Below, in pieces: positions 1-64,000 of a stretch of 64,000 nt of DNA. Position 1 is the first letter of the stretch. Each line of letters begins with the position of its first letter. The position numbers and the translations under genes are program-made. The notes under the pieces were generated by a model. It had not been told where the DNA came from. It worked only from the letters and a program-made list of their open reading frames with translations, and did not search any database. The stretch is from Agrobacterium tumefaciens (GTDB lineage Bacteria; Pseudomonadota; Alphaproteobacteria; Rhizobiales; Rhizobiaceae). The stretch covers positions 2,636,001 through 2,700,000 of the forward strand of contig CP048469.1 in the NCBI GenBank assembly GCA_025559845.1, in the 5' to 3' direction.

Positions 1-68
1 TGCTGACGATGTTCGCACAAAAGCAGATCGTGGCAGGCCTCACCGCCGGCGCCGTCAAGGGCGGCTAA
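1..68 (+). CDS. 3' end of a carbohydrate ABC transporter permease (partial)
   Basis: Only the last 21 codons are present, read in the frame starting at base 3 and ending with TAA at 66-68. The visible tail (LTMFAQKQIVAGLTAGAVKG, then G) resembles the conserved C-terminus of MalG/UgpE-type inner-membrane permeases of CUT1 sugar importers. A MalK-type ATPase follows 106 bp downstream on the same strand, which fits one importer operon. The rest of the gene lies outside the window, so substrate and length cannot be judged. Confidence 0.7.
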   Translation, partial: LTMFAQKQIVAGLTAGAVKGG

Positions 69-174
69 GAACACAGTTAGAGCACAGATGCTCTAACCCT
101 TTGTTTTAACGCAATTCCGAACGCAAACCGCGATACGCTTTTGCTCGAATTGCTAAAGTTACGGGATCAAAACG

Positions 175-1236
175 ATGGCACCGGTCAATATCCAGAATGT
201 CCAGAAGCGCTTCGGCTCGGTCAATGTCATCCACGGCATCGACATCGATATCAGAGACGGCGAGTTCGTCGTGCTCGTCGGCCCCTCCGGCTGCGGCAAA
301 TCAACCCTGCTGCGCATGATCGCCGGCCTTGAAGAGGTGAGTGATGGCGAAATCCACATCGGCGCGCGCGAGGTCAGCCACCTGCCCGCCCGCGACCGCG
401 ATATCGCAATGGTGTTCCAGAACTATGCGCTCTATCCGCACATGACCGTCAAGGACAACATGGGCTTCGCACTCAAGCTCAAGAAGGTCGATCAGAAGGA
501 GACAGAAGCCAAGGTCAACAAGGCCGCCGCGATTCTCGGGCTGGACAAGCTGCTCGACCGTTATCCTCGCCAGCTCTCCGGTGGCCAGCGCCAGCGTGTC
601 GCCATGGGCCGCGCTCTGGTGCGCGATCCGCAGGTCTTCCTGTTCGACGAACCGCTTTCCAACCTCGATGCCAAACTGCGCGTCCAGATGCGCGGTGAGA
701 TCAAGGCCATGCATCAGCGGATCGGCACCACCACCATTTACGTTACCCATGACCAGGTTGAAGCCATGACCATGGCCGACAAGATCGTCGTGCTGCACGA
801 TGGCGTTATCGAGCAGATCGGTGCGCCGCTGGAACTCTACGATAACCCCGCCAATCTCTTCGTTGCCGGTTTCATCGGTTCACCGGCCATGAATTTCGTT
901 CGTGGCCGCGTCGAAGAAGGTGTGTTCCGGACGGCCAAGGGTCTTACCCTTCCCTTGCCGGCAACCGCCAACCTCGCAGTGCTTGGTGGTCGGGATCTGG
1001 TTTATGGCGTGCGCCCCGAACATATCCGTGCTTCGTCCGACGGCAGCATCGAGGGCAAGGTTGAGCTGGTGGAAGGCACCGGCTCGGAGATCTACGCCAA
1101 ACTGGATTGCAAGGGCGACGATATCGCCTGCCTGTTCCGTGAACGACTGGATGTGAAGTTCGGCGACACAATCCGTATTGCCATCGACCCTTCCACGGTC
1201 CATCTGTTTGACAGGGAAAGCGGCAAGCGCATCTGA
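175..1236 (+). CDS. ABC transporter ATP-binding protein, MalK/UgpC type
   Basis: 353-residue cytoplasmic ATPase that would energise a CUT1 sugar (or glycerol-phosphate type) importer. Walker A GPSGCGKST lies near residues 38-46, the signature LSGGQRQRVAMGRAL near 135-149 and Walker B VFLFDEPLSNLDAKLR follows. The roughly 110 residues after the ATPase fold have the TOBE/MalK regulatory character (for example YGVRPEHI). Full family length. It follows the tail of a MalG-like permease and precedes a sugar kinase, so a sugar uptake and phosphorylation unit is likely. Substrate cannot be assigned from sequence alone. Confidence 0.93.
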   Translation: MAPVNIQNVQKRFGSVNVIHGIDIDIRDGEFVVLVGPSGCGKSTLLRMIAGLEEVSDGEIHIGAREVSHLPARDRDIAMVFQNYALYPHMTVKDNMGFALKLKKVDQKETEAKVNKAAAILGLDKLLDRYPRQLSGGQRQRVAMGRALVRDPQVFLFDEPLSNLDAKLRVQMRGEIKAMHQRIGTTTIYVTHDQVEAMTMADKIVVLHDGVIEQIGAPLELYDNPANLFVAGFIGSPAMNFVRGRVEEGVFRTAKGLTLPLPATANLAVLGGRDLVYGVRPEHIRASSDGSIEGKVELVEGTGSEIYAKLDCKGDDIACLFRERLDVKFGDTIRIAIDPSTVHLFDRESGKRI

Positions 1237-1301
1237 GCGCTTGCCAGGCATTTTCAGGAAAGGTTTTCCGTGCAGACAATGCGGAAACCAGGCAATCGAG
1301 A

Positions 1302-2276
1302 ATGGTGACGGGCATGAGCAGTGAAGACAACAACAGCAAACACGTGTTGTGCGTTGGAGCCGCCGTGCTCGACACGCTGTTTCGTGTCCGTGATATGCCA
1401 CGCGGTGAAGGAAAGGTGCTTCCCTACGACATGCTGCAGATTGCCGAAGGCATGGCTTCGAGCGCAGCTTACACCGTGCACCGCATGGGTGGCCGTGCCA
1501 GCCTTTGGGGGGCCGTTGGCAATGACGAGACAGGAGAACGCATTCTTCGCGATCTCTCCGAAAGCGGCATCGACACCAGTGGAATGACAACTGCCACCGG
1601 CGCACGCTCGGCGCTTTCCACCATCATCATCGATGATCGCGGTGATCGGCTGATCGTACCTTTTTACGATCAGAAACTGCATGAGACGAAACGCTCCTGT
1701 ACCCCTCAGGACATCGCACCATTCGATGCGGTTCTCGTCGATGTGCGCTGGCCTGAACTGGCGCTCGACGTGCTGACCGTGGCACGCGCACTCGGCAAAC
1801 CGGCCATTCTGGATGGAGACGTTGCGCCCGTGGAAACACTCGAAAGACTGGCACCGGCCGCGACCCACATCATTTTCTCGGAACCGGCAGCCGCAAGCCT
1901 GACCGAGACGAACGACGTACCGGCCATGCTGCCGCTTCTGCATGCCCGTTATCCGCAAACCTTTATCGCCGTCACCGCCGGTCCGGCCGGCTGCTGGTGG
2001 ACAGAACCCAACGATCCGACGGTTCATTTTCAGTCGACCATGGCGATCGATGCGGTCGACACGCTGGCAGCGGGAGATGTCTTTCACGGCACTTTCGCAC
2101 TTACCATCGCCGAAGGGATCGAAAGCCGCGCGGCGATACAACTCTCCTCCGTGGCTGCCGCACTGAAATGCATGGTTTTTGGAGGGCGAACCGGAACCCC
2201 CAGCCGGAGCGAGGCGGAAGCGGCTTTGGAACAGTGGCTGGCAAGCACGGAACAGGCTCACCTGCGCGCCTCCTGA
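1302..2276 (+). CDS. PfkB-family carbohydrate kinase
   Basis: 324-residue ribokinase-fold sugar kinase. The N-terminus has the PfkB pattern (LCVGAAVLDTLFRV, then GGRASLWGAVGNDETG) and the C-terminal signature DTLAAGDVFHGTFAL carries the catalytic Asp and anion-hole glycine. The second glycine of the usual DTxGAGD is Ala here. It probably phosphorylates the sugar brought in by the upstream ABC system. The second signature resembles sulfofructose-kinase/KHK-like members, but the substrate is unknown. An in-frame ATG at 1314 (MSSEDNN) is an alternative start. Confidence 0.88.
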   Translation: MVTGMSSEDNNSKHVLCVGAAVLDTLFRVRDMPRGEGKVLPYDMLQIAEGMASSAAYTVHRMGGRASLWGAVGNDETGERILRDLSESGIDTSGMTTATGARSALSTIIIDDRGDRLIVPFYDQKLHETKRSCTPQDIAPFDAVLVDVRWPELALDVLTVARALGKPAILDGDVAPVETLERLAPAATHIIFSEPAAASLTETNDVPAMLPLLHARYPQTFIAVTAGPAGCWWTEPNDPTVHFQSTMAIDAVDTLAAGDVFHGTFALTIAEGIESRAAIQLSSVAAALKCMVFGGRTGTPSRSEAEAALEQWLASTEQAHLRAS

Positions 2277-2432
2277 TCGGCTCGGCGAACCCGGCAACGG
2301 CATACGCCGTGAGCATAAAACTATTCCATTTTTGCGATGCCGTTTCGTGGTGAACTAGGCTAACGTCCGGTCGTACAAAGCTTTTTCGAAAGTGTTGCAC
2401 GCACCCTTCCTGCCGACATCACGAGCCTCGAC

Positions 2433-3491
2433 ATGCCTGAAAGCAACCGCCCCAGACTTCGCGATATCGGTTTCAAGCCGGGCCATTTCGCCACGGGTCC
2501 GATGAATGCCATCACGGATGTCGCAGATGTTCGCATCGGACATGTAACAATCATTGAGGGCGAGACGATCCGCACGGGTGCCACTGCGATCCTCCCACAT
2601 GGCGGAAATCTGTTCCAGGACAAGGTCCCTGCCGCACTTGGCGTTTACAACGGATTCGGCAAGTTCGCAGGCGCAACACAGATCGAGGAACTGGGCGAGC
2701 TCGAAACGCCCGTTGTCCTGACCAATACACTCGCAACCGGCAGAGCCATTGAGGCGATCAATCGATATACGCTTGCCCAACCAGGCAACGAGAAGGTCGT
2801 TTCGCTCAACGCCGTCGTCGGTGAAACCAACGATTCCCGCCTGAACGACATTCGTGCCGGCCGTCCGACCACTGAGGAAGTGACCAAGGCACTCGAAAAC
2901 GCCGTCACCGGACCTGTCGTGGAAGGCAGCATCGGTGCGGGCACAGGCACGGTTGCCTTCGGCATGAAGGGCGGAATTGGCACAGCTTCGCGCATCGTGC
3001 CGATTGCAGGAAAAAACTACAGCCTGGGTGTGCTGGTTCAATCCAACTATGGCGGCCACCTTATTGTCTGCGGCAAGCCTTATCTGTCTCCCGAACACAA
3101 GGACAAGGATGGCTCCATCGTCATTGTCCTGGCAACCGATGCACCCCTCTCGTCGCGTAATCTCAAGCGTTTGGCGGCCAGAAGTTTCGGTGGACTGGCG
3201 CGCACCGGCGCAGCGCTCAGCAATGGCTCGGGCGACTACGCGCTGGCATTTTCGACAGCCGAGGCTGTTCGCCGCACGCCAGCCCGCCGCAAGTCTGTGG
3301 CCGATTATCCGGACCTTTCCAATGACGTGATTTCGCCGCTCTTCGAAGCCGCCATCGAGGTGACGGAGGAAGCAATCCTCAACTCGATGTGTTCGGCAAC
3401 CACGACGACAGGGATCAATGCCGCAACCGGAAAGCCATCCACAATCGACGCCATTTCCATCGAAACACTTTCCACCCTTCTTTCAGACTGA
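2433..3491 (+). CDS. P1-family aminopeptidase (DmpA / L-aminopeptidase D-esterase type)
   Basis: 352-residue N-terminal-nucleophile hydrolase of the DmpA family, which cleaves N-terminal residues from peptides and D-amino-acid amides or esters. The N-terminus RLRDIGFKPGHFATGPMNAI with ITDVADVRIGHV is the family hallmark. NGSGDYALAF near residues 264-273 is the self-processing site, with predicted cleavage between G265 and S266 exposing the catalytic Ser. No signal peptide, so cytoplasmic. It sits 20 bp before a D-amino-acid-aminotransferase-like gene and next to a peptide importer and a D-aminopeptidase-like gene, supporting a role in degrading imported peptides. Confidence 0.9.
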   Translation: MPESNRPRLRDIGFKPGHFATGPMNAITDVADVRIGHVTIIEGETIRTGATAILPHGGNLFQDKVPAALGVYNGFGKFAGATQIEELGELETPVVLTNTLATGRAIEAINRYTLAQPGNEKVVSLNAVVGETNDSRLNDIRAGRPTTEEVTKALENAVTGPVVEGSIGAGTGTVAFGMKGGIGTASRIVPIAGKNYSLGVLVQSNYGGHLIVCGKPYLSPEHKDKDGSIVIVLATDAPLSSRNLKRLAARSFGGLARTGAALSNGSGDYALAFSTAEAVRRTPARRKSVADYPDLSNDVISPLFEAAIEVTEEAILNSMCSATTTTGINAATGKPSTIDAISIETLSTLLSD

Positions 3492-3511
3492 CTTTTCCAG
3501 ACGGAGTTTTC

Positions 3512-4378
3512 ATGACATCCCCCACCGGTCGTATCGTTTACTTCAATGGTGCATTTCTGCCTGAGGCAGAAGCGCACCTGTCCATCTTCGACCGCGGCTT
3601 TCTGTTCGGCGACGGCATTTACGAGGTTACCTCGGTTCTCGAAGGCAAGCTGATCGACAGCGATCTGCACATGGCTCGACTGGAACGCAGCGCCCGTGAG
3701 ATCGACGTTGCGCTGCCGGTCACGACGCAGGAAATCGTTGAGGCCGAGAAGCGGCTGGTTGCTGAAAACAACATCACCGAAGGTCTGATCTACCTGCAAC
3801 TGACGCGCGGTGCGGAAGACCGCAACTTCCTCTTTTCAGCGGATCTCAAGCCGACGCTGGTCATGTTCACACAGGCCAAGAAACTGCTTGGAACCGGCGC
3901 TGAGGAAAAGGGAATCGCGGTCAAATCCGTGCCTGACCAGCGTTGGGAACGTCGCGACATCAAGACCGTGTGTCTCCTGCCGCAGGTCATGGCAAAGCGT
4001 ATCGCCAAGGCGGAAGGCTGCGATGAAGCCTGGATGATCGAAGACGGTTTCGTAACCGAAGGCGCGTCCTCTACCGCTTACATTATCACCGGCGACCGCA
4101 AGATCGTTACGCGCGGCAACAGCAACAAAACCCTGCCGGGATGCACACGCCTTGCCGCACTTCGTCTGGCTCAGGAAGAAGGCTATACCCTTGAGGAACG
4201 CCCCTTCACGCTGGAAGAAGCGCTCAACGCCGATGAAGCATGCCTGAGCAGCGCCTCGAACTTCGTTGTTTCCGTAACGAAAATCGACGGCAAGGCTGTT
4301 GGCACTGGCAAGCCCGGCCCGATGGTTCAGCGCCTGCGTGATCTCTATCTCGAGAACGCCCGCCGTACGGCAATCTGA
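3512..4378 (+). CDS. class IV PLP aminotransferase, D-amino-acid transaminase-like
   Basis: 288-residue branched-chain/D-amino-acid aminotransferase fold. The PLP lysine is K151 in RRDIKTVCLLPQVMAK, followed by the fold-type IV motif EDGFVTEGASSTAYI and the phosphate-binding loop LPGCTR. I chose the ATG at 3512 because homologues begin with a short GRIVYFNGAF segment; an upstream extension would run into the preceding gene. Known family members interconvert D-Ala and D-Glu. Located 20 bp after the DmpA-like gene, so probably cotranscribed. A 4-amino-4-deoxychorismate lyase or BCAT role cannot be excluded. Confidence 0.87.
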   Translation: MTSPTGRIVYFNGAFLPEAEAHLSIFDRGFLFGDGIYEVTSVLEGKLIDSDLHMARLERSAREIDVALPVTTQEIVEAEKRLVAENNITEGLIYLQLTRGAEDRNFLFSADLKPTLVMFTQAKKLLGTGAEEKGIAVKSVPDQRWERRDIKTVCLLPQVMAKRIAKAEGCDEAWMIEDGFVTEGASSTAYIITGDRKIVTRGNSNKTLPGCTRLAALRLAQEEGYTLEERPFTLEEALNADEACLSSASNFVVSVTKIDGKAVGTGKPGPMVQRLRDLYLENARRTAI

Positions 4379-4387
4379 TATACGCAA

Positions 4388-4428
4388 ATCGGACCGAAAC
4401 GCTCGAGGCTGTTTCGGTCCGATGTTTG
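4388..4428. terminator. bidirectional hairpin terminator between aminotransferase and lysR
   Basis: A perfect 13-bp inverted repeat (ATCGGACCGAAAC at 4388-4400 and its complement at 4411-4423) encloses a 10-nt loop. It lies just after the aminotransferase stop and before the end of the convergent lysR gene. The T-tract is short (GTTTGA), so termination strength is uncertain. Confidence 0.7.
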
Positions 4429-4467
4429 ATCTCGACAGTAAGCACGCGCTCTAAAATCGAGACACGT

Positions 4468-5361
4468 CTAATCGGCAACGGCCCAGATGCGTTCGACGAT
4501 CGGACGGCGATTTTCTCTGGAACGATAAAGCCGGATATCAACGCGAATATCCCAGCTTTCATCGGCAGCACGCACGAGAACGCCACTCTCCAATTCCTGC
4601 CGCATCAGGCTTTCCGGAACCCAGGTCACGCCCCAGCCGGCCATTGCCATGGCTTTCAGACCCACCGACATGCTGCCCTCATGCACACGCTCGAATTTCG
4701 GCAGGCGCGCGCTCAACAGGTCATGCAACAGCGGCCCGAAAAACGATGCCTTTTCATAGTCCAGATAGGCAAAAGGCTGCGTTTCAGCGGTATCGATACG
4801 GTGGAGTGGCAGCCCCTTCGCATCGGGCGCAGATACCGGGATGATGTTTTCATTGCCGAGCACCCGAAACTCAAACATCTGCGCGTCGAGCATGACGGGT
4901 ACTTCATGATGCGCGTAGGTCAGCAGGAAGTCACTGTGACCATCCACCAGTGAATTGAGGTTTTCTTCCATGCTGCCGGAATCCGGTCGCAATGCGGAGA
5001 ACAGCGGCCCTACCTGATCGTTCACCCGCTTCAGCCAATCGGGGAAAAACGTAAAGGAAAGTGTGTGCAGCGCAGTCAACCGCACCGTTTTGGCATCGGC
5101 ACCGTCTTCCTGCAGCAAGGTACGACGAGCATGGTAGAGCTGCTTCAGCGTCTCCTGCGCGACGGGCACAAATTTCACACCCGCTTCAGTCAGTCGTGAC
5201 GGATAGGAGGCACGATCGACCAGCGTCGCGCCAACCCATGCCTCAAGCTGCTTGATGCGGCGGCTGAAAGCCGATTGCGTTACGTGACGCTCGTCGGCCG
5301 CCTTCGAAAAGTTCAACGTTCCGGCAAGCGCCAGGAAATCCTCAAGCCATTTGACTTCCAA
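4468..5361 (-). CDS. LysR-family transcriptional regulator, YjiE/HypT-like N-terminus
   Basis: About 297 residues. The winged helix-turn-helix is clear (WLEDFLALAGTLNFSKAADE, VTQSAFSRRIKQLE), followed by a substrate-binding-like effector domain. I prefer the TTG at 5359-5361 because the protein then begins EVKWLEDF, the usual LysR distance to the helix-turn-helix; a longer reading from 5415 adds an unconserved tail. The domain resembles E. coli YjiE/HypT. It lies downstream of the D-aminopeptidase-like gene on the same strand and is a candidate regulator of this peptide cluster. Confidence 0.88.
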   Translation of the reverse strand: MEVKWLEDFLALAGTLNFSKAADERHVTQSAFSRRIKQLEAWVGATLVDRASYPSRLTEAGVKFVPVAQETLKQLYHARRTLLQEDGADAKTVRLTALHTLSFTFFPDWLKRVNDQVGPLFSALRPDSGSMEENLNSLVDGHSDFLLTYAHHEVPVMLDAQMFEFRVLGNENIIPVSAPDAKGLPLHRIDTAETQPFAYLDYEKASFFGPLLHDLLSARLPKFERVHEGSMSVGLKAMAMAGWGVTWVPESLMRQELESGVLVRAADESWDIRVDIRLYRSRENRRPIVERIWAVAD

Positions 5362-5450
5362 CGGCCTATTCTCCCAACAAAGATAACTGCCCGGTCTCCA
5401 TGCGAAGACCGGCATTTATTAGGATCATTCCGGCCGCTTTGAAATCCCTT

Positions 5451-6962
5451 TTAGGAGATGCGCGAATATTCGATCATTCGCGCCCGGCTCGAAACGAGTT
5501 CAATGCGATTGTCATCAAGCCGGTTCAGGCAGATCCGCTTCGTCCACGGACCGTCAACCAGTGTGAAGAGGAAACGGCCATTGCCGAGCGCCATCAACGG
5601 CATCGACCGGCGGGTCGGGCCGACACCCATCGTCAAAACCGCACCGGAAATTTCAAACTCCGCGCCTTCACTCGACGACCAGCGACCGGAGAGCGCCTGT
5701 GGCACCGGATGGTTTTCGACCGGCACAAACCGCCGTGGGGCGTGGCCAGCCTCACCAACAATGGCATCGCCTTCCTGTCTCAGCCGCATCGGGGACGATG
5801 CGGAGCGGGACGAGACCCAGCCATCACCATCGTCATAGAGTGTGTCGTCGCCGTCGATGAAGGTTGAGGTGCTTCCCTTGACTTCAAGCCACCAGGGACC
5901 GTTGTCCGTGACATACATACCGTCCGGCAAAGTGCTGGAGGCAACCGGCAAGGGTAGTCCTGTCAACGCCGCCATGCTCTCCAGCGCAATCTTGAAACCG
6001 TTGGTATCCTCGCGATTGGAGACAACCACAAAACCTGTCCCATTGTCCGGATCGAGCAGGAAATAAGTTTTGTAGCCAGGATGCGATCCACCGTGACCAA
6101 CGAAACGTCGTTCACCCAGATGCGACCAGCGCAGGCCGAGACCGTACTCGCTCATGCGGCCATCCGCCAAAGAGCGCTCCGCAGAAAGCTGGCTCAGAAC
6201 ATTGTCAAAGCTACCCTCACCGCGCATCAAACCCTGCAGCCAGCGGGTCAGGGCGTCCGCGCTTCCGGCGAGGCTGCCTGATGCGGAAATATGCAGGCCA
6301 GCGGCCGAAAGCTGCCAGCCGGTCTCGCCCTTCCAGTAACCGGGCACAAGACCATTGACGGGGTCGTTCCAGACGTCTGGCGCCTTCAGGAAGGTGTCGA
6401 AGGGTGCAGCAATCTGTTCCTGTACGAAATCATCGAAACGGAAACCATTTCGCTCCAGGGCTGCCTCAACGAGGCGATACCCGGTGTTGGAATAGGATAC
6501 CTCGCTGCCAGCCGCAAAGTTAAGACGTGTGAGGCGCGACAGATATTCCAGAAGCGGACCCGCCTTGGTTTCGGTAAAGACGGACAGGCCGAGAAGCGAG
6601 AGGCATTCACGGGTATCCGGCAGACCGCCGCTCATGTCCAGCGCTTGCCCCACCGTCACATCACTGAGCGGGGATTGCAGTTCCGGCAGATGCTTTCCGA
6701 GAGGATCGTCAAGGCCGATCAGATCGGAATGCGCCAGCACCATGGCGCAGAAAACGTGCTTGGTAACGGATGCGTAACGCACCACGCTTTGCGGCGTGAA
6801 GGGCGCGAAGGTCGAAAGGCTCTCGACACCACCCGAATGGGCAAAGCGGATACCCTGCAGATCAAAGCCGATGACCGCACCGCCGGGCTCGTTGCCTGCC
6901 CATTGCGATACAAAACCCTGTGCGATTGTGGACGCGCCGTTCCAGTCGAATTGCTGTGACAT
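5451..6962 (-). CDS. serine hydrolase, D-aminopeptidase (DAP)-like, beta-lactamase fold
   Basis: 503 residues, matching the size of the penicillin-recognising D-aminopeptidase of Ochrobactrum. The class C beta-lactamase motifs are present: SVTK (nucleophile and general base), YSNTGY and HGGSHPG. About 150 residues beyond the catalytic domain look like the two beta-barrel domains of DAP (repeated blocks around SGRWSSSEGAEFEIS). No signal peptide. It is the last gene before lysR, after the peptide ABC operon, and would release D-Ala or similar residues from imported peptides. Other esterase/EstB-like roles are possible. Confidence 0.85.
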   Translation of the reverse strand: MSQQFDWNGASTIAQGFVSQWAGNEPGGAVIGFDLQGIRFAHSGGVESLSTFAPFTPQSVVRYASVTKHVFCAMVLAHSDLIGLDDPLGKHLPELQSPLSDVTVGQALDMSGGLPDTRECLSLLGLSVFTETKAGPLLEYLSRLTRLNFAAGSEVSYSNTGYRLVEAALERNGFRFDDFVQEQIAAPFDTFLKAPDVWNDPVNGLVPGYWKGETGWQLSAAGLHISASGSLAGSADALTRWLQGLMRGEGSFDNVLSQLSAERSLADGRMSEYGLGLRWSHLGERRFVGHGGSHPGYKTYFLLDPDNGTGFVVVSNREDTNGFKIALESMAALTGLPLPVASSTLPDGMYVTDNGPWWLEVKGSTSTFIDGDDTLYDDGDGWVSSRSASSPMRLRQEGDAIVGEAGHAPRRFVPVENHPVPQALSGRWSSSEGAEFEISGAVLTMGVGPTRRSMPLMALGNGRFLFTLVDGPWTKRICLNRLDDNRIELVSSRARMIEYSRIS

Positions 6963-6981
6963 GTTTCCGTCTCGTATTTCC

Positions 6982-7010
6982 GAAAAAAGAAAGCCGGCAT
7001 CAAGCCGGCT
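6982..7010 (-). terminator. Rho-independent terminator/attenuator at the end of the peptide ABC operon
   Basis: On the minus strand a 7-bp stem AGCCGGC/GCCGGCT with a 5-nt loop spans 6992-7010, followed by a T-rich tract (TTCTTTTTT). The hairpin overlaps the stop codon of the last ATPase gene and precedes the D-aminopeptidase-like gene by about 20 nt, so that gene would be reached only by read-through or its own promoter. Confidence 0.7.
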
Positions 7011-7740
7011 CTTCCAATCTTATGCTGAGGCTGCGCAATTCAGCCGTATGCTCATGTTTCGTCCGGCCTTCACGCAGATCTTCCGCGCTCAACTGCTCCA
7101 CCATCTCGCCGTTCAGCATCACACCCACCTGCGGGCAAAGATGCGCGATAACCGCGAGATTGTGGCTGACGAGGATATAGGTGAGGTTTCTCGCCGCACG
7201 CAGATCCGACAGCAGGTTGAGGATTTCCGCCTGCACCGAAACGTCGAGCGCCGATGTTGGTTCATCGAGCAGCAGAACCTCGGGATCAGCGATCAGCGCG
7301 CGGGCAATCGCGACACGCTGACGCTGGCCACCGGAAAGCTGGTGCGGAAAGCGGAAACGTACGGCCTGCGGCAAAGCCACGTCCGACAAGGCTTGCTGGA
7401 TGCGCTTTTCGATATTGTCCATGCCGTGAACCAGCGGAAGCTCGCTCAGGATACGGTCAATGGTCTGGCGCGGATGCAACGAACCATAGGGGTCCTGGAA
7501 CACCATCTGCACCTGCCGGAAAAATTCCGGCGTGCGCTTCAACGGTGCATCCTTGCCGCCGAAGGCGATACGACCTTCCCAGCTTTCATTCAGACCCGCC
7601 ATGGCACGCAGGATCGTGGACTTGCCCGAGCCGCTCTCACCGACGATGCCAAAGCTGCCGCCCTTTTCCACGGAAAAGGAAACGCCCTTCACCACTTCGC
7701 GGTCGCCGAACTTGATACGCAGTTTTTCGACATCAATCAT
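7000..7740 (-). CDS. peptide ABC transporter ATP-binding protein (DppF/OppF type)
   Basis: 246 residues from the ATG at 7738-7740, which overlaps the upstream stop as ATGA. Walker A GESGSGKS, signature LSGGQRQRVAIARAL and Walker B VLLLDEPTSALD are intact. With its DppD-type neighbour it forms the ATPase pair of a dipeptide/oligopeptide importer. Unlike many DppF proteins it lacks a long C-terminal oligopeptide-transporter extension. A terminator hairpin overlaps its stop codon. Confidence 0.9.
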   Translation of the reverse strand: MIDVEKLRIKFGDREVVKGVSFSVEKGGSFGIVGESGSGKSTILRAMAGLNESWEGRIAFGGKDAPLKRTPEFFRQVQMVFQDPYGSLHPRQTIDRILSELPLVHGMDNIEKRIQQALSDVALPQAVRFRFPHQLSGGQRQRVAIARALIADPEVLLLDEPTSALDVSVQAEILNLLSDLRAARNLTYILVSHNLAVIAHLCPQVGVMLNGEMVEQLSAEDLREGRTKHEHTAELRSLSIRLEEPA

Positions 7741-8567
7741 TGGCTGGACCACGCTGCATCACGGTTGAGAACGGGAAGACGCTCGCGCGGATGCGTCAGC
7801 GAGGGAATGCAGTTCAACAGACCCTTTGTGTAGGGATGTTCGGCCTTCAGAAGTTCCGAAGCCTTCAACTCCTCCATCACGCGGCCGGAATACATCACCG
7901 CAACACGGTCGCAAAAATGCGAGACGAGCGGCAGGTCATGGCTGATGAGGATGAGGCCCATGCCGCGTTCCGACACCAGTTCCTCGATCAGACGCAGAAT
8001 TTCCGCCTGTACCGTGGCGTCGAGTGCACTGGTCGGCTCGTCGGCGATCAGAAGCTCCGGATCGGGCGCCAGCATCATGGCGATCATGACGCGCTGGCCC
8101 ATGCCACCGGAGACTTCATGCGCGTAGGAACCGGCGACCTGACGCGGATTGCGGATCTTCACCTGATCCAGAAGCCCGATCGCCGCTTCCATCGCCGCAC
8201 GCTTGCTGCCACCCTTATGGGTCCGCCAGGCTTCAGCAACCTGAGTGCCGATCGTCTTGACCGGATTGAGCGAATATTTCGGGTCCTGCAGAATGAAGCC
8301 TGCGCGCTTGCCGCGGATCTGGCGCATCTGCTTTTCGCTGGCCGACAAAACGTCGATACCATCGAAGGAAAGGTTGTCCGCCTTGATATCGGCAATTGGT
8401 GGCAAAAGCTTCATCAGCGCCCGTGCCGTCAAGCTTTTGCCGGAACCGGATTCGCCGACGATGCCGAGCTTTTCCGTGCCGAGTTTCATGGACACACCGC
8501 GCACCGCCTCGAAGCGACTGGTGCGGGTCTGAAACGCGATTTTCAGGTTTTCAATTTCGACCAGCAT
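7737..8567 (-). CDS. peptide ABC transporter ATP-binding protein (DppD/OppD type)
   Basis: 276-residue ATPase. Walker A GESGSGKSLTARALMKL, a variant signature VSGGMGQRVMIAMML and Walker B LLIADEPTSALD are visible, and a typical DppD tail with HPYTKGLLNCIPSL is present. It lies 3 bp after the DppC-type permease gene and overlaps the next ATPase by 4 bp, so the pair is translationally coupled. Confidence 0.9.
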   Translation of the reverse strand: MLVEIENLKIAFQTRTSRFEAVRGVSMKLGTEKLGIVGESGSGKSLTARALMKLLPPIADIKADNLSFDGIDVLSASEKQMRQIRGKRAGFILQDPKYSLNPVKTIGTQVAEAWRTHKGGSKRAAMEAAIGLLDQVKIRNPRQVAGSYAHEVSGGMGQRVMIAMMLAPDPELLIADEPTSALDATVQAEILRLIEELVSERGMGLILISHDLPLVSHFCDRVAVMYSGRVMEELKASELLKAEHPYTKGLLNCIPSLTHPRERLPVLNRDAAWSSQ

Positions 8568-8570
8568 GGC

Positions 8571-9473
8571 TCATTGTCCCTTCGGGTCGAGCACGTCGCG
8601 CAAGCCATCGCCAAGGAAGTTGAAGGCAAGCGAAACGAGAAAGATGGCAATACCTGGAATGGTGGCGACCCACCATTGCTCAAAGATAAAGCGCTTGGCG
8701 GTAGCAATCATCGCGCCCCACTCCGGAGACGGTGGCTGCGCACCCATGCCGAGGAAGCCAAGGCTGGCGGCCGTGATGATGATCGAGCTCATGTCGAGCG
8801 TGATGCGCACGATCAGGCTCGGCACGCAGAGCGGCGCGATATGGCGGGCAATGATGCGCCAGGCCGAGGCACCGGTCAGGCGGTAGGCCGCAACGAAGTC
8901 GCTGCCACGAACAGTCATGGTCTCGGCACGCGCCAGGCGCGCATAGGGCGGCCAGGCGGTCAGTGCAATCGCCAGGATAGCGCTTTCGACACCGGGCTTC
9001 AGAGCGGCAACGAAAGCCAGCGCCAGGATGAGACGGGGAAACGCCAGGAAGACGTCCGTCACGCGCATCAGCACGGTATCTACGACACCGCCGAAGTAAC
9101 CGGCGATACAGCCGATCGCCAATCCGATGGGCGCCACGAGAACGACAACGGCGATAACCATGCCGAGCGTAACGCGACCGCCGTAAAGGATGCGCGAGAG
9201 AATATCGCGCCCAAGCTCATCCGTACCGAACCAGTGTTCGGCGCTTGGGAACGCAAGGCGATTGCCGAGGCTCTGCGTCGCCGGATCGTAAGGTGCAAGC
9301 ACCGGCGCAAGCAGCGACAGCACGATGAACAGCAAAATGATCGTCAGTCCGATCACCGCCAATGGATTGGATTTGAGGCTGAGCCAGATGCGATAGCGGT
9401 TTCCCCACGCCGCTTGGCGACGGGAATGCGGCGTCTCATCGAGTGCCCAGTTTCTGAAAGTAGCAAGCATCAT
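8571..9473 (-). CDS. peptide ABC transporter permease (DppC/OppC type)
   Basis: 300-residue inner-membrane permease. An N-terminal membrane segment (LAVIGLTIILLFIVLSLLAP) is followed by a short periplasmic stretch containing HWFGTDELGRDILSRILYG, the hallmark of DppC-type subunits, and then about five membrane segments with an EAA-like loop near WPPYARLARAETM. It overlaps the DppB-type gene by 4 bp. Heterodimer partner of that gene product. Confidence 0.92.
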   Translation of the reverse strand: MMLATFRNWALDETPHSRRQAAWGNRYRIWLSLKSNPLAVIGLTIILLFIVLSLLAPVLAPYDPATQSLGNRLAFPSAEHWFGTDELGRDILSRILYGGRVTLGMVIAVVVLVAPIGLAIGCIAGYFGGVVDTVLMRVTDVFLAFPRLILALAFVAALKPGVESAILAIALTAWPPYARLARAETMTVRGSDFVAAYRLTGASAWRIIARHIAPLCVPSLIVRITLDMSSIIITAASLGFLGMGAQPPSPEWGAMIATAKRFIFEQWWVATIPGIAIFLVSLAFNFLGDGLRDVLDPKGQ

Positions 9474-10489
9474 CGAACGCGCGGGTCCATTACTCGGTAA
9501 AGTACGTCTGCGAGCAGGTTGAGGGCGACATAGATGAGGCCGATCAACAGGGTTGCCCCGACGACAGGGTTCATGTCTGCGTTCATAAGCGACACGGTGA
9601 GGTATTGGCCAAGCCCAGGCCAGCTGAACACGGTTTCGGTGACCACAGCGCCTTCGAGAAGGCCGGCATAGGTGAGCGCAAGAACCGTGATGAGCTGCAC
9701 GGCAACCGTCGGGAACGCATGTCCCCAGATGACGGTCATAGCCGAAAGCCCCTTGGCGCGGGCGGTGATGACATATTCACCCTTCAGCGCGTCAATCATG
9801 AAGGCGCGCGTCATGCGGGTGATATAGGCCATGCTGAAATAGGCAAGAATGCAGACCGGCTGAACCATATGGGCGATGGCGTCGTAGAACGCATCCCAAT
9901 CGCCAGCCAGCAACGTATCGACGCTCAGCAGCCCGGTAACCGGATCGATCATCCCGTCGAAAATGATGTCTTGCCGGCCAGGTCCCGGCGCAACGCCAAG
10001 CGTTGCGTAGAATACCAGCAGCGAGATCAGGGCCAGCATAAAGACCGGCACGGAGTGACCCGCCAGACAGACGACGCGGATGACCTGATCGGTCAGCTTG
10101 CCCTGACGAACGGCGGCCCAGACACCGAGCGGAATGCCGATCAGCGCCGCAATGATAAGCGCAGCCGTGGCAAGCTCGAAGGTGGCGGGGAACACGCGGG
10201 TAATATCCACCCAGACCGGGTTGCGGGTCAGAATGGAGTTGCCGAAATCGCCGTGCAGAACCTGCGAAACATAGTGGAAGAATTGGACGACCAGCGGCTG
10301 ATCGAGGCCCATTTCGGCCCGGACCCGCACAATGACGTCCTCGGGCGCGTTGTCGCCGACCGCCGCAATCACGGGATCGACGGGCATGACGCGCCCGATC
10401 ATGAAGGTGATGACCATCAAACCGAACAGCGTCAGAATGACGCTGCTCAGTGTCGACGATATGCTTTTAACGCGCTTGTTCAATGTCAC
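9470..10489 (-). CDS. peptide ABC transporter permease (DppB/OppB type)
   Basis: 339-residue inner-membrane permease with six predicted membrane segments. The N-terminal region MVITFMIGRVMPVDP, a middle TFELATAALIIAALIGIPLG segment and the C-terminal ETVFSWPGLGQYL motif are typical of the DppB family. Its start overlaps the stop of the binding-protein gene and its end overlaps the DppC-type gene, indicating tight coupling within the operon. Confidence 0.92.
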   Translation of the reverse strand: MTLNKRVKSISSTLSSVILTLFGLMVITFMIGRVMPVDPVIAAVGDNAPEDVIVRVRAEMGLDQPLVVQFFHYVSQVLHGDFGNSILTRNPVWVDITRVFPATFELATAALIIAALIGIPLGVWAAVRQGKLTDQVIRVVCLAGHSVPVFMLALISLLVFYATLGVAPGPGRQDIIFDGMIDPVTGLLSVDTLLAGDWDAFYDAIAHMVQPVCILAYFSMAYITRMTRAFMIDALKGEYVITARAKGLSAMTVIWGHAFPTVAVQLITVLALTYAGLLEGAVVTETVFSWPGLGQYLTVSLMNADMNPVVGATLLIGLIYVALNLLADVLYRVMDPRVR

Positions 10490-12078
10490 GCTTTCTTCGC
10501 ATCGTGGTAGGAATTGCCCTCGGACAGAACGCCGAGTTCGAAACCGGAAACGCCCTTACGGAAAGCTGCCGTCTTCGTTGTCTGGAACATGAACACGAAG
10601 GGGCTGTTTTGCATGTGCTCGCGCTGCAGGGCTTCGTAAAGCTCGACGCGCTTTGCCGGGTCCTTCTCGTCGCGGGCAGCTTCAGCCTTGGCGGCGAAAT
10701 CGTCGCTCTTGAAGCGCGAACGCCACAGGAACGGCTTCGACTTGGCGTCGTCGGCATTGTTCTTGTTGATGTTGAAAACATCAGCATTGGAATGCGGATC
10801 GAAGTAGTCGGTACCCCAGGCAGACAGAGCCATCTGGTGCTCACGCGCACGCATCTTGGTCAGAACCTGACGGTTTTCAGCCGACTGCAGACGCACCTTG
10901 ATGCCGATATCGGCGAGGTTTGCCTGGATGGCCTGCGCCAGATCCGGGTAAGGCTGCGCGGAATAGTGATCCATGCTGATCTCGAAACCATCGGCAAGAC
11001 CGGCTTCCGCCATCAGAGCCTTGGCCTTCTCGACATCGCGCTGGTACGGAACGTCGTTGACGGCGCCCGGGAAGCCCTTCGGCTCGAAGCTCTGGTGAAC
11101 TTCATGGGTCAGCGGCACGATGTTTTCCTGCATGCCCTTGTAGTCCAGCGCCCACTTGATGGCCTGCCAGACCTGCGGCTTCGCAAGGTTTTCATTTCCC
11201 TGGTTCAGCGAAATCAGAACCAGCGATGCGATGCTCTTGCGCTCAAGCACGATGTTTTCATCGTTCTGAACGGTGCGAAGCTGCTCGGACGTCAGGTCGC
11301 GTGCAATATCGATATCACCCTTCTGCAGCATCAGAAGCTGCGAGGACGGGTCCGTCACATGACGCAGGATGATGCGCTTGAGGTTACCTTTGTAAGGGCC
11401 ATTTGGATTGAGCGTCAAAGCCACGCTCTCGCTCGGCTTCCAGGACTGCAGCATGAAATCGCCAGAACCGGCGCTGTTCTTCTGCAGCCAGCCATTGCCG
11501 AGGTCTTCGCCGTTGGCGTTCTCGAGTACAGCCTTCTTTTCGACGATCGCGCCGATATTGGCCGACAGGCAGTACAGCAGGAAGGAGATTGCCGTCGGCT
11601 GGGCAGTCGTCAGCTTCACCGTCTTGTCGTCAGTGGCAACGATGGTGGTTTCGGCGTTGTCAGGCGTGAAACCAAACTGGCTGATGATGAAGGCCGGGCT
11701 CTTGTTCATCTTGACGGCGCGCTGCAGCGAGAACGCGACGTCCTCAGCCGTAACCTTTGCACCGCTGGAGAAGGTTGCCTCTTCACCGATCGTGAAGGTG
11801 AAGACCTTGCTGTCAGCATCGGCTTCCCACGCGCTTGCGATCACCGGATCGACCTTGGTGGAATCTTCACGGTTGGCGCGCACCAGCTTCTGGTACATGT
11901 TGCTGATGATTTCGCCACCAACGGCTTCGAAACCTTCATGCGGATCGAGGCTCGTCATGTTGTCCAGCTGCTGCGCGACAACGAGAATGTCCTTTGGCGT
12001 GTCAGCGAAGGACAGGCGGGCATAGGACAGGAATGGTACTGCAGCGCCAGCGATCAGCAGGTTGCGTCTAGAAATCAT
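10486..12078 (-). CDS. peptide ABC transporter periplasmic substrate-binding protein (SBP family 5)
   Basis: 530 residues. An N-terminal signal (MISRRNLLIAGAAVPFLSY) with an RR pair could be Tat- or Sec-type. The mature protein has the family 5 layout: LDPHEGFEAVGGEIISNMYQKLV near the start, FTIGEEATFSSGAKVTAEDV and long alpha/beta lobes. It is the first gene of a five-gene importer operon running leftward and is divergent from the M19 dipeptidase. Family 5 proteins bind di- or oligopeptides, sometimes murein peptides; the ligand here is inferred from the neighbouring peptidases only. Confidence 0.92.
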   Translation of the reverse strand: MISRRNLLIAGAAVPFLSYARLSFADTPKDILVVAQQLDNMTSLDPHEGFEAVGGEIISNMYQKLVRANREDSTKVDPVIASAWEADADSKVFTFTIGEEATFSSGAKVTAEDVAFSLQRAVKMNKSPAFIISQFGFTPDNAETTIVATDDKTVKLTTAQPTAISFLLYCLSANIGAIVEKKAVLENANGEDLGNGWLQKNSAGSGDFMLQSWKPSESVALTLNPNGPYKGNLKRIILRHVTDPSSQLLMLQKGDIDIARDLTSEQLRTVQNDENIVLERKSIASLVLISLNQGNENLAKPQVWQAIKWALDYKGMQENIVPLTHEVHQSFEPKGFPGAVNDVPYQRDVEKAKALMAEAGLADGFEISMDHYSAQPYPDLAQAIQANLADIGIKVRLQSAENRQVLTKMRAREHQMALSAWGTDYFDPHSNADVFNINKNNADDAKSKPFLWRSRFKSDDFAAKAEAARDEKDPAKRVELYEALQREHMQNSPFVFMFQTTKTAAFRKGVSGFELGVLSEGNSYHDAKKA

Positions 12079-12316
12079 CAGAAAATCCCCTTTCGGACCT
12101 ATTATCGAGAAAAAGATCGGAGCTTTGCCCCAATCCAGTCGTTATTTTTCTTTTTTTCGCGATTACCACGACGGATTGAGGCCACACCAATTCCAAATTT
12201 GGCAGGCCCTATGCAGGGATTGCATCTGCCCGCACCTTGAAATTTCGCCCGCGAAGGCAGACAACGCTGGCATCTCCACTTCCTTTGCTTCCGAAATTTT
12301 CCAAGGTGATGCGAAC
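12079..12316. promoter_or_regulatory. divergent promoter region between peptide importer and M19 dipeptidase
   Basis: This 238-bp gap separates two divergent starts (binding protein leftward, dipeptidase rightward) and must hold both promoters. The stretch around 12140-12165 is T- and A-rich. I could not single out convincing -35/-10 pairs or an operator. A LysR-type site would be expected here if the nearby regulator controls the cluster. Confidence 0.5.
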
Positions 12317-13357
12317 ATGACAAGCGAAACGGCCGTTCCCGTATTCGACGGACATAACGATGTGCTGCTGAGATTGTGGCGCTCAGGCAATCCGTCGCCG
12401 GAGACGCTTCTGGTGGACGGTGACACCGTTGGCCATATCGATCTTCCGCGTGCCAAAAAGGGCGGTCTGGCGGGTGGCCTCTGCGCAATCTATGTTCCCT
12501 CGCCCAGCATGGAAAAAGATGCAAATGGCGATTTTCTCGCACCTGAGCAGGGCGACGCGCTTGCCGCGACACTCTCCATGGCGAGCCTCCTGTTCCGTGC
12601 CGAGAAGAAGTCCAACGGTGCGCTGAAGGTCTGCCGGACTGCCGCAGATATTCGCGACGCCATGGGAACCGGTGCATTCGCATCGGTCTTCCATATCGAG
12701 GGCGCCGAAGCGATCGCCGGTGATCTGGATGCGCTCTACGTTCTGCACCAGGCTGGCTTGCGTACCCTTGGCCCGGTCTGGAGCCGCCCGAACATCTTCG
12801 CCTACGGCGTTCCGTTCCGCTTCCCTTCCACCCCGGATATTGGCCCTGGTCTGACGGAAACCGGCAAGCGGCTGATCAAGACCTGCAATGAACTGAAGAT
12901 CATGGTCGACCTGTCGCACATGAACGAGCAGGGCTTCTGGGACATCGCAAAGATCACCGACGCACCACTCGTGGCGTCCCATTCGAACGCCTATGCGCTG
13001 TGCAATCACAGCCGTAATCTCACAGACCGCCAACTCGACGCGATCCGCGATACGGGTGGACTTGCCGGCATCAACTTCGGCGTTCTTTTCCTGCGTCAGG
13101 ACGGTGTGAAAAACCCGGATACCGATCTTGGCGAACTGGTGCGCCATGTCGATTATATCGCCAACCGCATCGGTATCGATCACGTTGCACTTGGTTCGGA
13201 TTTCGACGGCACGACAATCCCGGCATCAATGAAGGACGCTGGCGATCTGCAACTGCTGGTCAAGGCGTTACGCAACAGTGGTTATGACGATGACGCCCTT
13301 GCCAAGATTTGCCACGGCAACTGGGTTCGCGTGCTGGAAAAAACCTGGGGCGCTTAA
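12317..13357 (+). CDS. membrane dipeptidase, peptidase family M19 (renal dipeptidase type)
   Basis: 346-residue zinc dipeptidase. The HxD metal ligands are H13 and D15 in FDGHNDVLLRLW, the bridging Glu is in FHIEGAEAI, and later His ligands are in DLSHMNEQGFWDI and ASHSNAY; GSDFDGT closes the barrel. The family hydrolyses dipeptides, commonly with a D-residue at the C-terminal side. I use the ATG at 12317 because the protein then begins just before the metal motif; a longer reading from 12062 would extend into the divergent gene. Context implies hydrolysis of imported dipeptides. Confidence 0.92.
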   Translation: MTSETAVPVFDGHNDVLLRLWRSGNPSPETLLVDGDTVGHIDLPRAKKGGLAGGLCAIYVPSPSMEKDANGDFLAPEQGDALAATLSMASLLFRAEKKSNGALKVCRTAADIRDAMGTGAFASVFHIEGAEAIAGDLDALYVLHQAGLRTLGPVWSRPNIFAYGVPFRFPSTPDIGPGLTETGKRLIKTCNELKIMVDLSHMNEQGFWDIAKITDAPLVASHSNAYALCNHSRNLTDRQLDAIRDTGGLAGINFGVLFLRQDGVKNPDTDLGELVRHVDYIANRIGIDHVALGSDFDGTTIPASMKDAGDLQLLVKALRNSGYDDDALAKICHGNWVRVLEKTWGA

Positions 13358-13410
13358 GACGCCCGAGGTTAATCTCAATTGCTCCGACGCAGATGCGCCG
13401 GAGACAAGGG

Positions 13411-13443
13411 CGGCAAGGCTCAGGCCTTTGCCGCTTTCTTTTT
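13411..13443 (+). terminator. terminator-like hairpin after the M19 dipeptidase
   Basis: CGGCAAGGC at 13411-13419 pairs with GCCTTTGCCG at 13424-13433 (nine pairs, one bulged T), followed by CTTTCTTTTT. It would end the dipeptidase transcript. It also overlaps the 3' end of the opposing small gene. Confidence 0.55.
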
Positions 13444-13713
13444 GCCCGTTGCGCGAAACGCGAGAAGGCCGCCAACCAGAGCGAACATCGCCCACTTGAG
13501 CGGCAATGCATCCGCCGTCTCGCTGCGGATCGGCAGGACGGTGACAGTGCCGGGGCTCGATTCATATCCGGTCTGCCCCTTGGCCTTTGCATCGGCAATC
13601 TGCTGTGGCGAAACAACCCATTCCGCTCCCCGCATCTTGTCGTACGTCATGAAACCACCGCCGGCGACTACGGCAACAACGAGTGAAATCACGATTCTTG
13701 TGGGCATGTTCAT
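13420..13713 (-). CDS. small membrane protein of unknown function
   Basis: 97 residues from the ATG at 13711-13713, chosen because GAAGGAG lies 6 nt upstream. A membrane segment near residues 5-24 (TRIVISLVVAVVAGGGFM) and a second near the C-terminus (LKWAMFALVGGLLAF) flank a polar loop, and the tail is lysine-rich (GKKKAAKA). No family recognised. It is divergent from lpiA across a 280-bp gap. Confidence 0.7.
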   Translation of the reverse strand: MNMPTRIVISLVVAVVAGGGFMTYDKMRGAEWVVSPQQIADAKAKGQTGYESSPGTVTVLPIRSETADALPLKWAMFALVGGLLAFRATGKKKAAKA

Positions 13714-13993
13714 AAGCATCTCCTTCAACTGAAAGGAGCGTGTAGTCGCATCAAACAACACCACCAAGCAACCAGCACGTTTAATTTTGCACAGTTTGGG
13801 ACAATGGCAAAAAACGCGCATCTCCTGGTTGCTTTTTATCGCTCAATCTGGCGAAATCCCTTAAAAACCAAGCCCAAAGTACACATCGACAGTTTACGCG
13901 TTTCTGCTAATCACATTTCCCGAATGACACCGAAATGGCGACACAATCCTGTGGTTCGCCAGTCATCACATCGGCGCCGGCAAGCAGGGCAAC

Positions 13994-16594
13994 ATGGCAG
14001 ACAAGAGCGAAGTAGCGCAGACCGAAACAGCGGAAGCAGAAGCTGAAGGCTTTTTTGCCAGACATCGCCCCTACATCACGGCAGCGGCAATTACGCTGAT
14101 CTTCGTGATGATGACCGTCGCGATCTATCAGCTCACATCTGAGGTCCGCTATGACGACGTGATCGCGGCCTTGATGGGGACATCGATCACCTCGATCCTG
14201 CTGGCAATCCTCTTTACGGCGCTCAGTTTCCTGGCACTGATCTGGTATGATGCCAATGCCATTGAATATATTGGCAGAAAAGTTCCGTTCCATTCCATGG
14301 CAGCAACGGCCTTCGCCGCTTATGCCATTGGCAATACGGCAGGTTTCGGCCCCCTCAGTGGTGGGGCTATCCGCTTCCGCGCCTATTCGCGACTGGGCCT
14401 TTCCCCGGGTGAAATCGCCCGTGTCATTGCCTTCGTCACCCTCTCTTTCGGGCTTGGTCTGCTATCCGTCAGTGCCATTTCCACATTCATCGTCGCACCG
14501 CGAATTGCCGCCATCATCAATGTCGATGCTGCTGTGTTGCGCGCTGCGGCACTTGCCATCATCGCCATTCTGGTGCTTGGCGCCTATTTCGGCCGCAACG
14601 GCAAAGCCATTCGTTTGGGAAGCTGGCGCTTGCGCCTTCCAGACAGCCGCACCTCCTCACGCCAGTTTCTTGTCTCGGCCCTGGATATTGCAGCGTCGGC
14701 ATCCGTTCTCTACGTGCTTTTGCCGGAAACCCACCTCGGTTGGCCGACATTTTTTGCAATCTACGCGACCGCAGTCGGTCTCGGCGTGCTCAGCCACGTT
14801 CCGGCGGGCCTTGGCGTTTTCGAGACCGTGATGGTTGCCGGCCTCGGCAATGCCATCAGCATTGATCAACTGCTGGGCAGTCTCGTCCTCTACCGTGTCA
14901 TCTACCACGTCCTGCCGCTTGTCGTCGCCATTCTGGTGATGATCGCTTCCGAAATGAAGCAGTTCGCAGCCAGGCCGCTCGTCTCGGATATCGGCCAGCT
15001 CGCCGTCAGGCTCGCTCCGCCCTTGCTTTCCGCCTATGCAATGCTCCTCGGCGCGATGCTGATCTTCTCGAGTGTTACGCCCACGCCGGACAGCAACCTT
15101 GATTTCCTTGCGAATTTCGTCCCCCTGCCGATCATCGAAGCCGCCCACTTCCTGACAAGCATCATGGGCCTCATCCTGGTCGTTTCATCGCGCGGTCTGG
15201 GTCAGCGCCTTGATGGAGCATGGTGGATTGCACTCGTAGCGGCTTCTGCCGCCCTCGTATTTTCACTTCTCAAGGCCATCGCCGTCTTCGAAGCGGCTTT
15301 CCTCGGCATTTTCATCGCGGCACTCGTCGCCAACATGCGCAGCTTCAACCGGCACGCATCGCTCATCAAACAGGCGCTGGGGCCAAGCTGGCTCGGCGCC
15401 ATGACTGTGATCGTCGCCGGCGCAGCCACGATCCTGCTCTTTGTTTATCGCGATACTGACTACAGCCACGCATTGTGGTGGCAGTTCGAGTTCTCAGAGG
15501 AAGCACCGCGCGGATTGCGTGCCGTGTTGGGTCTGGTTCTGGCCTCTTCGACCATCGCGATCTTCAGTCTCATGCGCCCGGTCCGCTACAAGCCGGATGC
15601 CATCCAGGCGGATGACATCGTCAAGGCGACAAGTATCGTCATGCAGCAGGACGAAGCCGATGCCAATCTGGTGCGCATGGGCGACAAGCACGTGATGTTT
15701 TCTGAGACCGGAAACGCTTTCATCATGTACGGCATTCAGGGCCGTTCATGGATTGCCTTTACCGATCCGGTCGGCGATGAAGAGGACTTTCCCGATCTCG
15801 TCTGGGAATTTGTCGAAGCTGCACGCTCAGCCGGTGCACGCGCCGCCTTTTATCAGATTTCCCCATCGCTTCTGTCGCACTGCGCAGATGCGGGCCTGCG
15901 CGCCTTCAAGCTCGGGGAACTTGCTCTGGTCAACCTGACGGCCTTCGAGTTGAAGGGTGGAAAGCTCGCCAATCTGCGACAGTCGCTCAGCCGCGGCGCG
16001 CGCGACGGGCTGAGTTTCGAGGTCATCGATCCGCCGCAGGTCCCGGATATTCTCGACGAACTGAAACAGGTATCCGACGGATGGCTGACGCACCACAATA
16101 CGCGTGAAAAGCGTTTCTCGCTTGGCGCTTTCGAACCCGACTACATTCTCTCGCAACCTGTCGCCGTGTTGCGAAAAGACGGAAAGATTACGGCCTTTGC
16201 CAACGTCATGGTGACGGACACGAAGAAAGAGGCCACCATCGATCTCATGCGTTTTTCGGTCGACGCGCCGCGCGGCTCGATGGATTTCCTGTTCGTCAGT
16301 ATCATGCAACATCTGCGCGAAGCCGGTTATGAAAGCTTCAACCTCGGCATGGCACCCATGTCAGGCATGTCGAAGCGCGATATCGCACCGGTCTGGGACC
16401 GCATCGGCGGAACGCTGTTTGAGCACGGCGAGCGCTTTTACAACTTCAAGGGTCTGCGCGCCTTCAAATCCAAGTTTCACCCGAAGTGGGAACCACGCTA
16501 TCTTGCTGTGCAAAATGGCGCCGATGCCGCGCTGGCACTGATGGACGTCACCGTTCTCATCAGTGGAGGGGTCAGAGGAGTGATTGGCAAATGA
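13994..16594 (+). CDS. lpiA: bifunctional lysylphosphatidylglycerol synthase/flippase (MprF/LpiA)
   Basis: 866 residues, the full MprF length. The first 550 or so residues are multi-spanning (flippase domain with the GNTAGFGPLSGGAIRFRAYS segment). The C-terminal DUF2156/GNAT-fold catalytic domain includes SRGARDGLSFEVIDPPQV and NLGMAPMSGM. It transfers Lys from lysyl-tRNA to phosphatidylglycerol and flips the product, lowering surface charge. The ATG at 13994 gives the usual N-terminus. Its stop overlaps the start of acvB as ATGA, the classical lpiA-acvB arrangement of Rhizobium and Agrobacterium. Confidence 0.96.
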   Translation: MADKSEVAQTETAEAEAEGFFARHRPYITAAAITLIFVMMTVAIYQLTSEVRYDDVIAALMGTSITSILLAILFTALSFLALIWYDANAIEYIGRKVPFHSMAATAFAAYAIGNTAGFGPLSGGAIRFRAYSRLGLSPGEIARVIAFVTLSFGLGLLSVSAISTFIVAPRIAAIINVDAAVLRAAALAIIAILVLGAYFGRNGKAIRLGSWRLRLPDSRTSSRQFLVSALDIAASASVLYVLLPETHLGWPTFFAIYATAVGLGVLSHVPAGLGVFETVMVAGLGNAISIDQLLGSLVLYRVIYHVLPLVVAILVMIASEMKQFAARPLVSDIGQLAVRLAPPLLSAYAMLLGAMLIFSSVTPTPDSNLDFLANFVPLPIIEAAHFLTSIMGLILVVSSRGLGQRLDGAWWIALVAASAALVFSLLKAIAVFEAAFLGIFIAALVANMRSFNRHASLIKQALGPSWLGAMTVIVAGAATILLFVYRDTDYSHALWWQFEFSEEAPRGLRAVLGLVLASSTIAIFSLMRPVRYKPDAIQADDIVKATSIVMQQDEADANLVRMGDKHVMFSETGNAFIMYGIQGRSWIAFTDPVGDEEDFPDLVWEFVEAARSAGARAAFYQISPSLLSHCADAGLRAFKLGELALVNLTAFELKGGKLANLRQSLSRGARDGLSFEVIDPPQVPDILDELKQVSDGWLTHHNTREKRFSLGAFEPDYILSQPVAVLRKDGKITAFANVMVTDTKKEATIDLMRFSVDAPRGSMDFLFVSIMQHLREAGYESFNLGMAPMSGMSKRDIAPVWDRIGGTLFEHGERFYNFKGLRAFKSKFHPKWEPRYLAVQNGADAALALMDVTVLISGGVRGVIGK

Positions 16595-17961
16595 GAAAAA
16601 CCATCCTGCTGAAATCGGCACTTGCAGCCGTTGCCCTTCTTTTCCCGAGCATGGCTTTTTCGCAGGACAAACCGGCTTATGAGACCGGAATGATCCCGGC
16701 CGATCACATCATGGTGCCCGATGGCGACATCCTTGCCAGCATCTTCCTGATCTCGGATGCCAACGGCTGGACCGATGCCGATGAGGCACGTGCCAAGGCG
16801 CTGGTCGAAAAAGGCGCGGCCGTGGTCGGTATCGACTTTCGCGACTATATCAAGGCGCTCGAAGCCGACGAAGACGAATGCATCTACATGATCTCGGATA
16901 TCGAATCCTTGTCTCAGCAGATCCAGCGCACGGCTGGCACAAGCAGCTACAAGCTTCCGATTGTGACGGGGATCGGCGAAGGCGGAACGCTCGCGCTGGC
17001 AATGATTGCCCAAAGCCCGCCTTCGACCGTTCGTGAAGCAATCGCCGTCGATCCCAAGGCAGGTCTGCCGCTCCAGAAAATCCTCTGCACACCGGCGAGC
17101 AAGGACAAGGTCGGCAATGAGACCGTTTACGGCCTGACCGATGGCGCTCTGCCCGCTCCTGTCAGCGTATCCTTTACGCCAGAGGCGGATCAGAAGGGTC
17201 GCGACCATGTCAACGACCTGTTGAAGTCGCATCCTGATATCGACGTCGAGGATGTAACCGACAAGGCCGCCGACGTGTTGGCGCAATCCCTGTCCGATGA
17301 GATCGACGCCGCGAGCGATTCCGGTTCACCGCTTGGCCTGCCGATCACCGTGCTGGAAACCAAACCCGTGATGGATACGATGGCGATCATCTATTCCGGC
17401 GACGGTGGCTGGCGCGACCTGGACGAGGAAGTGGGCGGCGCATTGCAGAAGGAAGGTGTTCCCGTCATCGGCGTCGATTCACTGCGCTATTTCTGGAAGG
17501 AAAAGAAACCGGAAGAGATCGCCAGCGATCTCGGCCGCATCATCGATACCTACCGCAAGGAATGGAAGGTGCGGAATGTGCTGCTGATCGGTTACTCTTT
17601 CGGCGCGGATATCCTGCCAGCAACCTTTAATCTGCTACCGGATCGCGACAAGTCGCACGTCGTGCAGCTGACCCTGATGGGCCTTTCCGACGAAGTCGAT
17701 TTCGAGATTTCGGTCGGGGGATGGCTTGGCATGTCCGGTGAGGGCAAAGGCGGTAAGACCGTCGACGATATCGCCAAGATCAACCCGAAACTTGTTCAAT
17801 GCATCTACGGAACCGAAGAAGAGGAAGACGACCCCTGCCCTCGCCTGAAAGCGCAGGGCGTTGAAACCCTCGGCATCGAGGGCGGACATCACTTCGACGA
17901 GGATTACGAGGCGCTTGCCAGGCGCATCCTCACCGCGCTCAAGACGCGGTTGCCGAAATGA
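16591..17961 (+). CDS. acvB: AcvB, periplasmic VirJ-family protein (lysyl-phosphatidylglycerol hydrolase)
   Basis: 456 residues from the ATG overlapping the lpiA stop. A signal peptide (KSALAAVALLFPSMAFSQ) is followed by a VirJ-like alpha/beta-hydrolase half containing IIYSGDGGWRDLDEEVG, the nucleophile elbow GYSFGADILP and a C-terminal His region EGGHHFDEDYEALA. In Agrobacterium, AcvB is needed for virulence on plants and was shown to hydrolyse lysyl-PG made by LpiA. The N-terminal half looks like a diverged second copy (VTGIGEGGTLAL). It is convergent with the RTX gene, only 23 bp away, at the left border of the alginate-type locus. Confidence 0.95.
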   Translation: MRKTILLKSALAAVALLFPSMAFSQDKPAYETGMIPADHIMVPDGDILASIFLISDANGWTDADEARAKALVEKGAAVVGIDFRDYIKALEADEDECIYMISDIESLSQQIQRTAGTSSYKLPIVTGIGEGGTLALAMIAQSPPSTVREAIAVDPKAGLPLQKILCTPASKDKVGNETVYGLTDGALPAPVSVSFTPEADQKGRDHVNDLLKSHPDIDVEDVTDKAADVLAQSLSDEIDAASDSGSPLGLPITVLETKPVMDTMAIIYSGDGGWRDLDEEVGGALQKEGVPVIGVDSLRYFWKEKKPEEIASDLGRIIDTYRKEWKVRNVLLIGYSFGADILPATFNLLPDRDKSHVVQLTLMGLSDEVDFEISVGGWLGMSGEGKGGKTVDDIAKINPKLVQCIYGTEEEEDDPCPRLKAQGVETLGIEGGHHFDEDYEALARRILTALKTRLPK

Positions 17962-17984
17962 CGATGTGACAGTCGGCGGCAAGA

Positions 17985-20900
17985 CTACGCGAACAGGCCG
18001 TCTGACACGACGAAACCGCTTTTCTGCAGATCGCTGAGTGTCGTATCAAGGAACTGGATCGAGCCGCCATCCGGCGTTGCGACAAAGAGTTCGTTTGCCG
18101 AAACCACCGTCACTGCGGCCAGCAAAGCAGCCTTGGATGCAAAAAGGTCGCTGCTGAACACAAGTGTATCGTCGGCACGCAACTGATCCACGATATCGGC
18201 GCCGTGGCCGCTGCTGAACCAGAAGGCATCCGCCCCTGCCCCACCTTTCATACGGTCGTTGCCAGTTCCGCCATAGAGCACGTCGTTGCCTTCATTGCCC
18301 TCCATCGTATCGTTGCCAGCACCACCAACAAGCACGTCATCACCCAGCCTGCCCTTGATGACGTCGTTGCCGCCTCGTCCTTCGATGATATCGTTGCCTG
18401 CCAGGCCGGAAATCGTTTCGTTTGCGTCAGTGCCCACGATGGTCGGCGTACCATATCCGAGCCCGCTGCTGGCCGGAGCCCCTTTGACTGTCAGGGCCAA
18501 AGTTGCCGTCGCCGTCGCACCCTGGCTGTCACGGATCGTGTACTGGAAATTATCTGTCAGACTGGAGCTTTCAGAAAGGCCGGCAACCGAAGGGTTGCTT
18601 TCGTCCACATCGTAACTCCAGCTTCCATCCGCTTTGAGAACAAGCGTTCCAAAACTGCCGGTTATCGTAGTGCCTGCTGCCGTGACGTTGACGGCGGCGC
18701 CAGTGCCGCTGGCAGACAGAACGGACAATGTATCGCCGGTATCGACGTCACTATCGTTGCCGAGTACCGTTCCAGTCGCATTGGTCGCACCAGCGGTGGC
18801 CATGGCCGCATCGTCAGCGGCAACGGGCGCATGGTTGGTTCCCTTGATCGTAAACACCAGATTGGCCGTCGATTGCAGCCCGGTTTCATCACGAATGGTG
18901 TAACTGAAGGTTTCGGTCAGGGTGGAGCTACCCGAAAGTCCTGAAACCGCCGGATTGGATGCATTGGGGACGTAGCTATAGCTTCCGTCGGGATCGATGA
19001 CCAACAGGCCATAGGTACCTGTCAACGGTGTATCGTTCTCGGTGACGATAACACTCGACGAACCATACACCACCCGGGTCACAGCCATGAAATCGCCGGT
19101 ATCAGGATCTGAATCGTTGGTAACGACGTTGCCACTGGCGCTGGCATTGGCGGCCACCGTGCCGCTGTCATTGATGGCTACTGGCGCATCGTTGCTGCCA
19201 GCAATCGTAACCGTCAGGCTCGCCTTGGCCGTACCACCGCGACCATCCGAGATGGTGTATTCGAAGCTCTCGACCAGATTGTCGAAATAGAGTGCGTTGA
19301 CGACCGGGTTGGTCGCAGATGGCGTAAAGCTATATGCACCGTTCGCCGCAATCGTCAGCGCACCATAATTGGTCTGAATGGTTTGCGCTGAGCCGAGGGA
19401 ATAGGTGACGCCCTTGACCACGATCGAGGCAACGGACAGGACATCCCCATCACTGTCCTGATCATTGGTCAGGAGATTACCCGACGCCGTGTTGCCCGGA
19501 CCGTCTTCCGCAACCGTTTTGAGGTCACCGGTCGCAGTTGGCGCGGTATTGGCAGGCCCGGACGGAGCCGAGGGTGTGACAATGAATTGCGCTGCCTTCA
19601 CGCTCGAAGCCGTAATCGCGCTCAGGGTCGCAACCGTCGCAAAGGCACCGGGACCAGCAGCACCGTCCACATCAACCTCGACAAGCGTGTCGGCACCCGA
19701 CTGCGTGACGCGAATGTAGCCCGACGCAAAGGCATTTGCGCCGGTCGTGCCCGTAGGCATTGCCAGAATACCGGAAAGATCGAAGAAGTCGTCGGATCGA
19801 AAGTCGGAAACGATGTCGCCTATCTCGCTCATGCTATTGATGACGAAGGTATCCGTACCCGCGCCACCTTTCAGCGTATCGACGCCGGCGCCGCCAATCA
19901 GCCGATCGTTGCCCTCATTGCCCTCCAGATAGTCATTCCCATCGCCACCGATCAGAATATCGTCTCCGGTGAGCCCCTTGATCGTGTCGTTCCCCCCAAG
20001 ACCTGCAATGACGTCAGCGCCCGCGGTACCACGTAGCGTATCGGCTCCCGCCGTTCCGCTGATCGTCGGCTCGGGTTCGCCGCCGGTAGACGAGGCGCGA
20101 ACGGAAACCGTCAACGATGCGGAAGACTGGAGACCAGCAGCATCACGGACGGTATAGGTGAAGACCTCCGACAAAGAAGCGGAGCCGGAAAGTGCCGCAA
20201 CCGCGGGGTTGCTCTGATTTGGTTGGTAGACCCAGCTTCCATCGCTTTTCAGGATCAGTGATCCATAGCTCCCGACAAGGGTGGTTCCGCTGGCCGTTAC
20301 ACTCTGCGTCGTGCCTCCCGTCGCGCTGGCGGATAGCACCGAAAGTGCATCGCCTGCATCCGGATCAAGATCATTGGTCAGCAGATTTCCGTTGCCCGAA
20401 ACGGTTTTGACAACCGAGGCCGTGTCGGCAACTGCCGTCGGAGCGTCGTTCAAACCGGTGATCTTCACTGTCACGACAGCGCTTGCTGTGCCGCCGCGTC
20501 CATCCGAAATGCGATAGGACAGAGTATCCTCGGCTGTCTGCCCCGCGCCAATCGCATTGGTGGCAGCCAATGTCGGGTCCACCTTGTAATAATAGCTGCC
20601 GTTCGGGCTTATGTAAAACGTGCCGTATTTGCTGGCCACGGCAGTTTCCGTCATCTGAATGGCCGTTGCCTTGGACCCGTAAGTCGCCTGCGTTACCCGC
20701 AGGGCATCTCCGTCCACATCGCTGTCATTGGCGAGCAGATTGAAGGTACTGCTTATCGTTGTCCGGTTTTCCGTAACGGTAATGTGGCTGTCGGCGACGG
20801 CAACCGGCGCTGTATCGCCAGGCTCCATCACCTCATCCGGGTCTGGTGAGGGACGTGGCCCGGAAATGGTACCAGTGAGCCCCTCCGTGTAAGCGATGTA

Positions 20901-21632
20901 ATTTGCGAGTCGACCGCCGACCACTTCGTAGGATTCGTTATCGGTATGGACCTGATCCTTCAGCGGCAGATCCTCGGTAATCGAACCGATATAGATGTCG
21001 TCGCGACTGGCCGCGATTTCGCGCTGCGCCTCCCGCACGATATCCTGCCCGCCGTTCCAGCGGGCGTCTGAGCCGGTATAGGCGGTGTCGGCAACTTCCT
21101 GTATGAACACGGGTGCCGAAGGATCGGTCTGCGCGCGAATATAGTCCAGCACCTCAACCGTCGCTTCCTTGTAGGTCTCGACGTCGCTCGTACCGTCCAT
21201 GATGCGCTTGGCATCAGCCTCTCCCTGCGCCCAGACGATTTTCAACTCTACGGTATAACCTTGCGCCTCCAGCGCGGCGATCGAAGCATTGATCCCCTGT
21301 ATCGCGGCGACAGCGAGCGATCCGGGTGTATTCGTGTCTGGATACCACCAAAGAAGGTCTGCCCCAGGTGCGTCCGAGGCATTACCATCGACGCCACTTG
21401 CCCCCTTGGCGAAATCCTGCACGACCACGTTATTGGCAGTCGCAAATTTTGACGACGTTCCCGTGCCCTGGATCACTGTTTTCAGTGTCGATGCCGAAGC
21501 CCCACCGGAACCAAGATAGGACGACAGGTCGGCAGCAAGGACCGAAGCACCGGAATCGTTGTCACCATAAAGGTTGAACATGTTGTCGGCATTCGATTGA
21601 CCCATGAATGCGATAAACTGAATGACTGCCAT
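17985..21632 (-). CDS. secreted RTX protein with N-terminal CE6/SASA-type carbohydrate esterase domain
   Basis: 1215 residues, no Sec signal. Residues 1-255 form an SGNH/SASA esterase: nucleophile S13 in FMGQSNADN, block WAQGEAD, and a catalytic D226xxH229 in [12 protein letters not shown]. Then come VCBS/cadherin-like repeats ([23 protein letters not shown] and variants) in two blocks, separated by RTX nonapeptide repeats at about 525-595 ([15 protein letters not shown]). A second RTX block lies at about 1064-1131. The final 60 residues, ending in hydrophobic [10 protein letters not shown], fit a C-terminal type I secretion signal. GGAGGGG precedes the ATG. It follows its own ABC-HlyD pair. 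Probable role: extracellular removal of acetyl groups from the cluster's polysaccharide (inferred). Confidence 0.88.
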
Positions 21633-21713
21633 GGTCCCCTCCGGGCAAACGCCTTTTCGTTAAACTGACTGACTTGTCTGGTACCGGTCGGAACTGATGT
21701 CTCCAGTCCCGGC

Positions 21714-23027
21714 TCAGTCCTCCCTGAAAACATGATTGAGCTGATCCGTCAGCGGCTTGACGAGGTAGGAAATCACCCGCCTTTCCGCCGCTGGCATCAA
21801 TACCTCTGCCGGCATTCCCGGATAAAGCTTCAGGCCTCCCAGCCCCTCTAAGCTCTTTGTCTCCGGCCTGATCCGAACCGCATAAAACGGCTGCCCCGTT
21901 CTCTGATCGGTCAGCACATCCGGCGAAACGGACACGATTTCACCGTTCACCTTCGGTGTGGTCGTGCGGTCAAATGCGGTAAAATGCAGCTCGGCTTTCT
22001 GGCCCGGCGCCACCTGGTCGATGTTGCGCGGTGAAATCTTTGCCTCCACCATCAGGCCATCGTCGCGCGGTGCAACGAGCATCAAGGTTTCTCCCGGCTG
22101 GACCACACCGCCAACGGTATGCAGCGCCAGCTCAAAGATGCGGCCACTGACCGGCGAACGAATATCCAGCCGCCCGAACTGTTCGATCACCTCGATACGT
22201 CGCGCTTCCATCTCAGCGATCTTCGCCTCGGTCTCGGCAAGATCCTTGGCGTTCTCCCCGCGCCGGTTCTCATCGAGCTGGAGAATTTGCAGCTCTACTT
22301 CGCTGATGCGACCCTCGGCCTGCGCTCTCGATGCCAGCCTTTCGCCAAGATTCCCCTGCAGTTCGGCACGGCGTTGCTTGAGCGACGTCAGGCGTTGCAA
22401 TGTGACAAGCTGTTGCCGATACAGCCCTTCGACAGAGGAAAACTCCTCATCGACCGCTGCAATCGACGCCTTCAAGGCATCGATCTGCACGTTTTCACCA
22501 TTGATCTCGTCGGCAAGCTGTCCTTTGCGTTCGCCGAGTTGCCGCTTCATGCCTTCAAGGCCATCCCGCCTTGTTTCAAGCAGATTGCGCTCCAGCAAGA
22601 CAAGCTGACCATAGGCGGGTCTGGCCAACCCTTTCTGTGCAAGAAAATCGGGCTCGAAGGTCTCCCCGTCGGCAAGCTCTGCTTTGAGCCTGGCCGCACG
22701 CACCAGAAACTGTACCAGCGCATTTTCTATTATCGCCAGGTTCGCCTCGACAGTCGTACGACTGAGGCGCAACAGCACATCTCCAGCAGCAACCTCACTT
22801 CCCTCGTGCACCAGCAGTTCCGAAACCGTCCCGCCGCTCAGGTGCTGCACTTTTTTGACGTTGTTCTCGATGACGATAAAACCCTGACCGCTGACGGCTC
22901 CCGCCAGCTTCGTCGTTGCCGCCCAGCCACCAACGCCACCGAACAGTGCAAGGCCGAGCCCGATGACAATGGCGATGTGACGGCGGATGGAACGCCGCCA
23001 GAAGGCGGCTGAAAGCTCTTCGCTCAT
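21714..23027 (-). CDS. type I secretion membrane-fusion protein (HlyD/PrtE family)
   Basis: 437 residues. A single N-terminal membrane anchor (IAIVIGLGLALFGGVGGWAA) precedes the first half-lipoyl segment (VSGQGFIVIENNVKKVQHLSGG), a long coiled-coil hairpin (about residues 100-275, rich in E, R, Q and L) and a second half-lipoyl and beta domain (RSPVSGRIFELALHTVGGVV). The C-terminal YPGMPAEVLMPAAERRVISYL is the typical PrtE-family ending. It overlaps the ABC gene by ATGA. It would bridge the ABC exporter to a TolC-like channel; no tolC is in the window. Confidence 0.93.
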   Translation of the reverse strand: MSEELSAAFWRRSIRRHIAIVIGLGLALFGGVGGWAATTKLAGAVSGQGFIVIENNVKKVQHLSGGTVSELLVHEGSEVAAGDVLLRLSRTTVEANLAIIENALVQFLVRAARLKAELADGETFEPDFLAQKGLARPAYGQLVLLERNLLETRRDGLEGMKRQLGERKGQLADEINGENVQIDALKASIAAVDEEFSSVEGLYRQQLVTLQRLTSLKQRRAELQGNLGERLASRAQAEGRISEVELQILQLDENRRGENAKDLAETEAKIAEMEARRIEVIEQFGRLDIRSPVSGRIFELALHTVGGVVQPGETLMLVAPRDDGLMVEAKISPRNIDQVAPGQKAELHFTAFDRTTTPKVNGEIVSVSPDVLTDQRTGQPFYAVRIRPETKSLEGLGGLKLYPGMPAEVLMPAAERRVISYLVKPLTDQLNHVFRED

Positions 23028-24805
23028 CGCTGCATCTCCAGCTTGCCTGTCGCCCCGACAACTTTCAGAACTTTTCCGGCGTGGGCCGCCGGTTCCCGAC
23101 GAACAACCTGCCCCATGATCGCTTCACGCGGGCCAAAGGCTGCCATCTTGCCCTCGTTCATGACCAGAACCGTGTCCGCTTGTGCGAGAATGCCGGGCCT
23201 GTGGGTGATCACCACGGCAATTCCCCCACGCGCCTTGATGCCGTTGATGGCACGAGACAGCGCCTCTTCCCCTTCGGCATCGAGATTGGCATTCGGTTCA
23301 TCGAGAACGACGAGGAATGGCTCGCCAAATAGCGCGCGCGCCAGAGCAATGCGCTGGCGCTGACCGGCAGAAAGCACCGGAAACAGCGGATCGATCTGCG
23401 TGTCGTACCCGTCAGGCAATTGCAGAATGAGATCGTGCACACCCGCCGCGCGTGCCGCTGCAATGACCTCTGCAGACGAAATCTCCTTGCGGAAGCGGGC
23501 AATATTCTGAGCTATGGTTCCCCCGAACAGTCCGACCTCCTGCGGGAGATAACCCATGTGGCGACCAAACCGGTCAACGTCCCACTGATCGATCGTTGCT
23601 CCGTCAAAACGCAAGGTTCCAGCGCAGATTGGCCAGATACCAAGCAGCAGACGGGCAAGCACGGTTTTGCCGGAACCGCTGTGGCCGATAACCCCCAGAA
23701 CCATCCCCGCAGTCAACGAAAAACCGATATCGGATATGACAGGTTTTTCGGCACCTGGTGGGGCGCCTGAGACAGCTTCAAGCGCGACGGTGCGTGATGG
23801 CAACGGCAACTCCGTGGCGTTCGACTGGTCCGCGACATCCCCAACGACGATTTTGAGGCGAAGCCAACTGTGCCTTGCCGCAGCAAAACTCCGCCAATGA
23901 ACAATAGCCGATTCAACCGGTGCCAGCGCTCGTGACGTCAGGATCGATGACGCAAGAATAATGCCGCCAGACGCATCGCCCCGGATGACAAGAACAGCCC
24001 CGGTCGCCAGGACCCCAGACTGCAAGGCAACACGGAAGATTTTGGTCATTGTCGCGTAGCCATTGGCAACGTCTGCATGGCGTGTCCCAGACCGACGAAA
24101 CGCCGCATTGTAAATGGCCCACCGCTCCGCAACGTCGGCCGTCATGCCCATGGCCTTGAACACCCCGAAATTCAGACGGACAGAATCGGAAAAGGCCCGA
24201 CGCATCGTTGTCAGCGCTGCCAGGTCACGCTGCGATTGCTGCAGACCGACATGCGCAAGTGCCGTCAGCACCATCAACACCGCCACACCCGCCAGCGCCA
24301 CATAACCGATGACCGGATGCAGCAGAAAGCAGATGGCGAGATAGACAGGGAGCCACGGAAGATCAAAGAGCGCCGATGGACCGGGCCCGGAGAGAAAACC
24401 ACGCACCGTATCAAGATCGTCGCTTGCCGAAACCAGTTCCGGCTTGCCACACACAAGCAGCGATCGGCGGTAAAGAACCTGATCCAGCGTGACTTCAAAC
24501 AGACCGCCGAGACGCGACAGCATTCGGCTTCTGACGATTTCGAACGCCCCCTGGCAGACGAACAATAGTCCGGCCAGCAGAGACAGCGCAATCAACGACT
24601 CGATGCTGCCGCTCGGGATGATGCGGTCATAGACCTGCAACATGAAAAACGGGCTCGTCAGATACAGCAGATTGATGAAACCGCTGACAATGGCAACGAC
24701 CACAAACCCGCTCCTGCACCGGGCAAACGCCTGATGCAGGAGCGGGGTGCGGGCATGTCCCCCACCCGTCTGACGATAAAACGCGCCGTCTTTGGGCATA
24801 CTCAT
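23024..24805 (-). CDS. type I secretion ABC transporter (PrtD family)
   Basis: 593-residue fused membrane/ATPase exporter. Six membrane segments occupy about residues 35-310 (for example LLYLTSPFFMLQVYDRIIPS). The ATPase has Walker A GHSGSGKTVLARLLLG, a variant signature LSAGQRQRIALARAL and Walker B VVLDEPNANLD. No C39 peptidase domain, as in PrtD/AprD transporters of RTX proteases. First gene of a three-gene operon with HlyD and the RTX esterase, the obvious substrate. A 118-bp gap separates it from algA. Confidence 0.94.
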   Translation of the reverse strand: MSMPKDGAFYRQTGGGHARTPLLHQAFARCRSGFVVVAIVSGFINLLYLTSPFFMLQVYDRIIPSGSIESLIALSLLAGLLFVCQGAFEIVRSRMLSRLGGLFEVTLDQVLYRRSLLVCGKPELVSASDDLDTVRGFLSGPGPSALFDLPWLPVYLAICFLLHPVIGYVALAGVAVLMVLTALAHVGLQQSQRDLAALTTMRRAFSDSVRLNFGVFKAMGMTADVAERWAIYNAAFRRSGTRHADVANGYATMTKIFRVALQSGVLATGAVLVIRGDASGGIILASSILTSRALAPVESAIVHWRSFAAARHSWLRLKIVVGDVADQSNATELPLPSRTVALEAVSGAPPGAEKPVISDIGFSLTAGMVLGVIGHSGSGKTVLARLLLGIWPICAGTLRFDGATIDQWDVDRFGRHMGYLPQEVGLFGGTIAQNIARFRKEISSAEVIAAARAAGVHDLILQLPDGYDTQIDPLFPVLSAGQRQRIALARALFGEPFLVVLDEPNANLDAEGEEALSRAINGIKARGGIAVVITHRPGILAQADTVLVMNEGKMAAFGPREAIMGQVVRREPAAHAGKVLKVVGATGKLEMQR

Positions 24806-24923
24806 TCGCCTGCTCTGTTATTACACGAAATTCTACAGTGGCCGGCGCGTCGCAAGCAGAGCCGCATGAAAGCGTCAGCCCAAAGCCAGGCGCGCTCATA
24901 CCATTGTCAGCACCACGCCATTC

Positions 24924-26519
24924 TCAGTTGGCGGGATGGGGCTCATCATCGAGAGTGCTGTCCGGCACCATGTTGAGATCGAAGACTGGCAGGCCCGCTT
25001 CGACGGAAATGATGTCGAGGAGCGTGTCTGCGGTAAAGGCTTTCGGCGCGACAGCCAAGTTCCGCTCGCAACTGCGCTGACGGGTGACGACAATCGTGCT
25101 TTCTTTTGCAGCACCGTTGTAAAGCGACAGAACCTCTCCTTCGCTCGGCGCAATACTGGCCATCGGCACCAGATGGCGTACGAAACCATTGCGTATGATA
25201 TCGATTTTGCCCGACGATATCGCCCAGTTCTCCCAATATCCCTCAGGAACGCGCAACGCGATCATGGCGTTGCTGCGCAAGGTGACTGTGAACACCGAGA
25301 GATCACCCTGATCACTCAGTAGTCGCACCTTGCCCCAGCCATAAAGCTGTTCGCGTGTGGCACGCGATTCCGGCATCTTGTTCTGCTTCAGCAGATTGAC
25401 GGCATCCTTGACCTTCTGGGCCTGTGACATCTTGGCGACCAGTACCGCATCGTCATCGTCGATTACGATCAGGTCTTCCAGCCCGATCAGCACAACCTTC
25501 CTGCCACCGCGGGCATAGGCAAGCGTGTTGCTGGAGCCAATCGACACCACCGGTCCGGACAAGGCATTGCCGTTTTCGTCCTTGTTGCGATCGATTTCAT
25601 GCAGGGCCGAAAGAGAACCAATATCGGACCACCCGATACCCTCGCACCGCACAACCGCGCCACGCGCAGTCCTCTCCATGATCGCCGTATCGACCGGAAC
25701 ATCCGCAGGGGCTGCGCGGAACGCCAATTCTTCGAGCATCACGGCCGGTACGTCGGCGAACATATCGACGGTGGCTTTTTCAAACGCCTCCTCAGCCGCC
25801 TGCAGGGTTTCGGGCGCATGCCGCGCCAACTCTTCCAGCATGACGCCAGCCCGGAACATGAAGATCCCGGCGTTCCAGCAGAACCCTTCCTCGACGTAAC
25901 GTTTTGCATTCTCGAGCGAAGGTTTTTCCAGAAAGTCTCCAGCGCTGATGGCGAACCCTCTGACCTCACCGTCAATTTCAAGCGCCTCACCAGGACGTAT
26001 GTAACCGAAACCCGTCTCGGGGTGCTCCGGTTTGATACCGAAAGTCACGATGCGATCGGCAAAACGTGCGACAGGCAAGGCGGCTGCCACTGTCTTGTTG
26101 AACAATGCAGGTTCCGCGATGATGTGGTCGGAAGGTGCCACGAGCAGCACGGCATTGCTTCCTGCCGCATCCATCCGTGAAATGGTGACCGTCAGCGCCG
26201 CGATCGCTGCCGCAGTGCCCTGCATCGACGGTTCGACGATAAGCCCATCAACGGCAAATCCACCGCTGGCGACCTGCTCTTCCGCATGAACCAGTGTGTC
26301 ACGTGCACACATCAGCCACGGCAGACTGTAACCAGGCACCGCGAAACGGCGCAGCGCCTGCTGGAAAAAGCTGTCCTGCCCGTCACCACCCAGCGTGAGA
26401 AACTGCTTCGGTTTGTTCGAGCGGGAGAGAGGCCAAAGCCGCGTACCGGAACCGCCGATCATGATGGCAGGAACGATCCGGATATTTTCCTCTGAAACAG
26501 CGGTCAAAACCTGACGCAT
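24924..26519 (-). CDS. algA: mannose-1-phosphate guanylyltransferase (AlgA/ManC), C-terminal isomerase half degenerate
   Basis: 531 residues. The nucleotidyltransferase domain is intact: GGSGTRLWPLSRSNKPKQFL near residues 22-41, APSDHII, GYIRPGE and the FLEKPS block. It makes GDP-mannose for AlgD. Bifunctional AlgA proteins carry a C-terminal cupin isomerase with a QxHxHRxEHW metal motif; here the aligned region reads IALRVPEGYWENWAISSGK with no histidines, so isomerase activity is doubtful. The protein is also about 50 residues longer than usual. The start has GAGGAAG 4 nt upstream. It follows algD by 56 bp. Confidence 0.9.
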   Translation of the reverse strand: MRQVLTAVSEENIRIVPAIMIGGSGTRLWPLSRSNKPKQFLTLGGDGQDSFFQQALRRFAVPGYSLPWLMCARDTLVHAEEQVASGGFAVDGLIVEPSMQGTAAAIAALTVTISRMDAAGSNAVLLVAPSDHIIAEPALFNKTVAAALPVARFADRIVTFGIKPEHPETGFGYIRPGEALEIDGEVRGFAISAGDFLEKPSLENAKRYVEEGFCWNAGIFMFRAGVMLEELARHAPETLQAAEEAFEKATVDMFADVPAVMLEELAFRAAPADVPVDTAIMERTARGAVVRCEGIGWSDIGSLSALHEIDRNKDENGNALSGPVVSIGSSNTLAYARGGRKVVLIGLEDLIVIDDDDAVLVAKMSQAQKVKDAVNLLKQNKMPESRATREQLYGWGKVRLLSDQGDLSVFTVTLRSNAMIALRVPEGYWENWAISSGKIDIIRNGFVRHLVPMASIAPSEGEVLSLYNGAAKESTIVVTRQRSCERNLAVAPKAFTADTLLDIISVEAGLPVFDLNMVPDSTLDDEPHPAN

Positions 26520-26537
26520 GTCGCTTCCTCATAACTC

Positions 26538-26553
26538 ATAAAATATATTTTAT
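26538..26553. promoter_or_regulatory. 16-bp AT palindrome between algD and algA
   Basis: ATAAAATATATTTTAT is a perfect 16-bp palindrome in the 56-bp algD-algA gap, just after a terminator-like hairpin and about 20 nt before the algA start. It could be a regulator-binding site or contain a -10 element for a separate algA promoter. No protein can be assigned. Confidence 0.4.
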
Positions 26554-26554
26554 A

Positions 26555-26577
26555 AAAATGGGAGGCCTGACGGCCTC
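26555..26577 (-). terminator. terminator-like hairpin at the algD stop codon
   Basis: On the minus strand GAGGCC-GTCA-GGCCTC (26562-26577) overlaps the algD stop and is followed by CCATTTTTATAAAA. A 6-bp GC-rich stem with a T-run fits a weak Rho-independent terminator or attenuator separating algD from algA. Confidence 0.5.
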
Positions 26578-27916
26578 ACCAGCAAAGGCCGTGATAAACG
26601 ATCTGGCCACTTCTGTTGGGCACTTCGACGCGTGCCAGATCCACGACGACCAGCGGTTTGCCCGCCGCTTCGATCGCGCCCGTCAGACCGGCATATTTGT
26701 GACCGACCACGACGATATCTGCATTATCAATGACATCATTGATTGATGGGCGTACACGCGGGGCGATATGGCGAAGATAGTTGCGGCCTTCACTTTCATC
26801 TTGAACAACATTTGGATCAAAGATCGAGACGTCTTTGCCGTTGCCAATGAAGTTCTCGACAAGGCTTAGCATCGGGCTCTCCCGCATATCATCGGTATCG
26901 GTCTTGAAGGTGATACCGATAAAGCCAATGCGATCCTTGCGCGCGTCATTGATCAGCTGCTTGGCGCGATCAATCTGGACCTGGTTTGCCGCCTTTGCGG
27001 CATCGAGCATCGGCGTCGCAACATTCATCCGGCGTCCGAAGGCCGAAAGCGCACGCAAGTCCTTCGGCAGGCATGAGCCGCCATAGGCAAATCCAGGCTT
27101 CATGTACGCCTTGGAAATGTTCAGATGCGTATCGGCACAGACAACATCCATGACGACATGACTGTCGATGCCTTTCGCCTTGCAGAGATTACCAACCTCG
27201 TTGGCGAAGCTGATTTTCACCGCATGCCAGCAGTTGTTGACGTATTTGACAATTTCGGCACTGCGCATGGGAATGACATGCGGGACAACGCTGATATGCG
27301 CGACCATTGCCTTGAGAACATCGATGGAGCGCGTATCGTCGCCGTATTGACCGAAAACAATGGCGCCTGGCTTGTAATAATCCGCGATCGCTGAGCTCTC
27401 ACGCAGGAATTCAGGATAATAGGCAACGCCGAAGTCCACCCCGGCAATCTTTCCAGATGCTTCCTCAAGCGCCGGAATGACAATTTCCTCCATCGTTCCA
27501 GGCAGAATTGTCGAACGCATGACAACAACGTGGAATTCAGTCTTGCGGCGCAAGGCACGGCCGATCTCGACCGAAACCTGACGAACGTAGTCTGTGTTCA
27601 GCGTGCCGTCGAGAAGGCTGGGTGTACCGACGCAGCAGAGCGACACGTTTGTGTTTTCGACAGCGTCTTCCGCCGAGGTCGTCGCCGTCAGCATGCCGTT
27701 CAGATTGGCTTTTTCCAGAAATTCGGCAAGGTCGGGCTCGATAATCGGCGCCTCGCCACGGGCAAGGCACGAAACCTTGAAGCTATCGGGATCAACCGCC
27801 ACAACACGGAAACCGTCGTTGCTCAGACATGCGGCTGAAACACAGCCCACATAACCGGCCCCGAAAACACTGACCCTAAGACCCATTGCACTGACGTTAA
27901 TATCAATTTTGGTCAT
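26576..27916 (-). CDS. algD: GDP-mannose 6-dehydrogenase (AlgD)
   Basis: 446 residues. Rossmann motif FGAGYVGCVSAACL lies at the N-terminus, the catalytic Cys is C282 in FAYGGSCLPKDLRAL, and the UDPGDH C-terminal domain begins near IGFIGITFKTDTDDMRESPM. The active-site stretch matches AlgD rather than UDP-glucose dehydrogenases. It oxidises GDP-mannose to GDP-mannuronate, the alginate precursor and committed step. The ATG at 27916 has a G-rich sequence 5 nt upstream; an internal Met (27886) is less likely. It heads the leftward algD-algA group and is divergent from a second algL across an AT-rich gap. Confidence 0.95.
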   Translation of the reverse strand: MTKIDINVSAMGLRVSVFGAGYVGCVSAACLSNDGFRVVAVDPDSFKVSCLARGEAPIIEPDLAEFLEKANLNGMLTATTSAEDAVENTNVSLCCVGTPSLLDGTLNTDYVRQVSVEIGRALRRKTEFHVVVMRSTILPGTMEEIVIPALEEASGKIAGVDFGVAYYPEFLRESSAIADYYKPGAIVFGQYGDDTRSIDVLKAMVAHISVVPHVIPMRSAEIVKYVNNCWHAVKISFANEVGNLCKAKGIDSHVVMDVVCADTHLNISKAYMKPGFAYGGSCLPKDLRALSAFGRRMNVATPMLDAAKAANQVQIDRAKQLINDARKDRIGFIGITFKTDTDDMRESPMLSLVENFIGNGKDVSIFDPNVVQDESEGRNYLRHIAPRVRPSINDVIDNADIVVVGHKYAGLTGAIEAAGKPLVVVDLARVEVPNRSGQIVYHGLCW

Positions 27917-28455
27917 ATGAACCCCCGAAAGCGGCTAAGCAGGACACTCAAAAAACTTGAAAAAAATTCTGCGAATTCAAAAGGCAAACCCCTTCCAGCA
28001 TGGAAAGAGGTAAAGCTCGAAAGGCATGGCAAGATCGGGCCCGATGAGGCCGCAGCATATGAAATTATATTTTCTGGGACGCCTGTCCGAACTCCAGGGA
28101 GAAAACGGCGGCAGGCGCAAGAGCATAACAATGTATCTTAAGCTGCACGAAACACGGCATCTGCCTAAAAACCGGCAATCGCCCAATTCAAAAAAATATA
28201 CATGCAAAGCAAAAATCACGGACGACAAACGCAAACTCTTGTCGACGCCCAATTAATTACAAATATATTAAACAGGAAGCGATTATTACAGTCAATTAAT
28301 ATTTGAAAAGAAATACAAAAACTTTACGAAACTTAAACAATACTTCAAACAATTTCACAGGCCGTTGCTTTCAGGCATCACCCGGCCTGTAGCATTAACC
28401 CGACGTTTCCTTCGATTTGCTTCAATGTTCACCTACCGTTGTCGGGAAGTGAGCC
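27917..28455. promoter_or_regulatory. 539-bp AT-rich region between algD and the second algL
   Basis: This gap lies between divergent genes and must contain the algD promoter and probably that of the plus-strand algL. Composition is markedly AT-rich, especially 28240-28340. A 74-codon plus-strand reading frame starts at 27917 (basic, no recognisable family, no clear ribosome site) and is not called a gene. AT-rich, T-A-step-rich DNA of this kind would suit a MucR/Ros-type regulator, but no specific site is claimed. Confidence 0.5.
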
Positions 28456-29496
28456 GTGTTGCGTTTTGCGTTGATTGCCTTTTCTGCATCCTTTCTGTTC
28501 AGCTTGCCCATGCTGGGCGTTGACCGTGATTCAGCCCGAAGTGTTGCAGTCGACAAAACCTTGAATGACAGCGCGGCACCTCAAAGCCTCCCCACCGTCC
28601 AGGTGAAACTGGAAAGATCCGGAGGCACTGCGGTCGCGAGCGGTGCAAAAACCAGGGATATGAGCTGTGGTGTCGCCATTTCTCAAATCGAAACGCCGCC
28701 CAGAAAAATTGCAACGATATCGAAATATCGCACGACCGAGATCACCGGGGACGCTGAAGGCGAAAACGTCTCGCACATCGCCGTATTCAAGCCGATCTGG
28801 CGCTCCATTCTTGAGCTTGAAACCATCGAAACACGCTTTGGAGCTGACTGCGCGATGCGTGTTCTGTCTCAATGGGCCACGTCGCAAGCGCTGACCGATG
28901 CCACAACCGCTGACGCCAATCTGACGCGTGGGCGTGTGCTCGCCGAGATATCCGGATTGATCGCAGCCTGGGAAGTTACCGCTGATCGCGAAAAGCAAGA
29001 CGTTGTTGTTCAATGGCTGAGCCAGATGGCGGACGACACGATGCTGTTTTTCGACAACGAGGCCGGGCCCAAGAGTGCCCGCAACAATCATCGTTATTGG
29101 GCAGCGCTTGCTCTTGCTTCCATCGGCAGCCTGAGTGGGGACCAAGCCAAGATCGAGTGGGCGCGCCAGTCCTATCGCATCGGAGTCTGCCAGGTAACGG
29201 AAGACGGGACCCTGCCACTTGAAATGCAACGGGGCGCTCTCGCCCGCAATTACCATCTCTACGCATTTCGTCCATTGGCGGGCACGTATGTTGCCCTGCG
29301 AAAAATTGGCCAGCCGCTCGATGACATCTGCTCCGGATCGCTGCAGAGACTGGAAAATGCGACGTTGAATGGTATCGATGATGCCGCGTTGTTTGAGGCT
29401 GCGACGACAAAACACCAAACCGAGCCGCCACGCGAGGAGACCTATCCAAGCCATTTGCGGCTGGAAACGCTGACACGCAAACTGCGGGAAGGATGA
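28456..29496 (+). CDS. algL: alginate lyase, polysaccharide lyase family 5 (second AlgL)
   Basis: 346 residues from a GTG start preceded by GGGAAG. A hydrophobic signal (LRFALIAFSASFLFSLPMLG) indicates export. PL5 catalytic residues are visible: N211-H212 in NNHRYW, then R259 and Y266 in RGALARNYHLYAFRPL. The His-to-Arg spacing (47) and Arg-to-Tyr spacing (7) equal those I recall for Pseudomonas AlgL (N171, H172, R219, Y226). Cleaves poly-mannuronate by beta-elimination in the periplasm. It is the only plus-strand gene inside the locus, convergent with the short Sel1 gene and divergent from algD. Confidence 0.9.
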   Translation: MLRFALIAFSASFLFSLPMLGVDRDSARSVAVDKTLNDSAAPQSLPTVQVKLERSGGTAVASGAKTRDMSCGVAISQIETPPRKIATISKYRTTEITGDAEGENVSHIAVFKPIWRSILELETIETRFGADCAMRVLSQWATSQALTDATTADANLTRGRVLAEISGLIAAWEVTADREKQDVVVQWLSQMADDTMLFFDNEAGPKSARNNHRYWAALALASIGSLSGDQAKIEWARQSYRIGVCQVTEDGTLPLEMQRGALARNYHLYAFRPLAGTYVALRKIGQPLDDICSGSLQRLENATLNGIDDAALFEAATTKHQTEPPREETYPSHLRLETLTRKLREG

Positions 29497-29517
29497 CGCG
29501 ACCACCATCATCGTCGT

Positions 29518-30816
29518 TTACCTTGTCATGCTGTCAAGCGAGATGAGAGCGGAGCGGGCCAGCAGATATCCGCCATCCGCCGACTTCGTCAGCCAATATT
29601 TGGCCTGCCCGATATCTTTGACGACGCCGGTTGCCTGGGCATACATCAGGCCGAGCAGATATTGTGCTTCGCTGTCTCCTTGTGTGGCAGCCAGTTTTCG
29701 ATAGGCCGCAGCCTTTTCAAGCGAAGGGCTGGTGCCGCGCCCCACGAAATAAGCCTCGGAAACAGCGCGAATGGCATCCATGTTACCCCTGTCGGCATAG
29801 GGCTCGAGGATTTTCAGGATAGCGTCGTGCATGGCAACAGGTACACCTGACCGGTTCAGTGCCTTGGCCAGAAAAGGAACGGCCTTTTCGTCACCGGCCC
29901 TGGCGGCTTCCGCGAACATGTCGACACCTTTCTGGATATCCGCCGGCTCGTTGCTGTTCCAAAGCGTACGGGCAATCTTGCCCTCCTCGGACACCGGACT
30001 GCTCTGCGGTGCAGTGGCGATAATGGCCTTCGCCTTTTCCCGTGCCGCCAGGCTGAAGCGCGTGTCGGACAGTTTGTTGGCCGCCGAAAGGCTTCTTTTC
30101 GGTGCAAGATCGATTGCCGAGAGCAGAAGCTGTTCGCTGCGCGCCGTCGCATCGGGATCTGTGCTTTGCATCAGCAGAGATGCGGTTTCGATATATCGCC
30201 CTGCACGACGTTCCGGCTGCAACCTGTCCAACATGGCAATTGCCTCGTTCACGTTCCGCGTCACGCCGCGCCCTTCCAGCAAGGCGAGAGAGGTTTCTTC
30301 AATGCCACGCAGATTGCCGACCAATGCAGCCCACCTGTACCACTTGTAGGCAAGTGCATCATTTTTAGGAATATCAGTGCCGAGTTGCTGCATGCGCGCC
30401 CACGCCACGACACAGCTGGATGAGCCGCGCATCGCCTCCTTCGCCAAGAGGTTCATGACCTTTCCAGCATTCGGCCCAAATGAATAATCGTTGTTGACAA
30501 TCCCCTTGGCCAGAAGGCGTACGGCCTCGCGATTTCTGGGTGCCGCAGCCATCAGCAAGGAAAACCCGAGATCAGCATTGCGAAGGTCACGACGAGGATC
30601 ACTCAGAGCAGCCGTGGCAATTTCCAGTTGCTTGGCAAGCGGGAGTTTTTTCGCAGCTTCAAGCGAAGGCAGCCGCACCGTCTGCGCAGGCTGTGGATTA
30701 GCCACCACTGCAGCACGTGCGGTTGGAACAGGCACATTGCTTGCTTTTCCCGCGGCCATGGCCACCGTCGCGACCGGCAAAACCGTAATCAAGGCCAATA
30801 TGACAGAAGGTTTCAT
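29518..30816 (-). CDS. Sel1-repeat periplasmic protein, AlgK-like (432 aa)
   Basis: 432 residues from the ATG at 30814-30816 (MKPSVILAL), with AGGA 9 nt upstream; a longer reading upstream is an artefact. A signal peptide ends near AMAAG. Sel1/TPR-like repeats are clear toward the C-terminus (YFVGRGTSPSLEKAAAYRKL, QYLLGLMYAQATGVVKDIGQ). In size it matches Pseudomonas AlgK, a periplasmic TPR-like lipoprotein that helps localise the export porin, but no lipobox cysteine is seen. Last gene of the long leftward alg operon. Confidence 0.85.
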   Translation of the reverse strand: MKPSVILALITVLPVATVAMAAGKASNVPVPTARAAVVANPQPAQTVRLPSLEAAKKLPLAKQLEIATAALSDPRRDLRNADLGFSLLMAAAPRNREAVRLLAKGIVNNDYSFGPNAGKVMNLLAKEAMRGSSSCVVAWARMQQLGTDIPKNDALAYKWYRWAALVGNLRGIEETSLALLEGRGVTRNVNEAIAMLDRLQPERRAGRYIETASLLMQSTDPDATARSEQLLLSAIDLAPKRSLSAANKLSDTRFSLAAREKAKAIIATAPQSSPVSEEGKIARTLWNSNEPADIQKGVDMFAEAARAGDEKAVPFLAKALNRSGVPVAMHDAILKILEPYADRGNMDAIRAVSEAYFVGRGTSPSLEKAAAYRKLAATQGDSEAQYLLGLMYAQATGVVKDIGQAKYWLTKSADGGYLLARSALISLDSMTR

Positions 30817-30859
30817 CGAACGATCCTTTCTCCGGCATCGGGTGCGTTCGGAGGTTGTG

Positions 30860-33745
30860 CTATTGGGTGATGGTGGCGGCCTTGCCCAGCCACCGTTCCG
30901 CTTCCTGCGGATCAGGCGGGACGCCATAACCAATCTGCAATGCGATGGCGTAAGGTTCGAAAGCCTTGGGGTAACCTGAGATCGCCGCCCGTGCGAGCCA
31001 TCCAGTGCTATCCGCCGCCGAGAGCGGAAAACCGCTGGTGCCGGTTGCGAAGGCATCGGCAACCATGACCATGGCGGCACCGTCGCCGGTTTCGGCAGCT
31101 TTCATCATCCACACTCTGGCTTTTTCGGAATAAGCACCGTCCTCTTTCGCCATGATCGAAAGAATACGCGCCAGGGCCTGAATCGCATTGCCGGAACCAC
31201 CCTTTGCGGCATCCTCAAGGGCTGGCAATGCTTCAACGATGATTGGATTGGTGGATGTTTCGGGCGCCTCGTCTCCCACCAATTGCTCTACAAGGGTCTT
31301 CAAGGCTCCATCGTCTCCGGCTCGAACCGCAGCGAGCAACCATTGTGTCGCTTTACCAGGGTCGGCATGGGGCGAGAGAAGGAACATCCGGCCGGACTCA
31401 CGCATGGCCTCCACCTTGCCGGCCTCGGCAGATTTGACCATCGTGGTCAGCGCCAGTTCCGGGTTGAGAACACCGCGTTTGTTGTCGTTCAGAAGGTTGG
31501 CGAGCTGATAAAGCGTGCTTGCATCGTCCGTTTCTGAGGCGAGAGCCCGATCGACCAGTTCTCGCGTCTGCCTGGCGTAATTCGCATCGCGTGATATCGC
31601 ATCGGCCAAAGCAACCTCGTCCTTCGCGCTGCACAGCGGCTGTTTCAAGGCGAGGTCAAACATGGTGCGGCGAGACTTCTGGTCACCCGCACGTTCGGCG
31701 GTCTTCAGTATAGCTCGGATGTCACCGTCATCCACGGCCTGCCCTAGCCAGATATCCGCCGTTCTGCCACCGCCTTTTTTGGCATCGACACCGAGATCGG
31801 CAAGCTGGATCATGGAAGCAGTATGCCCCAGACGCGCAGCCTCAACGAGAAGTTTGATCCCTTCGTCCGGTTGAGGCGCAAGACCTGCCGCACCCTTCAG
31901 ATAAAGCTTGGCGAGGTCGTAACGAACCGAGGTGTCGCCACTCGACAGGCCATCCTTCAGAAGATCAACAGCTGCCTTCACATTTGTCTTGTCAGCATTT
32001 TCAGAAGAAAGCTGAAGTCTGGCCAAAAGAACGAGCGCCTGACCACGGGCCTGGCCTGCTGCCAATGCTTTTTCGTACCACTGGCCGGCCTCACGCGTAT
32101 CGATATTGGTACCAACGCCATCGCGGTATGCCAGTGACAAAAGCACCATCGCGCGCCGGTCGCCGAGCGCGGCCGCGCGACGAATATTGCGGAAGTACAT
32201 CAGTTTTCCGTCATCGCCGGCTTGCTCCGTGAGGGCCTGCTTGGCGACAGCAATCAGGCTGGGACGATTCCCCCCAGCGGCCGCTCTTTCCTGCCAACGG
32301 CGTCCAATGTCGGCGTTGCGCTCAACACCAATGCCGCAGCTATAGGCGTCTGACAGCGTTGCCATAGCCTCGCTCAAGCCGTTATTGGCGGCACGCCGCA
32401 ATATTGCGATCGGATTGACGCTTTTTGAAATGTTGTGCGAGCTGTCGACCATCAACTGGTAGAGCTCAAGAGCGGCGGTATCAGACCCCAAAGCCACGGC
32501 ACGTGTGAGATAATCCACGGCCTTTTCGGTATTGCGTGCCGTTCCCGTACCACTGGCATAGGCGCTGCCCAATTGCTTCAGGACATCGGTATCGACAACG
32601 GGATTGCGCGCAGCCTGTTCGAGGTAGCCAACCATGGCGGCGTAGTTCGGTTTTCCACCAAAATCCCCATGCGAAATCTGCGCGAGAAGCTCGAAGGCTC
32701 TGACATTGCCACGCTCGGCTTCCTGTTTCAGCGCCTGTGTCGCCTTTGGCAGTGCATCCTTGAGATCGAGATTCGCCAGCAGCAGACGGGCGAGCGAAAT
32801 ACGGCTACCCGCGTGTCCCCTTGCAGCGGCCGTTTCCAACAATTCCACCGCCTTGTTGCGGTCCACAGGCACACCATCGCCAATCATGTAGCGTTGCGAC
32901 AGGCGTTCAACCGCGACGAAATTCCCCGCTTTTGCTGCGGCCATCAACCATTTTGCGGAAAGCTGCGGATTGAAGAGACCGAATTCTTCATTGGCATAGA
33001 TGCCGGAAAACAGGGTGAGAACGTCGCACTCACCGGCACCAAGCGACTGACTAAGCTTGTCGATCGCCTGATTGAAAAGCAGTTGCGGCGCCTCTTCCGA
33101 GGGCGCCAATTCCGGATTGTTTCGATAAAGTCTGGCAAGCAGCAAGGCTGCATCCGGGTCACCGTTCTGAGCGCCCATCTTGAGGTATTTTTCACCCTTC
33201 AGCTTGTCCTGCGGCACCACTTCACCCGTGGCGTAAAGGCGTCCCAGAAAGGTCGCGCCTTCCATAAAGCCACGCGCTATCGCCTCGTCCTGCAGCGCCA
33301 GACCACGGCCGAGATCAGGCGACCCGGATGTCGCATCGAACATCAGACGACCCAAAGTGTGCGAAGCGCGGCCCGCCAGTTCATAATTGGCGTTTTTCAG
33401 ATATTCGAGCATGCGGCGTGCAAGTACCTTGTCGCGTGGCGCGTTACCGGTCCCACCAATGTAGGCCTGCGCGTCCAGCAACATGTCGTCAAGATTGCTC
33501 TTTACCGGCCCACCGTCCCATTTGCTCCAGTCGTAGGAAAGGTTGCGCTGCTGCGCTCTGACCTTGCAGATCGGCGCGTAATCAAAATCGGGGCTTGGCA
33601 TGAGCCCATCCTGCAACGGCAAGGCCACCTGCGCCTGCGCGGGCTGCGCGGCAAAAACGGCCGCAGCAATCAACAGCCCCGCGCTGAGCACTTTCTTTCG
33701 GTGCCGGCTGAACAGGAACGCTTTTCCGATTTTGAATATTGCCAT
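30860..33745 (-). CDS. large Sel1-repeat periplasmic protein, AlgK-related (961 aa)
   Basis: About 961 residues. The start at 33745 (MAIFKIGKAF) is preferred over 33763 because GAGAGGGG lies at a better distance. A signal peptide ends at PAQAQ, with no lipobox Cys. The mature protein is a long alpha-solenoid of Sel1-like repeats (YASGTGTARNTEKAVDYLTR, YRDGVGTNIDTREAGQWYEK). It is twice the length of known AlgK. Located between algF-like and the shorter Sel1 gene. Predicted periplasmic scaffold for the polymer export or modification complex (inferred). Confidence 0.83.
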   Translation of the reverse strand: MAIFKIGKAFLFSRHRKKVLSAGLLIAAAVFAAQPAQAQVALPLQDGLMPSPDFDYAPICKVRAQQRNLSYDWSKWDGGPVKSNLDDMLLDAQAYIGGTGNAPRDKVLARRMLEYLKNANYELAGRASHTLGRLMFDATSGSPDLGRGLALQDEAIARGFMEGATFLGRLYATGEVVPQDKLKGEKYLKMGAQNGDPDAALLLARLYRNNPELAPSEEAPQLLFNQAIDKLSQSLGAGECDVLTLFSGIYANEEFGLFNPQLSAKWLMAAAKAGNFVAVERLSQRYMIGDGVPVDRNKAVELLETAAARGHAGSRISLARLLLANLDLKDALPKATQALKQEAERGNVRAFELLAQISHGDFGGKPNYAAMVGYLEQAARNPVVDTDVLKQLGSAYASGTGTARNTEKAVDYLTRAVALGSDTAALELYQLMVDSSHNISKSVNPIAILRRAANNGLSEAMATLSDAYSCGIGVERNADIGRRWQERAAAGGNRPSLIAVAKQALTEQAGDDGKLMYFRNIRRAAALGDRRAMVLLSLAYRDGVGTNIDTREAGQWYEKALAAGQARGQALVLLARLQLSSENADKTNVKAAVDLLKDGLSSGDTSVRYDLAKLYLKGAAGLAPQPDEGIKLLVEAARLGHTASMIQLADLGVDAKKGGGRTADIWLGQAVDDGDIRAILKTAERAGDQKSRRTMFDLALKQPLCSAKDEVALADAISRDANYARQTRELVDRALASETDDASTLYQLANLLNDNKRGVLNPELALTTMVKSAEAGKVEAMRESGRMFLLSPHADPGKATQWLLAAVRAGDDGALKTLVEQLVGDEAPETSTNPIIVEALPALEDAAKGGSGNAIQALARILSIMAKEDGAYSEKARVWMMKAAETGDGAAMVMVADAFATGTSGFPLSAADSTGWLARAAISGYPKAFEPYAIALQIGYGVPPDPQEAERWLGKAATITQ

Positions 33746-33777
33746 GGACCTGACCCCTCTCATCTTCCGACCTTCGT

Positions 33778-34449
33778 TCAGGCTTTCGCCGCAACGGATG
33801 TGAGAACGATATCGTTCGGCCCGCTGCCCAGAACAAAGATGGACGTAACGGAACGACGTTTCAGCGTTGTCTTTTCGAACGTTTTGGCAATCGCCCCGGC
33901 AATCTCGACATTCAAATCGATGGCAACGGCGTTAACCTCCAGCGAGATACCGCTCATCGGTGACACGGCCTTGATAACGGGCGAGCGTTTGGCGAGCGCG
34001 GTCAGCGAAACCGGTGCGTCAGTCAGATTGTAAAGCGCAAGTGCGCACTTCGCCGGATCGGCCGTAAAGGCATCGGCAACCACCACCGGCTCTTTTCCAG
34101 CAGCACCAGAAAGGATGGTCAGGTATTGCCCTTGCCCGACCGGAAGCGCCATGGATTGTCCTTTGACCAGCAGGGTGTAGTCTCCAGGCGCGCGTGCGAC
34201 ATAGTCGGAGACGCCGCTTGCGGAAACTTTGAAAGGCTTCTCGCCGATGGTTGCCGTGGCGGCGGCCGCGGGATCGGACGCAGCGATACGCACAAAGCTC
34301 CAGTCTTTCGGAATATCCGCGTCATAAATGCCGGCATCGTCGCCGGCAGCAAAGGCAGACGGGCTGACTGCGAACGTGCCGGAAACGGCAGCAACCAGAT
34401 GAATGAAACGGCGGCGATCCGCGTTGAAAACAATCTCATCCGAAAACAT
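33778..34449 (-). CDS. algF: AlgF-like alginate O-acetylation accessory protein
   Basis: 223 residues from the ATG at 34449, 5 bp after algX. A signal-like N-terminus (IHLVAAVSGTFAVSPSAFAA) precedes a mature start DAGIYDADIPKDWSFVRIAA that resembles AlgF (family length about 216). The remainder is beta-rich, ending with SIFVLGSGPNDIVLTSV. AlgF is a periplasmic partner of the AlgI/AlgJ/AlgX acetylation machinery. Assigned from the N-terminal pattern plus position; sequence conservation in this family is low. Confidence 0.75.
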   Translation of the reverse strand: MFSDEIVFNADRRRFIHLVAAVSGTFAVSPSAFAAGDDAGIYDADIPKDWSFVRIAASDPAAAATATIGEKPFKVSASGVSDYVARAPGDYTLLVKGQSMALPVGQGQYLTILSGAAGKEPVVVADAFTADPAKCALALYNLTDAPVSLTALAKRSPVIKAVSPMSGISLEVNAVAIDLNVEIAGAIAKTFEKTTLKRRSVTSIFVLGSGPNDIVLTSVAAKA

Positions 34450-34454
34450 CTTCT

Positions 34455-35843
34455 TCAGCCCTGCTTTTTGACAAATTGGTCGGGAACGCGGCAAAGACGG
34501 GCTGTCACCGTGACATCGCCGAAATTCCCGTTGACGGAAACGCCGGTAATGGGTGTCGGAAACTCGTCATTCAGCATCAGGTAAAACGTGCCGTCATCGA
34601 CAAAGCGGGGAAAACCGCCAAGTGTGAGAGTGTCTTCATCGCCATCGCGATACCGCACCGTCACCGTCATCTGGTTCAAACCGGCCTGCGACGCAGCGAA
34701 CTCCAGATAGGCGTCTCCGTAGTGGTCTGCCTTCAGGTCTTCCGCACCAAGCAGCACGGTTTCGCCGGCGATCTTCTTCGGCCGCGAACTCTCGATGGTG
34801 TCCTTGCCTTCGCAGGAACCGTAAACTGCCGCCAGCAATTGCCGTGATGCCTGAAACATCGTCTGATCCACGGCGTAGTAGGACGGAGCTTCCCACACGA
34901 TCAACGGCGTGGGCTTTTCATGAAAGCTTTTAGAAAACAGCAACGTCGCGAGAGACGAGATGAACTGCGCGCCGTTTTCAGCGTAGTTGGTGAAATCCAA
35001 TCCCGTTTCCTGCGCCAGAAACCCCGCGAAATTGAATTCAGGTGTTGCGCTGAAGGAGGAGCCGACAAGCGCCACCGGTTCGGAAGTTTCAGCAGCATTG
35101 CCCAGGAGATCGCTGGCATCATCAGCGGATCGGGTCGTCTGCCAGACTGTTTCCTTCTCGGGCTCGACAGCATTGCCACACAGGGCCTGAATCTCATGGC
35201 CCATCGGCGCGATATAATCGAGACTGCCGATTGCTTTGGTCTCGAAATTGTATGTCGAGAGCGACGGATATTCCGGCAGCTTTTTTATCGTTTCGGCAGC
35301 GGCGATAGCGGCCAGATGCGCACCTGTTGACGTCCAGTGATGGTCGCGCGCAAAAAAGAAATTACCGCGGGCCTGATGATCGTCGATTGCCTTGAGAACA
35401 TCGACAGTGGTTATGCCGTGTTTTTGCAGTTGCGCGACATAATGCCGAAACTCCTGCTCCGCAACAGGGGCATTATAGCGGGACTGGATCTCATCACTGT
35501 CATCAAGTTTGGATTGTTGTACGATACCGCGGGATGGAAGCGGCAGGAAAACGAGTTCCGTTCCCTTGACGCGCAAGGCATCGGAAATGGCGCGCAGAGA
35601 GACCATCGTTTCCGACGTTCTGACGAAGAACTCCTCGAAATCCGTATTGGTGCGGAAAAATACGCCATCGCGGCCTTCGGCCAGATTGAACGCGGTTTTC
35701 TTGTTACCGATGTCAGGGCAAACCATGCCAGCAAAGGCAGGTGTTGCGGTGACGACAAATAGCGCACTCGCAAAACCCAGGATCGCGAGGCTCATCTCAC
35801 CCATGTCGTGACGATCATGGAATTTACGGCTCGTCGTTTTCAT
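34455..35843 (-). CDS. algX: alginate O-acetyltransferase AlgX-like protein
   Basis: 462 residues, close to the 473 of Pseudomonas AlgX. Start 35843 has a strong GGAGGTGG site 6-7 nt upstream and overlaps the end of the algK-like gene. A signal peptide (ILGFASALFVVTATPAFA) is followed by an SGNH domain with D167-H-H-W170 and a GSSFS nucleophile block (S263), then a C-terminal beta-rich carbohydrate-binding-like domain of about 120 residues. It would transfer acetyl groups to mannuronate in the periplasm. The AlgX architecture (SGNH plus C-terminal CBM) separates it from the AlgJ-type gene at 46846. Confidence 0.9.
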   Translation of the reverse strand: MKTTSRKFHDRHDMGEMSLAILGFASALFVVTATPAFAGMVCPDIGNKKTAFNLAEGRDGVFFRTNTDFEEFFVRTSETMVSLRAISDALRVKGTELVFLPLPSRGIVQQSKLDDSDEIQSRYNAPVAEQEFRHYVAQLQKHGITTVDVLKAIDDHQARGNFFFARDHHWTSTGAHLAAIAAAETIKKLPEYPSLSTYNFETKAIGSLDYIAPMGHEIQALCGNAVEPEKETVWQTTRSADDASDLLGNAAETSEPVALVGSSFSATPEFNFAGFLAQETGLDFTNYAENGAQFISSLATLLFSKSFHEKPTPLIVWEAPSYYAVDQTMFQASRQLLAAVYGSCEGKDTIESSRPKKIAGETVLLGAEDLKADHYGDAYLEFAASQAGLNQMTVTVRYRDGDEDTLTLGGFPRFVDDGTFYLMLNDEFPTPITGVSVNGNFGDVTVTARLCRVPDQFVKKQG

Positions 35844-38778
35844 CGACCACCTCCATTTTTGGAACTTCGAAATGGGGATCGGCTGCCGCCATCTTCACCA
35901 GAATTTTATTCGCCTGATTGTGTTTGAGTGCCTGCGCACGCTTCAGCCAGATGAGACCTTCCGCCTGAAGTGCTGGGGAATTGTCGGCACGAAGCGTAAG
36001 CGCCGTCTGGAACATCGCAGAAGGGTCGTTGGCGGCTGCCGCCCGCGCCAGCCATTCATTCGCCTTTTCAGCGTCTCGATCCACGCCCTGCCCCGACTTG
36101 TACGCCTCGTAGAGCCGATACATGGCAAGCGGCCCTTCCTCGGTACGGGTAGCTGCGGCCTTTTCCAGCCAGGCAATACCCGCCTCGCCGTCGTGCGGCA
36201 CACCAAAACCGGACAGAAGCGACAGTCCGACGTCAATCATCGCCGCAGCGTCGCCGCGCTTTGCACCCTTGTAGTTAAAGGCGAATGCAGCTTCCGGATC
36301 AATCGGCGCCGCAAACCCCGAGCTTTCCAGAGCGGCAAGGTCATGCCAGGCACGATCAAACCCGGCATCGGCCGACGCCTGCAGGTTTGCTCTCGCCAGC
36401 TCTCTGTCCTGCGGCACGCCCGCTCCCCAGAGATAGGCAAGGCCGAGTTCTCGTTGAGCCGAACGACTGCCCGCATCGCTTGCCGTTTGCAGATATGCGG
36501 CAGCCCGCGTCTTGTCGATCTTGACACCCATACCCTCCGCAAACATGCGGGCGAGCTTCAGATTGATCGACGGATTTTTCGGCTGCAAAGCAAGGACACG
36601 ATCGTAATAGCCCAAAGCGCGCTGCGGATCGGCAGGCGTATGAACGCCATCCAGCAGCAGATCAGCCATCATGATCGTGGCTTCGATATCGCCATAAGCA
36701 ATACCTGTTTCCAGCACACGCCGGGCTTCATCGATGTTACGCTCGCTTTTTTCACCATCAAGATATGTCGAGGCCAGCATGGATGCCGCTCCCGGATATC
36801 CCGCACCCGCCATCTCCTTCGCAAGATTGACACCACGCAGGTTCAGGAGAGGGTCCGGCGATTTCAACAGGGCCGCAGCCAGCAGGAGACGATCAGCAGG
36901 TGGCAGGTCTGGTATGTTTGCGGCGAGTTCCAGGAACTCCTTGGCTTTGGCGCTCTCGCCGTCTTGCACGGAGAGAACATCATGGAGATCGATTGCCGCA
37001 GAGAAGTTTCCGGCGCGTGCTGCAGTTTCAAGAAGCGGAATGGCCTCTGCCAAACGGCCATTGGTCTTGAGAAAACGCGCCATCTCAACCGAAGCTTCGA
37101 CATTGCCTTTGTCGACCGCCCGTTGAAAAATGGCATAGGCTTTTTCAAAGGCATCCGGGCCACCGATGCGCATATGCAGATTTGCAAGCTCTATAAGCCC
37201 ATCTGTTCTGCCCTTCGTTGCCGCTCTTTCCAACAGTTCCGTCGCCTTGCTGACATCCACAGGAACGATCTGCCCTTCCGCATAAAGCTTGCCGAGCTTT
37301 AGCATCGCCGCATCGCTTCCTAGGGCATCGGCCTTTTCCAGCCATCCCAAGGAGAGAGCTTTCTGCTCGGCGTTGGGGGAAAGAAGTGCCGCGTCTGCCA
37401 ATCGGTTCAGCACACGAACGGAAGGGCGAACAGCAAGCGCCTTTGAGTACCATGCCATGGCATCATCGACATCAACTGCCTGCCCGACACCGTGGAGGCT
37501 GAAATCACCCCGCAACACGATTGCGTTGATGCTGCCTGCGGCAGCGGTTGCCGCAAGCCCGTTGCGCGCCGTCGTCAGCCGCTCGTCTGTCCTCAGCTCG
37601 GGCTTTTCGAGAAGCAATTGCGCAAACTGGACCGTTCCGTCCTTGGATTGGCGCCCTACCGTCAGTCCGAAAACATCGAGCGCCTTGCGTGCATCGGCAA
37701 TCACACCGTCTCCGTCACGAAACATGGTGCCGATGCGCATCAGCGTGTCGACATCGCGCGTCTCACCACCCATGACCTGAGAGAACAGATCATCAGAAAG
37801 CTTTTGGCGATTTTCCAACGTGTTCTGGAGCTGAACCGAGAAGTAAAGGACAGCCTTGGCATCCTTGATGCCGGCGAGACGCCGCATCCACTTGTCGAAT
37901 GTGGTCTGGTCAATATTGATATCGCCGCTTTCGGTGAAGTCCTTGACCAGTTCTTGCGCTGCTTCAACATCGCCCGTCTCAGCCGCCTGATCGAGATAAC
38001 GTGCTGCCTCCGCGGGATTGAACAGGCTGCCCACGGAATCCATCTGCAGACGTGCAATCCAGAAGATCGATCGCTTGTGACCGAGTTCAGCTGCTTTTTG
38101 ATACCAGTCGAGCGCCGCCCTCAATGCCGCATCGGAACTCGCGGTTTCGCGATAATAGGTCGCAAGGTCATAAGCGGCCCGCGCATCGCCGGAGGCTGCG
38201 CGCCGTTCGAGCAGCCCGATACCGAAACGAGCCATGGATTGAGCCTCTGTCTCAGGCGTACCAGCCAGGCCTGCAAGTTCGAATGCAGCGGCGCCATAAC
38301 CGAGCCGCAGCGCCATTTGCAACCGGGCCTTCGCCTCGGGCGCATTCATCTGGCGCTCCACCATCGTTCGCCCGGCAATGTAGGCTGCCTCTGCCACCCC
38401 GGAACGTCCGGATTGTTCCAGGAGCGACAGGGCCCTGTTGATGTCGAACGATCCTCCCTCTCCCGCAAGCAGCATCTTTGCCAAGGTCAGCTTGGCTTCG
38501 GACTGGTGCGGACCAGGAATCGTCAAAGCGGCTTCGAGCACCGTCCGGGCTTTACCAAAATCCGAAACGAGCAGGGGGTTCTGCGGATCAACAGGCACAC
38601 CGGCCCTGAGCAGGCGCGCATAATCCAGCATTCCCTGACCATCGCTGCGCTGCGACAGCGCGGTGGCAATCTCAATGAGTTTTCCCGGCGCTTCCGGTTC
38701 CGCAGCCGATGCTGGGACAACAGAGAACAGAGCCGTTCCGGCCAAAAGGGCGAGGCTAAGAAGGTGGCGGTTCTTCAT
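35824..38778 (-). CDS. algK: large Sel1-repeat periplasmic protein, AlgK position (984 aa)
   Basis: 984 residues from the ATG overlapping the algL stop (ATGA). A signal peptide ends at PASAA; no lipobox Cys. Many Sel1-type repeats follow (YAEGQIVPVDVSKATELLER, LLSGFGVPHDGEAGIAWLEK, YEAYKSGQGVDRDAEKANEW). Repeats and position next to algG, algL and algX make it the best AlgK candidate, although Pseudomonas AlgK is under half this length. It probably scaffolds the periplasmic export complex. It ends in an acidic tail (EVVDENDEP). Confidence 0.83.
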   Translation of the reverse strand: MKNRHLLSLALLAGTALFSVVPASAAEPEAPGKLIEIATALSQRSDGQGMLDYARLLRAGVPVDPQNPLLVSDFGKARTVLEAALTIPGPHQSEAKLTLAKMLLAGEGGSFDINRALSLLEQSGRSGVAEAAYIAGRTMVERQMNAPEAKARLQMALRLGYGAAAFELAGLAGTPETEAQSMARFGIGLLERRAASGDARAAYDLATYYRETASSDAALRAALDWYQKAAELGHKRSIFWIARLQMDSVGSLFNPAEAARYLDQAAETGDVEAAQELVKDFTESGDINIDQTTFDKWMRRLAGIKDAKAVLYFSVQLQNTLENRQKLSDDLFSQVMGGETRDVDTLMRIGTMFRDGDGVIADARKALDVFGLTVGRQSKDGTVQFAQLLLEKPELRTDERLTTARNGLAATAAAGSINAIVLRGDFSLHGVGQAVDVDDAMAWYSKALAVRPSVRVLNRLADAALLSPNAEQKALSLGWLEKADALGSDAAMLKLGKLYAEGQIVPVDVSKATELLERAATKGRTDGLIELANLHMRIGGPDAFEKAYAIFQRAVDKGNVEASVEMARFLKTNGRLAEAIPLLETAARAGNFSAAIDLHDVLSVQDGESAKAKEFLELAANIPDLPPADRLLLAAALLKSPDPLLNLRGVNLAKEMAGAGYPGAASMLASTYLDGEKSERNIDEARRVLETGIAYGDIEATIMMADLLLDGVHTPADPQRALGYYDRVLALQPKNPSINLKLARMFAEGMGVKIDKTRAAAYLQTASDAGSRSAQRELGLAYLWGAGVPQDRELARANLQASADAGFDRAWHDLAALESSGFAAPIDPEAAFAFNYKGAKRGDAAAMIDVGLSLLSGFGVPHDGEAGIAWLEKAAATRTEEGPLAMYRLYEAYKSGQGVDRDAEKANEWLARAAAANDPSAMFQTALTLRADNSPALQAEGLIWLKRAQALKHNQANKILVKMAAADPHFEVPKMEVVDENDEP

Positions 38779-39932
38779 CAGTTCCCCCAGAAACATGTGG
38801 CATTGCCGCCAACAAATTCATCGATCAATGGGCGCTCTGGCGCGGCATCCTTCTGCAGGAGAGCAACCGCGCGCTGCATGGAAATGTTTTCAGCCGGTAC
38901 GGCAGCCAGAGCCTCAAGGAATGCAAGGTAGTGTCGGCCATTGCCGCGATTTTCGAGGAAACCGACATCCTGATGAAGATAATCGCGGCTTGGACCGGGA
39001 ATGTAATTCTCTGCTGCATAAGCGTTGACGAGAACCGGGTCGTTTATGCCGTTGAGCCAGTAACCGAAGATTGTCCAGATCGACCGTTTGACGGGATTGG
39101 CATCACTGGATGTTTTCACATAGAGGTTTTCGCCACGACCACGGGCAACCTCCGCCATCACCACCATGCTCGTCAGAGACTGGCGCATATACCAGAGTGC
39201 CCGCGCACCCCGGCGCGTTTCAAGCGGCAGGCCACCATTGCTGCGCGCCTCATCGAGAATGGAAAGAAAGCGAGACTTGCCTTTCTCATAGAGACCTTCG
39301 TCCCGAATGATACCACCCCATGTCATCAGTACGCTGTCTGCCAGATACCGATGGTTGTTGATGTCTACATCACCATTGAATGTCTGGTCGACGCGACGAA
39401 CCAGCGGATCGAGCCACGTCTGAATTTTCGTGCGCTCTAATTCCGGCAGATCATCGCGAATAATCGAAAAAGCGGTAATGGTCGGCAGCAGGGAACGCTT
39501 CAGCGCATAATAGGCGTCATGCCCGACTTCCGTTTTTTCAAAGGCACCGCGGTCCGCCCAGCTGTTCAAAATCGTGCGCAACATCTTGGTGGACGCAGCA
39601 TCGCCACCAAGCGAACGTCCGGACAAAACCATCAGAGCCCAGGCGAACTGGGACCCGGCACGATCGCTGCCATAACCGGCCGTGGGACGAAACCCTTCGA
39701 CGATTTCCAGATCGAGCCATTTCGGATCTGCCTTGATAGCGAGGCATTGTTTGCGCAACCGCCCCGAACCATCGGCGGCGATTGCTGCCTTGCGGGCCGC
39801 AACGTCGAACAGACCGTCATAGGCCGGAGCGGCAGCGGCAGCCGAAGTGACGGTGAGAACAACAGCAAGGGCAGCCCCAGCACCGCTTTTTAGCATCGTC
39901 TTTACGCCTGGGAGCCTGAAAAAGTCTCTCAT
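38778..39932 (-). CDS. algL: alginate lyase, polysaccharide lyase family 5 (first AlgL)
   Basis: 384 residues, coupled to algG by ATGA and to the algK-like gene by ATGA. A signal segment (GAGAALAVVLTVTSAAAAA) precedes an alpha-barrel lyase fold. The catalytic set is intact: N193-H194 in DINNHRYLADS, R241 and Y248 in RRGARALWYMRQ, with the same 47 and 7 spacings as the second AlgL. Position inside the operon, directly after algG, fits the periplasmic AlgL that clears mislocalised polymer during secretion. Confidence 0.92.
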   Translation of the reverse strand: MRDFFRLPGVKTMLKSGAGAALAVVLTVTSAAAAAPAYDGLFDVAARKAAIAADGSGRLRKQCLAIKADPKWLDLEIVEGFRPTAGYGSDRAGSQFAWALMVLSGRSLGGDAASTKMLRTILNSWADRGAFEKTEVGHDAYYALKRSLLPTITAFSIIRDDLPELERTKIQTWLDPLVRRVDQTFNGDVDINNHRYLADSVLMTWGGIIRDEGLYEKGKSRFLSILDEARSNGGLPLETRRGARALWYMRQSLTSMVVMAEVARGRGENLYVKTSSDANPVKRSIWTIFGYWLNGINDPVLVNAYAAENYIPGPSRDYLHQDVGFLENRGNGRHYLAFLEALAAVPAENISMQRAVALLQKDAAPERPLIDEFVGGNATCFWGN

Positions 39933-42900
39933 CAGCTTCGCCCTCCCGTCCCGTTGAAGTTTTCGTACTGAACGGAGTTTGAAACATTGGTGCAGGTATC
40001 GGTCAGCGCGTCCTCGGCAAAGATTGCCGATTGGCCATCACCATTGAAGAAGCCGGAATCGCGGAACCGGCAATGATAGGCCTCAGGTCGTTTCGGGCGG
40101 CACACCGTCGAGGTTATCAACACGCTCTCACGTTCGTTGAAGCGCAGCATGTGTCCTTCCATGGCCCTGCCATCGCCATCGATCAGCCGACCAACCTGGT
40201 TGAGGTAATCATTGCCGGAAAGGCTGAAACCGGAGGCACCGTCCACTTTGATACCGCCGCCATTGCCATGAATGCGGTTACCACTGGCTGCAAATGTCGT
40301 CAGAGGCAGATAGGGATCGAACTCAAAGTCACGCAAGGCATTTGCCGGTGATGCGCGCAGGTTGCTGATATAACCGTGGATGGCGTCCTGCGCGTTGTTT
40401 TCCAGAACGTTTTCATGAACGCCAACTTCCCAGCTATTGCGGATTTTGATGCCAGCGCGTTTGTTATCGAAGAAGCGGTTGCCAACGGCCAGATTGCAAC
40501 TGCTTTCGAAGAAAGTCAGGCCATCCTGCTTGTTGTCGAAAGCGGCATTGGCGTAGATGAAGTTATCGACGCTGTCGCGGTCGATCATGAAACCCGAGCC
40601 GGTGTTGGTATGGGATACATTTCCAACGATCCAGGAATAATTGACCTCACGCGAAACGATGATGCCGTGTTTGGCTTTGGTGTCGTACGTGGTGTTAAGG
40701 GCGATCAGAAGCCGGTGCGACCGGTCGTGCGGGTCGATCGCGTAAAGCACGTTATCGCGATATTCATTGCCCACCAGGCTGACTTCGTCCGCCTCATAGG
40801 AATAGAATCCGTACTCGAAATTGTGGAAGAAGTTGTCCGCAACGATACCCGTCGGCGCACGCGGTTCGCTGATCTGCTGTGCCACCGTTTTAGGGCCTGC
40901 GGAAAAGGCCAGTCCGAAAGACTTGGGCGCAGCATAACCGAGCGAATCGAGTACGGAACCGCCGATCATCAGCCGTGAATTGCTCCAGCCGATGATGTAG
41001 GGTCGGAAAACGTGGCGTTTTTCCTTGTCAGAATACCGTGGTGTTCCGGTCGCCTCATCCCATGACGTAACGGTTGTGTCCTGAACATAAAGCGTTCCAG
41101 CCACGGAGATGAAACTGCCGGCCGTCGCCGAAAGACGGTACGTGGCTGCTTCCTGACCTGACAGGATCAGCGTAGCGCCCTCTGCCACCAGAACAGGAGC
41201 ACGCAATGTCACGATGTCATTTTCACGGGTCACCAGCGGAAAGCCGCTACTTTTATCAAGTTCGCTGGCAAGGCTGCCAAGCGTATAGACACCGCTCTGA
41301 ATGACAATGATGCGTGGATAAGGAATTCCCTGCGCTTCGGCTGCAAAGGACAGCCCCGTATTGCCGGCAGCCAGATCTTCCATGAACTTGTCGCTATAGG
41401 GACTGAGATTGGCAAGCGTGACAGCAGCGTGGCCGGGCTGCGGCAAGGGCATGCCCTCACGCACGGTTTTTACGCTGACGGAAATGTCGGGATAGGTGTA
41501 ACCTTCTGGAAGGCTCATCTTGCCATCTTGTCGAGCAAGGGTCAGTCGTCCGTCGCTGAAGGCAGCAGCCGGTGCGATTGGCGCCGATCCCTCTGGTTTC
41601 GGTGCCTGCTGCATGACCCGGTAGTCAACCGGGGACCCTTTGCCCCAGCCGAGATTTCGCACATCCAGGGAGCGGAAATTGGCTTCCGCAATGGACCGCG
41701 CCGTACGGACGCGAAGCATATGATCCTTTATCGTCGCTGCCTGGACCGACGCAAACTTCAGCATCGCTGGATTGGCAGCAGCCGCAACCAGAACCTCAGC
41801 CTTGAGCGCCTCGTCGCCATTGGCACCTTTGAATGAGGCGAGATAGGTGAGAGCCCTGTCACCGGCCCCCTCCAGCGCTGCACGTTTGCCGATAATTCCG
41901 GCGGCCCGTGCCTTGATTTTTTCATCGTCAATGCGGTCGACCAACTGCTTTGCAGCATCGGTTTTTCGCGCGTCGGTCAAAGCCTCGACAATTTTAAGAT
42001 AACCCTTGTCGCGGTTATCTTTTTTGTCTTCACCGGCAGCGACCTTGACCGCCTCGTCAACCAGTACATCGAAATCGCTTGCTTTGTTGTCATTGGCAAC
42101 CGAAGCGAGCCGTAACAGTGCCTCTATCCGGAATTCCGTGTCCTGAATGGACAAGGCGACTGACTTGGCGTCGTCCATTTCGCCTTTTTTGGCGAGTGTG
42201 CGGGCCAGCTCAGACTGGACGCGCCCCTTGTCACGGCTGTTTACGATGATTTCGATTGCATTCTTGCCAGCTTCGATGTCGCCTTCACGCACCTTTACGC
42301 GGGCAATACCCGAAACAGCCTTGTCGCGGTCATTGCCGCCCTGGAGATAGGGAAGCAAATTCTCCGCATCTTTGACCTTGTCGGCATCCGCCAGGCTTTT
42401 CGCGAGATTGGCAAGCATATTGCCACCATCGCGCACTGTCCGCAGTTCCGGCACCAGCGCCACGGCATCATCCAGTCGTTCGAGACTGATCGCGCTTTCT
42501 GCCGCTGCCACAACCGCAACACCCCGCTCGGCGCCAGACAGGCGCGCAAGAACGGAATTTCCATTGGCGTAAGAAGCATCTGCCATCTTCGTCAGATCGT
42601 TTTTGGCGAAAACGGTTGCAAGCGTAAAATCAAGCTCGGCACGCAACGCGCTTTCCGGCAGATATTCCGCCAGTTTCGCCGCATCGAGCCCACGCCCGGC
42701 CTCAATGCGCTGCTTGACGATCTTCTCGATCAGATCTTCCTGATCGCTGTTGTCCGCAAGGCTGGTCGTCAGCACCGGCATCCATTCGAGTTTGCCTTCC
42801 TTCAACGCCAGATCAGCGACGTTACCGACAGCCTTCTTGCGCGCTTCGGAATCTTCAGGGTTGATTGCAAGCGCCCACAGCAATGCTGTTTCCAGATCGC

Positions 42901-43765
42901 CTTTCTTCAGCGCGTTGGCGCTCTGAGCCAGAATACTCTCTGCGGCGGCCGCACTGACGGGCTTACCTTCGATCTGCTTGCCTGCAAGGAGACGCAAAGC
43001 CAGATCATAGCGGGCATAGCCGCGCATACGCGTCGGCCACATGCGCGAGATAGCCTTGTCGGCGATGGCGGACGACAGATTGGGATCAATGATCGTCGCG
43101 GTCTGCGCCAAGGTATTCAACGCCGCATTTTTCGCCGTCTCGTCCTTGATGGACACCACACGGTCGGCCGCTTTTTCCACCAGGCTGATGGCGCTGGATT
43201 TGTCGCCCGCCGCAACGACAGCCGCATATCCACTGAGAGCGGCAACCTGCAGTTCGGGCAGGGAAAGAGCATCAATCAGCTCCATCATGCGGACCCGCAT
43301 CTCGGTTCTCTGTTGCGGATCGGCAATGCGGCCCGCCATCTGCTGCTGCAATGCGGAGATACTGGCGGAAACCAGGCTGTCGGCATCGATGCCATCGGAG
43401 GCAAGCGTGTTCAACGCGGTTTTCGCCTCAGCGGCGTCTGCCGCCGCCCAGGATTTCAGCTGGGTCAAGCCAGCACGTGCCGCGTCGAGAAACGACAGGC
43501 GCTGCCTGGCATCTGACGCACCATCGGCCTTCAGCACGTTTGCAGAAATGTCAGACAGGACGGCATCGACCTTGCCTGCCGCCGGGGGCTGCGGTGCTGC
43601 AGCCTGTTGGGCAAAAGCAACCGACGAAACAGCAGACCAGTTGCCGGTCGGAAACACGAGGCAGACCGACAACGCCAATGCGCGCAATGATCCCTGTACT
43701 ACCGTCACATTCGGTAGCCACTGGCAGTGGGGACGTGATGAGCGGGTGATGTCGCGTGTCATCAT
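39932..43765 (-). CDS. algG: mannuronan C5-epimerase AlgG fused to a long N-terminal helical-repeat region
   Basis: 1277 residues; Pseudomonas AlgG has about 540. A signal region ends near VAFAQ (residue 52). Residues 60 to about 740 are predicted all-alpha, Ala/Glu/Lys-rich repeats of TPR/HEAT character (for example AKLAEYLPESALRAELDFTL). The C-terminal 500 or so residues form the right-handed beta-helix with the catalytic DPHD motif at 1011-1014 (YAIDPHDRSHRLL) and HGIIVSREVNYSWIVGNVS. It converts mannuronate to guluronate in the nascent polymer in the periplasm. No frameshift is needed to join the two parts. It overlaps the 64-aa gene and algL by ATGA. Confidence 0.92.
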   Translation of the reverse strand: MMTRDITRSSRPHCQWLPNVTVVQGSLRALALSVCLVFPTGNWSAVSSVAFAQQAAAPQPPAAGKVDAVLSDISANVLKADGASDARQRLSFLDAARAGLTQLKSWAAADAAEAKTALNTLASDGIDADSLVSASISALQQQMAGRIADPQQRTEMRVRMMELIDALSLPELQVAALSGYAAVVAAGDKSSAISLVEKAADRVVSIKDETAKNAALNTLAQTATIIDPNLSSAIADKAISRMWPTRMRGYARYDLALRLLAGKQIEGKPVSAAAAESILAQSANALKKGDLETALLWALAINPEDSEARKKAVGNVADLALKEGKLEWMPVLTTSLADNSDQEDLIEKIVKQRIEAGRGLDAAKLAEYLPESALRAELDFTLATVFAKNDLTKMADASYANGNSVLARLSGAERGVAVVAAAESAISLERLDDAVALVPELRTVRDGGNMLANLAKSLADADKVKDAENLLPYLQGGNDRDKAVSGIARVKVREGDIEAGKNAIEIIVNSRDKGRVQSELARTLAKKGEMDDAKSVALSIQDTEFRIEALLRLASVANDNKASDFDVLVDEAVKVAAGEDKKDNRDKGYLKIVEALTDARKTDAAKQLVDRIDDEKIKARAAGIIGKRAALEGAGDRALTYLASFKGANGDEALKAEVLVAAAANPAMLKFASVQAATIKDHMLRVRTARSIAEANFRSLDVRNLGWGKGSPVDYRVMQQAPKPEGSAPIAPAAAFSDGRLTLARQDGKMSLPEGYTYPDISVSVKTVREGMPLPQPGHAAVTLANLSPYSDKFMEDLAAGNTGLSFAAEAQGIPYPRIIVIQSGVYTLGSLASELDKSSGFPLVTRENDIVTLRAPVLVAEGATLILSGQEAATYRLSATAGSFISVAGTLYVQDTTVTSWDEATGTPRYSDKEKRHVFRPYIIGWSNSRLMIGGSVLDSLGYAAPKSFGLAFSAGPKTVAQQISEPRAPTGIVADNFFHNFEYGFYSYEADEVSLVGNEYRDNVLYAIDPHDRSHRLLIALNTTYDTKAKHGIIVSREVNYSWIVGNVSHTNTGSGFMIDRDSVDNFIYANAAFDNKQDGLTFFESSCNLAVGNRFFDNKRAGIKIRNSWEVGVHENVLENNAQDAIHGYISNLRASPANALRDFEFDPYLPLTTFAASGNRIHGNGGGIKVDGASGFSLSGNDYLNQVGRLIDGDGRAMEGHMLRFNERESVLITSTVCRPKRPEAYHCRFRDSGFFNGDGQSAIFAEDALTDTCTNVSNSVQYENFNGTGGRS

Positions 43766-43956
43766 TCTTCCTTCGTCAGGTCAATGTCGTAAAGCGGCTC
43801 GATACTTGCGTGCAGAGAATTTGAGGCAGGCAACAGAAGTCCATCAGAGACATCGACCTTGTCCTGCCCATGAATTTCCTGCGATTGGCATGCGATGCGG
43901 CGGCCTATGGTGGCCCTGCGGCGGCGGGAAGCGCGCTGCCTCCCGCATCCCGTCAT
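43762..43956 (-). CDS. small unknown protein between alg44 and algG (64 aa)
   Basis: 64 codons filling an otherwise empty 187-bp gap. Its ATG overlaps the alg44 stop (ATGA) and its stop overlaps the algG ATG (ATGA), the coupling seen across the rest of this operon; the GAAGGAAGA site for algG lies in its last codons. The N-terminal third is Arg-rich (RQRASRRRRATIGRR), the rest acidic (LYDIDLTKEE). No signal peptide, membrane segment or family recognised. Confidence 0.6.
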   Translation of the reverse strand: MTGCGRQRASRRRRATIGRRIACQSQEIHGQDKVDVSDGLLLPASNSLHASIEPLYDIDLTKEE

Positions 43957-45038
43957 TTCGGCAAGAATTTGCTCTTCAGGTCCGCAAACCGCTGGTTCAG
44001 ACCGAACCAGGGTCCGTTGTCGAAACGAACGGAAGCGGGTGTGCCGATCGCGGACGAAAGATCATGTCCACCGAGATCGATCCTGACCGCGACCCGATCG
44101 CTCGTCGCAGCGGACTGTTCGCTGACCTTCGGCAGTTGAGATACGGTTACGTCATGCAGAACCGTGCCTTGCGGCAAGTCCACACTGACGTGCGGCGCGT
44201 TGTAGAGCGCCATCAGATGCGAGCGGTCCACCATTGCCACGACATGCGGCTTGGCATCCGCATTGCGAAGCCCCAACACCTGAGCCCCCACCTTGACCTG
44301 TGTGTCGACTGCAGGACCTGTCGACTCGGCAACGCAATCGCATGACGCAACCACTGACGTGCTTTGCCCGCTTTCGGTCAGAACGGTCAAAATCCGTTCG
44401 CCGCTTTTAACAGGTCCGGTCACAATATTGGTGATAATGCCGTTGGCTGGCGCCAGAACTGGTGTTGTGTCAACCGTCACCACGGCGCTGTCGGCTTCGA
44501 AGACCCAAAGTCGCTGATAAAGACTGCTTGCCAGAAAAGCGGCGAGCGCCAGCGAAAGGGCCAAAGTGGCAACAATACCAACAGCCTGACGAACCTTGCT
44601 TGCGCCGGGAGCGGCCTCGGCTGATTTTCGCGGCCGCAGCTTCACGTCTCCCGAGGCACGCTTGGCGAAGTCCAGAAGATCGTTGCCTTCAACGATTTCA
44701 CCGCTGATGTAGGAATCGTGAATGTAACGCAACATGCGTTGTGCCGCAGCAGACGTATCGACATATTTGAAACCGGTACGCCCGGTTTCGGCGCTGGAAT
44801 GGCGAACTTCCGCTTTCACAGGCAGAAGCACATCGAAGCCATCAAGCGGGATCTGCAACTGCAGGGGCAGCACTTTTCCTTCTTCGAACGTTGCGCTGCC
44901 CGTTGCAACTCCCACGCCACCCAAGGACCAGTCGATTGACGAATATCTGTGCTGATCAATGACGCATTTTAGCGGTAACTTGTAGCGCGCATGCTGACGT
45001 TGTTCATCCGCTTCGAAACTCACGACGCTCATATTCAT
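43953..45038 (-). CDS. alg44: Alg44, PilZ-domain c-di-GMP receptor of alginate polymerase
   Basis: 361 residues. The N-terminal PilZ domain has both c-di-GMP motifs: R14xxxR18 (RQHAR) and D36xS38xxG41 (DWSLGG). A membrane segment near 160-190 (AVGIVATLALSLALAAFLASS) leads to a periplasmic HlyD-like barrel (VDTTPVLAPANGIITNIV). This is the Alg44 layout. It activates Alg8 on c-di-GMP binding. GAAGGAG precedes the start, 18 bp after alg8. Confidence 0.93.
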   Translation of the reverse strand: MNMSVVSFEADEQRQHARYKLPLKCVIDQHRYSSIDWSLGGVGVATGSATFEEGKVLPLQLQIPLDGFDVLLPVKAEVRHSSAETGRTGFKYVDTSAAAQRMLRYIHDSYISGEIVEGNDLLDFAKRASGDVKLRPRKSAEAAPGASKVRQAVGIVATLALSLALAAFLASSLYQRLWVFEADSAVVTVDTTPVLAPANGIITNIVTGPVKSGERILTVLTESGQSTSVVASCDCVAESTGPAVDTQVKVGAQVLGLRNADAKPHVVAMVDRSHLMALYNAPHVSVDLPQGTVLHDVTVSQLPKVSEQSAATSDRVAVRIDLGGHDLSSAIGTPASVRFDNGPWFGLNQRFADLKSKFLPK

Positions 45039-45056
45039 TTTGGGCTCCTTCGCGGG

Positions 45057-46712
45057 TCAACGCATACCGAAAATCGCGGTCGTCGCCCCAATGCCTGGGA
45101 CTGACAATTGGCCGACGAGCAACGATATGAGGGTTACAAACAGGGTAATCGATAAAACATGCATGTATGTGGAAGAGGCGTTTTTCAACGCGACGGCCCG
45201 GCCCGCACCACTGGAGGACAGCGTTGTTTTCTGCCGCGTCCACTTCTGGCGATCGAGGTGAAAGAAAATATAGGTTTTGATGATCGAGCCAAAGACCTGA
45301 TTGAAATAGATAAAAAATGGATAGAAGATCGACACCCGTGGACGGGAATTGAATAACATCAATGTCATGATGTAGCGGGTCAGCAGAACCCAGGCGATAT
45401 AGGCCGGAAAAATGAACGGGTTATCGAACAGCCCGATCAGAATGACCATCACCAGACCGGCAAGCGATGTCCACATCGAGATGCGTTGATCGAAAATCGT
45501 CCACCAGGTGAAATAACCGATACGCCACGGACCGAGTGCCAATGCACGGCTGTTGGTGCGTAACATGTTGCCGAACCAGCGCGTCATCAATTGCGCTGCA
45601 GCCTGGAAAAATCCGGATGTCGGCGGATCTTCAACCGTTGCGACGCTAACGTCAGGCAGATAAAGCATCTGATAATTGTTGCGCAGCAGCCAGTACCAGC
45701 TCGACTTGTCGTCACCGGTGAGAAACTTCAACCTGCCAAGACGCCAATGCTCGATATAGTCCGACTCCACCTGACGGATAAACTCGGGATTGGTGATGAC
45801 GGACGCGCGGAACATCGACATCCGGCCGGTCAGCGTCAGCACACGCCTGGAAAGGCCGTTGGACGACATCAGAATGTGGCGTTGTGCAAAACGCAGCGAA
45901 TACCAGATGTGAAATGATGATTTCCCACGGACCCGCGACGTCTCGTCCGTTGTCAACGCACCAACCCGACCATCCGCGAAGAAACCGGCACACCGGTCGA
46001 CAAGATTTTCAGGCACGATGGAATCGCCATCGATCACGGCAACCACATCGTCGGCACGAGGCTCCAGCTTGGAGACCGCCCGGAAAGCATAGGCCAATGC
46101 ATCACGTTTGCCGCTGCCATTGATGCGGGTGATGACCAACCGGACACTGGTTTTTTCGCCACAGATAAGTCGGTGCATGGAACGGATCAGGCGCTGATCC
46201 GACATTTCTACGATCGACGCGACAACAGTCGCTCCACCGCGAGACGAAAGAGCGGCGCGGAATGCGGCACGGTAGACTTCCGCCGTTGTGTCGCCGTCGA
46301 TACGAAAACTCGTTACGATGAGATAGGCATGTGGCGCCTGGCCGTTTTCCGCACTCTGCAGAAGATGGCGATCCGCACGGAGACGCATTTTGGGGAAAAC
46401 GACGCTGCGGTAAATGTTGGACCGTACAAAATGCAAAATACCCCAGAAATATCGCCATACGGCCAGAGCGCCCAGACCAAACAGGAGGCCGGTGTTCGCG
46501 CCAAAAAGAACGCCTTCCGGAACGACAACAATCAGACTGGCGAGCGCCAGCACAAACAGCACGTGCGCTGGAAGGCTTTCACTCCAATAAACGATAGCGG
46601 ATTGCTCTCCCGCCTGAGAAACAGGGACTGTTGATAATCTATCGACAGGCAATACTTCACCAGGGAGACCGAGCACTCTCTTTTCGAGATTGCGTCTCAT
46701 GGCATAATCCAT
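45057..46712 (-). CDS. alg8: Alg8, mannuronan polymerase (GT2 glycosyltransferase)
   Basis: About 551 residues. Two N-terminal membrane segments precede a cytoplasmic GT2 domain with D228-G-D230 (VIDGDS), TDETS, TGDDKSSWYW and the processive motif Q374xxR378W379 (QLMTRW), then C-terminal membrane segments. This is the inner-membrane polymerase using GDP-mannuronate. The ATG at 46712 is used; a second in-frame ATG lies at 46700 and no strong ribosome site is visible. An AT-rich 130-bp gap separates it from algJ, so it may have its own promoter. Confidence 0.93.
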   Translation of the reverse strand: MDYAMRRNLEKRVLGLPGEVLPVDRLSTVPVSQAGEQSAIVYWSESLPAHVLFVLALASLIVVVPEGVLFGANTGLLFGLGALAVWRYFWGILHFVRSNIYRSVVFPKMRLRADRHLLQSAENGQAPHAYLIVTSFRIDGDTTAEVYRAAFRAALSSRGGATVVASIVEMSDQRLIRSMHRLICGEKTSVRLVITRINGSGKRDALAYAFRAVSKLEPRADDVVAVIDGDSIVPENLVDRCAGFFADGRVGALTTDETSRVRGKSSFHIWYSLRFAQRHILMSSNGLSRRVLTLTGRMSMFRASVITNPEFIRQVESDYIEHWRLGRLKFLTGDDKSSWYWLLRNNYQMLYLPDVSVATVEDPPTSGFFQAAAQLMTRWFGNMLRTNSRALALGPWRIGYFTWWTIFDQRISMWTSLAGLVMVILIGLFDNPFIFPAYIAWVLLTRYIMTLMLFNSRPRVSIFYPFFIYFNQVFGSIIKTYIFFHLDRQKWTRQKTTLSSSGAGRAVALKNASSTYMHVLSITLFVTLISLLVGQLSVPGIGATTAIFGMR

Positions 46713-46845
46713 CAATTAAATATTTTTTTGCACCAGCATGCAATTCTAAGTATAAATCTGAATATATCCAATATATTTCTTTATTATAAGCTAAAATTGG
46801 AATTATTCAAACTATAAATTCAAAAATACAAATAATTATTATATT
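46713..46845 (-). promoter_or_regulatory. AT-rich gap upstream of alg8
   Basis: About 130 bp of strongly AT-rich DNA (runs such as AATATATCCAATATATTT) between the algJ stop and the alg8 start, in contrast to the few-bp or overlapping junctions elsewhere in the operon. It probably holds an internal promoter and a regulator-binding region. No specific boxes are assigned. Confidence 0.5.
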
Positions 46846-47916
46846 CTATGCAGCATCATCCAAGTAACGAACTGGAATTTCCCACAATACGACCTTCGGC
46901 ACGGCCTGGGCATCCAAAGTCTTGAGAAACTCCTGCATGGGGGCGAAAGGCCCCTTCCCCTCTCGGGCGTAGTTGAGAACATCGACCTCGCATATCGTTT
47001 TCAGCTGGTCCTCAAAAGACCACAGCGGGTTTGCGCTGTAGCTGGTTCCAACAAGCACAACCTGGTCCATCACTTGCGCTTCACCGTCACTACCCGCAAA
47101 CAGCGCATCGGCATCATCGACCTTGGCCGCAGCCGATATTGGCTGGATAATATCAGCGCTTTCCTGAGAACCGGACAGCATCCAGCCTGCATCGACAAAC
47201 TTCGCAAGGTCGCCAACGTGGCGCACATTATCTTGCGGCACACTTTCGAAAGCGGTTTTCATCAGCTGGTCCCGACCGGGAATTGCCGAACAGGCCGCCT
47301 TGGCGGCAAGGCCACTGCCTTTGACGGTCCAGTGTGTATCCGCCCGCAGGAAAAGTTCTTCCGGCTTTGCAGCTCCGAACGTCGCTGCGACATCCGCAGC
47401 CGGAATGCCTCTTTCTTTAAGAAAAGCCAGAAACCTGGGGTAAAGATCGGCGTTGCTATCAGGCAGGACGTTACCCCCCAGTTCGCCGGCAACGACCTGC
47501 GCTTTGGGCGGGACTGGCACAATCACCAGAGTGCTGCCTTTTTCGGCCAAAGTGGCACGGATATCCGTGATCGTCTGGAAAGATCTATCCAGGTTGGCCT
47601 CCGATGTGCGGCCCCAGGCAAACTCCTCCGCCGTGAAAAGCCAGCCATTGCGACCAACGACAGCACCCTTCCGCGCCTCTCCGAAAATACCGAGAGAAAC
47701 TGCATTGAAGAGTTCGACAGCAAAACCGCTGAACGGCAGTTCCCGCTCATAACCTTCTTCAAACCGGCTGGTCATCTTGCCGGTCCACACATCGGCAAGC
47801 GCGTCCACCCTTATATCCTCCTCCGGAAGATCGACCACATAGTTGGCGGTGATTCCGGCACCGGCCAGCAGAAGGAAAAGAACCGACGCGGTTGAAAGCA
47901 AACGTGGTGAGATCAT
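46846..47916 (-). CDS. algJ: alginate O-acetylation protein AlgJ
   Basis: 356 residues from the ATG at 47916, which has AGGGAG 8 nt upstream; the GTG at 47925 is too close to that site. One N-terminal membrane segment (TASVLFLLLAGAGITANYVV) anchors a periplasmic SGNH domain with DTHW (LRADTHWTVKG) and GTSYS (LVGTSYSANPLW). AlgJ-type proteins lack the C-terminal CBM of AlgX and relay acetyl groups from AlgI. It follows algI by 12 bp. Confidence 0.9.
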   Translation of the reverse strand: MISPRLLSTASVLFLLLAGAGITANYVVDLPEEDIRVDALADVWTGKMTSRFEEGYERELPFSGFAVELFNAVSLGIFGEARKGAVVGRNGWLFTAEEFAWGRTSEANLDRSFQTITDIRATLAEKGSTLVIVPVPPKAQVVAGELGGNVLPDSNADLYPRFLAFLKERGIPAADVAATFGAAKPEELFLRADTHWTVKGSGLAAKAACSAIPGRDQLMKTAFESVPQDNVRHVGDLAKFVDAGWMLSGSQESADIIQPISAAAKVDDADALFAGSDGEAQVMDQVVLVGTSYSANPLWSFEDQLKTICEVDVLNYAREGKGPFAPMQEFLKTLDAQAVPKVVLWEIPVRYLDDAA

Positions 47917-47928
47917 GCGTCGCACTCC

Positions 47929-49359
47929 CTAAAACTGAAAATAGAGGAAGGGTGAGTCGTTGTCGGCCGTCAGCTTCAGTATCGACACCATACCGAGAAA
48001 GCACACGATGCCCGTTGCCGCCAAGGCTACACCCCCAGTCGACGGGGAAAGTTGCATATGGATCAGTCGCTCAGCCGGAAAAGTCCGATTAAACCATGGT
48101 TCTATGAACACGACCACAACACCCACAGCCAGGGATGCAAGGGCGAAGTTCTTGATTTGCCAAGCGATATCCGGCTGCATGGCCAAACCGTTAAGTCCGA
48201 TCATGCCACGATACATGTCGAGCGCACTGTGCACGTCGAGTGACCGAAACATGACCCAGCCAAGCATCACCAGCAACAGGGTGCCACCCAAGGCGACGAC
48301 AGAGCGTTTATCCGATGGCTTGATACCGAGCAGGCGTTCCAAAGCCAGCAGGCCACCATGCCACACACCCCACAGCACGAAGGTCCAGTTTGCACCATGC
48401 CACAGTCCACCAAGAACCATGGTGATGAACAGATTGAAGTAAGTCCTGAATGTCCCGAGCCTGTTGCCACCGAGTGGAATGTATAGGTAGTCGCGCAGCC
48501 AGGCCGAGAGGCTGAGATGCCAGCGACGCCAGAATTCCGTAATTGACCGCGATACATAGGGACAATCGAAATTCTCGATAAAACGGAACCCCATCATCAT
48601 GCCCAATCCCACAGCCATGCTGGAATAGCCGGAGAAGTCGAAATAGAGCTGGATTGAATATGCGATCGTTCCAAGCCAGGCTTCGGCAAGGGTTGGATCG
48701 GCCTTGGCAAAGATGGCATCGGCAATAGGTGCCACGGAATCCGCAATCAGCACTTTTTTTGCAAGCCCGGCAAAGAAACGAATGCCGCCTTCGGCAAAAA
48801 GCTCCAGGGAATGCTGCCTATACATGAACTGATGGGCGAGATCCTTGTATCGCAACACCGGACCGGCGACCAACTGAGGAAACAAAGCCTTGAATGCAGC
48901 GAAGTCAAAGAAATTCTGCGCCGGCGGAGCGTCTTCTCGATAGATATCGATAAGATATGAAATCGCCTGAAATATATAAAAGGATATTCCGATCGGCAGC
49001 AGGATACGCGCATGCCACGATGTGAATGGCGCGCCGCCATTGAACAAGTCGGCAAGACTGTCCATGAAGAAATTACAATATTTGAAGTAACCGAGCACAA
49101 GCAATGGCCCGGTAATGGCAACAACCAGCAGTCTTTTGCGCGACTGTGCCGTCCGCTCTACATAGATCAGCTTTCCGAAGATGTAACTCCAGAGAGTGAC
49201 CAGGAAGAGCAGGGCAAGATAGTCCATCCTCCACCACCCATAGAATAGATAGGAGAACAGAAGTATAACAAGGGATTTATACCGAAAAGGAACGGAGAAA
49301 TACACACCGAACGCAATTGGCAAAAACATAAATATGAATAAAACGGATGAAAAAACCAT
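47929..49359 (-). CDS. algI: alginate O-acetyltransferase AlgI (MBOAT family)
   Basis: 476-residue multi-spanning membrane protein. The MBOAT motif FWRRWHLSLSAWLRDYLYIP and the conserved His in GGLWHGANWTFVLWG are intact, and the N-terminus has the AlgI pattern (MVFSSVLFIFMFLPI). It passes acetyl groups across the inner membrane for transfer by AlgJ/AlgX. First gene of the leftward alg operon; unlike Pseudomonas, algI-algJ lead rather than trail alg8-alg44. Confidence 0.94.
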   Translation of the reverse strand: MVFSSVLFIFMFLPIAFGVYFSVPFRYKSLVILLFSYLFYGWWRMDYLALLFLVTLWSYIFGKLIYVERTAQSRKRLLVVAITGPLLVLGYFKYCNFFMDSLADLFNGGAPFTSWHARILLPIGISFYIFQAISYLIDIYREDAPPAQNFFDFAAFKALFPQLVAGPVLRYKDLAHQFMYRQHSLELFAEGGIRFFAGLAKKVLIADSVAPIADAIFAKADPTLAEAWLGTIAYSIQLYFDFSGYSSMAVGLGMMMGFRFIENFDCPYVSRSITEFWRRWHLSLSAWLRDYLYIPLGGNRLGTFRTYFNLFITMVLGGLWHGANWTFVLWGVWHGGLLALERLLGIKPSDKRSVVALGGTLLLVMLGWVMFRSLDVHSALDMYRGMIGLNGLAMQPDIAWQIKNFALASLAVGVVVVFIEPWFNRTFPAERLIHMQLSPSTGGVALAATGIVCFLGMVSILKLTADNDSPFLYFQF

Positions 49360-49943
49360 CTTTATCGACTTTCTTCATGAAGGCCGAATTAAATATGCTG
49401 ATATAAGAATATGAATTAATACCAGAGTCAACAATACTGTTAATAAAAAATTAAGACGCTTGTAAAAGCGCGCCAAATTGACTTTCGATCCGCGATTATG
49501 GAAAATAGTTTTTAGAATTTTTTTGCCATGCAGCATAGGCAATACGCCAACCAGGATTTATCAATATATTTCTCAAACGGCGTCGTAGTATTGCGAAACT
49601 GCAATTGAGACGCTGCGAGAAGACTGAAGTTAGAATTATTTTTTGATTTTTTAGCATTAATTGGGAAATACGGTTCATCAACATGAACTGAACGCCGCGA
49701 CGACAGGGAATAATTTCGCCCTCAGGAACGACGATATCCGGATGATTTTACCATATGCGACATCTGCGAGCACACAGAGGAGACGGTGTGCGGCGCGTTA
49801 AAATGACATGTGCATGTCTTTCAGCTTTGGCCGCTAGAGGGAGTAACTCTTTTTGAGACACAACCTTCTGTCGCACCAGCCATATTTTCTATTGCTTGCA
49901 GACAACAGATTTTATATGTCCGGAACGGTTCAGGGAGCCGCCG
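49360..49943. promoter_or_regulatory. 584-bp divergent region between algI and telA
   Basis: The left two thirds (49360-49680) are AT-rich and presumably carry the main alg operon promoter; the right part carries the telA promoter. A 5-bp stem hairpin lies near 49462-49475 (CGCTTGTAAAAGCG). A 62-codon minus-strand reading frame at 49496-49684 lacks gene-like features. This is the right border of the alginate-type locus; no integrase, insertion sequence or clear direct repeat was found. Confidence 0.5.
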
Positions 49944-51281
49944 ATGTCCGTATTGAAAAGAAAAACGAAAACACCTGTACTCGTCGAGCGCATCGACGAA
50001 TTCGTGGAAAAAATCGACCGGACGATGGAGAGGAACGAGGAAACTCGCAACAAACAGATTCGCGATCTGTGGGACGAGGAAGTCCGTTTCCATTTCGACA
50101 ATGGCCGTACGGAAAAGACGCTCGAACTCTATATCATGAAATATCGGTATGCGCTGAAAGCGAAGTTTGGCCCCAAGAGCACGCCGCTTGCCATCTGCAA
50201 CATGAAAAAGCTGCGAGAGCGGCTGAAAACCTACATTACATCCACGGACTACCAAAGAACCGGCGTGGCAACCTCAATCGTCGAGAAGATCGAACGCGCC
50301 GAATTCAATACCGCCGGACGCAAGCCGACGGTGCTGTTGCGCATTTCAGATTTCATTTCGTCCATGAACGGCATGTCCTCGAAGGAAGACATGGTGGCTT
50401 TGTGGGAAAATGAACTTCAGAGCATGGACGGCAGAGCCCGTACCACGATCATTTCCTACATCACCAAGTACCGCAATGCGATCAAGGAGGCATTTGGTGA
50501 CGAACACCCGATGCTCAAGATCGCGACAGGCGATGCGGCGATGTATGACGACCAACGCCGCGCCAAGATGGAAAAGATCGCCACCAAACATGGCGCGCTG
50601 ATTACGTTCCAGAACTACAAGCAGGTCTTGAAGATTTGTGCCGATTGCCTCCAGTCGAGCGATCCCTTGATGATCGGGATCGGGCTGATTGGCTTGACGG
50701 GACGGCGGCCGTACGAGGTTTTCACACAGGCAGAGTTCTCCCCTGCTCCTTATGGCAAGGGCGTTTCCAAGTGGAGCCTTCTGTTCAGTGGTCAGGCCAA
50801 GACAAAGCAGGGCGAAGGCACGAAGTTTGGTGTCACCTATGAAATTCCGGTTCTGACGCGCTCCACTGTCATCCTTGCGGCCTATGAACGGCTGCGAAAG
50901 AGCAGCCAGGGCATCCTCTGGCACAAGATGTCGATTGACGATTTTGCTGCTGCAACGCGCCTGCCGTTACGAGAGGCCGTTTTCAACATTTTCGAGAACG
51001 TCTGGCCGGAGGAAGAACTTCCCAAGCCCTACGGACTGCGTCATCTCTATGCGGAAGTGTCCTATCACTTCTTTGCACCGCCGCACGTGACGAAAAACAG
51101 CTATTTCGCTGCCATTCTCGGGCACAATAACAACGACCTCGAAACGTCGCTCTCCTATATGACCTATACGCTGCCGGAAGATCGCGCAGACGCCGAGGCA
51201 CGGGCGAAACGCATTACCGAGCGAACGTTGCTGCAGATGACAAACATTACGCCAGCGTCTTTCGAGAACGAAACGCGCTGA
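49944..51281 (+). CDS. telA: protelomerase (telomere resolvase) TelA
   Basis: 445 residues from the ATG with AGGGAG 6 nt upstream. With this start the tyrosine-recombinase-type residues fall at R255 (GLTGRRPYEV), R366 (GLRHLY), H394 (ILGHNNND) and Y405 (LSYMTYTLP), matching Agrobacterium TelA numbering as I recall it. TelA resolves replicated hairpin telomeres of the linear replicon by cutting and rejoining DNA through the active Tyr. The N-terminal third is a helical DNA-binding region. No telomere sequence is expected or seen here. Divergent from algI. Confidence 0.95.
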   Translation: MSVLKRKTKTPVLVERIDEFVEKIDRTMERNEETRNKQIRDLWDEEVRFHFDNGRTEKTLELYIMKYRYALKAKFGPKSTPLAICNMKKLRERLKTYITSTDYQRTGVATSIVEKIERAEFNTAGRKPTVLLRISDFISSMNGMSSKEDMVALWENELQSMDGRARTTIISYITKYRNAIKEAFGDEHPMLKIATGDAAMYDDQRRAKMEKIATKHGALITFQNYKQVLKICADCLQSSDPLMIGIGLIGLTGRRPYEVFTQAEFSPAPYGKGVSKWSLLFSGQAKTKQGEGTKFGVTYEIPVLTRSTVILAAYERLRKSSQGILWHKMSIDDFAAATRLPLREAVFNIFENVWPEEELPKPYGLRHLYAEVSYHFFAPPHVTKNSYFAAILGHNNNDLETSLSYMTYTLPEDRADAEARAKRITERTLLQMTNITPASFENETR

Positions 51282-51334
51282 TAACGGTGGCGTTACCTAT
51301 GTCTTCGTAAACAGAGAAGCGATCGCTCTCAGGC

Positions 51335-51988
51335 TCAGTCACTTTGATGTTGCTGGCTAATCGCACCAAGACCGCCAATGGCGAAACTATAGAGGTGCTC
51401 GACAAGCGCCTCGCGCGGCATCGCAAGAATCTGGTTGGCAAAGATGTTGGGGCCGCGCCCGACCACCAGCAGCATCGCGCAGGGCGCCGCGACACTGACG
51501 AGACATCTGACCAATGCGGGATCATCGGAAGGGATCGCCGTGATCTCGCTGAGGATCGGCAGAATGATCCGGAATTTAGGCATGACCTCGGTCTGCTGCA
51601 TCGACAGGAAATGTGAGGACGGTGCGAGAATCTCCCGTCCGAGAATCCTGACCGGCCAACGCTCTGTTCCTGTCGCACCGTCAACAAGGAACTCTATCAG
51701 TTTTTTGAGCTTGGTCGTCGCCGGAACAGTGCTGGCGGCAAGCCGTTCCAGATCTCCGACATTGATCAGACGGCGATGCGCTTCCGTAAGGGCAGCCTGA
51801 TAAAGACCGTTTCGGCTGCCGAAATGGTAATTGATCGAGGCAAGGTCTACCTCGGCCTCTGCGGCTATCATCTTGCTCGTCGTTTCGGCAAAGCCGACTG
51901 AGGCAAAGAGTTCGCCCGCCGCCACCAGGATGCGATTGTAGGTCACCTCCCCATCAGCGCGCTGCGTTCGGACCGTTTTCTTCCTCAT
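51335..51988 (-). CDS. TetR-family regulator, CecR (YbiH)-like
   Basis: 217 residues from the ATG at 51988 with GGTGAG upstream. The helix-turn-helix is clear (LFASVGFAETTSKMIAAEAE, then VDLASINYHFGSRNGLYQ). C-terminal ligand domain about 150 residues. Divergent from a YbhGFSR-like efflux operon, the same pairing as E. coli cecR-ybhGFSR, so it probably represses that operon and itself. Ligand unknown; CecR in E. coli is linked to cefoperazone and chloramphenicol sensitivity. Confidence 0.88.
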   Translation of the reverse strand: MRKKTVRTQRADGEVTYNRILVAAGELFASVGFAETTSKMIAAEAEVDLASINYHFGSRNGLYQAALTEAHRRLINVGDLERLAASTVPATTKLKKLIEFLVDGATGTERWPVRILGREILAPSSHFLSMQQTEVMPKFRIILPILSEITAIPSDDPALVRCLVSVAAPCAMLLVVGRGPNIFANQILAMPREALVEHLYSFAIGGLGAISQQHQSD

Positions 51989-52190
51989 CAACTCACCCCA
52001 GGTACAGAACCCATCTTCTTCGAAGCCATGTCTGTGGGCGTGTATTCCTCGACCAGACACGCCACCGGATAGCGAAATTGCCCTCAATTTCAAGAGACTC
52101 GACAATAACAGTGCAATAGTCTAAATTCAATTTAAATTTAATGTCGCACATGCCCGGTGTTGGCCAGCCTGCTGCTCAAAGGCCCTTCTC
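51989..52190. promoter_or_regulatory. divergent promoter/operator between tetR and ybhG-like genes
   Basis: A 202-bp gap between divergent genes. Around 52120-52141 lies an AT-rich near-palindromic stretch (AAATTCAATTTAAATTTA) that is a candidate operator for the TetR-family protein. Both promoters should overlap this region. Confidence 0.5.
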
Positions 52191-53186
52191 ATGAAAAAAG
52201 CACTGTTTGCTCTCCTGCTCATCGTCGCTGCCGCTGCAGCCTGGTATTGGCAAGACCAGCGGAAAGCTGAGGAAACCGGTATTCTCACTCTGTTTGGTAA
52301 TGTGGATATTCGGCAGGTCTCACTCGCCTTTGACGGCAGCGGCAGAATTGCAGAGCTCAATGCTGAAGAAGGTGACCGCGTCACTACCGGACAGGTCGTC
52401 GGCCTGCTTGATAACAGGACACTCGAGCTTCAGGCAAATGAGCAGGAAGCGAATGTCGACGTGCAGCGACAAACCCTTCTCAAGCTTCGCAACGGCTCAA
52501 GACCTGAAGAAATCGCCCAGGCGCGTGCCCAGCTCGCTTCGGCAGAAGCATCGGCAGCACGTGCCGAACAGGATTTCACCCGTGCCAGCCGATTGCGCTC
52601 GCCCTCCGGTGGCGCGATCAGCGAGCAAAGCTACGATCAGGCACAGGCAGACGCCCGCGCCGCAACCGCAAAGGTCAATGAACTGCGTGCAGCCCTGCAA
52701 CTGGCGGAAGCCGGTACGCGAAAGGAAGACATTGCTGCCGCAGAGGCACAACTCAAGGCATCGGAAGCGAGCCTTGCGCTTTTGCGACACCAGATCGACC
52801 AGGGCCAACTCCGTGTTCCCATGGACGCCGTCATCCGATCGCGCCTGCATGAACCGGGCGACATGGTTACATCCGCCTCCCCCGTATTCTCTCTTGCCCT
52901 GACCGATCCCAAATGGATTCGCGTCTATGTCGACGAAGCTGATATCGGCAAGATCAAGCCGGGGATGCAGGCGCGGATCATGACAGACAGTCACCCGGAT
53001 AAAGCCATCGAAGGCAAGGTGGGTTACATTTCCTCCGTAGCTGAGTTTACACCGAAATCAGTGCAGACAGAGGAGCTCCGCACCAGCCTCGTCTATGAAG
53101 TGCGTGTGATCGTTACGGACACCGAAAACGTGTTGCGTCTTGGCCAACCGGCAACGGTTCGCCTGCAAATCGGGGCGCCATCGTGA
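52191..53186 (+). CDS. HlyD-family membrane-fusion protein, YbhG-like
   Basis: 331 residues. An N-terminal anchor (ALFALLLIVAAAAAWYW) is followed by a lipoyl half (VSLAFDGSGRIAELNAEEGD), a coiled-coil hairpin (about residues 75-205) with the SGGAISEQSYDQAQADARAA turn, and the second lipoyl/beta domain (RVPMDAVIRSRLHEPGDMV). Adaptor for the downstream ABC exporter. Its stop overlaps the GTG start of the ATPase gene. Confidence 0.9.
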   Translation: MKKALFALLLIVAAAAAWYWQDQRKAEETGILTLFGNVDIRQVSLAFDGSGRIAELNAEEGDRVTTGQVVGLLDNRTLELQANEQEANVDVQRQTLLKLRNGSRPEEIAQARAQLASAEASAARAEQDFTRASRLRSPSGGAISEQSYDQAQADARAATAKVNELRAALQLAEAGTRKEDIAAAEAQLKASEASLALLRHQIDQGQLRVPMDAVIRSRLHEPGDMVTSASPVFSLALTDPKWIRVYVDEADIGKIKPGMQARIMTDSHPDKAIEGKVGYISSVAEFTPKSVQTEELRTSLVYEVRVIVTDTENVLRLGQPATVRLQIGAPS

Positions 53187-54958
53187 CCAAAGCCGATACA
53201 ACCGTCGCGATCGAGAACCTCCGAAAGACCTTCAAGGGTCCAGACGGCGGGCCGGTCGTCGCCGTCGACGGTATATCGATGACAATGCGCCCAGGCGAAC
53301 TCACAGCACTCGTCGGCCCAGATGGAGCCGGAAAGACGACCCTGATGCGGATGATTGCCGGTCTGCTCCAACCAGATTCAGGGTCACTCGCTGTTTTGGG
53401 CATGGATGTCGTCGCCACGCCGCAGGCTGTGCAGGATCGCATCAGCTACATGCCACAGCGGTTCGGCCTCTATGAAGACCTGAGCGTCCAGGAAAATCTT
53501 GATCTCTACGCCGACCTGCATGGCGTGCCGCAGCAGGAACGTCGGGACCGCTTTGCCCGCATGCTCGCGATGACGGATATGGCGCGGTTTACCAATCGAC
53601 CGGCTGGCAAGCTGTCCGGGGGGATGAAACAGAAGTTGGGGCTCGCCTGCACCCTCGTGCGCGCACCGGATCTTCTGCTGCTTGACGAACCGAGTGTCGG
53701 CGTCGATCCGTTATCACGCCGCGATCTCTGGGAAATCGTCCAGCAACTTGTCGATGACCAACAACTCAGCGTCATTGTCAGCACGGCTTACATGGACGAG
53801 GCAGAGCGCTGCGCTCAGGTGTTTGTCATGAACAATGGGCGGCTTTTGGCCAACGGAACACCTGAGCAACTTAAACAGCGCGCAGAAGGGCTGACCTTCA
53901 TCGCAACGCCGCCTGCGGGCGAACCAGCTCGCGAGCTTCAGGCACATCTGATCGATGCCAAGGACGTCATCGTCGATGCAGTCCCGAAGGGTGGCAATGT
54001 CCGTTTCATTCTTCAGCCACAAGCCGATCAAGCCCTGACCGATCGACTTCTGAAAGACCTGGATGTCGCGCCGTGCCCCGAAGAACTGGAAGATGCCTTC
54101 ATGATGCTTTTGCAGCAGGAAGCGCATGGCGCAACGCCCGCTACGGAGGCTTCCGACCAGCACGCGGCTCGATCGCCGTTACGGGCAGAAAACGACGAGA
54201 AGCCGGTCATCGTTGTTCGTGATCTGGTCCGGAAGTTCGGTGATTTTATGGCTGTGGCCAGCACCTCCTTCGATGTAGCTCGCGGAGAAATATTCGGCCT
54301 GTTAGGGCCAAACGGCGCAGGCAAGACGACAACCTTCCGTATGCTGTGCGGTCTGCTCCCCGCCACCAGCGGCCATCTGGAAGTCGCAGGACACAACTTA
54401 CGAACTGCGCGCGCAGAGGCACGAGGACGCATTGGCTACGTTTCCCAGAAATTTGCGCTTTACGGCAACCTGACGGTTCAGGAAAACCTGGAATTCTTTG
54501 GCGGTGCTTACGGTTTGCGAGGCAAAAAACTGCGCGAACGTGTCGATGCGGCTCTGGAACAATTCACGCTCAGCCCTTCCGCGCAAAGCGGTCTTCTTCC
54601 CACCGGTTACAAGCAGCGTCTGGCCATGGCGACCAGCCTCCTGCACCAACCGGACATCCTGTTTCTGGATGAACCCACGAGCGACATCGACCCGCTTGCA
54701 AGGCGCGCCTTCTGGCGCACCATCACAACGCTGGCGAGACGGGGTGTGACGATCATCGTCACCACCCATTTCATGGAAGAGGCCGAATATTGCGATCGCA
54801 TCGCCATTCAGGATGCCGGCCATCTCCTTGCGCTCGGAACACCTAAGGCGGTGCGCGAACAGGCCGGTGAGGCCGGCGCTACGGATATGAACAGCGCCTT
54901 CATTGCCATCGTCGAGCAAGGACGCGCCGAACGAGACGCAAAAGAGGCTGCCGCATGA
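53183..54958 (+). CDS. tandem ABC ATPase, YbhF-like
   Basis: 591 residues with two ATPase domains in one chain. Domain 1: Walker A GPDGAGKTTLMRM, signature LSGGMKQKLGLACTL, Walker B LLLLDEPSVGVDP. Domain 2: Walker A GPNGAGKTTTFRM and Walker B ILFLDEPTSDIDP, but its signature reads LLPTGYKQRLAMATSL, lacking the LSGG form, so one composite site may be weak. GTG start overlapping the previous stop. It powers the two downstream permeases. Confidence 0.9.
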   Translation: MTKADTTVAIENLRKTFKGPDGGPVVAVDGISMTMRPGELTALVGPDGAGKTTLMRMIAGLLQPDSGSLAVLGMDVVATPQAVQDRISYMPQRFGLYEDLSVQENLDLYADLHGVPQQERRDRFARMLAMTDMARFTNRPAGKLSGGMKQKLGLACTLVRAPDLLLLDEPSVGVDPLSRRDLWEIVQQLVDDQQLSVIVSTAYMDEAERCAQVFVMNNGRLLANGTPEQLKQRAEGLTFIATPPAGEPARELQAHLIDAKDVIVDAVPKGGNVRFILQPQADQALTDRLLKDLDVAPCPEELEDAFMMLLQQEAHGATPATEASDQHAARSPLRAENDEKPVIVVRDLVRKFGDFMAVASTSFDVARGEIFGLLGPNGAGKTTTFRMLCGLLPATSGHLEVAGHNLRTARAEARGRIGYVSQKFALYGNLTVQENLEFFGGAYGLRGKKLRERVDAALEQFTLSPSAQSGLLPTGYKQRLAMATSLLHQPDILFLDEPTSDIDPLARRAFWRTITTLARRGVTIIVTTHFMEEAEYCDRIAIQDAGHLLALGTPKAVREQAGEAGATDMNSAFIAIVEQGRAERDAKEAAA

Positions 54959-56085
54959 GCGCCTCCGGTTTTACGAGACGTCTGATCGCCCTGACCCGCA
55001 AGGAAATTCGCCAGATGCTGCGCGATCGGAGCAATCTGATTGTTGGGCTGCTGTTGCCGGCAATCCTGATCCTGCTGTTCGGTTACGGCCTTTCTTTCGA
55101 CGTAAAAGATGCGCGCGTAGCCATTGTCCTCGAGGATAGTTCTCCAACGGCCCGTCATGCGGTCGCCGGGCTGCAAGGCTCGCCCTATCTCGCCCCCCGT
55201 TGGAGCAACTCGATGGCCGAGGCCGAGCGCATGATCCGCGCTGGTGAGACCGACGCAATTTTGCGTGTGCCTGGCGAGTTCTCACGCCGCCTCGCCGCCG
55301 GCAACGCTGCGCTCCAGCTTTTGCTCAATGGTGTCGATTCCAACACGGCCTCGGCAATAGAAACCTATGTCACAGCCGCTCTCGCCATTCCGATACAGCA
55401 ACAAAACGACCGCGCCGGCAACAAACCCGCTGGAACAGCAAGCGTCGTCATCACACAGCGCATGTGGTTCAATGAGGTGGGCGAGAGCACCTGGTATCTG
55501 GTGCCGGGATTGATCGTGCTGGTCATGACGTTGATCGGCGCATTTTTGACGTCACTGCTGATCGCAAGGGAATGGGAGCGCGGCACGCTCGAATCCCTGT
55601 TCGTCACTCCAGTCCGACCACTTGAACTGGTTCTTTCCAAACTGGCGCCTTATCTCGTCATTGGAGGTATCGACCTCGTCCTGTGCCTTCTGGCGGCCAA
55701 ATACCTTTTCGAAGTGCCGATGCGCGGCTCTCTCTGGATCATTATCGGCGCATCGATGCTCTATCTGCTGGTATCGCTCAGCCTTGGTCTTCTCATCTCC
55801 GGCACAACACGCAACCAGTTCGCCGCCAGCCAGATGGCGCTGCTCACCAGCTTCATGCCGGCCATGATGCTGTCAGGGTTCGTTTTCGACCTGCGCAACG
55901 TACCCGTGGTGATCCAGATCATCAGCAAGCTTCTCCCGGCCACCCACTTCATGGGTCTCATCAAAACGCTTTTCATGGCTGGTGACTATTGGCCGGACAT
56001 CGTGCGAGACTGCACGATCCTCGCTGTCTATGCGGTGGTCTTGATCGCACTGACACATCGCACTCTCAAGAAAACACTGGAGTGA
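54955..56085 (+). CDS. ABC-2 type permease, YbhS-like
   Basis: 376 residues. An N-terminal membrane segment (NLIVGLLLPAILILLFGYGL) is followed by a large extracytoplasmic domain (about 50-170) and five C-terminal membrane segments containing the ABC-2 motif REWERGTLESLFVTPVRPLEL. It overlaps the ATPase gene by ATGA and pairs with the next permease. Confidence 0.92.
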   Translation: MSASGFTRRLIALTRKEIRQMLRDRSNLIVGLLLPAILILLFGYGLSFDVKDARVAIVLEDSSPTARHAVAGLQGSPYLAPRWSNSMAEAERMIRAGETDAILRVPGEFSRRLAAGNAALQLLLNGVDSNTASAIETYVTAALAIPIQQQNDRAGNKPAGTASVVITQRMWFNEVGESTWYLVPGLIVLVMTLIGAFLTSLLIAREWERGTLESLFVTPVRPLELVLSKLAPYLVIGGIDLVLCLLAAKYLFEVPMRGSLWIIIGASMLYLLVSLSLGLLISGTTRNQFAASQMALLTSFMPAMMLSGFVFDLRNVPVVIQIISKLLPATHFMGLIKTLFMAGDYWPDIVRDCTILAVYAVVLIALTHRTLKKTLE

Positions 56086-56089
56086 GACG

Positions 56090-57202
56090 ATGGATGCGGT
56101 GATCGACTATATCGCGAAAATCGTTTTTCTGTTCCGCAAGGAACTGCTGGCCCTTCTCAAGGACCCATCCAGCCGGGCACTGTTGGCCGCGCCGGCGCTG
56201 ATGCAGGCATTGCTGTTTGGTTATGGCGCAACCTACGATCTCACCCATGTTCCCTATGCCGTTCTGGACCAGAGCCGAGGCAAGGCTTCAACGGAACTGT
56301 TGAGCCGGCTGGACGGGACAGGCGTGTTCGAGCGCGTTGCAACGCTGACATCTTCCAGTGAGATTTCGGATGTCATCAACCGCGGTGACGCTCTGCTGGT
56401 AATTGCCATTCCCTCTGATTTCGAGACACGGCTGGCGGCAAACCGACAGGCTCCCCTTCAGGTCATTCTCGACGGTCGAAACTCGTCCACAGCAAGCCTT
56501 GCCGCCGGCTACGTCTCGTCAATCGTCGCATCCTACAACCAGTCGCTTGGCCAAACGCCGTCCATCACTATTCTGCGGCGCGCCTGGTTCAACCCCAACC
56601 TGGAATCCCGCTGGAACCTGATGCCGGCCCTGATCGCCTCTCTGAGTATGCTGCAAACGCTCATGCTGGCGGCACTGTCCGTCGCTCGCGAAAGGGAACA
56701 GGGCACATTTGACCAGTTGCTGGTCACCCCATTGACCCCACTGCAAATCCTGATCGGTAAGGCACTGCCATCTATTCTCGTCGGTCTCATGCAGTCGACG
56801 ATCATCTTCCTGATCATTCTCTTATGGTTCGAGATACCGATGAACGGATCGGTCTGGCTGCTTTATCTGGGGCTGGTCGGTTTTACGACGGCGTCGGTTG
56901 GCATAGGCTTATCCATCTCTGCGGTATCGCTGACCATGCAACAGGCCATGCTCTACACGTTCATGTTGGTCATGCCGCTGACCCTGCTCTCCGGTCTGCT
57001 CACACCCATCCGCAACATGCCGATCATCCTGCAGATAGTCACATACGCCAACCCGCTCCGTTTCGGCATCGATCTGGTCCGGCGCGTTTATCTGGAAGGT
57101 GCCGGGCTTGGCGATATCGCCTTCAACTTCGTCCCGTTGCTGGCAATCGCCATTGTGACGTTGCCGCTCGCGGCATGGCTGTTCAGAAATCGGCTGGGCT
57201 GA
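56090..57202 (+). CDS. ABC-2 type permease, YbhR-like
   Basis: 370 residues with the same layout as its neighbour: one N-terminal segment (RALLAAPALMQALLFGYG), an external domain, and a C-terminal bundle with REREQGTFDQLLVTPLTPLQI. Starts 4 bp after the first permease. With YbhG/F/S-like proteins it completes a putative multidrug or Na+ efflux pump. Confidence 0.92.
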   Translation: MDAVIDYIAKIVFLFRKELLALLKDPSSRALLAAPALMQALLFGYGATYDLTHVPYAVLDQSRGKASTELLSRLDGTGVFERVATLTSSSEISDVINRGDALLVIAIPSDFETRLAANRQAPLQVILDGRNSSTASLAAGYVSSIVASYNQSLGQTPSITILRRAWFNPNLESRWNLMPALIASLSMLQTLMLAALSVAREREQGTFDQLLVTPLTPLQILIGKALPSILVGLMQSTIIFLIILLWFEIPMNGSVWLLYLGLVGFTTASVGIGLSISAVSLTMQQAMLYTFMLVMPLTLLSGLLTPIRNMPIILQIVTYANPLRFGIDLVRRVYLEGAGLGDIAFNFVPLLAIAIVTLPLAAWLFRNRLG

Positions 57203-57323
57203 CAAACACGTCACACCGACATTTCTTCCTTATATTTTTTTTACGTCGAGAGCCTCGATCCGCAATCGAAACTCTATGCCGATCGGCGCTACCCAAGCTG
57301 CAAACAACCTGCAGCCGCATTGA

Positions 57324-57746
57324 ATGCACAACGACTTGTTCGACACCGCCACACTTCGCCACCGCCTGCTGAACGGATCGCAGCTCCGTGAGGAGCATGT
57401 GTGGTGCCTGGCAAAACAGGCTTTTCCTGCGCTTTGTTCAGACAAAACCGTAGCAGCCGTGCGCTTTCAATCGTTCCTGCGTGCAAACGCGCTTCTCGAT
57501 GCAATGGTTCTGGCCATCTCGACGCTCTCTCCGCCCATATGTCTCGACCATATGCGACGAACGGGAAGCGACTGGTTTTGTTCGGCATCGACCGATGTCG
57601 AAGGCCACGCGGCAAAAGCAACCGGGAAGCACAGGGATATGGCGGCTGCCATGTTCATTGCCCTTCTGGATATTTTCGAACGCCGAAACGGTGGCCAGTC
57701 CAAGCGCAAGACAAGACTAATCGCAAACGAAGACAAGGATGAATAG
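57324..57746 (+). CDS. hypothetical protein (140 aa)
   Basis: 140 residues, no signal peptide. A helical middle (FQSFLRANALLDAMVLAIST) and a Cys-containing segment (ICLDHMRRTG, WFCSAS) are visible, with a basic-acidic tail (SKRKTRLIANEDKDE). Its stop overlaps the DHDPS-like start by 8 nt, suggesting coupling. No clear ribosome site and no family recognised, so it is a moderate-confidence gene. Confidence 0.5.
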   Translation: MHNDLFDTATLRHRLLNGSQLREEHVWCLAKQAFPALCSDKTVAAVRFQSFLRANALLDAMVLAISTLSPPICLDHMRRTGSDWFCSASTDVEGHAAKATGKHRDMAAAMFIALLDIFERRNGGQSKRKTRLIANEDKDE

Positions 57747-58722
57747 CGTGCGGGAAAGTTCCCATTACAGACGTCGATTAGCTGTTACGATGACCGCGCT
57801 GGTAACACCGTTTCGTGGACATAGTGTCGATTACGCCGCCTTTGACCACCTGGTGGAGTGGCAGATTGATCAGGGCATCGAAGGCCTCGTCCTCAATAGC
57901 CTGACAGCAGAAGCACCGACTTTGACGGAAACGGAACGCCGCAGTTTGATAAGCCGTTGCGTGCATATCAGCAAAGGCAAGATTCCCATTGTGGTCGCAA
58001 CCGGGACGAACAGCACAGCCACCACCTGTGACAGAACCCGCGAGGCCGAACATCTCGACGCCGACGCCGTTCTAATAGTCCAGCCATATTATAATCGCCC
58101 GGCCCAGAAAGGCATCATTCACCACTTCGAAGAAGTGGCGAAGCGAACCGCGATGCCGATCCTCGTTCAGAACGATCCAGGTCATGCGGCAGTGGACATG
58201 AGTTTGGATACCATTCATCGCCTGTCGCAAATACCGAGTGTGATTGGCGTCGTTGACGACACCGCCGACTTTGGCCGCATCATCGCACAGCGCGGCTGCA
58301 TCGATCCCGAAGTCCTGAGTTTTTGCAGCAACGACGCCGCAACGGTCAGTCTTCTGGCCCAAACCCACGGATCGATATCGAGCGTCGCGAACCTCTGCCC
58401 ATCGCTGGTTTTGGACCTGCATCGCGCGATCCGCGACGGTGACCTGCAGCAGGCATGCGAGATCGATGAAAAATTGCGTCCCTTGATAAAAGCGGTCTCG
58501 CAGGAAAGTACTCCGGCCGGATTGAAACAGGCTCTGTCCCGCTTGCGCGGTATTGATGCCTCAGTCCGACTTCCGCTGACAAACATTTCGGACGAGACGG
58601 CGCAGTCGATCTTTCAGGCGCTGAAGACACTGCGAAGCGAATGCCATAACTGCGGAAGATCGGACTTGGTTATCGAGGCAAAAACCGCACGCCAAATGGC
58701 CAATGGCAAGTTGTCTTTATGA
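57739..58722 (+). CDS. DHDPS/NAL-family protein lacking the catalytic lysine
   Basis: 327-residue (beta/alpha)8 protein of the dihydrodipicolinate synthase family: MTALVTPFRGHSVDYAAFDH, VATGTNSTATT and VQPYYNRPAQKGIIHHFEEV are typical. The Schiff-base Lys expected in the I-G-[IV]-K motif is V172 (VIGVVDDTAD), the active-site Tyr of the LYNVP motif is absent (ILVQNDP), and the TTGE loop reads LTAE. So it is unlikely to be a normal DapA or NanA. Role unknown; it overlaps a hypothetical gene and a small membrane protein gene. Confidence 0.85.
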   Translation: MNSVRESSHYRRRLAVTMTALVTPFRGHSVDYAAFDHLVEWQIDQGIEGLVLNSLTAEAPTLTETERRSLISRCVHISKGKIPIVVATGTNSTATTCDRTREAEHLDADAVLIVQPYYNRPAQKGIIHHFEEVAKRTAMPILVQNDPGHAAVDMSLDTIHRLSQIPSVIGVVDDTADFGRIIAQRGCIDPEVLSFCSNDAATVSLLAQTHGSISSVANLCPSLVLDLHRAIRDGDLQQACEIDEKLRPLIKAVSQESTPAGLKQALSRLRGIDASVRLPLTNISDETAQSIFQALKTLRSECHNCGRSDLVIEAKTARQMANGKLSL

Positions 58723-58832
58723 AAAGATTATCTGGCGCACTTCTCTCCCCAATCGAAAACTTATGCGCCGATCCATATCGTTCATTGGCGCAGGGAAGCC
58801 AAATGGCTGCCTGTTTCAAGGAGTGTTCACAG

Positions 58833-59030
58833 ATGCATGGACGTTTTGGATTGTATTATCGGATGCAGAGCGAATTGCGCAGACGGGAGGCCACAGAAAC
58901 CTTGGCCAAAAAACGCGAGCCAATGAAGAAGCAACCTGCACCATCGGATTTCTTCATGCTGGTCAGGCTCATGGCTGTCGTAGGCGGCCTTTTGTTTGCC
59001 GTCTCGGTCGTCATGAACGCCATCCAATAA
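58833..59030 (+). CDS. small membrane protein (about 65 aa)
   Basis: Starts at the ATG with AAGGAG 9 nt upstream; a longer version from 58719 (103 aa) would overlap the DHDPS-like stop by ATGA and cannot be excluded. A basic N-terminus (SELRRREATETLAKKREP) and one C-terminal membrane segment (LMAVVGGLLFAVSVVM) are visible. No family recognised. Confidence 0.6.
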   Translation: MHGRFGLYYRMQSELRRREATETLAKKREPMKKQPAPSDFFMLVRLMAVVGGLLFAVSVVMNAIQ

Positions 59031-59080
59031 CCTCAGACAACCGAAAATCCTGAAAAACACTAATCACCGGAGTAAAAAGG

Positions 59081-59383
59081 ATGCACGAGAAGCTCGTCGA
59101 ACCGCCCCCTTCGACCAATGCCAGGTTCACCATCGGCCAAAATGAAAATGGCTGGTGGCTGGTCTGCGACAGGCTAGGCCTCGTCGGAGGACTGTTTATC
59201 GATAGAGCATCGGCCGTGCGCTTTGCGAAAGACGAAAGCGACGGCCATCCCGAACAGGTCGGCTGCCTGCCGGAACGGCAGGGCCTGAAGCTGAAAGACG
59301 TTTTCCGCAGCAGAAATTCCCAGCGCTTTTCGTTCGGGAGCCTGCCCCGCAGCATCAAACCACATATGCGGCGGGTGTCATAA
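59081..59383 (+). CDS. hypothetical protein (100 aa)
   Basis: 100 residues, soluble. A beta-rich core (RFTIGQNENGWWLVCDRLGL, GGLFIDRASAVRFAKDES) resembles small DUF2188-like folds only loosely. Purine-rich GGAGTAAAAAGG precedes the ATG. A strong terminator follows 11 bp after the stop. Function unknown. Confidence 0.65.
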   Translation: MHEKLVEPPPSTNARFTIGQNENGWWLVCDRLGLVGGLFIDRASAVRFAKDESDGHPEQVGCLPERQGLKLKDVFRSRNSQRFSFGSLPRSIKPHMRRVS

Positions 59384-59394
59384 CAGGCTTCCAG

Positions 59395-59442
59395 ACCGCC
59401 CTGTCGCTTTTCTTTCACCCGCAAGTCGACAGGGCGGTTTTT
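59395..59442 (+). terminator. Rho-independent terminator after the 100-aa gene
   Basis: A perfect 12-bp inverted repeat (ACCGCCCTGTCG at 59395-59406, CGACAGGGCGGT at 59427-59438) is followed by TTTTT. Good plus-strand terminator for the DHDPS-like/small-gene transcript. Confidence 0.85.
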
Positions 59443-59460
59443 CTAGGGACACAAACGAAA

Positions 59461-59598
59461 ATGAACCGCGAACAACGAACCAAAGCCGCACGCGTGGTGC
59501 GGATGCGCGCATTCTTTGAACTATCGATGCTGTTCCTCATAACTATCGGAGCCATCTCACTCACCGTCGCGCCATCAATCTATCCGCATCTGCCTTAG
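59461..59598 (+). CDS. small membrane protein (45 aa)
   Basis: 45 codons from ATG 59461 to TAG 59596-59598, with AGGGAC 13 nt upstream. A basic N-terminus (NREQRTKAARVVRMR) precedes one membrane segment (LSMLFLITIGAISLTVAPSI). The basic-then-hydrophobic design favours a real small protein, but there is no homology evidence. Confidence 0.5.
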   Translation: MNREQRTKAARVVRMRAFFELSMLFLITIGAISLTVAPSIYPHLP

Positions 59599-59682
59599 GT
59601 GCATCCGAGTTAAACGTGAACGTTGCAGCACGACGAAGCTTAGGCGGGAATACGTCGTGCAAGAAAGCTGATTGAGAACGAA

Positions 59683-60036
59683 ATGACCGCTGCAGACCTT
59701 TATGCCTATCGGGTCGAGACGATTGAAATTACTTGGGATAACCTGACGTCGTGCGACGACTATCGTAAGAAGCTGGCAATTGCCTATTCTGCAGAGGAAG
59801 ACCGCCCGACGCGAGAAGAGCGTCTTTCCGCTTTGGTAAAGTTTGAGTCATTTTTCAAATCGGCACTTGAAGCTGCCCGACGCGTCGGTTCGGAAGGAAA
59901 CTTCCTGGTCGATCCACACATAGGCTTTCTCCCCGGCAACGCCCGCATGTGCGCCTATCTCGTCTGGAGGGACGACGACCACGGCAGCACGTTTATCGTA
60001 TCGCCAATCGAAATGCGCTGGCTCACCAGCCACTGA
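59683..60036 (+). CDS. hypothetical protein (117 aa)
   Basis: 117 residues, soluble, no signal. A helical N-terminal half (TREERLSALVKFESFFKSAL) and a beta-rich C-terminal half (ARMCAYLVWRDDDHGSTFIV) are visible. No family recognised. Single gene between the small membrane protein gene and the long gap before the rRNA operon. Confidence 0.6.
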   Translation: MTAADLYAYRVETIEITWDNLTSCDDYRKKLAIAYSAEEDRPTREERLSALVKFESFFKSALEAARRVGSEGNFLVDPHIGFLPGNARMCAYLVWRDDDHGSTFIVSPIEMRWLTSH

Positions 60037-60641
<605 letters not shown>

Positions 60642-60650
60642 TTATCTAGG

Positions 60651-60803
60651 CGACGCTTGCGTCGTCCGAACCAGCGCAAATCCAGAGGATTTGTCGCGAC
60701 AGAGCAAACACGATGTGTTTGCGTCCTCCGATTTTTGCCGACGGCAAAATATCGTAATGACTTTGCCTTTGGCGAAGTCTCATTCAGCAGATTTGTCTGC
60801 TGA
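60651..60803. repeat. array of six short hairpins between tRNA-fMet and the rRNA terminator
   Basis: Six non-identical palindromes follow one another: 60651-60664 (CGACGC/GCGTCG), 60677-60693 (CAAATCC/GGATTTG), 60704-60722 (GCAAACAC/GTGTTTGC), 60733-60749 (TTTTGCC/GGCAAAA), 60759-60779 (GACTTTGCC/GGCGAAGTC, one mismatch) and 60784-60803 (TCAGCAGA/TCTGCTGA). Stems are 6-9 bp with loops of 2-4 nt. They share no sequence but share geometry. No protein can be read. Function unknown. Confidence 0.75.
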
Positions 60804-60820
60804 GAAGCTGATATTATAAC

Positions 60821-60844
60821 AAAAAAGGCCGCGATGTGCGGCCT
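60821..60844 (-). terminator. Rho-independent terminator downstream of 5S rRNA
   Basis: On the minus strand AGGCCGC-ACATC-GCGGCCT is followed by TTTTTT, about 58 nt after the 5S 3' end. Probable end of the rRNA transcript, implying that tRNA-fMet is reached by read-through or has its own promoter (a TATAAT lies at 60813-60818 on the minus strand, without an evident -35). Confidence 0.75.
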
Positions 60845-60901
60845 CTGTTATGGGCTTGAGGCCCTCATGTGATGAGAAGATTTGAATGTTGCGTTTTGCA
60901 G

Positions 60902-61018
60902 ACCTGGCAGCGACCTACTCTCCCGCGTCTTAAGACGAAGTACCATTGGCGCTGGGGCGTTTCACGGCCGTGTTCGGAAAGGGAACGGGTGCAGCCGCCC
61001 CGCGATAACCACCAGGTC
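60902..61018 (-). rRNA. rrf: 5S ribosomal RNA
   Basis: About 117 nt. The minus strand begins GACCTGGTGGTTATCGCGGG and ends GTAGGTCGCTGCCAGG, whose ends pair as the 5S helix I. The conserved loop CCCGTTCCCTTTCCGAACAC is visible. Ends are estimated to within a few bases. Confidence 0.93.
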
Positions 61019-61110
61019 GGCAAAACGCAACAAGCGTTGTTTTTCGAGAAGCTGGGAAGCGATTGCTTCGTTTGATTTGAACACGTCAATTCATCGTTGA
61101 TGAACATGAA

Positions 61111-61122
61111 CAATGAGAACGA
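61111..61122 (-). other. half of the 23S rRNA processing stem
   Basis: CAATGAGAACGA here is the exact complement of TCGTTCTCATTG at 63915-63926, on the other side of the 23S gene. In the rRNA precursor the two would pair into the long-range stem cut by RNase III, so they bracket the mature 23S ends. Confidence 0.75.
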
Positions 61123-63914
<2,792 letters not shown>

Positions 63915-63926
63915 TCGTTCTCATTG

Positions 63927-64000
63927 TCTATGCTCACCACATAGTCGCCATAAGCGACAGACCCGGTTACCTTTTACAACCAGGTCATTCATTGATGACA
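63927..64000 (-). other. internal transcribed spacer upstream of 23S (partial)
   Basis: The last 74 bases precede the 23S gene on the minus strand and belong to the 16S-23S spacer. No tRNA is visible in the part present. Confidence 0.7.

Follow-up and report, generated by a model that had tools for sequence, protein, structure and literature searches.

A mobile alginate-type gene block of distinct alphaproteobacterial architecture in Agrobacterium tumefaciens

Introduction

Alginate is classed as a Pseudomonas and Azotobacter product. A near-complete alginate-type locus was previously predicted, from the letters of the DNA, in an Agrobacterium tumefaciens chromosome, with the remark that no alginate system was known to be described in agrobacteria. 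Whether these genes specify alginate, and by which route such a polymer would leave the cell, is addressed here for the window in which they lie, i.e. the whole stretch of 64,000 nucleotides that was analysed, which belongs to a 6.3-Mb genome in four contigs. In keeping with the earlier remark, a search of open-licence papers turned up no alginate system described for Agrobacterium or Rhizobium; databases already auto-name relatives in Rhizobium as "glycosyltransferase Alg8" or "mannuronan C-5-epimerase". The locus is a real, mobile alginate-type block with a distinct alphaproteobacterial architecture. A probability of about 0.8 is given to the reading that it is a biosynthesis block for O-acetylated alginate, complete but for the pore, with a route from AlgA to a secreted esterase as proposed below.

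Alginate-type enzymes of the block

Motifs were compared with those of six loci from one family (f44) with the gene order algD-8-44-K-E-G-X-L-I-J-F-A, except that algL follows algF in L128 and AlgF is not listed in L131. Family f44 is taken for Pseudomonadaceae because AlgX from two of its loci hits solved AlgX structures at 5.2e-255 and 8.7e-254. Motif roles are general background, other than those of the AlgG DPHD histidine and tyrosine and of Alg44 R17 and R21. All of the alg genes originally named between 24924 and 49359 gave family matches and had catalytic motifs as in the six Pseudomonas-type operons, which excludes chance; the NCBIfam cut-offs were unreached for AlgG, AlgL, and AlgA. 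Genes lie on the minus strand unless stated otherwise.

Alg8 (45057–46715), assigned as the GT2 mannuronan synthase from PF13641 (2.4e-34), homologues, tree position, and motifs, keeps the DGD, TGDDKSSW, and RW motifs of the six loci; no credible relative was found among solved structures (best E 0.91). Alg44 (43953–45038), a predicted PilZ c-di-GMP receptor and copolymerase, has RxxxR and DxSxGG motifs and matched PF07238 (9.9e-09) and, among solved structures, Alg44 only (4xrn and 4rt0; best 4xrn, 6.3e-04). Residues R17 and R21 of Alg44 have been implicated in c-di-GMP binding (PMC8461298). AlgD (26576–27916) carries GGSCLPKD, and its best solved match was the GDP-mannose dehydrogenase 1mfz (1.4e-107), followed by a UDP-glucose dehydrogenase at 3.6e-64, so that it can be assigned as a GDP-mannose 6-dehydrogenase. 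The AlgA-like GDP-mannose pyrophosphorylase (24924–26519) matched PF00483 (3.5e-37) and scored 332 bits against TIGR01479, below that model's cut-off of 373 bits. Motif comparison revealed loss of the phosphomannose-isomerase metal motif; of the two halves of a canonical AlgA, the pyrophosphorylase half is kept and the isomerase half lacks its metal-binding motif.

The AlgG counterpart was likewise recovered, as part of a 1277-residue fusion of helical repeats, a putative scaffold domain, to a C5-epimerase (39932–43765), a feature that had gone unremarked. The protein matched NF038177 at 1.9e-84, its 284 bits falling short of the 700 bits set as the cut-off of this model, and four solved chains, all AlgG-type poly(beta-D-mannuronate) C5-epimerases (best 9.4e-68). 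It keeps the YxxDPHD and SRE motifs of the six Pseudomonas-type loci; the histidine of DPHD, together with a tyrosine close by, has been implicated in catalysis by AlgG (PMC4444821). When 7994 candidates were scored for the helical half, all 15 proteins carrying it also had beta-helix tags; some of the 15 bear the names Agrobacterium tumefaciens and Rhizobium grahamii.

Two PL5 lyases are encoded. AlgL-a, which is divergent in orientation (28456–29496, plus strand), matched PF05426 (5.3e-25) and 4ozv and has motifs as in Pseudomonas-type AlgL. AlgL-b (38778–39932) belongs to a divergent subfamily (PF05426, 3.2e-15; 7fhz), with NNHRYL and RRGARALWY motifs and loss of the histidine beside the conserved tyrosine. 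The predicted acetylation set comprises AlgI (47929–49359; MBOAT acetyl carrier; PF03062, 1.1e-25), which keeps FWRRWH and LWHG; the SGNH O-acetyltransferase AlgJ (46846–47925; PF16822, 1.7e-60), which keeps DTHW and GTS; and the terminal O-acetyltransferase AlgX (34455–35843; PF16822, 2e-48), which keeps D(H/Q)HW and G(S/T)S and matched 4knc at 1.2e-48 over residues 53–422, most of its length, all motifs being those of the Pseudomonas-type loci. AlgF (33778–34494; PF11182, 1.8e-20) completes the set; because the AlgF-like WssG occurs in acetylated cellulose loci (PMC10641220), AlgF alone is no proof of alginate.

Position of the locus among Alg8-bearing genomes

Seven of 39 genomes of the genus contain Alg8. 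Four have the window type (the window's own genome, a second of the same species, A. nepotum, and the genome G027), and three have a second type, 47–48% identical. The best named locus is that of A. nepotum 39/7 (L003, NZ_JWJH01000012.1), where Alg8 is 93% identical. Within the family, the AlgG fusion was matched in 10 of 297 sampled genomes, from 8 of 109 genera (nine with open frames of 1217–1348 residues and one split over two contigs); A. nepotum and G027 are not among the matches listed. Across the phylum, Alg8 was found at 1e-60 in 24 of 398 sampled genomes, 11 of these in f44. A genome-contig scan gave 579 confirmed Alg8 loci; of the best 80, 49 had a long AlgG (at least 1000 residues), 2 an intermediate and 4 a short one, and 25 gave no AlgG match at a 150-bit cut, some of the latter stretches being short and possibly ending before AlgG.

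A quick tree was built from 66 Alg8 proteins and four GT2 proteins of the window's own genome; 65 tree loci were hand-picked from the best 80 and the survey loci before building, and no row was dropped later. The window Alg8 pairs with that of A. nepotum, then with Pararhizobium antarcticum, inside a 39-row alphaproteobacterial clade, mostly of Rhizobiales and Rhodobacterales (SH-aLRT 99). It lies apart from the Pseudomonas-type clade of eight rows (seven f44 and one f62, presumed gammaproteobacteria; SH-aLRT 100), which joins the short-AlgG Micavibrio types (98). The distinct lineage put forward in the original prediction is supported by this separation, and the alginate-type assignment by the tree, the GDP-mannose-type AlgD, and the family matches. 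Gene order differs, as originally stated. Saturation of the outgroup branches leaves the root of the tree unsure.

Combined GT2 and PilZ architecture is common to cellulose, curdlan, and beta-glucan systems, and both Pfam families are matched in the block, as would be expected if Alg8 were a synthase of one of these glucans and the cluster a modified glucan system. The four own-genome GT2 proteins, drawn from seven PF13641 matches and not assigned to the cellulose or curdlan synthases, were not matched from Alg8 by phmmer and sit on saturated branches; Alg8 did not group with them. With the Alg8 clade, the type of AlgD, AlgG, and AlgL also against it, a glucan is extremely improbable.

A related but different uronic-acid polymer, such as a mannuronate-containing heteropolymer for which alginate enzymes are re-used, deserves more weight while being itself unlikely. 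Such a product would suit the divergence of AlgL-b, the missing AlgE described below, and the existence of further Alg8-like loci within this clade whose neighbours differ and whose AlgG-like beta-helix protein is weaker. However, family searches detected no second glycosyltransferase in the block, the motifs of AlgG and AlgL-a are those of alginate enzymes, and a PL7 (alginate-lyase family) protein with RTX repeats is encoded beside the Microvirga locus L011. As judged from these genes, the block very probably makes acetylated alginate. Another relative, the Rhizobiales locus L032, includes a phosphomannomutase.

Extent and insertion site

The inserted block spans 17963 to about 49886 (~32 kb; no strand assigned) between acvB and telA, as delimited by acvB–telA adjacency elsewhere and by comparison with seven empty sites, with which homology breaks at 17959–17962 and 49887–49911. 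A TelA-type telomere resolvase gene follows at 49896–51281; TelA is present in 38 of 39 genus genomes, and adjacency was counted for TelA loci from 30 of the 38, the other eight genomes being outside the count. In the two loci of the window's own species, algI adjoins telA. AcvB is near TelA in 27 of the 28 remaining loci (21 within about 0.3 kb and six at about 1.2–1.4 kb), with no match in the last within the stretch examined. In A. nepotum and G027, acvB–telA is intact and the alg block is on another contig; the block is thus an insertion whose site varies between species.

By DNA BLAST, the window aligned with G027 in two adjoining colinear pieces (17992–24823 and 24924–49462) and with A. 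nepotum in two more (19226–24855 and 24924–49503), the A. nepotum stretch compared ending inside the RTX gene. Genes for a type I secretion ABC transporter, an HlyD-type protein, and an RTX protein follow algD–algA in the same direction, no gap exceeding about 120 bp, and are part of the shared block since they fall within this colinear DNA. The originally predicted extent, 24924–49359, was therefore right in its genes and too short in its limits, the unit being about 7 kb longer, to 17963. Gene order is I-J-8-44-G-Lb-Sel1a-X-F-Sel1b-Sel1c, then the divergent La, then D-A-type I secretion. The leader upstream of algI (49360–49503, minus strand) is conserved in an alignment of the three species, homology ending at 49462 or 49503, and its TTGACT and TATATC-like boxes are probably a promoter.

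Over the block, DNA identity to A. nepotum and G027 is 80–82%, and proteins across the three species are mostly 80–96% identical (AlgL-a 72–73%), a comparison that points to purifying selection. All reading frames of the block are intact in the window. In G027, algL-b lies in two frames and is either broken there or misread.

A block without AlgE

Near-completeness, as originally predicted, holds for the enzymes and fails for the outer-membrane porin AlgE, since PF13372 had no match in the window's genome, nor in any of the seven Alg8-bearing genus genomes, this one included. The AlgK lipoprotein was not found in the block either; three Sel1-repeat proteins are encoded instead. Sel1a (990 residues, 35824–38796; PF08238, 2e-39), whose orthologues are matched by an AlgK–AlgE fusion protein, is the probable AlgK counterpart, so the suggested AlgK-like gene is retained as a counterpart and not as a lipoprotein. 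The others are Sel1b (967 residues, 30860–33763; 5.7e-34) and Sel1c (432 residues from the likely ATG, 29518–30816; 9e-20). A simple pattern scan gave no lipobox in any of the three and, with PF13372 also unmatched, export is unexplained by the block.

The lack of AlgE or any linked porin, along with the algL-b of G027, might indicate a relict whose polymer is made and trapped or whose genes are silent. Against this, frames are intact in the window, and among the three species conservation is higher at the protein level than at the DNA level. A PF13372 match was also absent from 23 of 27 tested genomes with long AlgG, so AlgE absence is usual in the lineage and not decay in this strain. A relict is accordingly considered very unlikely, and a functional alginate block is preferred.

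A candidate pore comes from related loci. In L059, a PF10082 barrel (2.9e-56) is encoded after a Sel1 gene that is itself divergent to Alg8; L051 and L063 have relatives of this barrel at the corresponding place, and L067 has one as a contig-end fragment. This pairing of Sel1 with PF10082 (BBP2_2) resembles that of AlgK with AlgE elsewhere. The window's genome encodes one PF10082 protein, unlinked to the block, and the family occurs in 39 of 39 genus genomes, with or without alg genes. By analogy, PF10082/BBP2_2 is the best candidate exporter family, at family level only.

The type I secretion pair and a putative secreted esterase

The ABC transporter (23024–24805; ABC_tran, 1.6e-24; ABC_membrane) starts about 120 bp 3' of algA and is followed by the HlyD-type membrane fusion protein (21714–23027; PF13437, 3.6e-19). 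The third gene (17985–21632; Pfam SASA, Cadherin_4, and HemolysinCabind) encodes a putatively secreted protein with an N-terminal SGNH carbohydrate-esterase domain (residues about 1–265), then cadherin/VCBS repeats and RTX repeats. This N-domain has the fold of SGNH acetylesterases together with GQS, WxQGE, and DxxH motifs. Because the domain recurs fused to an AlgE-type epimerase in the homologue P0127, as in PsmE, the RTX protein is probably an extracellular alginate O-deacetylase and matrix protein. PsmE of P. syringae (PMC4444821) and the secreted Azotobacter epimerases are described as secreted, RTX-bearing proteins with an SGNH deacetylase module acting on extracellular alginate. In contrast to PsmE, the window's esterase is joined to cadherin-like repeats, has no epimerase module, and is encoded inside the biosynthesis block; the likeness was drawn via P0127. 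Both this esterase and the epimerase could find use in tailoring alginate.

Proposed route and comparison with known systems

In the proposed route, AlgA and AlgD would make GDP-mannuronate, which Alg8 would polymerise when Alg44 senses c-di-GMP. In the periplasm, AlgI, AlgJ, AlgF, and AlgX would acetylate the chain and the AlgG domain would epimerise M to G, with the helical-repeat arm of AlgG and the three Sel1 proteins, which would stand in for the lipoprotein AlgK, scaffolding the path and the AlgL enzymes clearing stray polymer. The chain would exit via a non-AlgE outer-membrane porin encoded elsewhere, PF10082/BBP2_2 being the best candidate family, and the type I-secreted esterase may bind and partly deacetylate it outside, like the PsmE N-module. 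More tentatively, and with somewhat less than even confidence, this could be a separate kind of alginate machine, in which the AlgG arm and giant Sel1 proteins take the AlgK role and pass the chain to a non-AlgE porin family (BBP2_2 or another), a co-inherited secreted esterase tailors the polymer outside, and the whole block moves between Rhizobiales replicons. In either case, a plant-associated Agrobacterium has a mobile alginate-type block that does without the known exporter of this polymer. Identity of the pore would tell if porin families can be exchanged in polymer export, and alginate produced by agrobacteria or rhizobia might play a part in attachment to roots and in surviving drought.

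Compared with the Pseudomonas/Azotobacter operon (algD-8-44-K-E-G-X-L-I-J-F-A), the block has counterparts, with the same motifs, of the enzymes for polymerisation, epimerisation, acetylation, and lysis, whereas it lacks AlgE and the AlgK lipoprotein, has the AlgG fusion, three Sel1 proteins, and two AlgL, is rearranged in order, and has lost the AlgA isomerase site. Bundalovic-Torma et al. 2020 (PMC7112194) predicted atypical alginate operons of rearranged order, algKE being missing from some, for environmental bacteria; the text compared names deep-sea bacteria, not Rhizobiales, and mentions neither an AlgG fusion nor a secreted esterase. The Micavibrio-type loci L046, L050, and L064 are also alphaproteobacterial but, unlike the block, have short AlgG and an AlgK–AlgE fusion. 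A Micavibrionaceae genome described with alginate genes including algE (PMC9238374) fits this short-AlgG class.

Alginate-like loci of a second type

Within the genus, three genomes (G018, G019, and G030) were found to carry an alginate-like locus of a second type, whose Alg8 shares only 47–48% identity with that of the window. The gene order of this type, as seen in G030 (locus L154), is algD-alg8-alg44-algA followed by algI-algJ-algX-algF-Sel1-algL; at two second-type loci (L078 and L095), a beta-helix gene sits between algA and algI. Named relatives with a second-type locus are A. albertimagni (L080) and R. rosettiformans (L073). Rhizobium tibeticum was observed to have two distinct Alg8 loci, one of each type (L016 and L055).

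Alginate lyases

Among the proteins of the inserted block, between-species conservation was lowest for the PL5 lyase AlgL-a (window 28456–29496; 72–73%). The gene for the second PL5 lyase, algL-b, is in two reading frames in G027 (L152 and L153, joined positions 16762–17911). A PL7 alginate lyase family protein adjoins the Alg8 locus L011 (6654–7868), and similar proteins could be found next to Alg8 in 11 further loci, with Microvirga accounting for 9 of the 12; the L011 protein, the single member of the 12 that was scanned, contains RTX repeats.

Genomic surroundings and an alg locus in a Nitrospiria MAG

The insertion is flanked by lpiA-like and acvB/VirJ-like genes (window 13994–17961). An efflux-type operon adjoining telA encodes HlyD, a double ABC ATPase, and two ABC-2 permeases (52191–57202), and tRNA, 5S rRNA, and 23S rRNA genes lie on the minus strand at 60568–63916. 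An alg locus was also observed in a Nitrospiria MAG (L077), where AlgG is of intermediate size (821 aa); this genome contains three matches to the AlgE porin family (PF13372).
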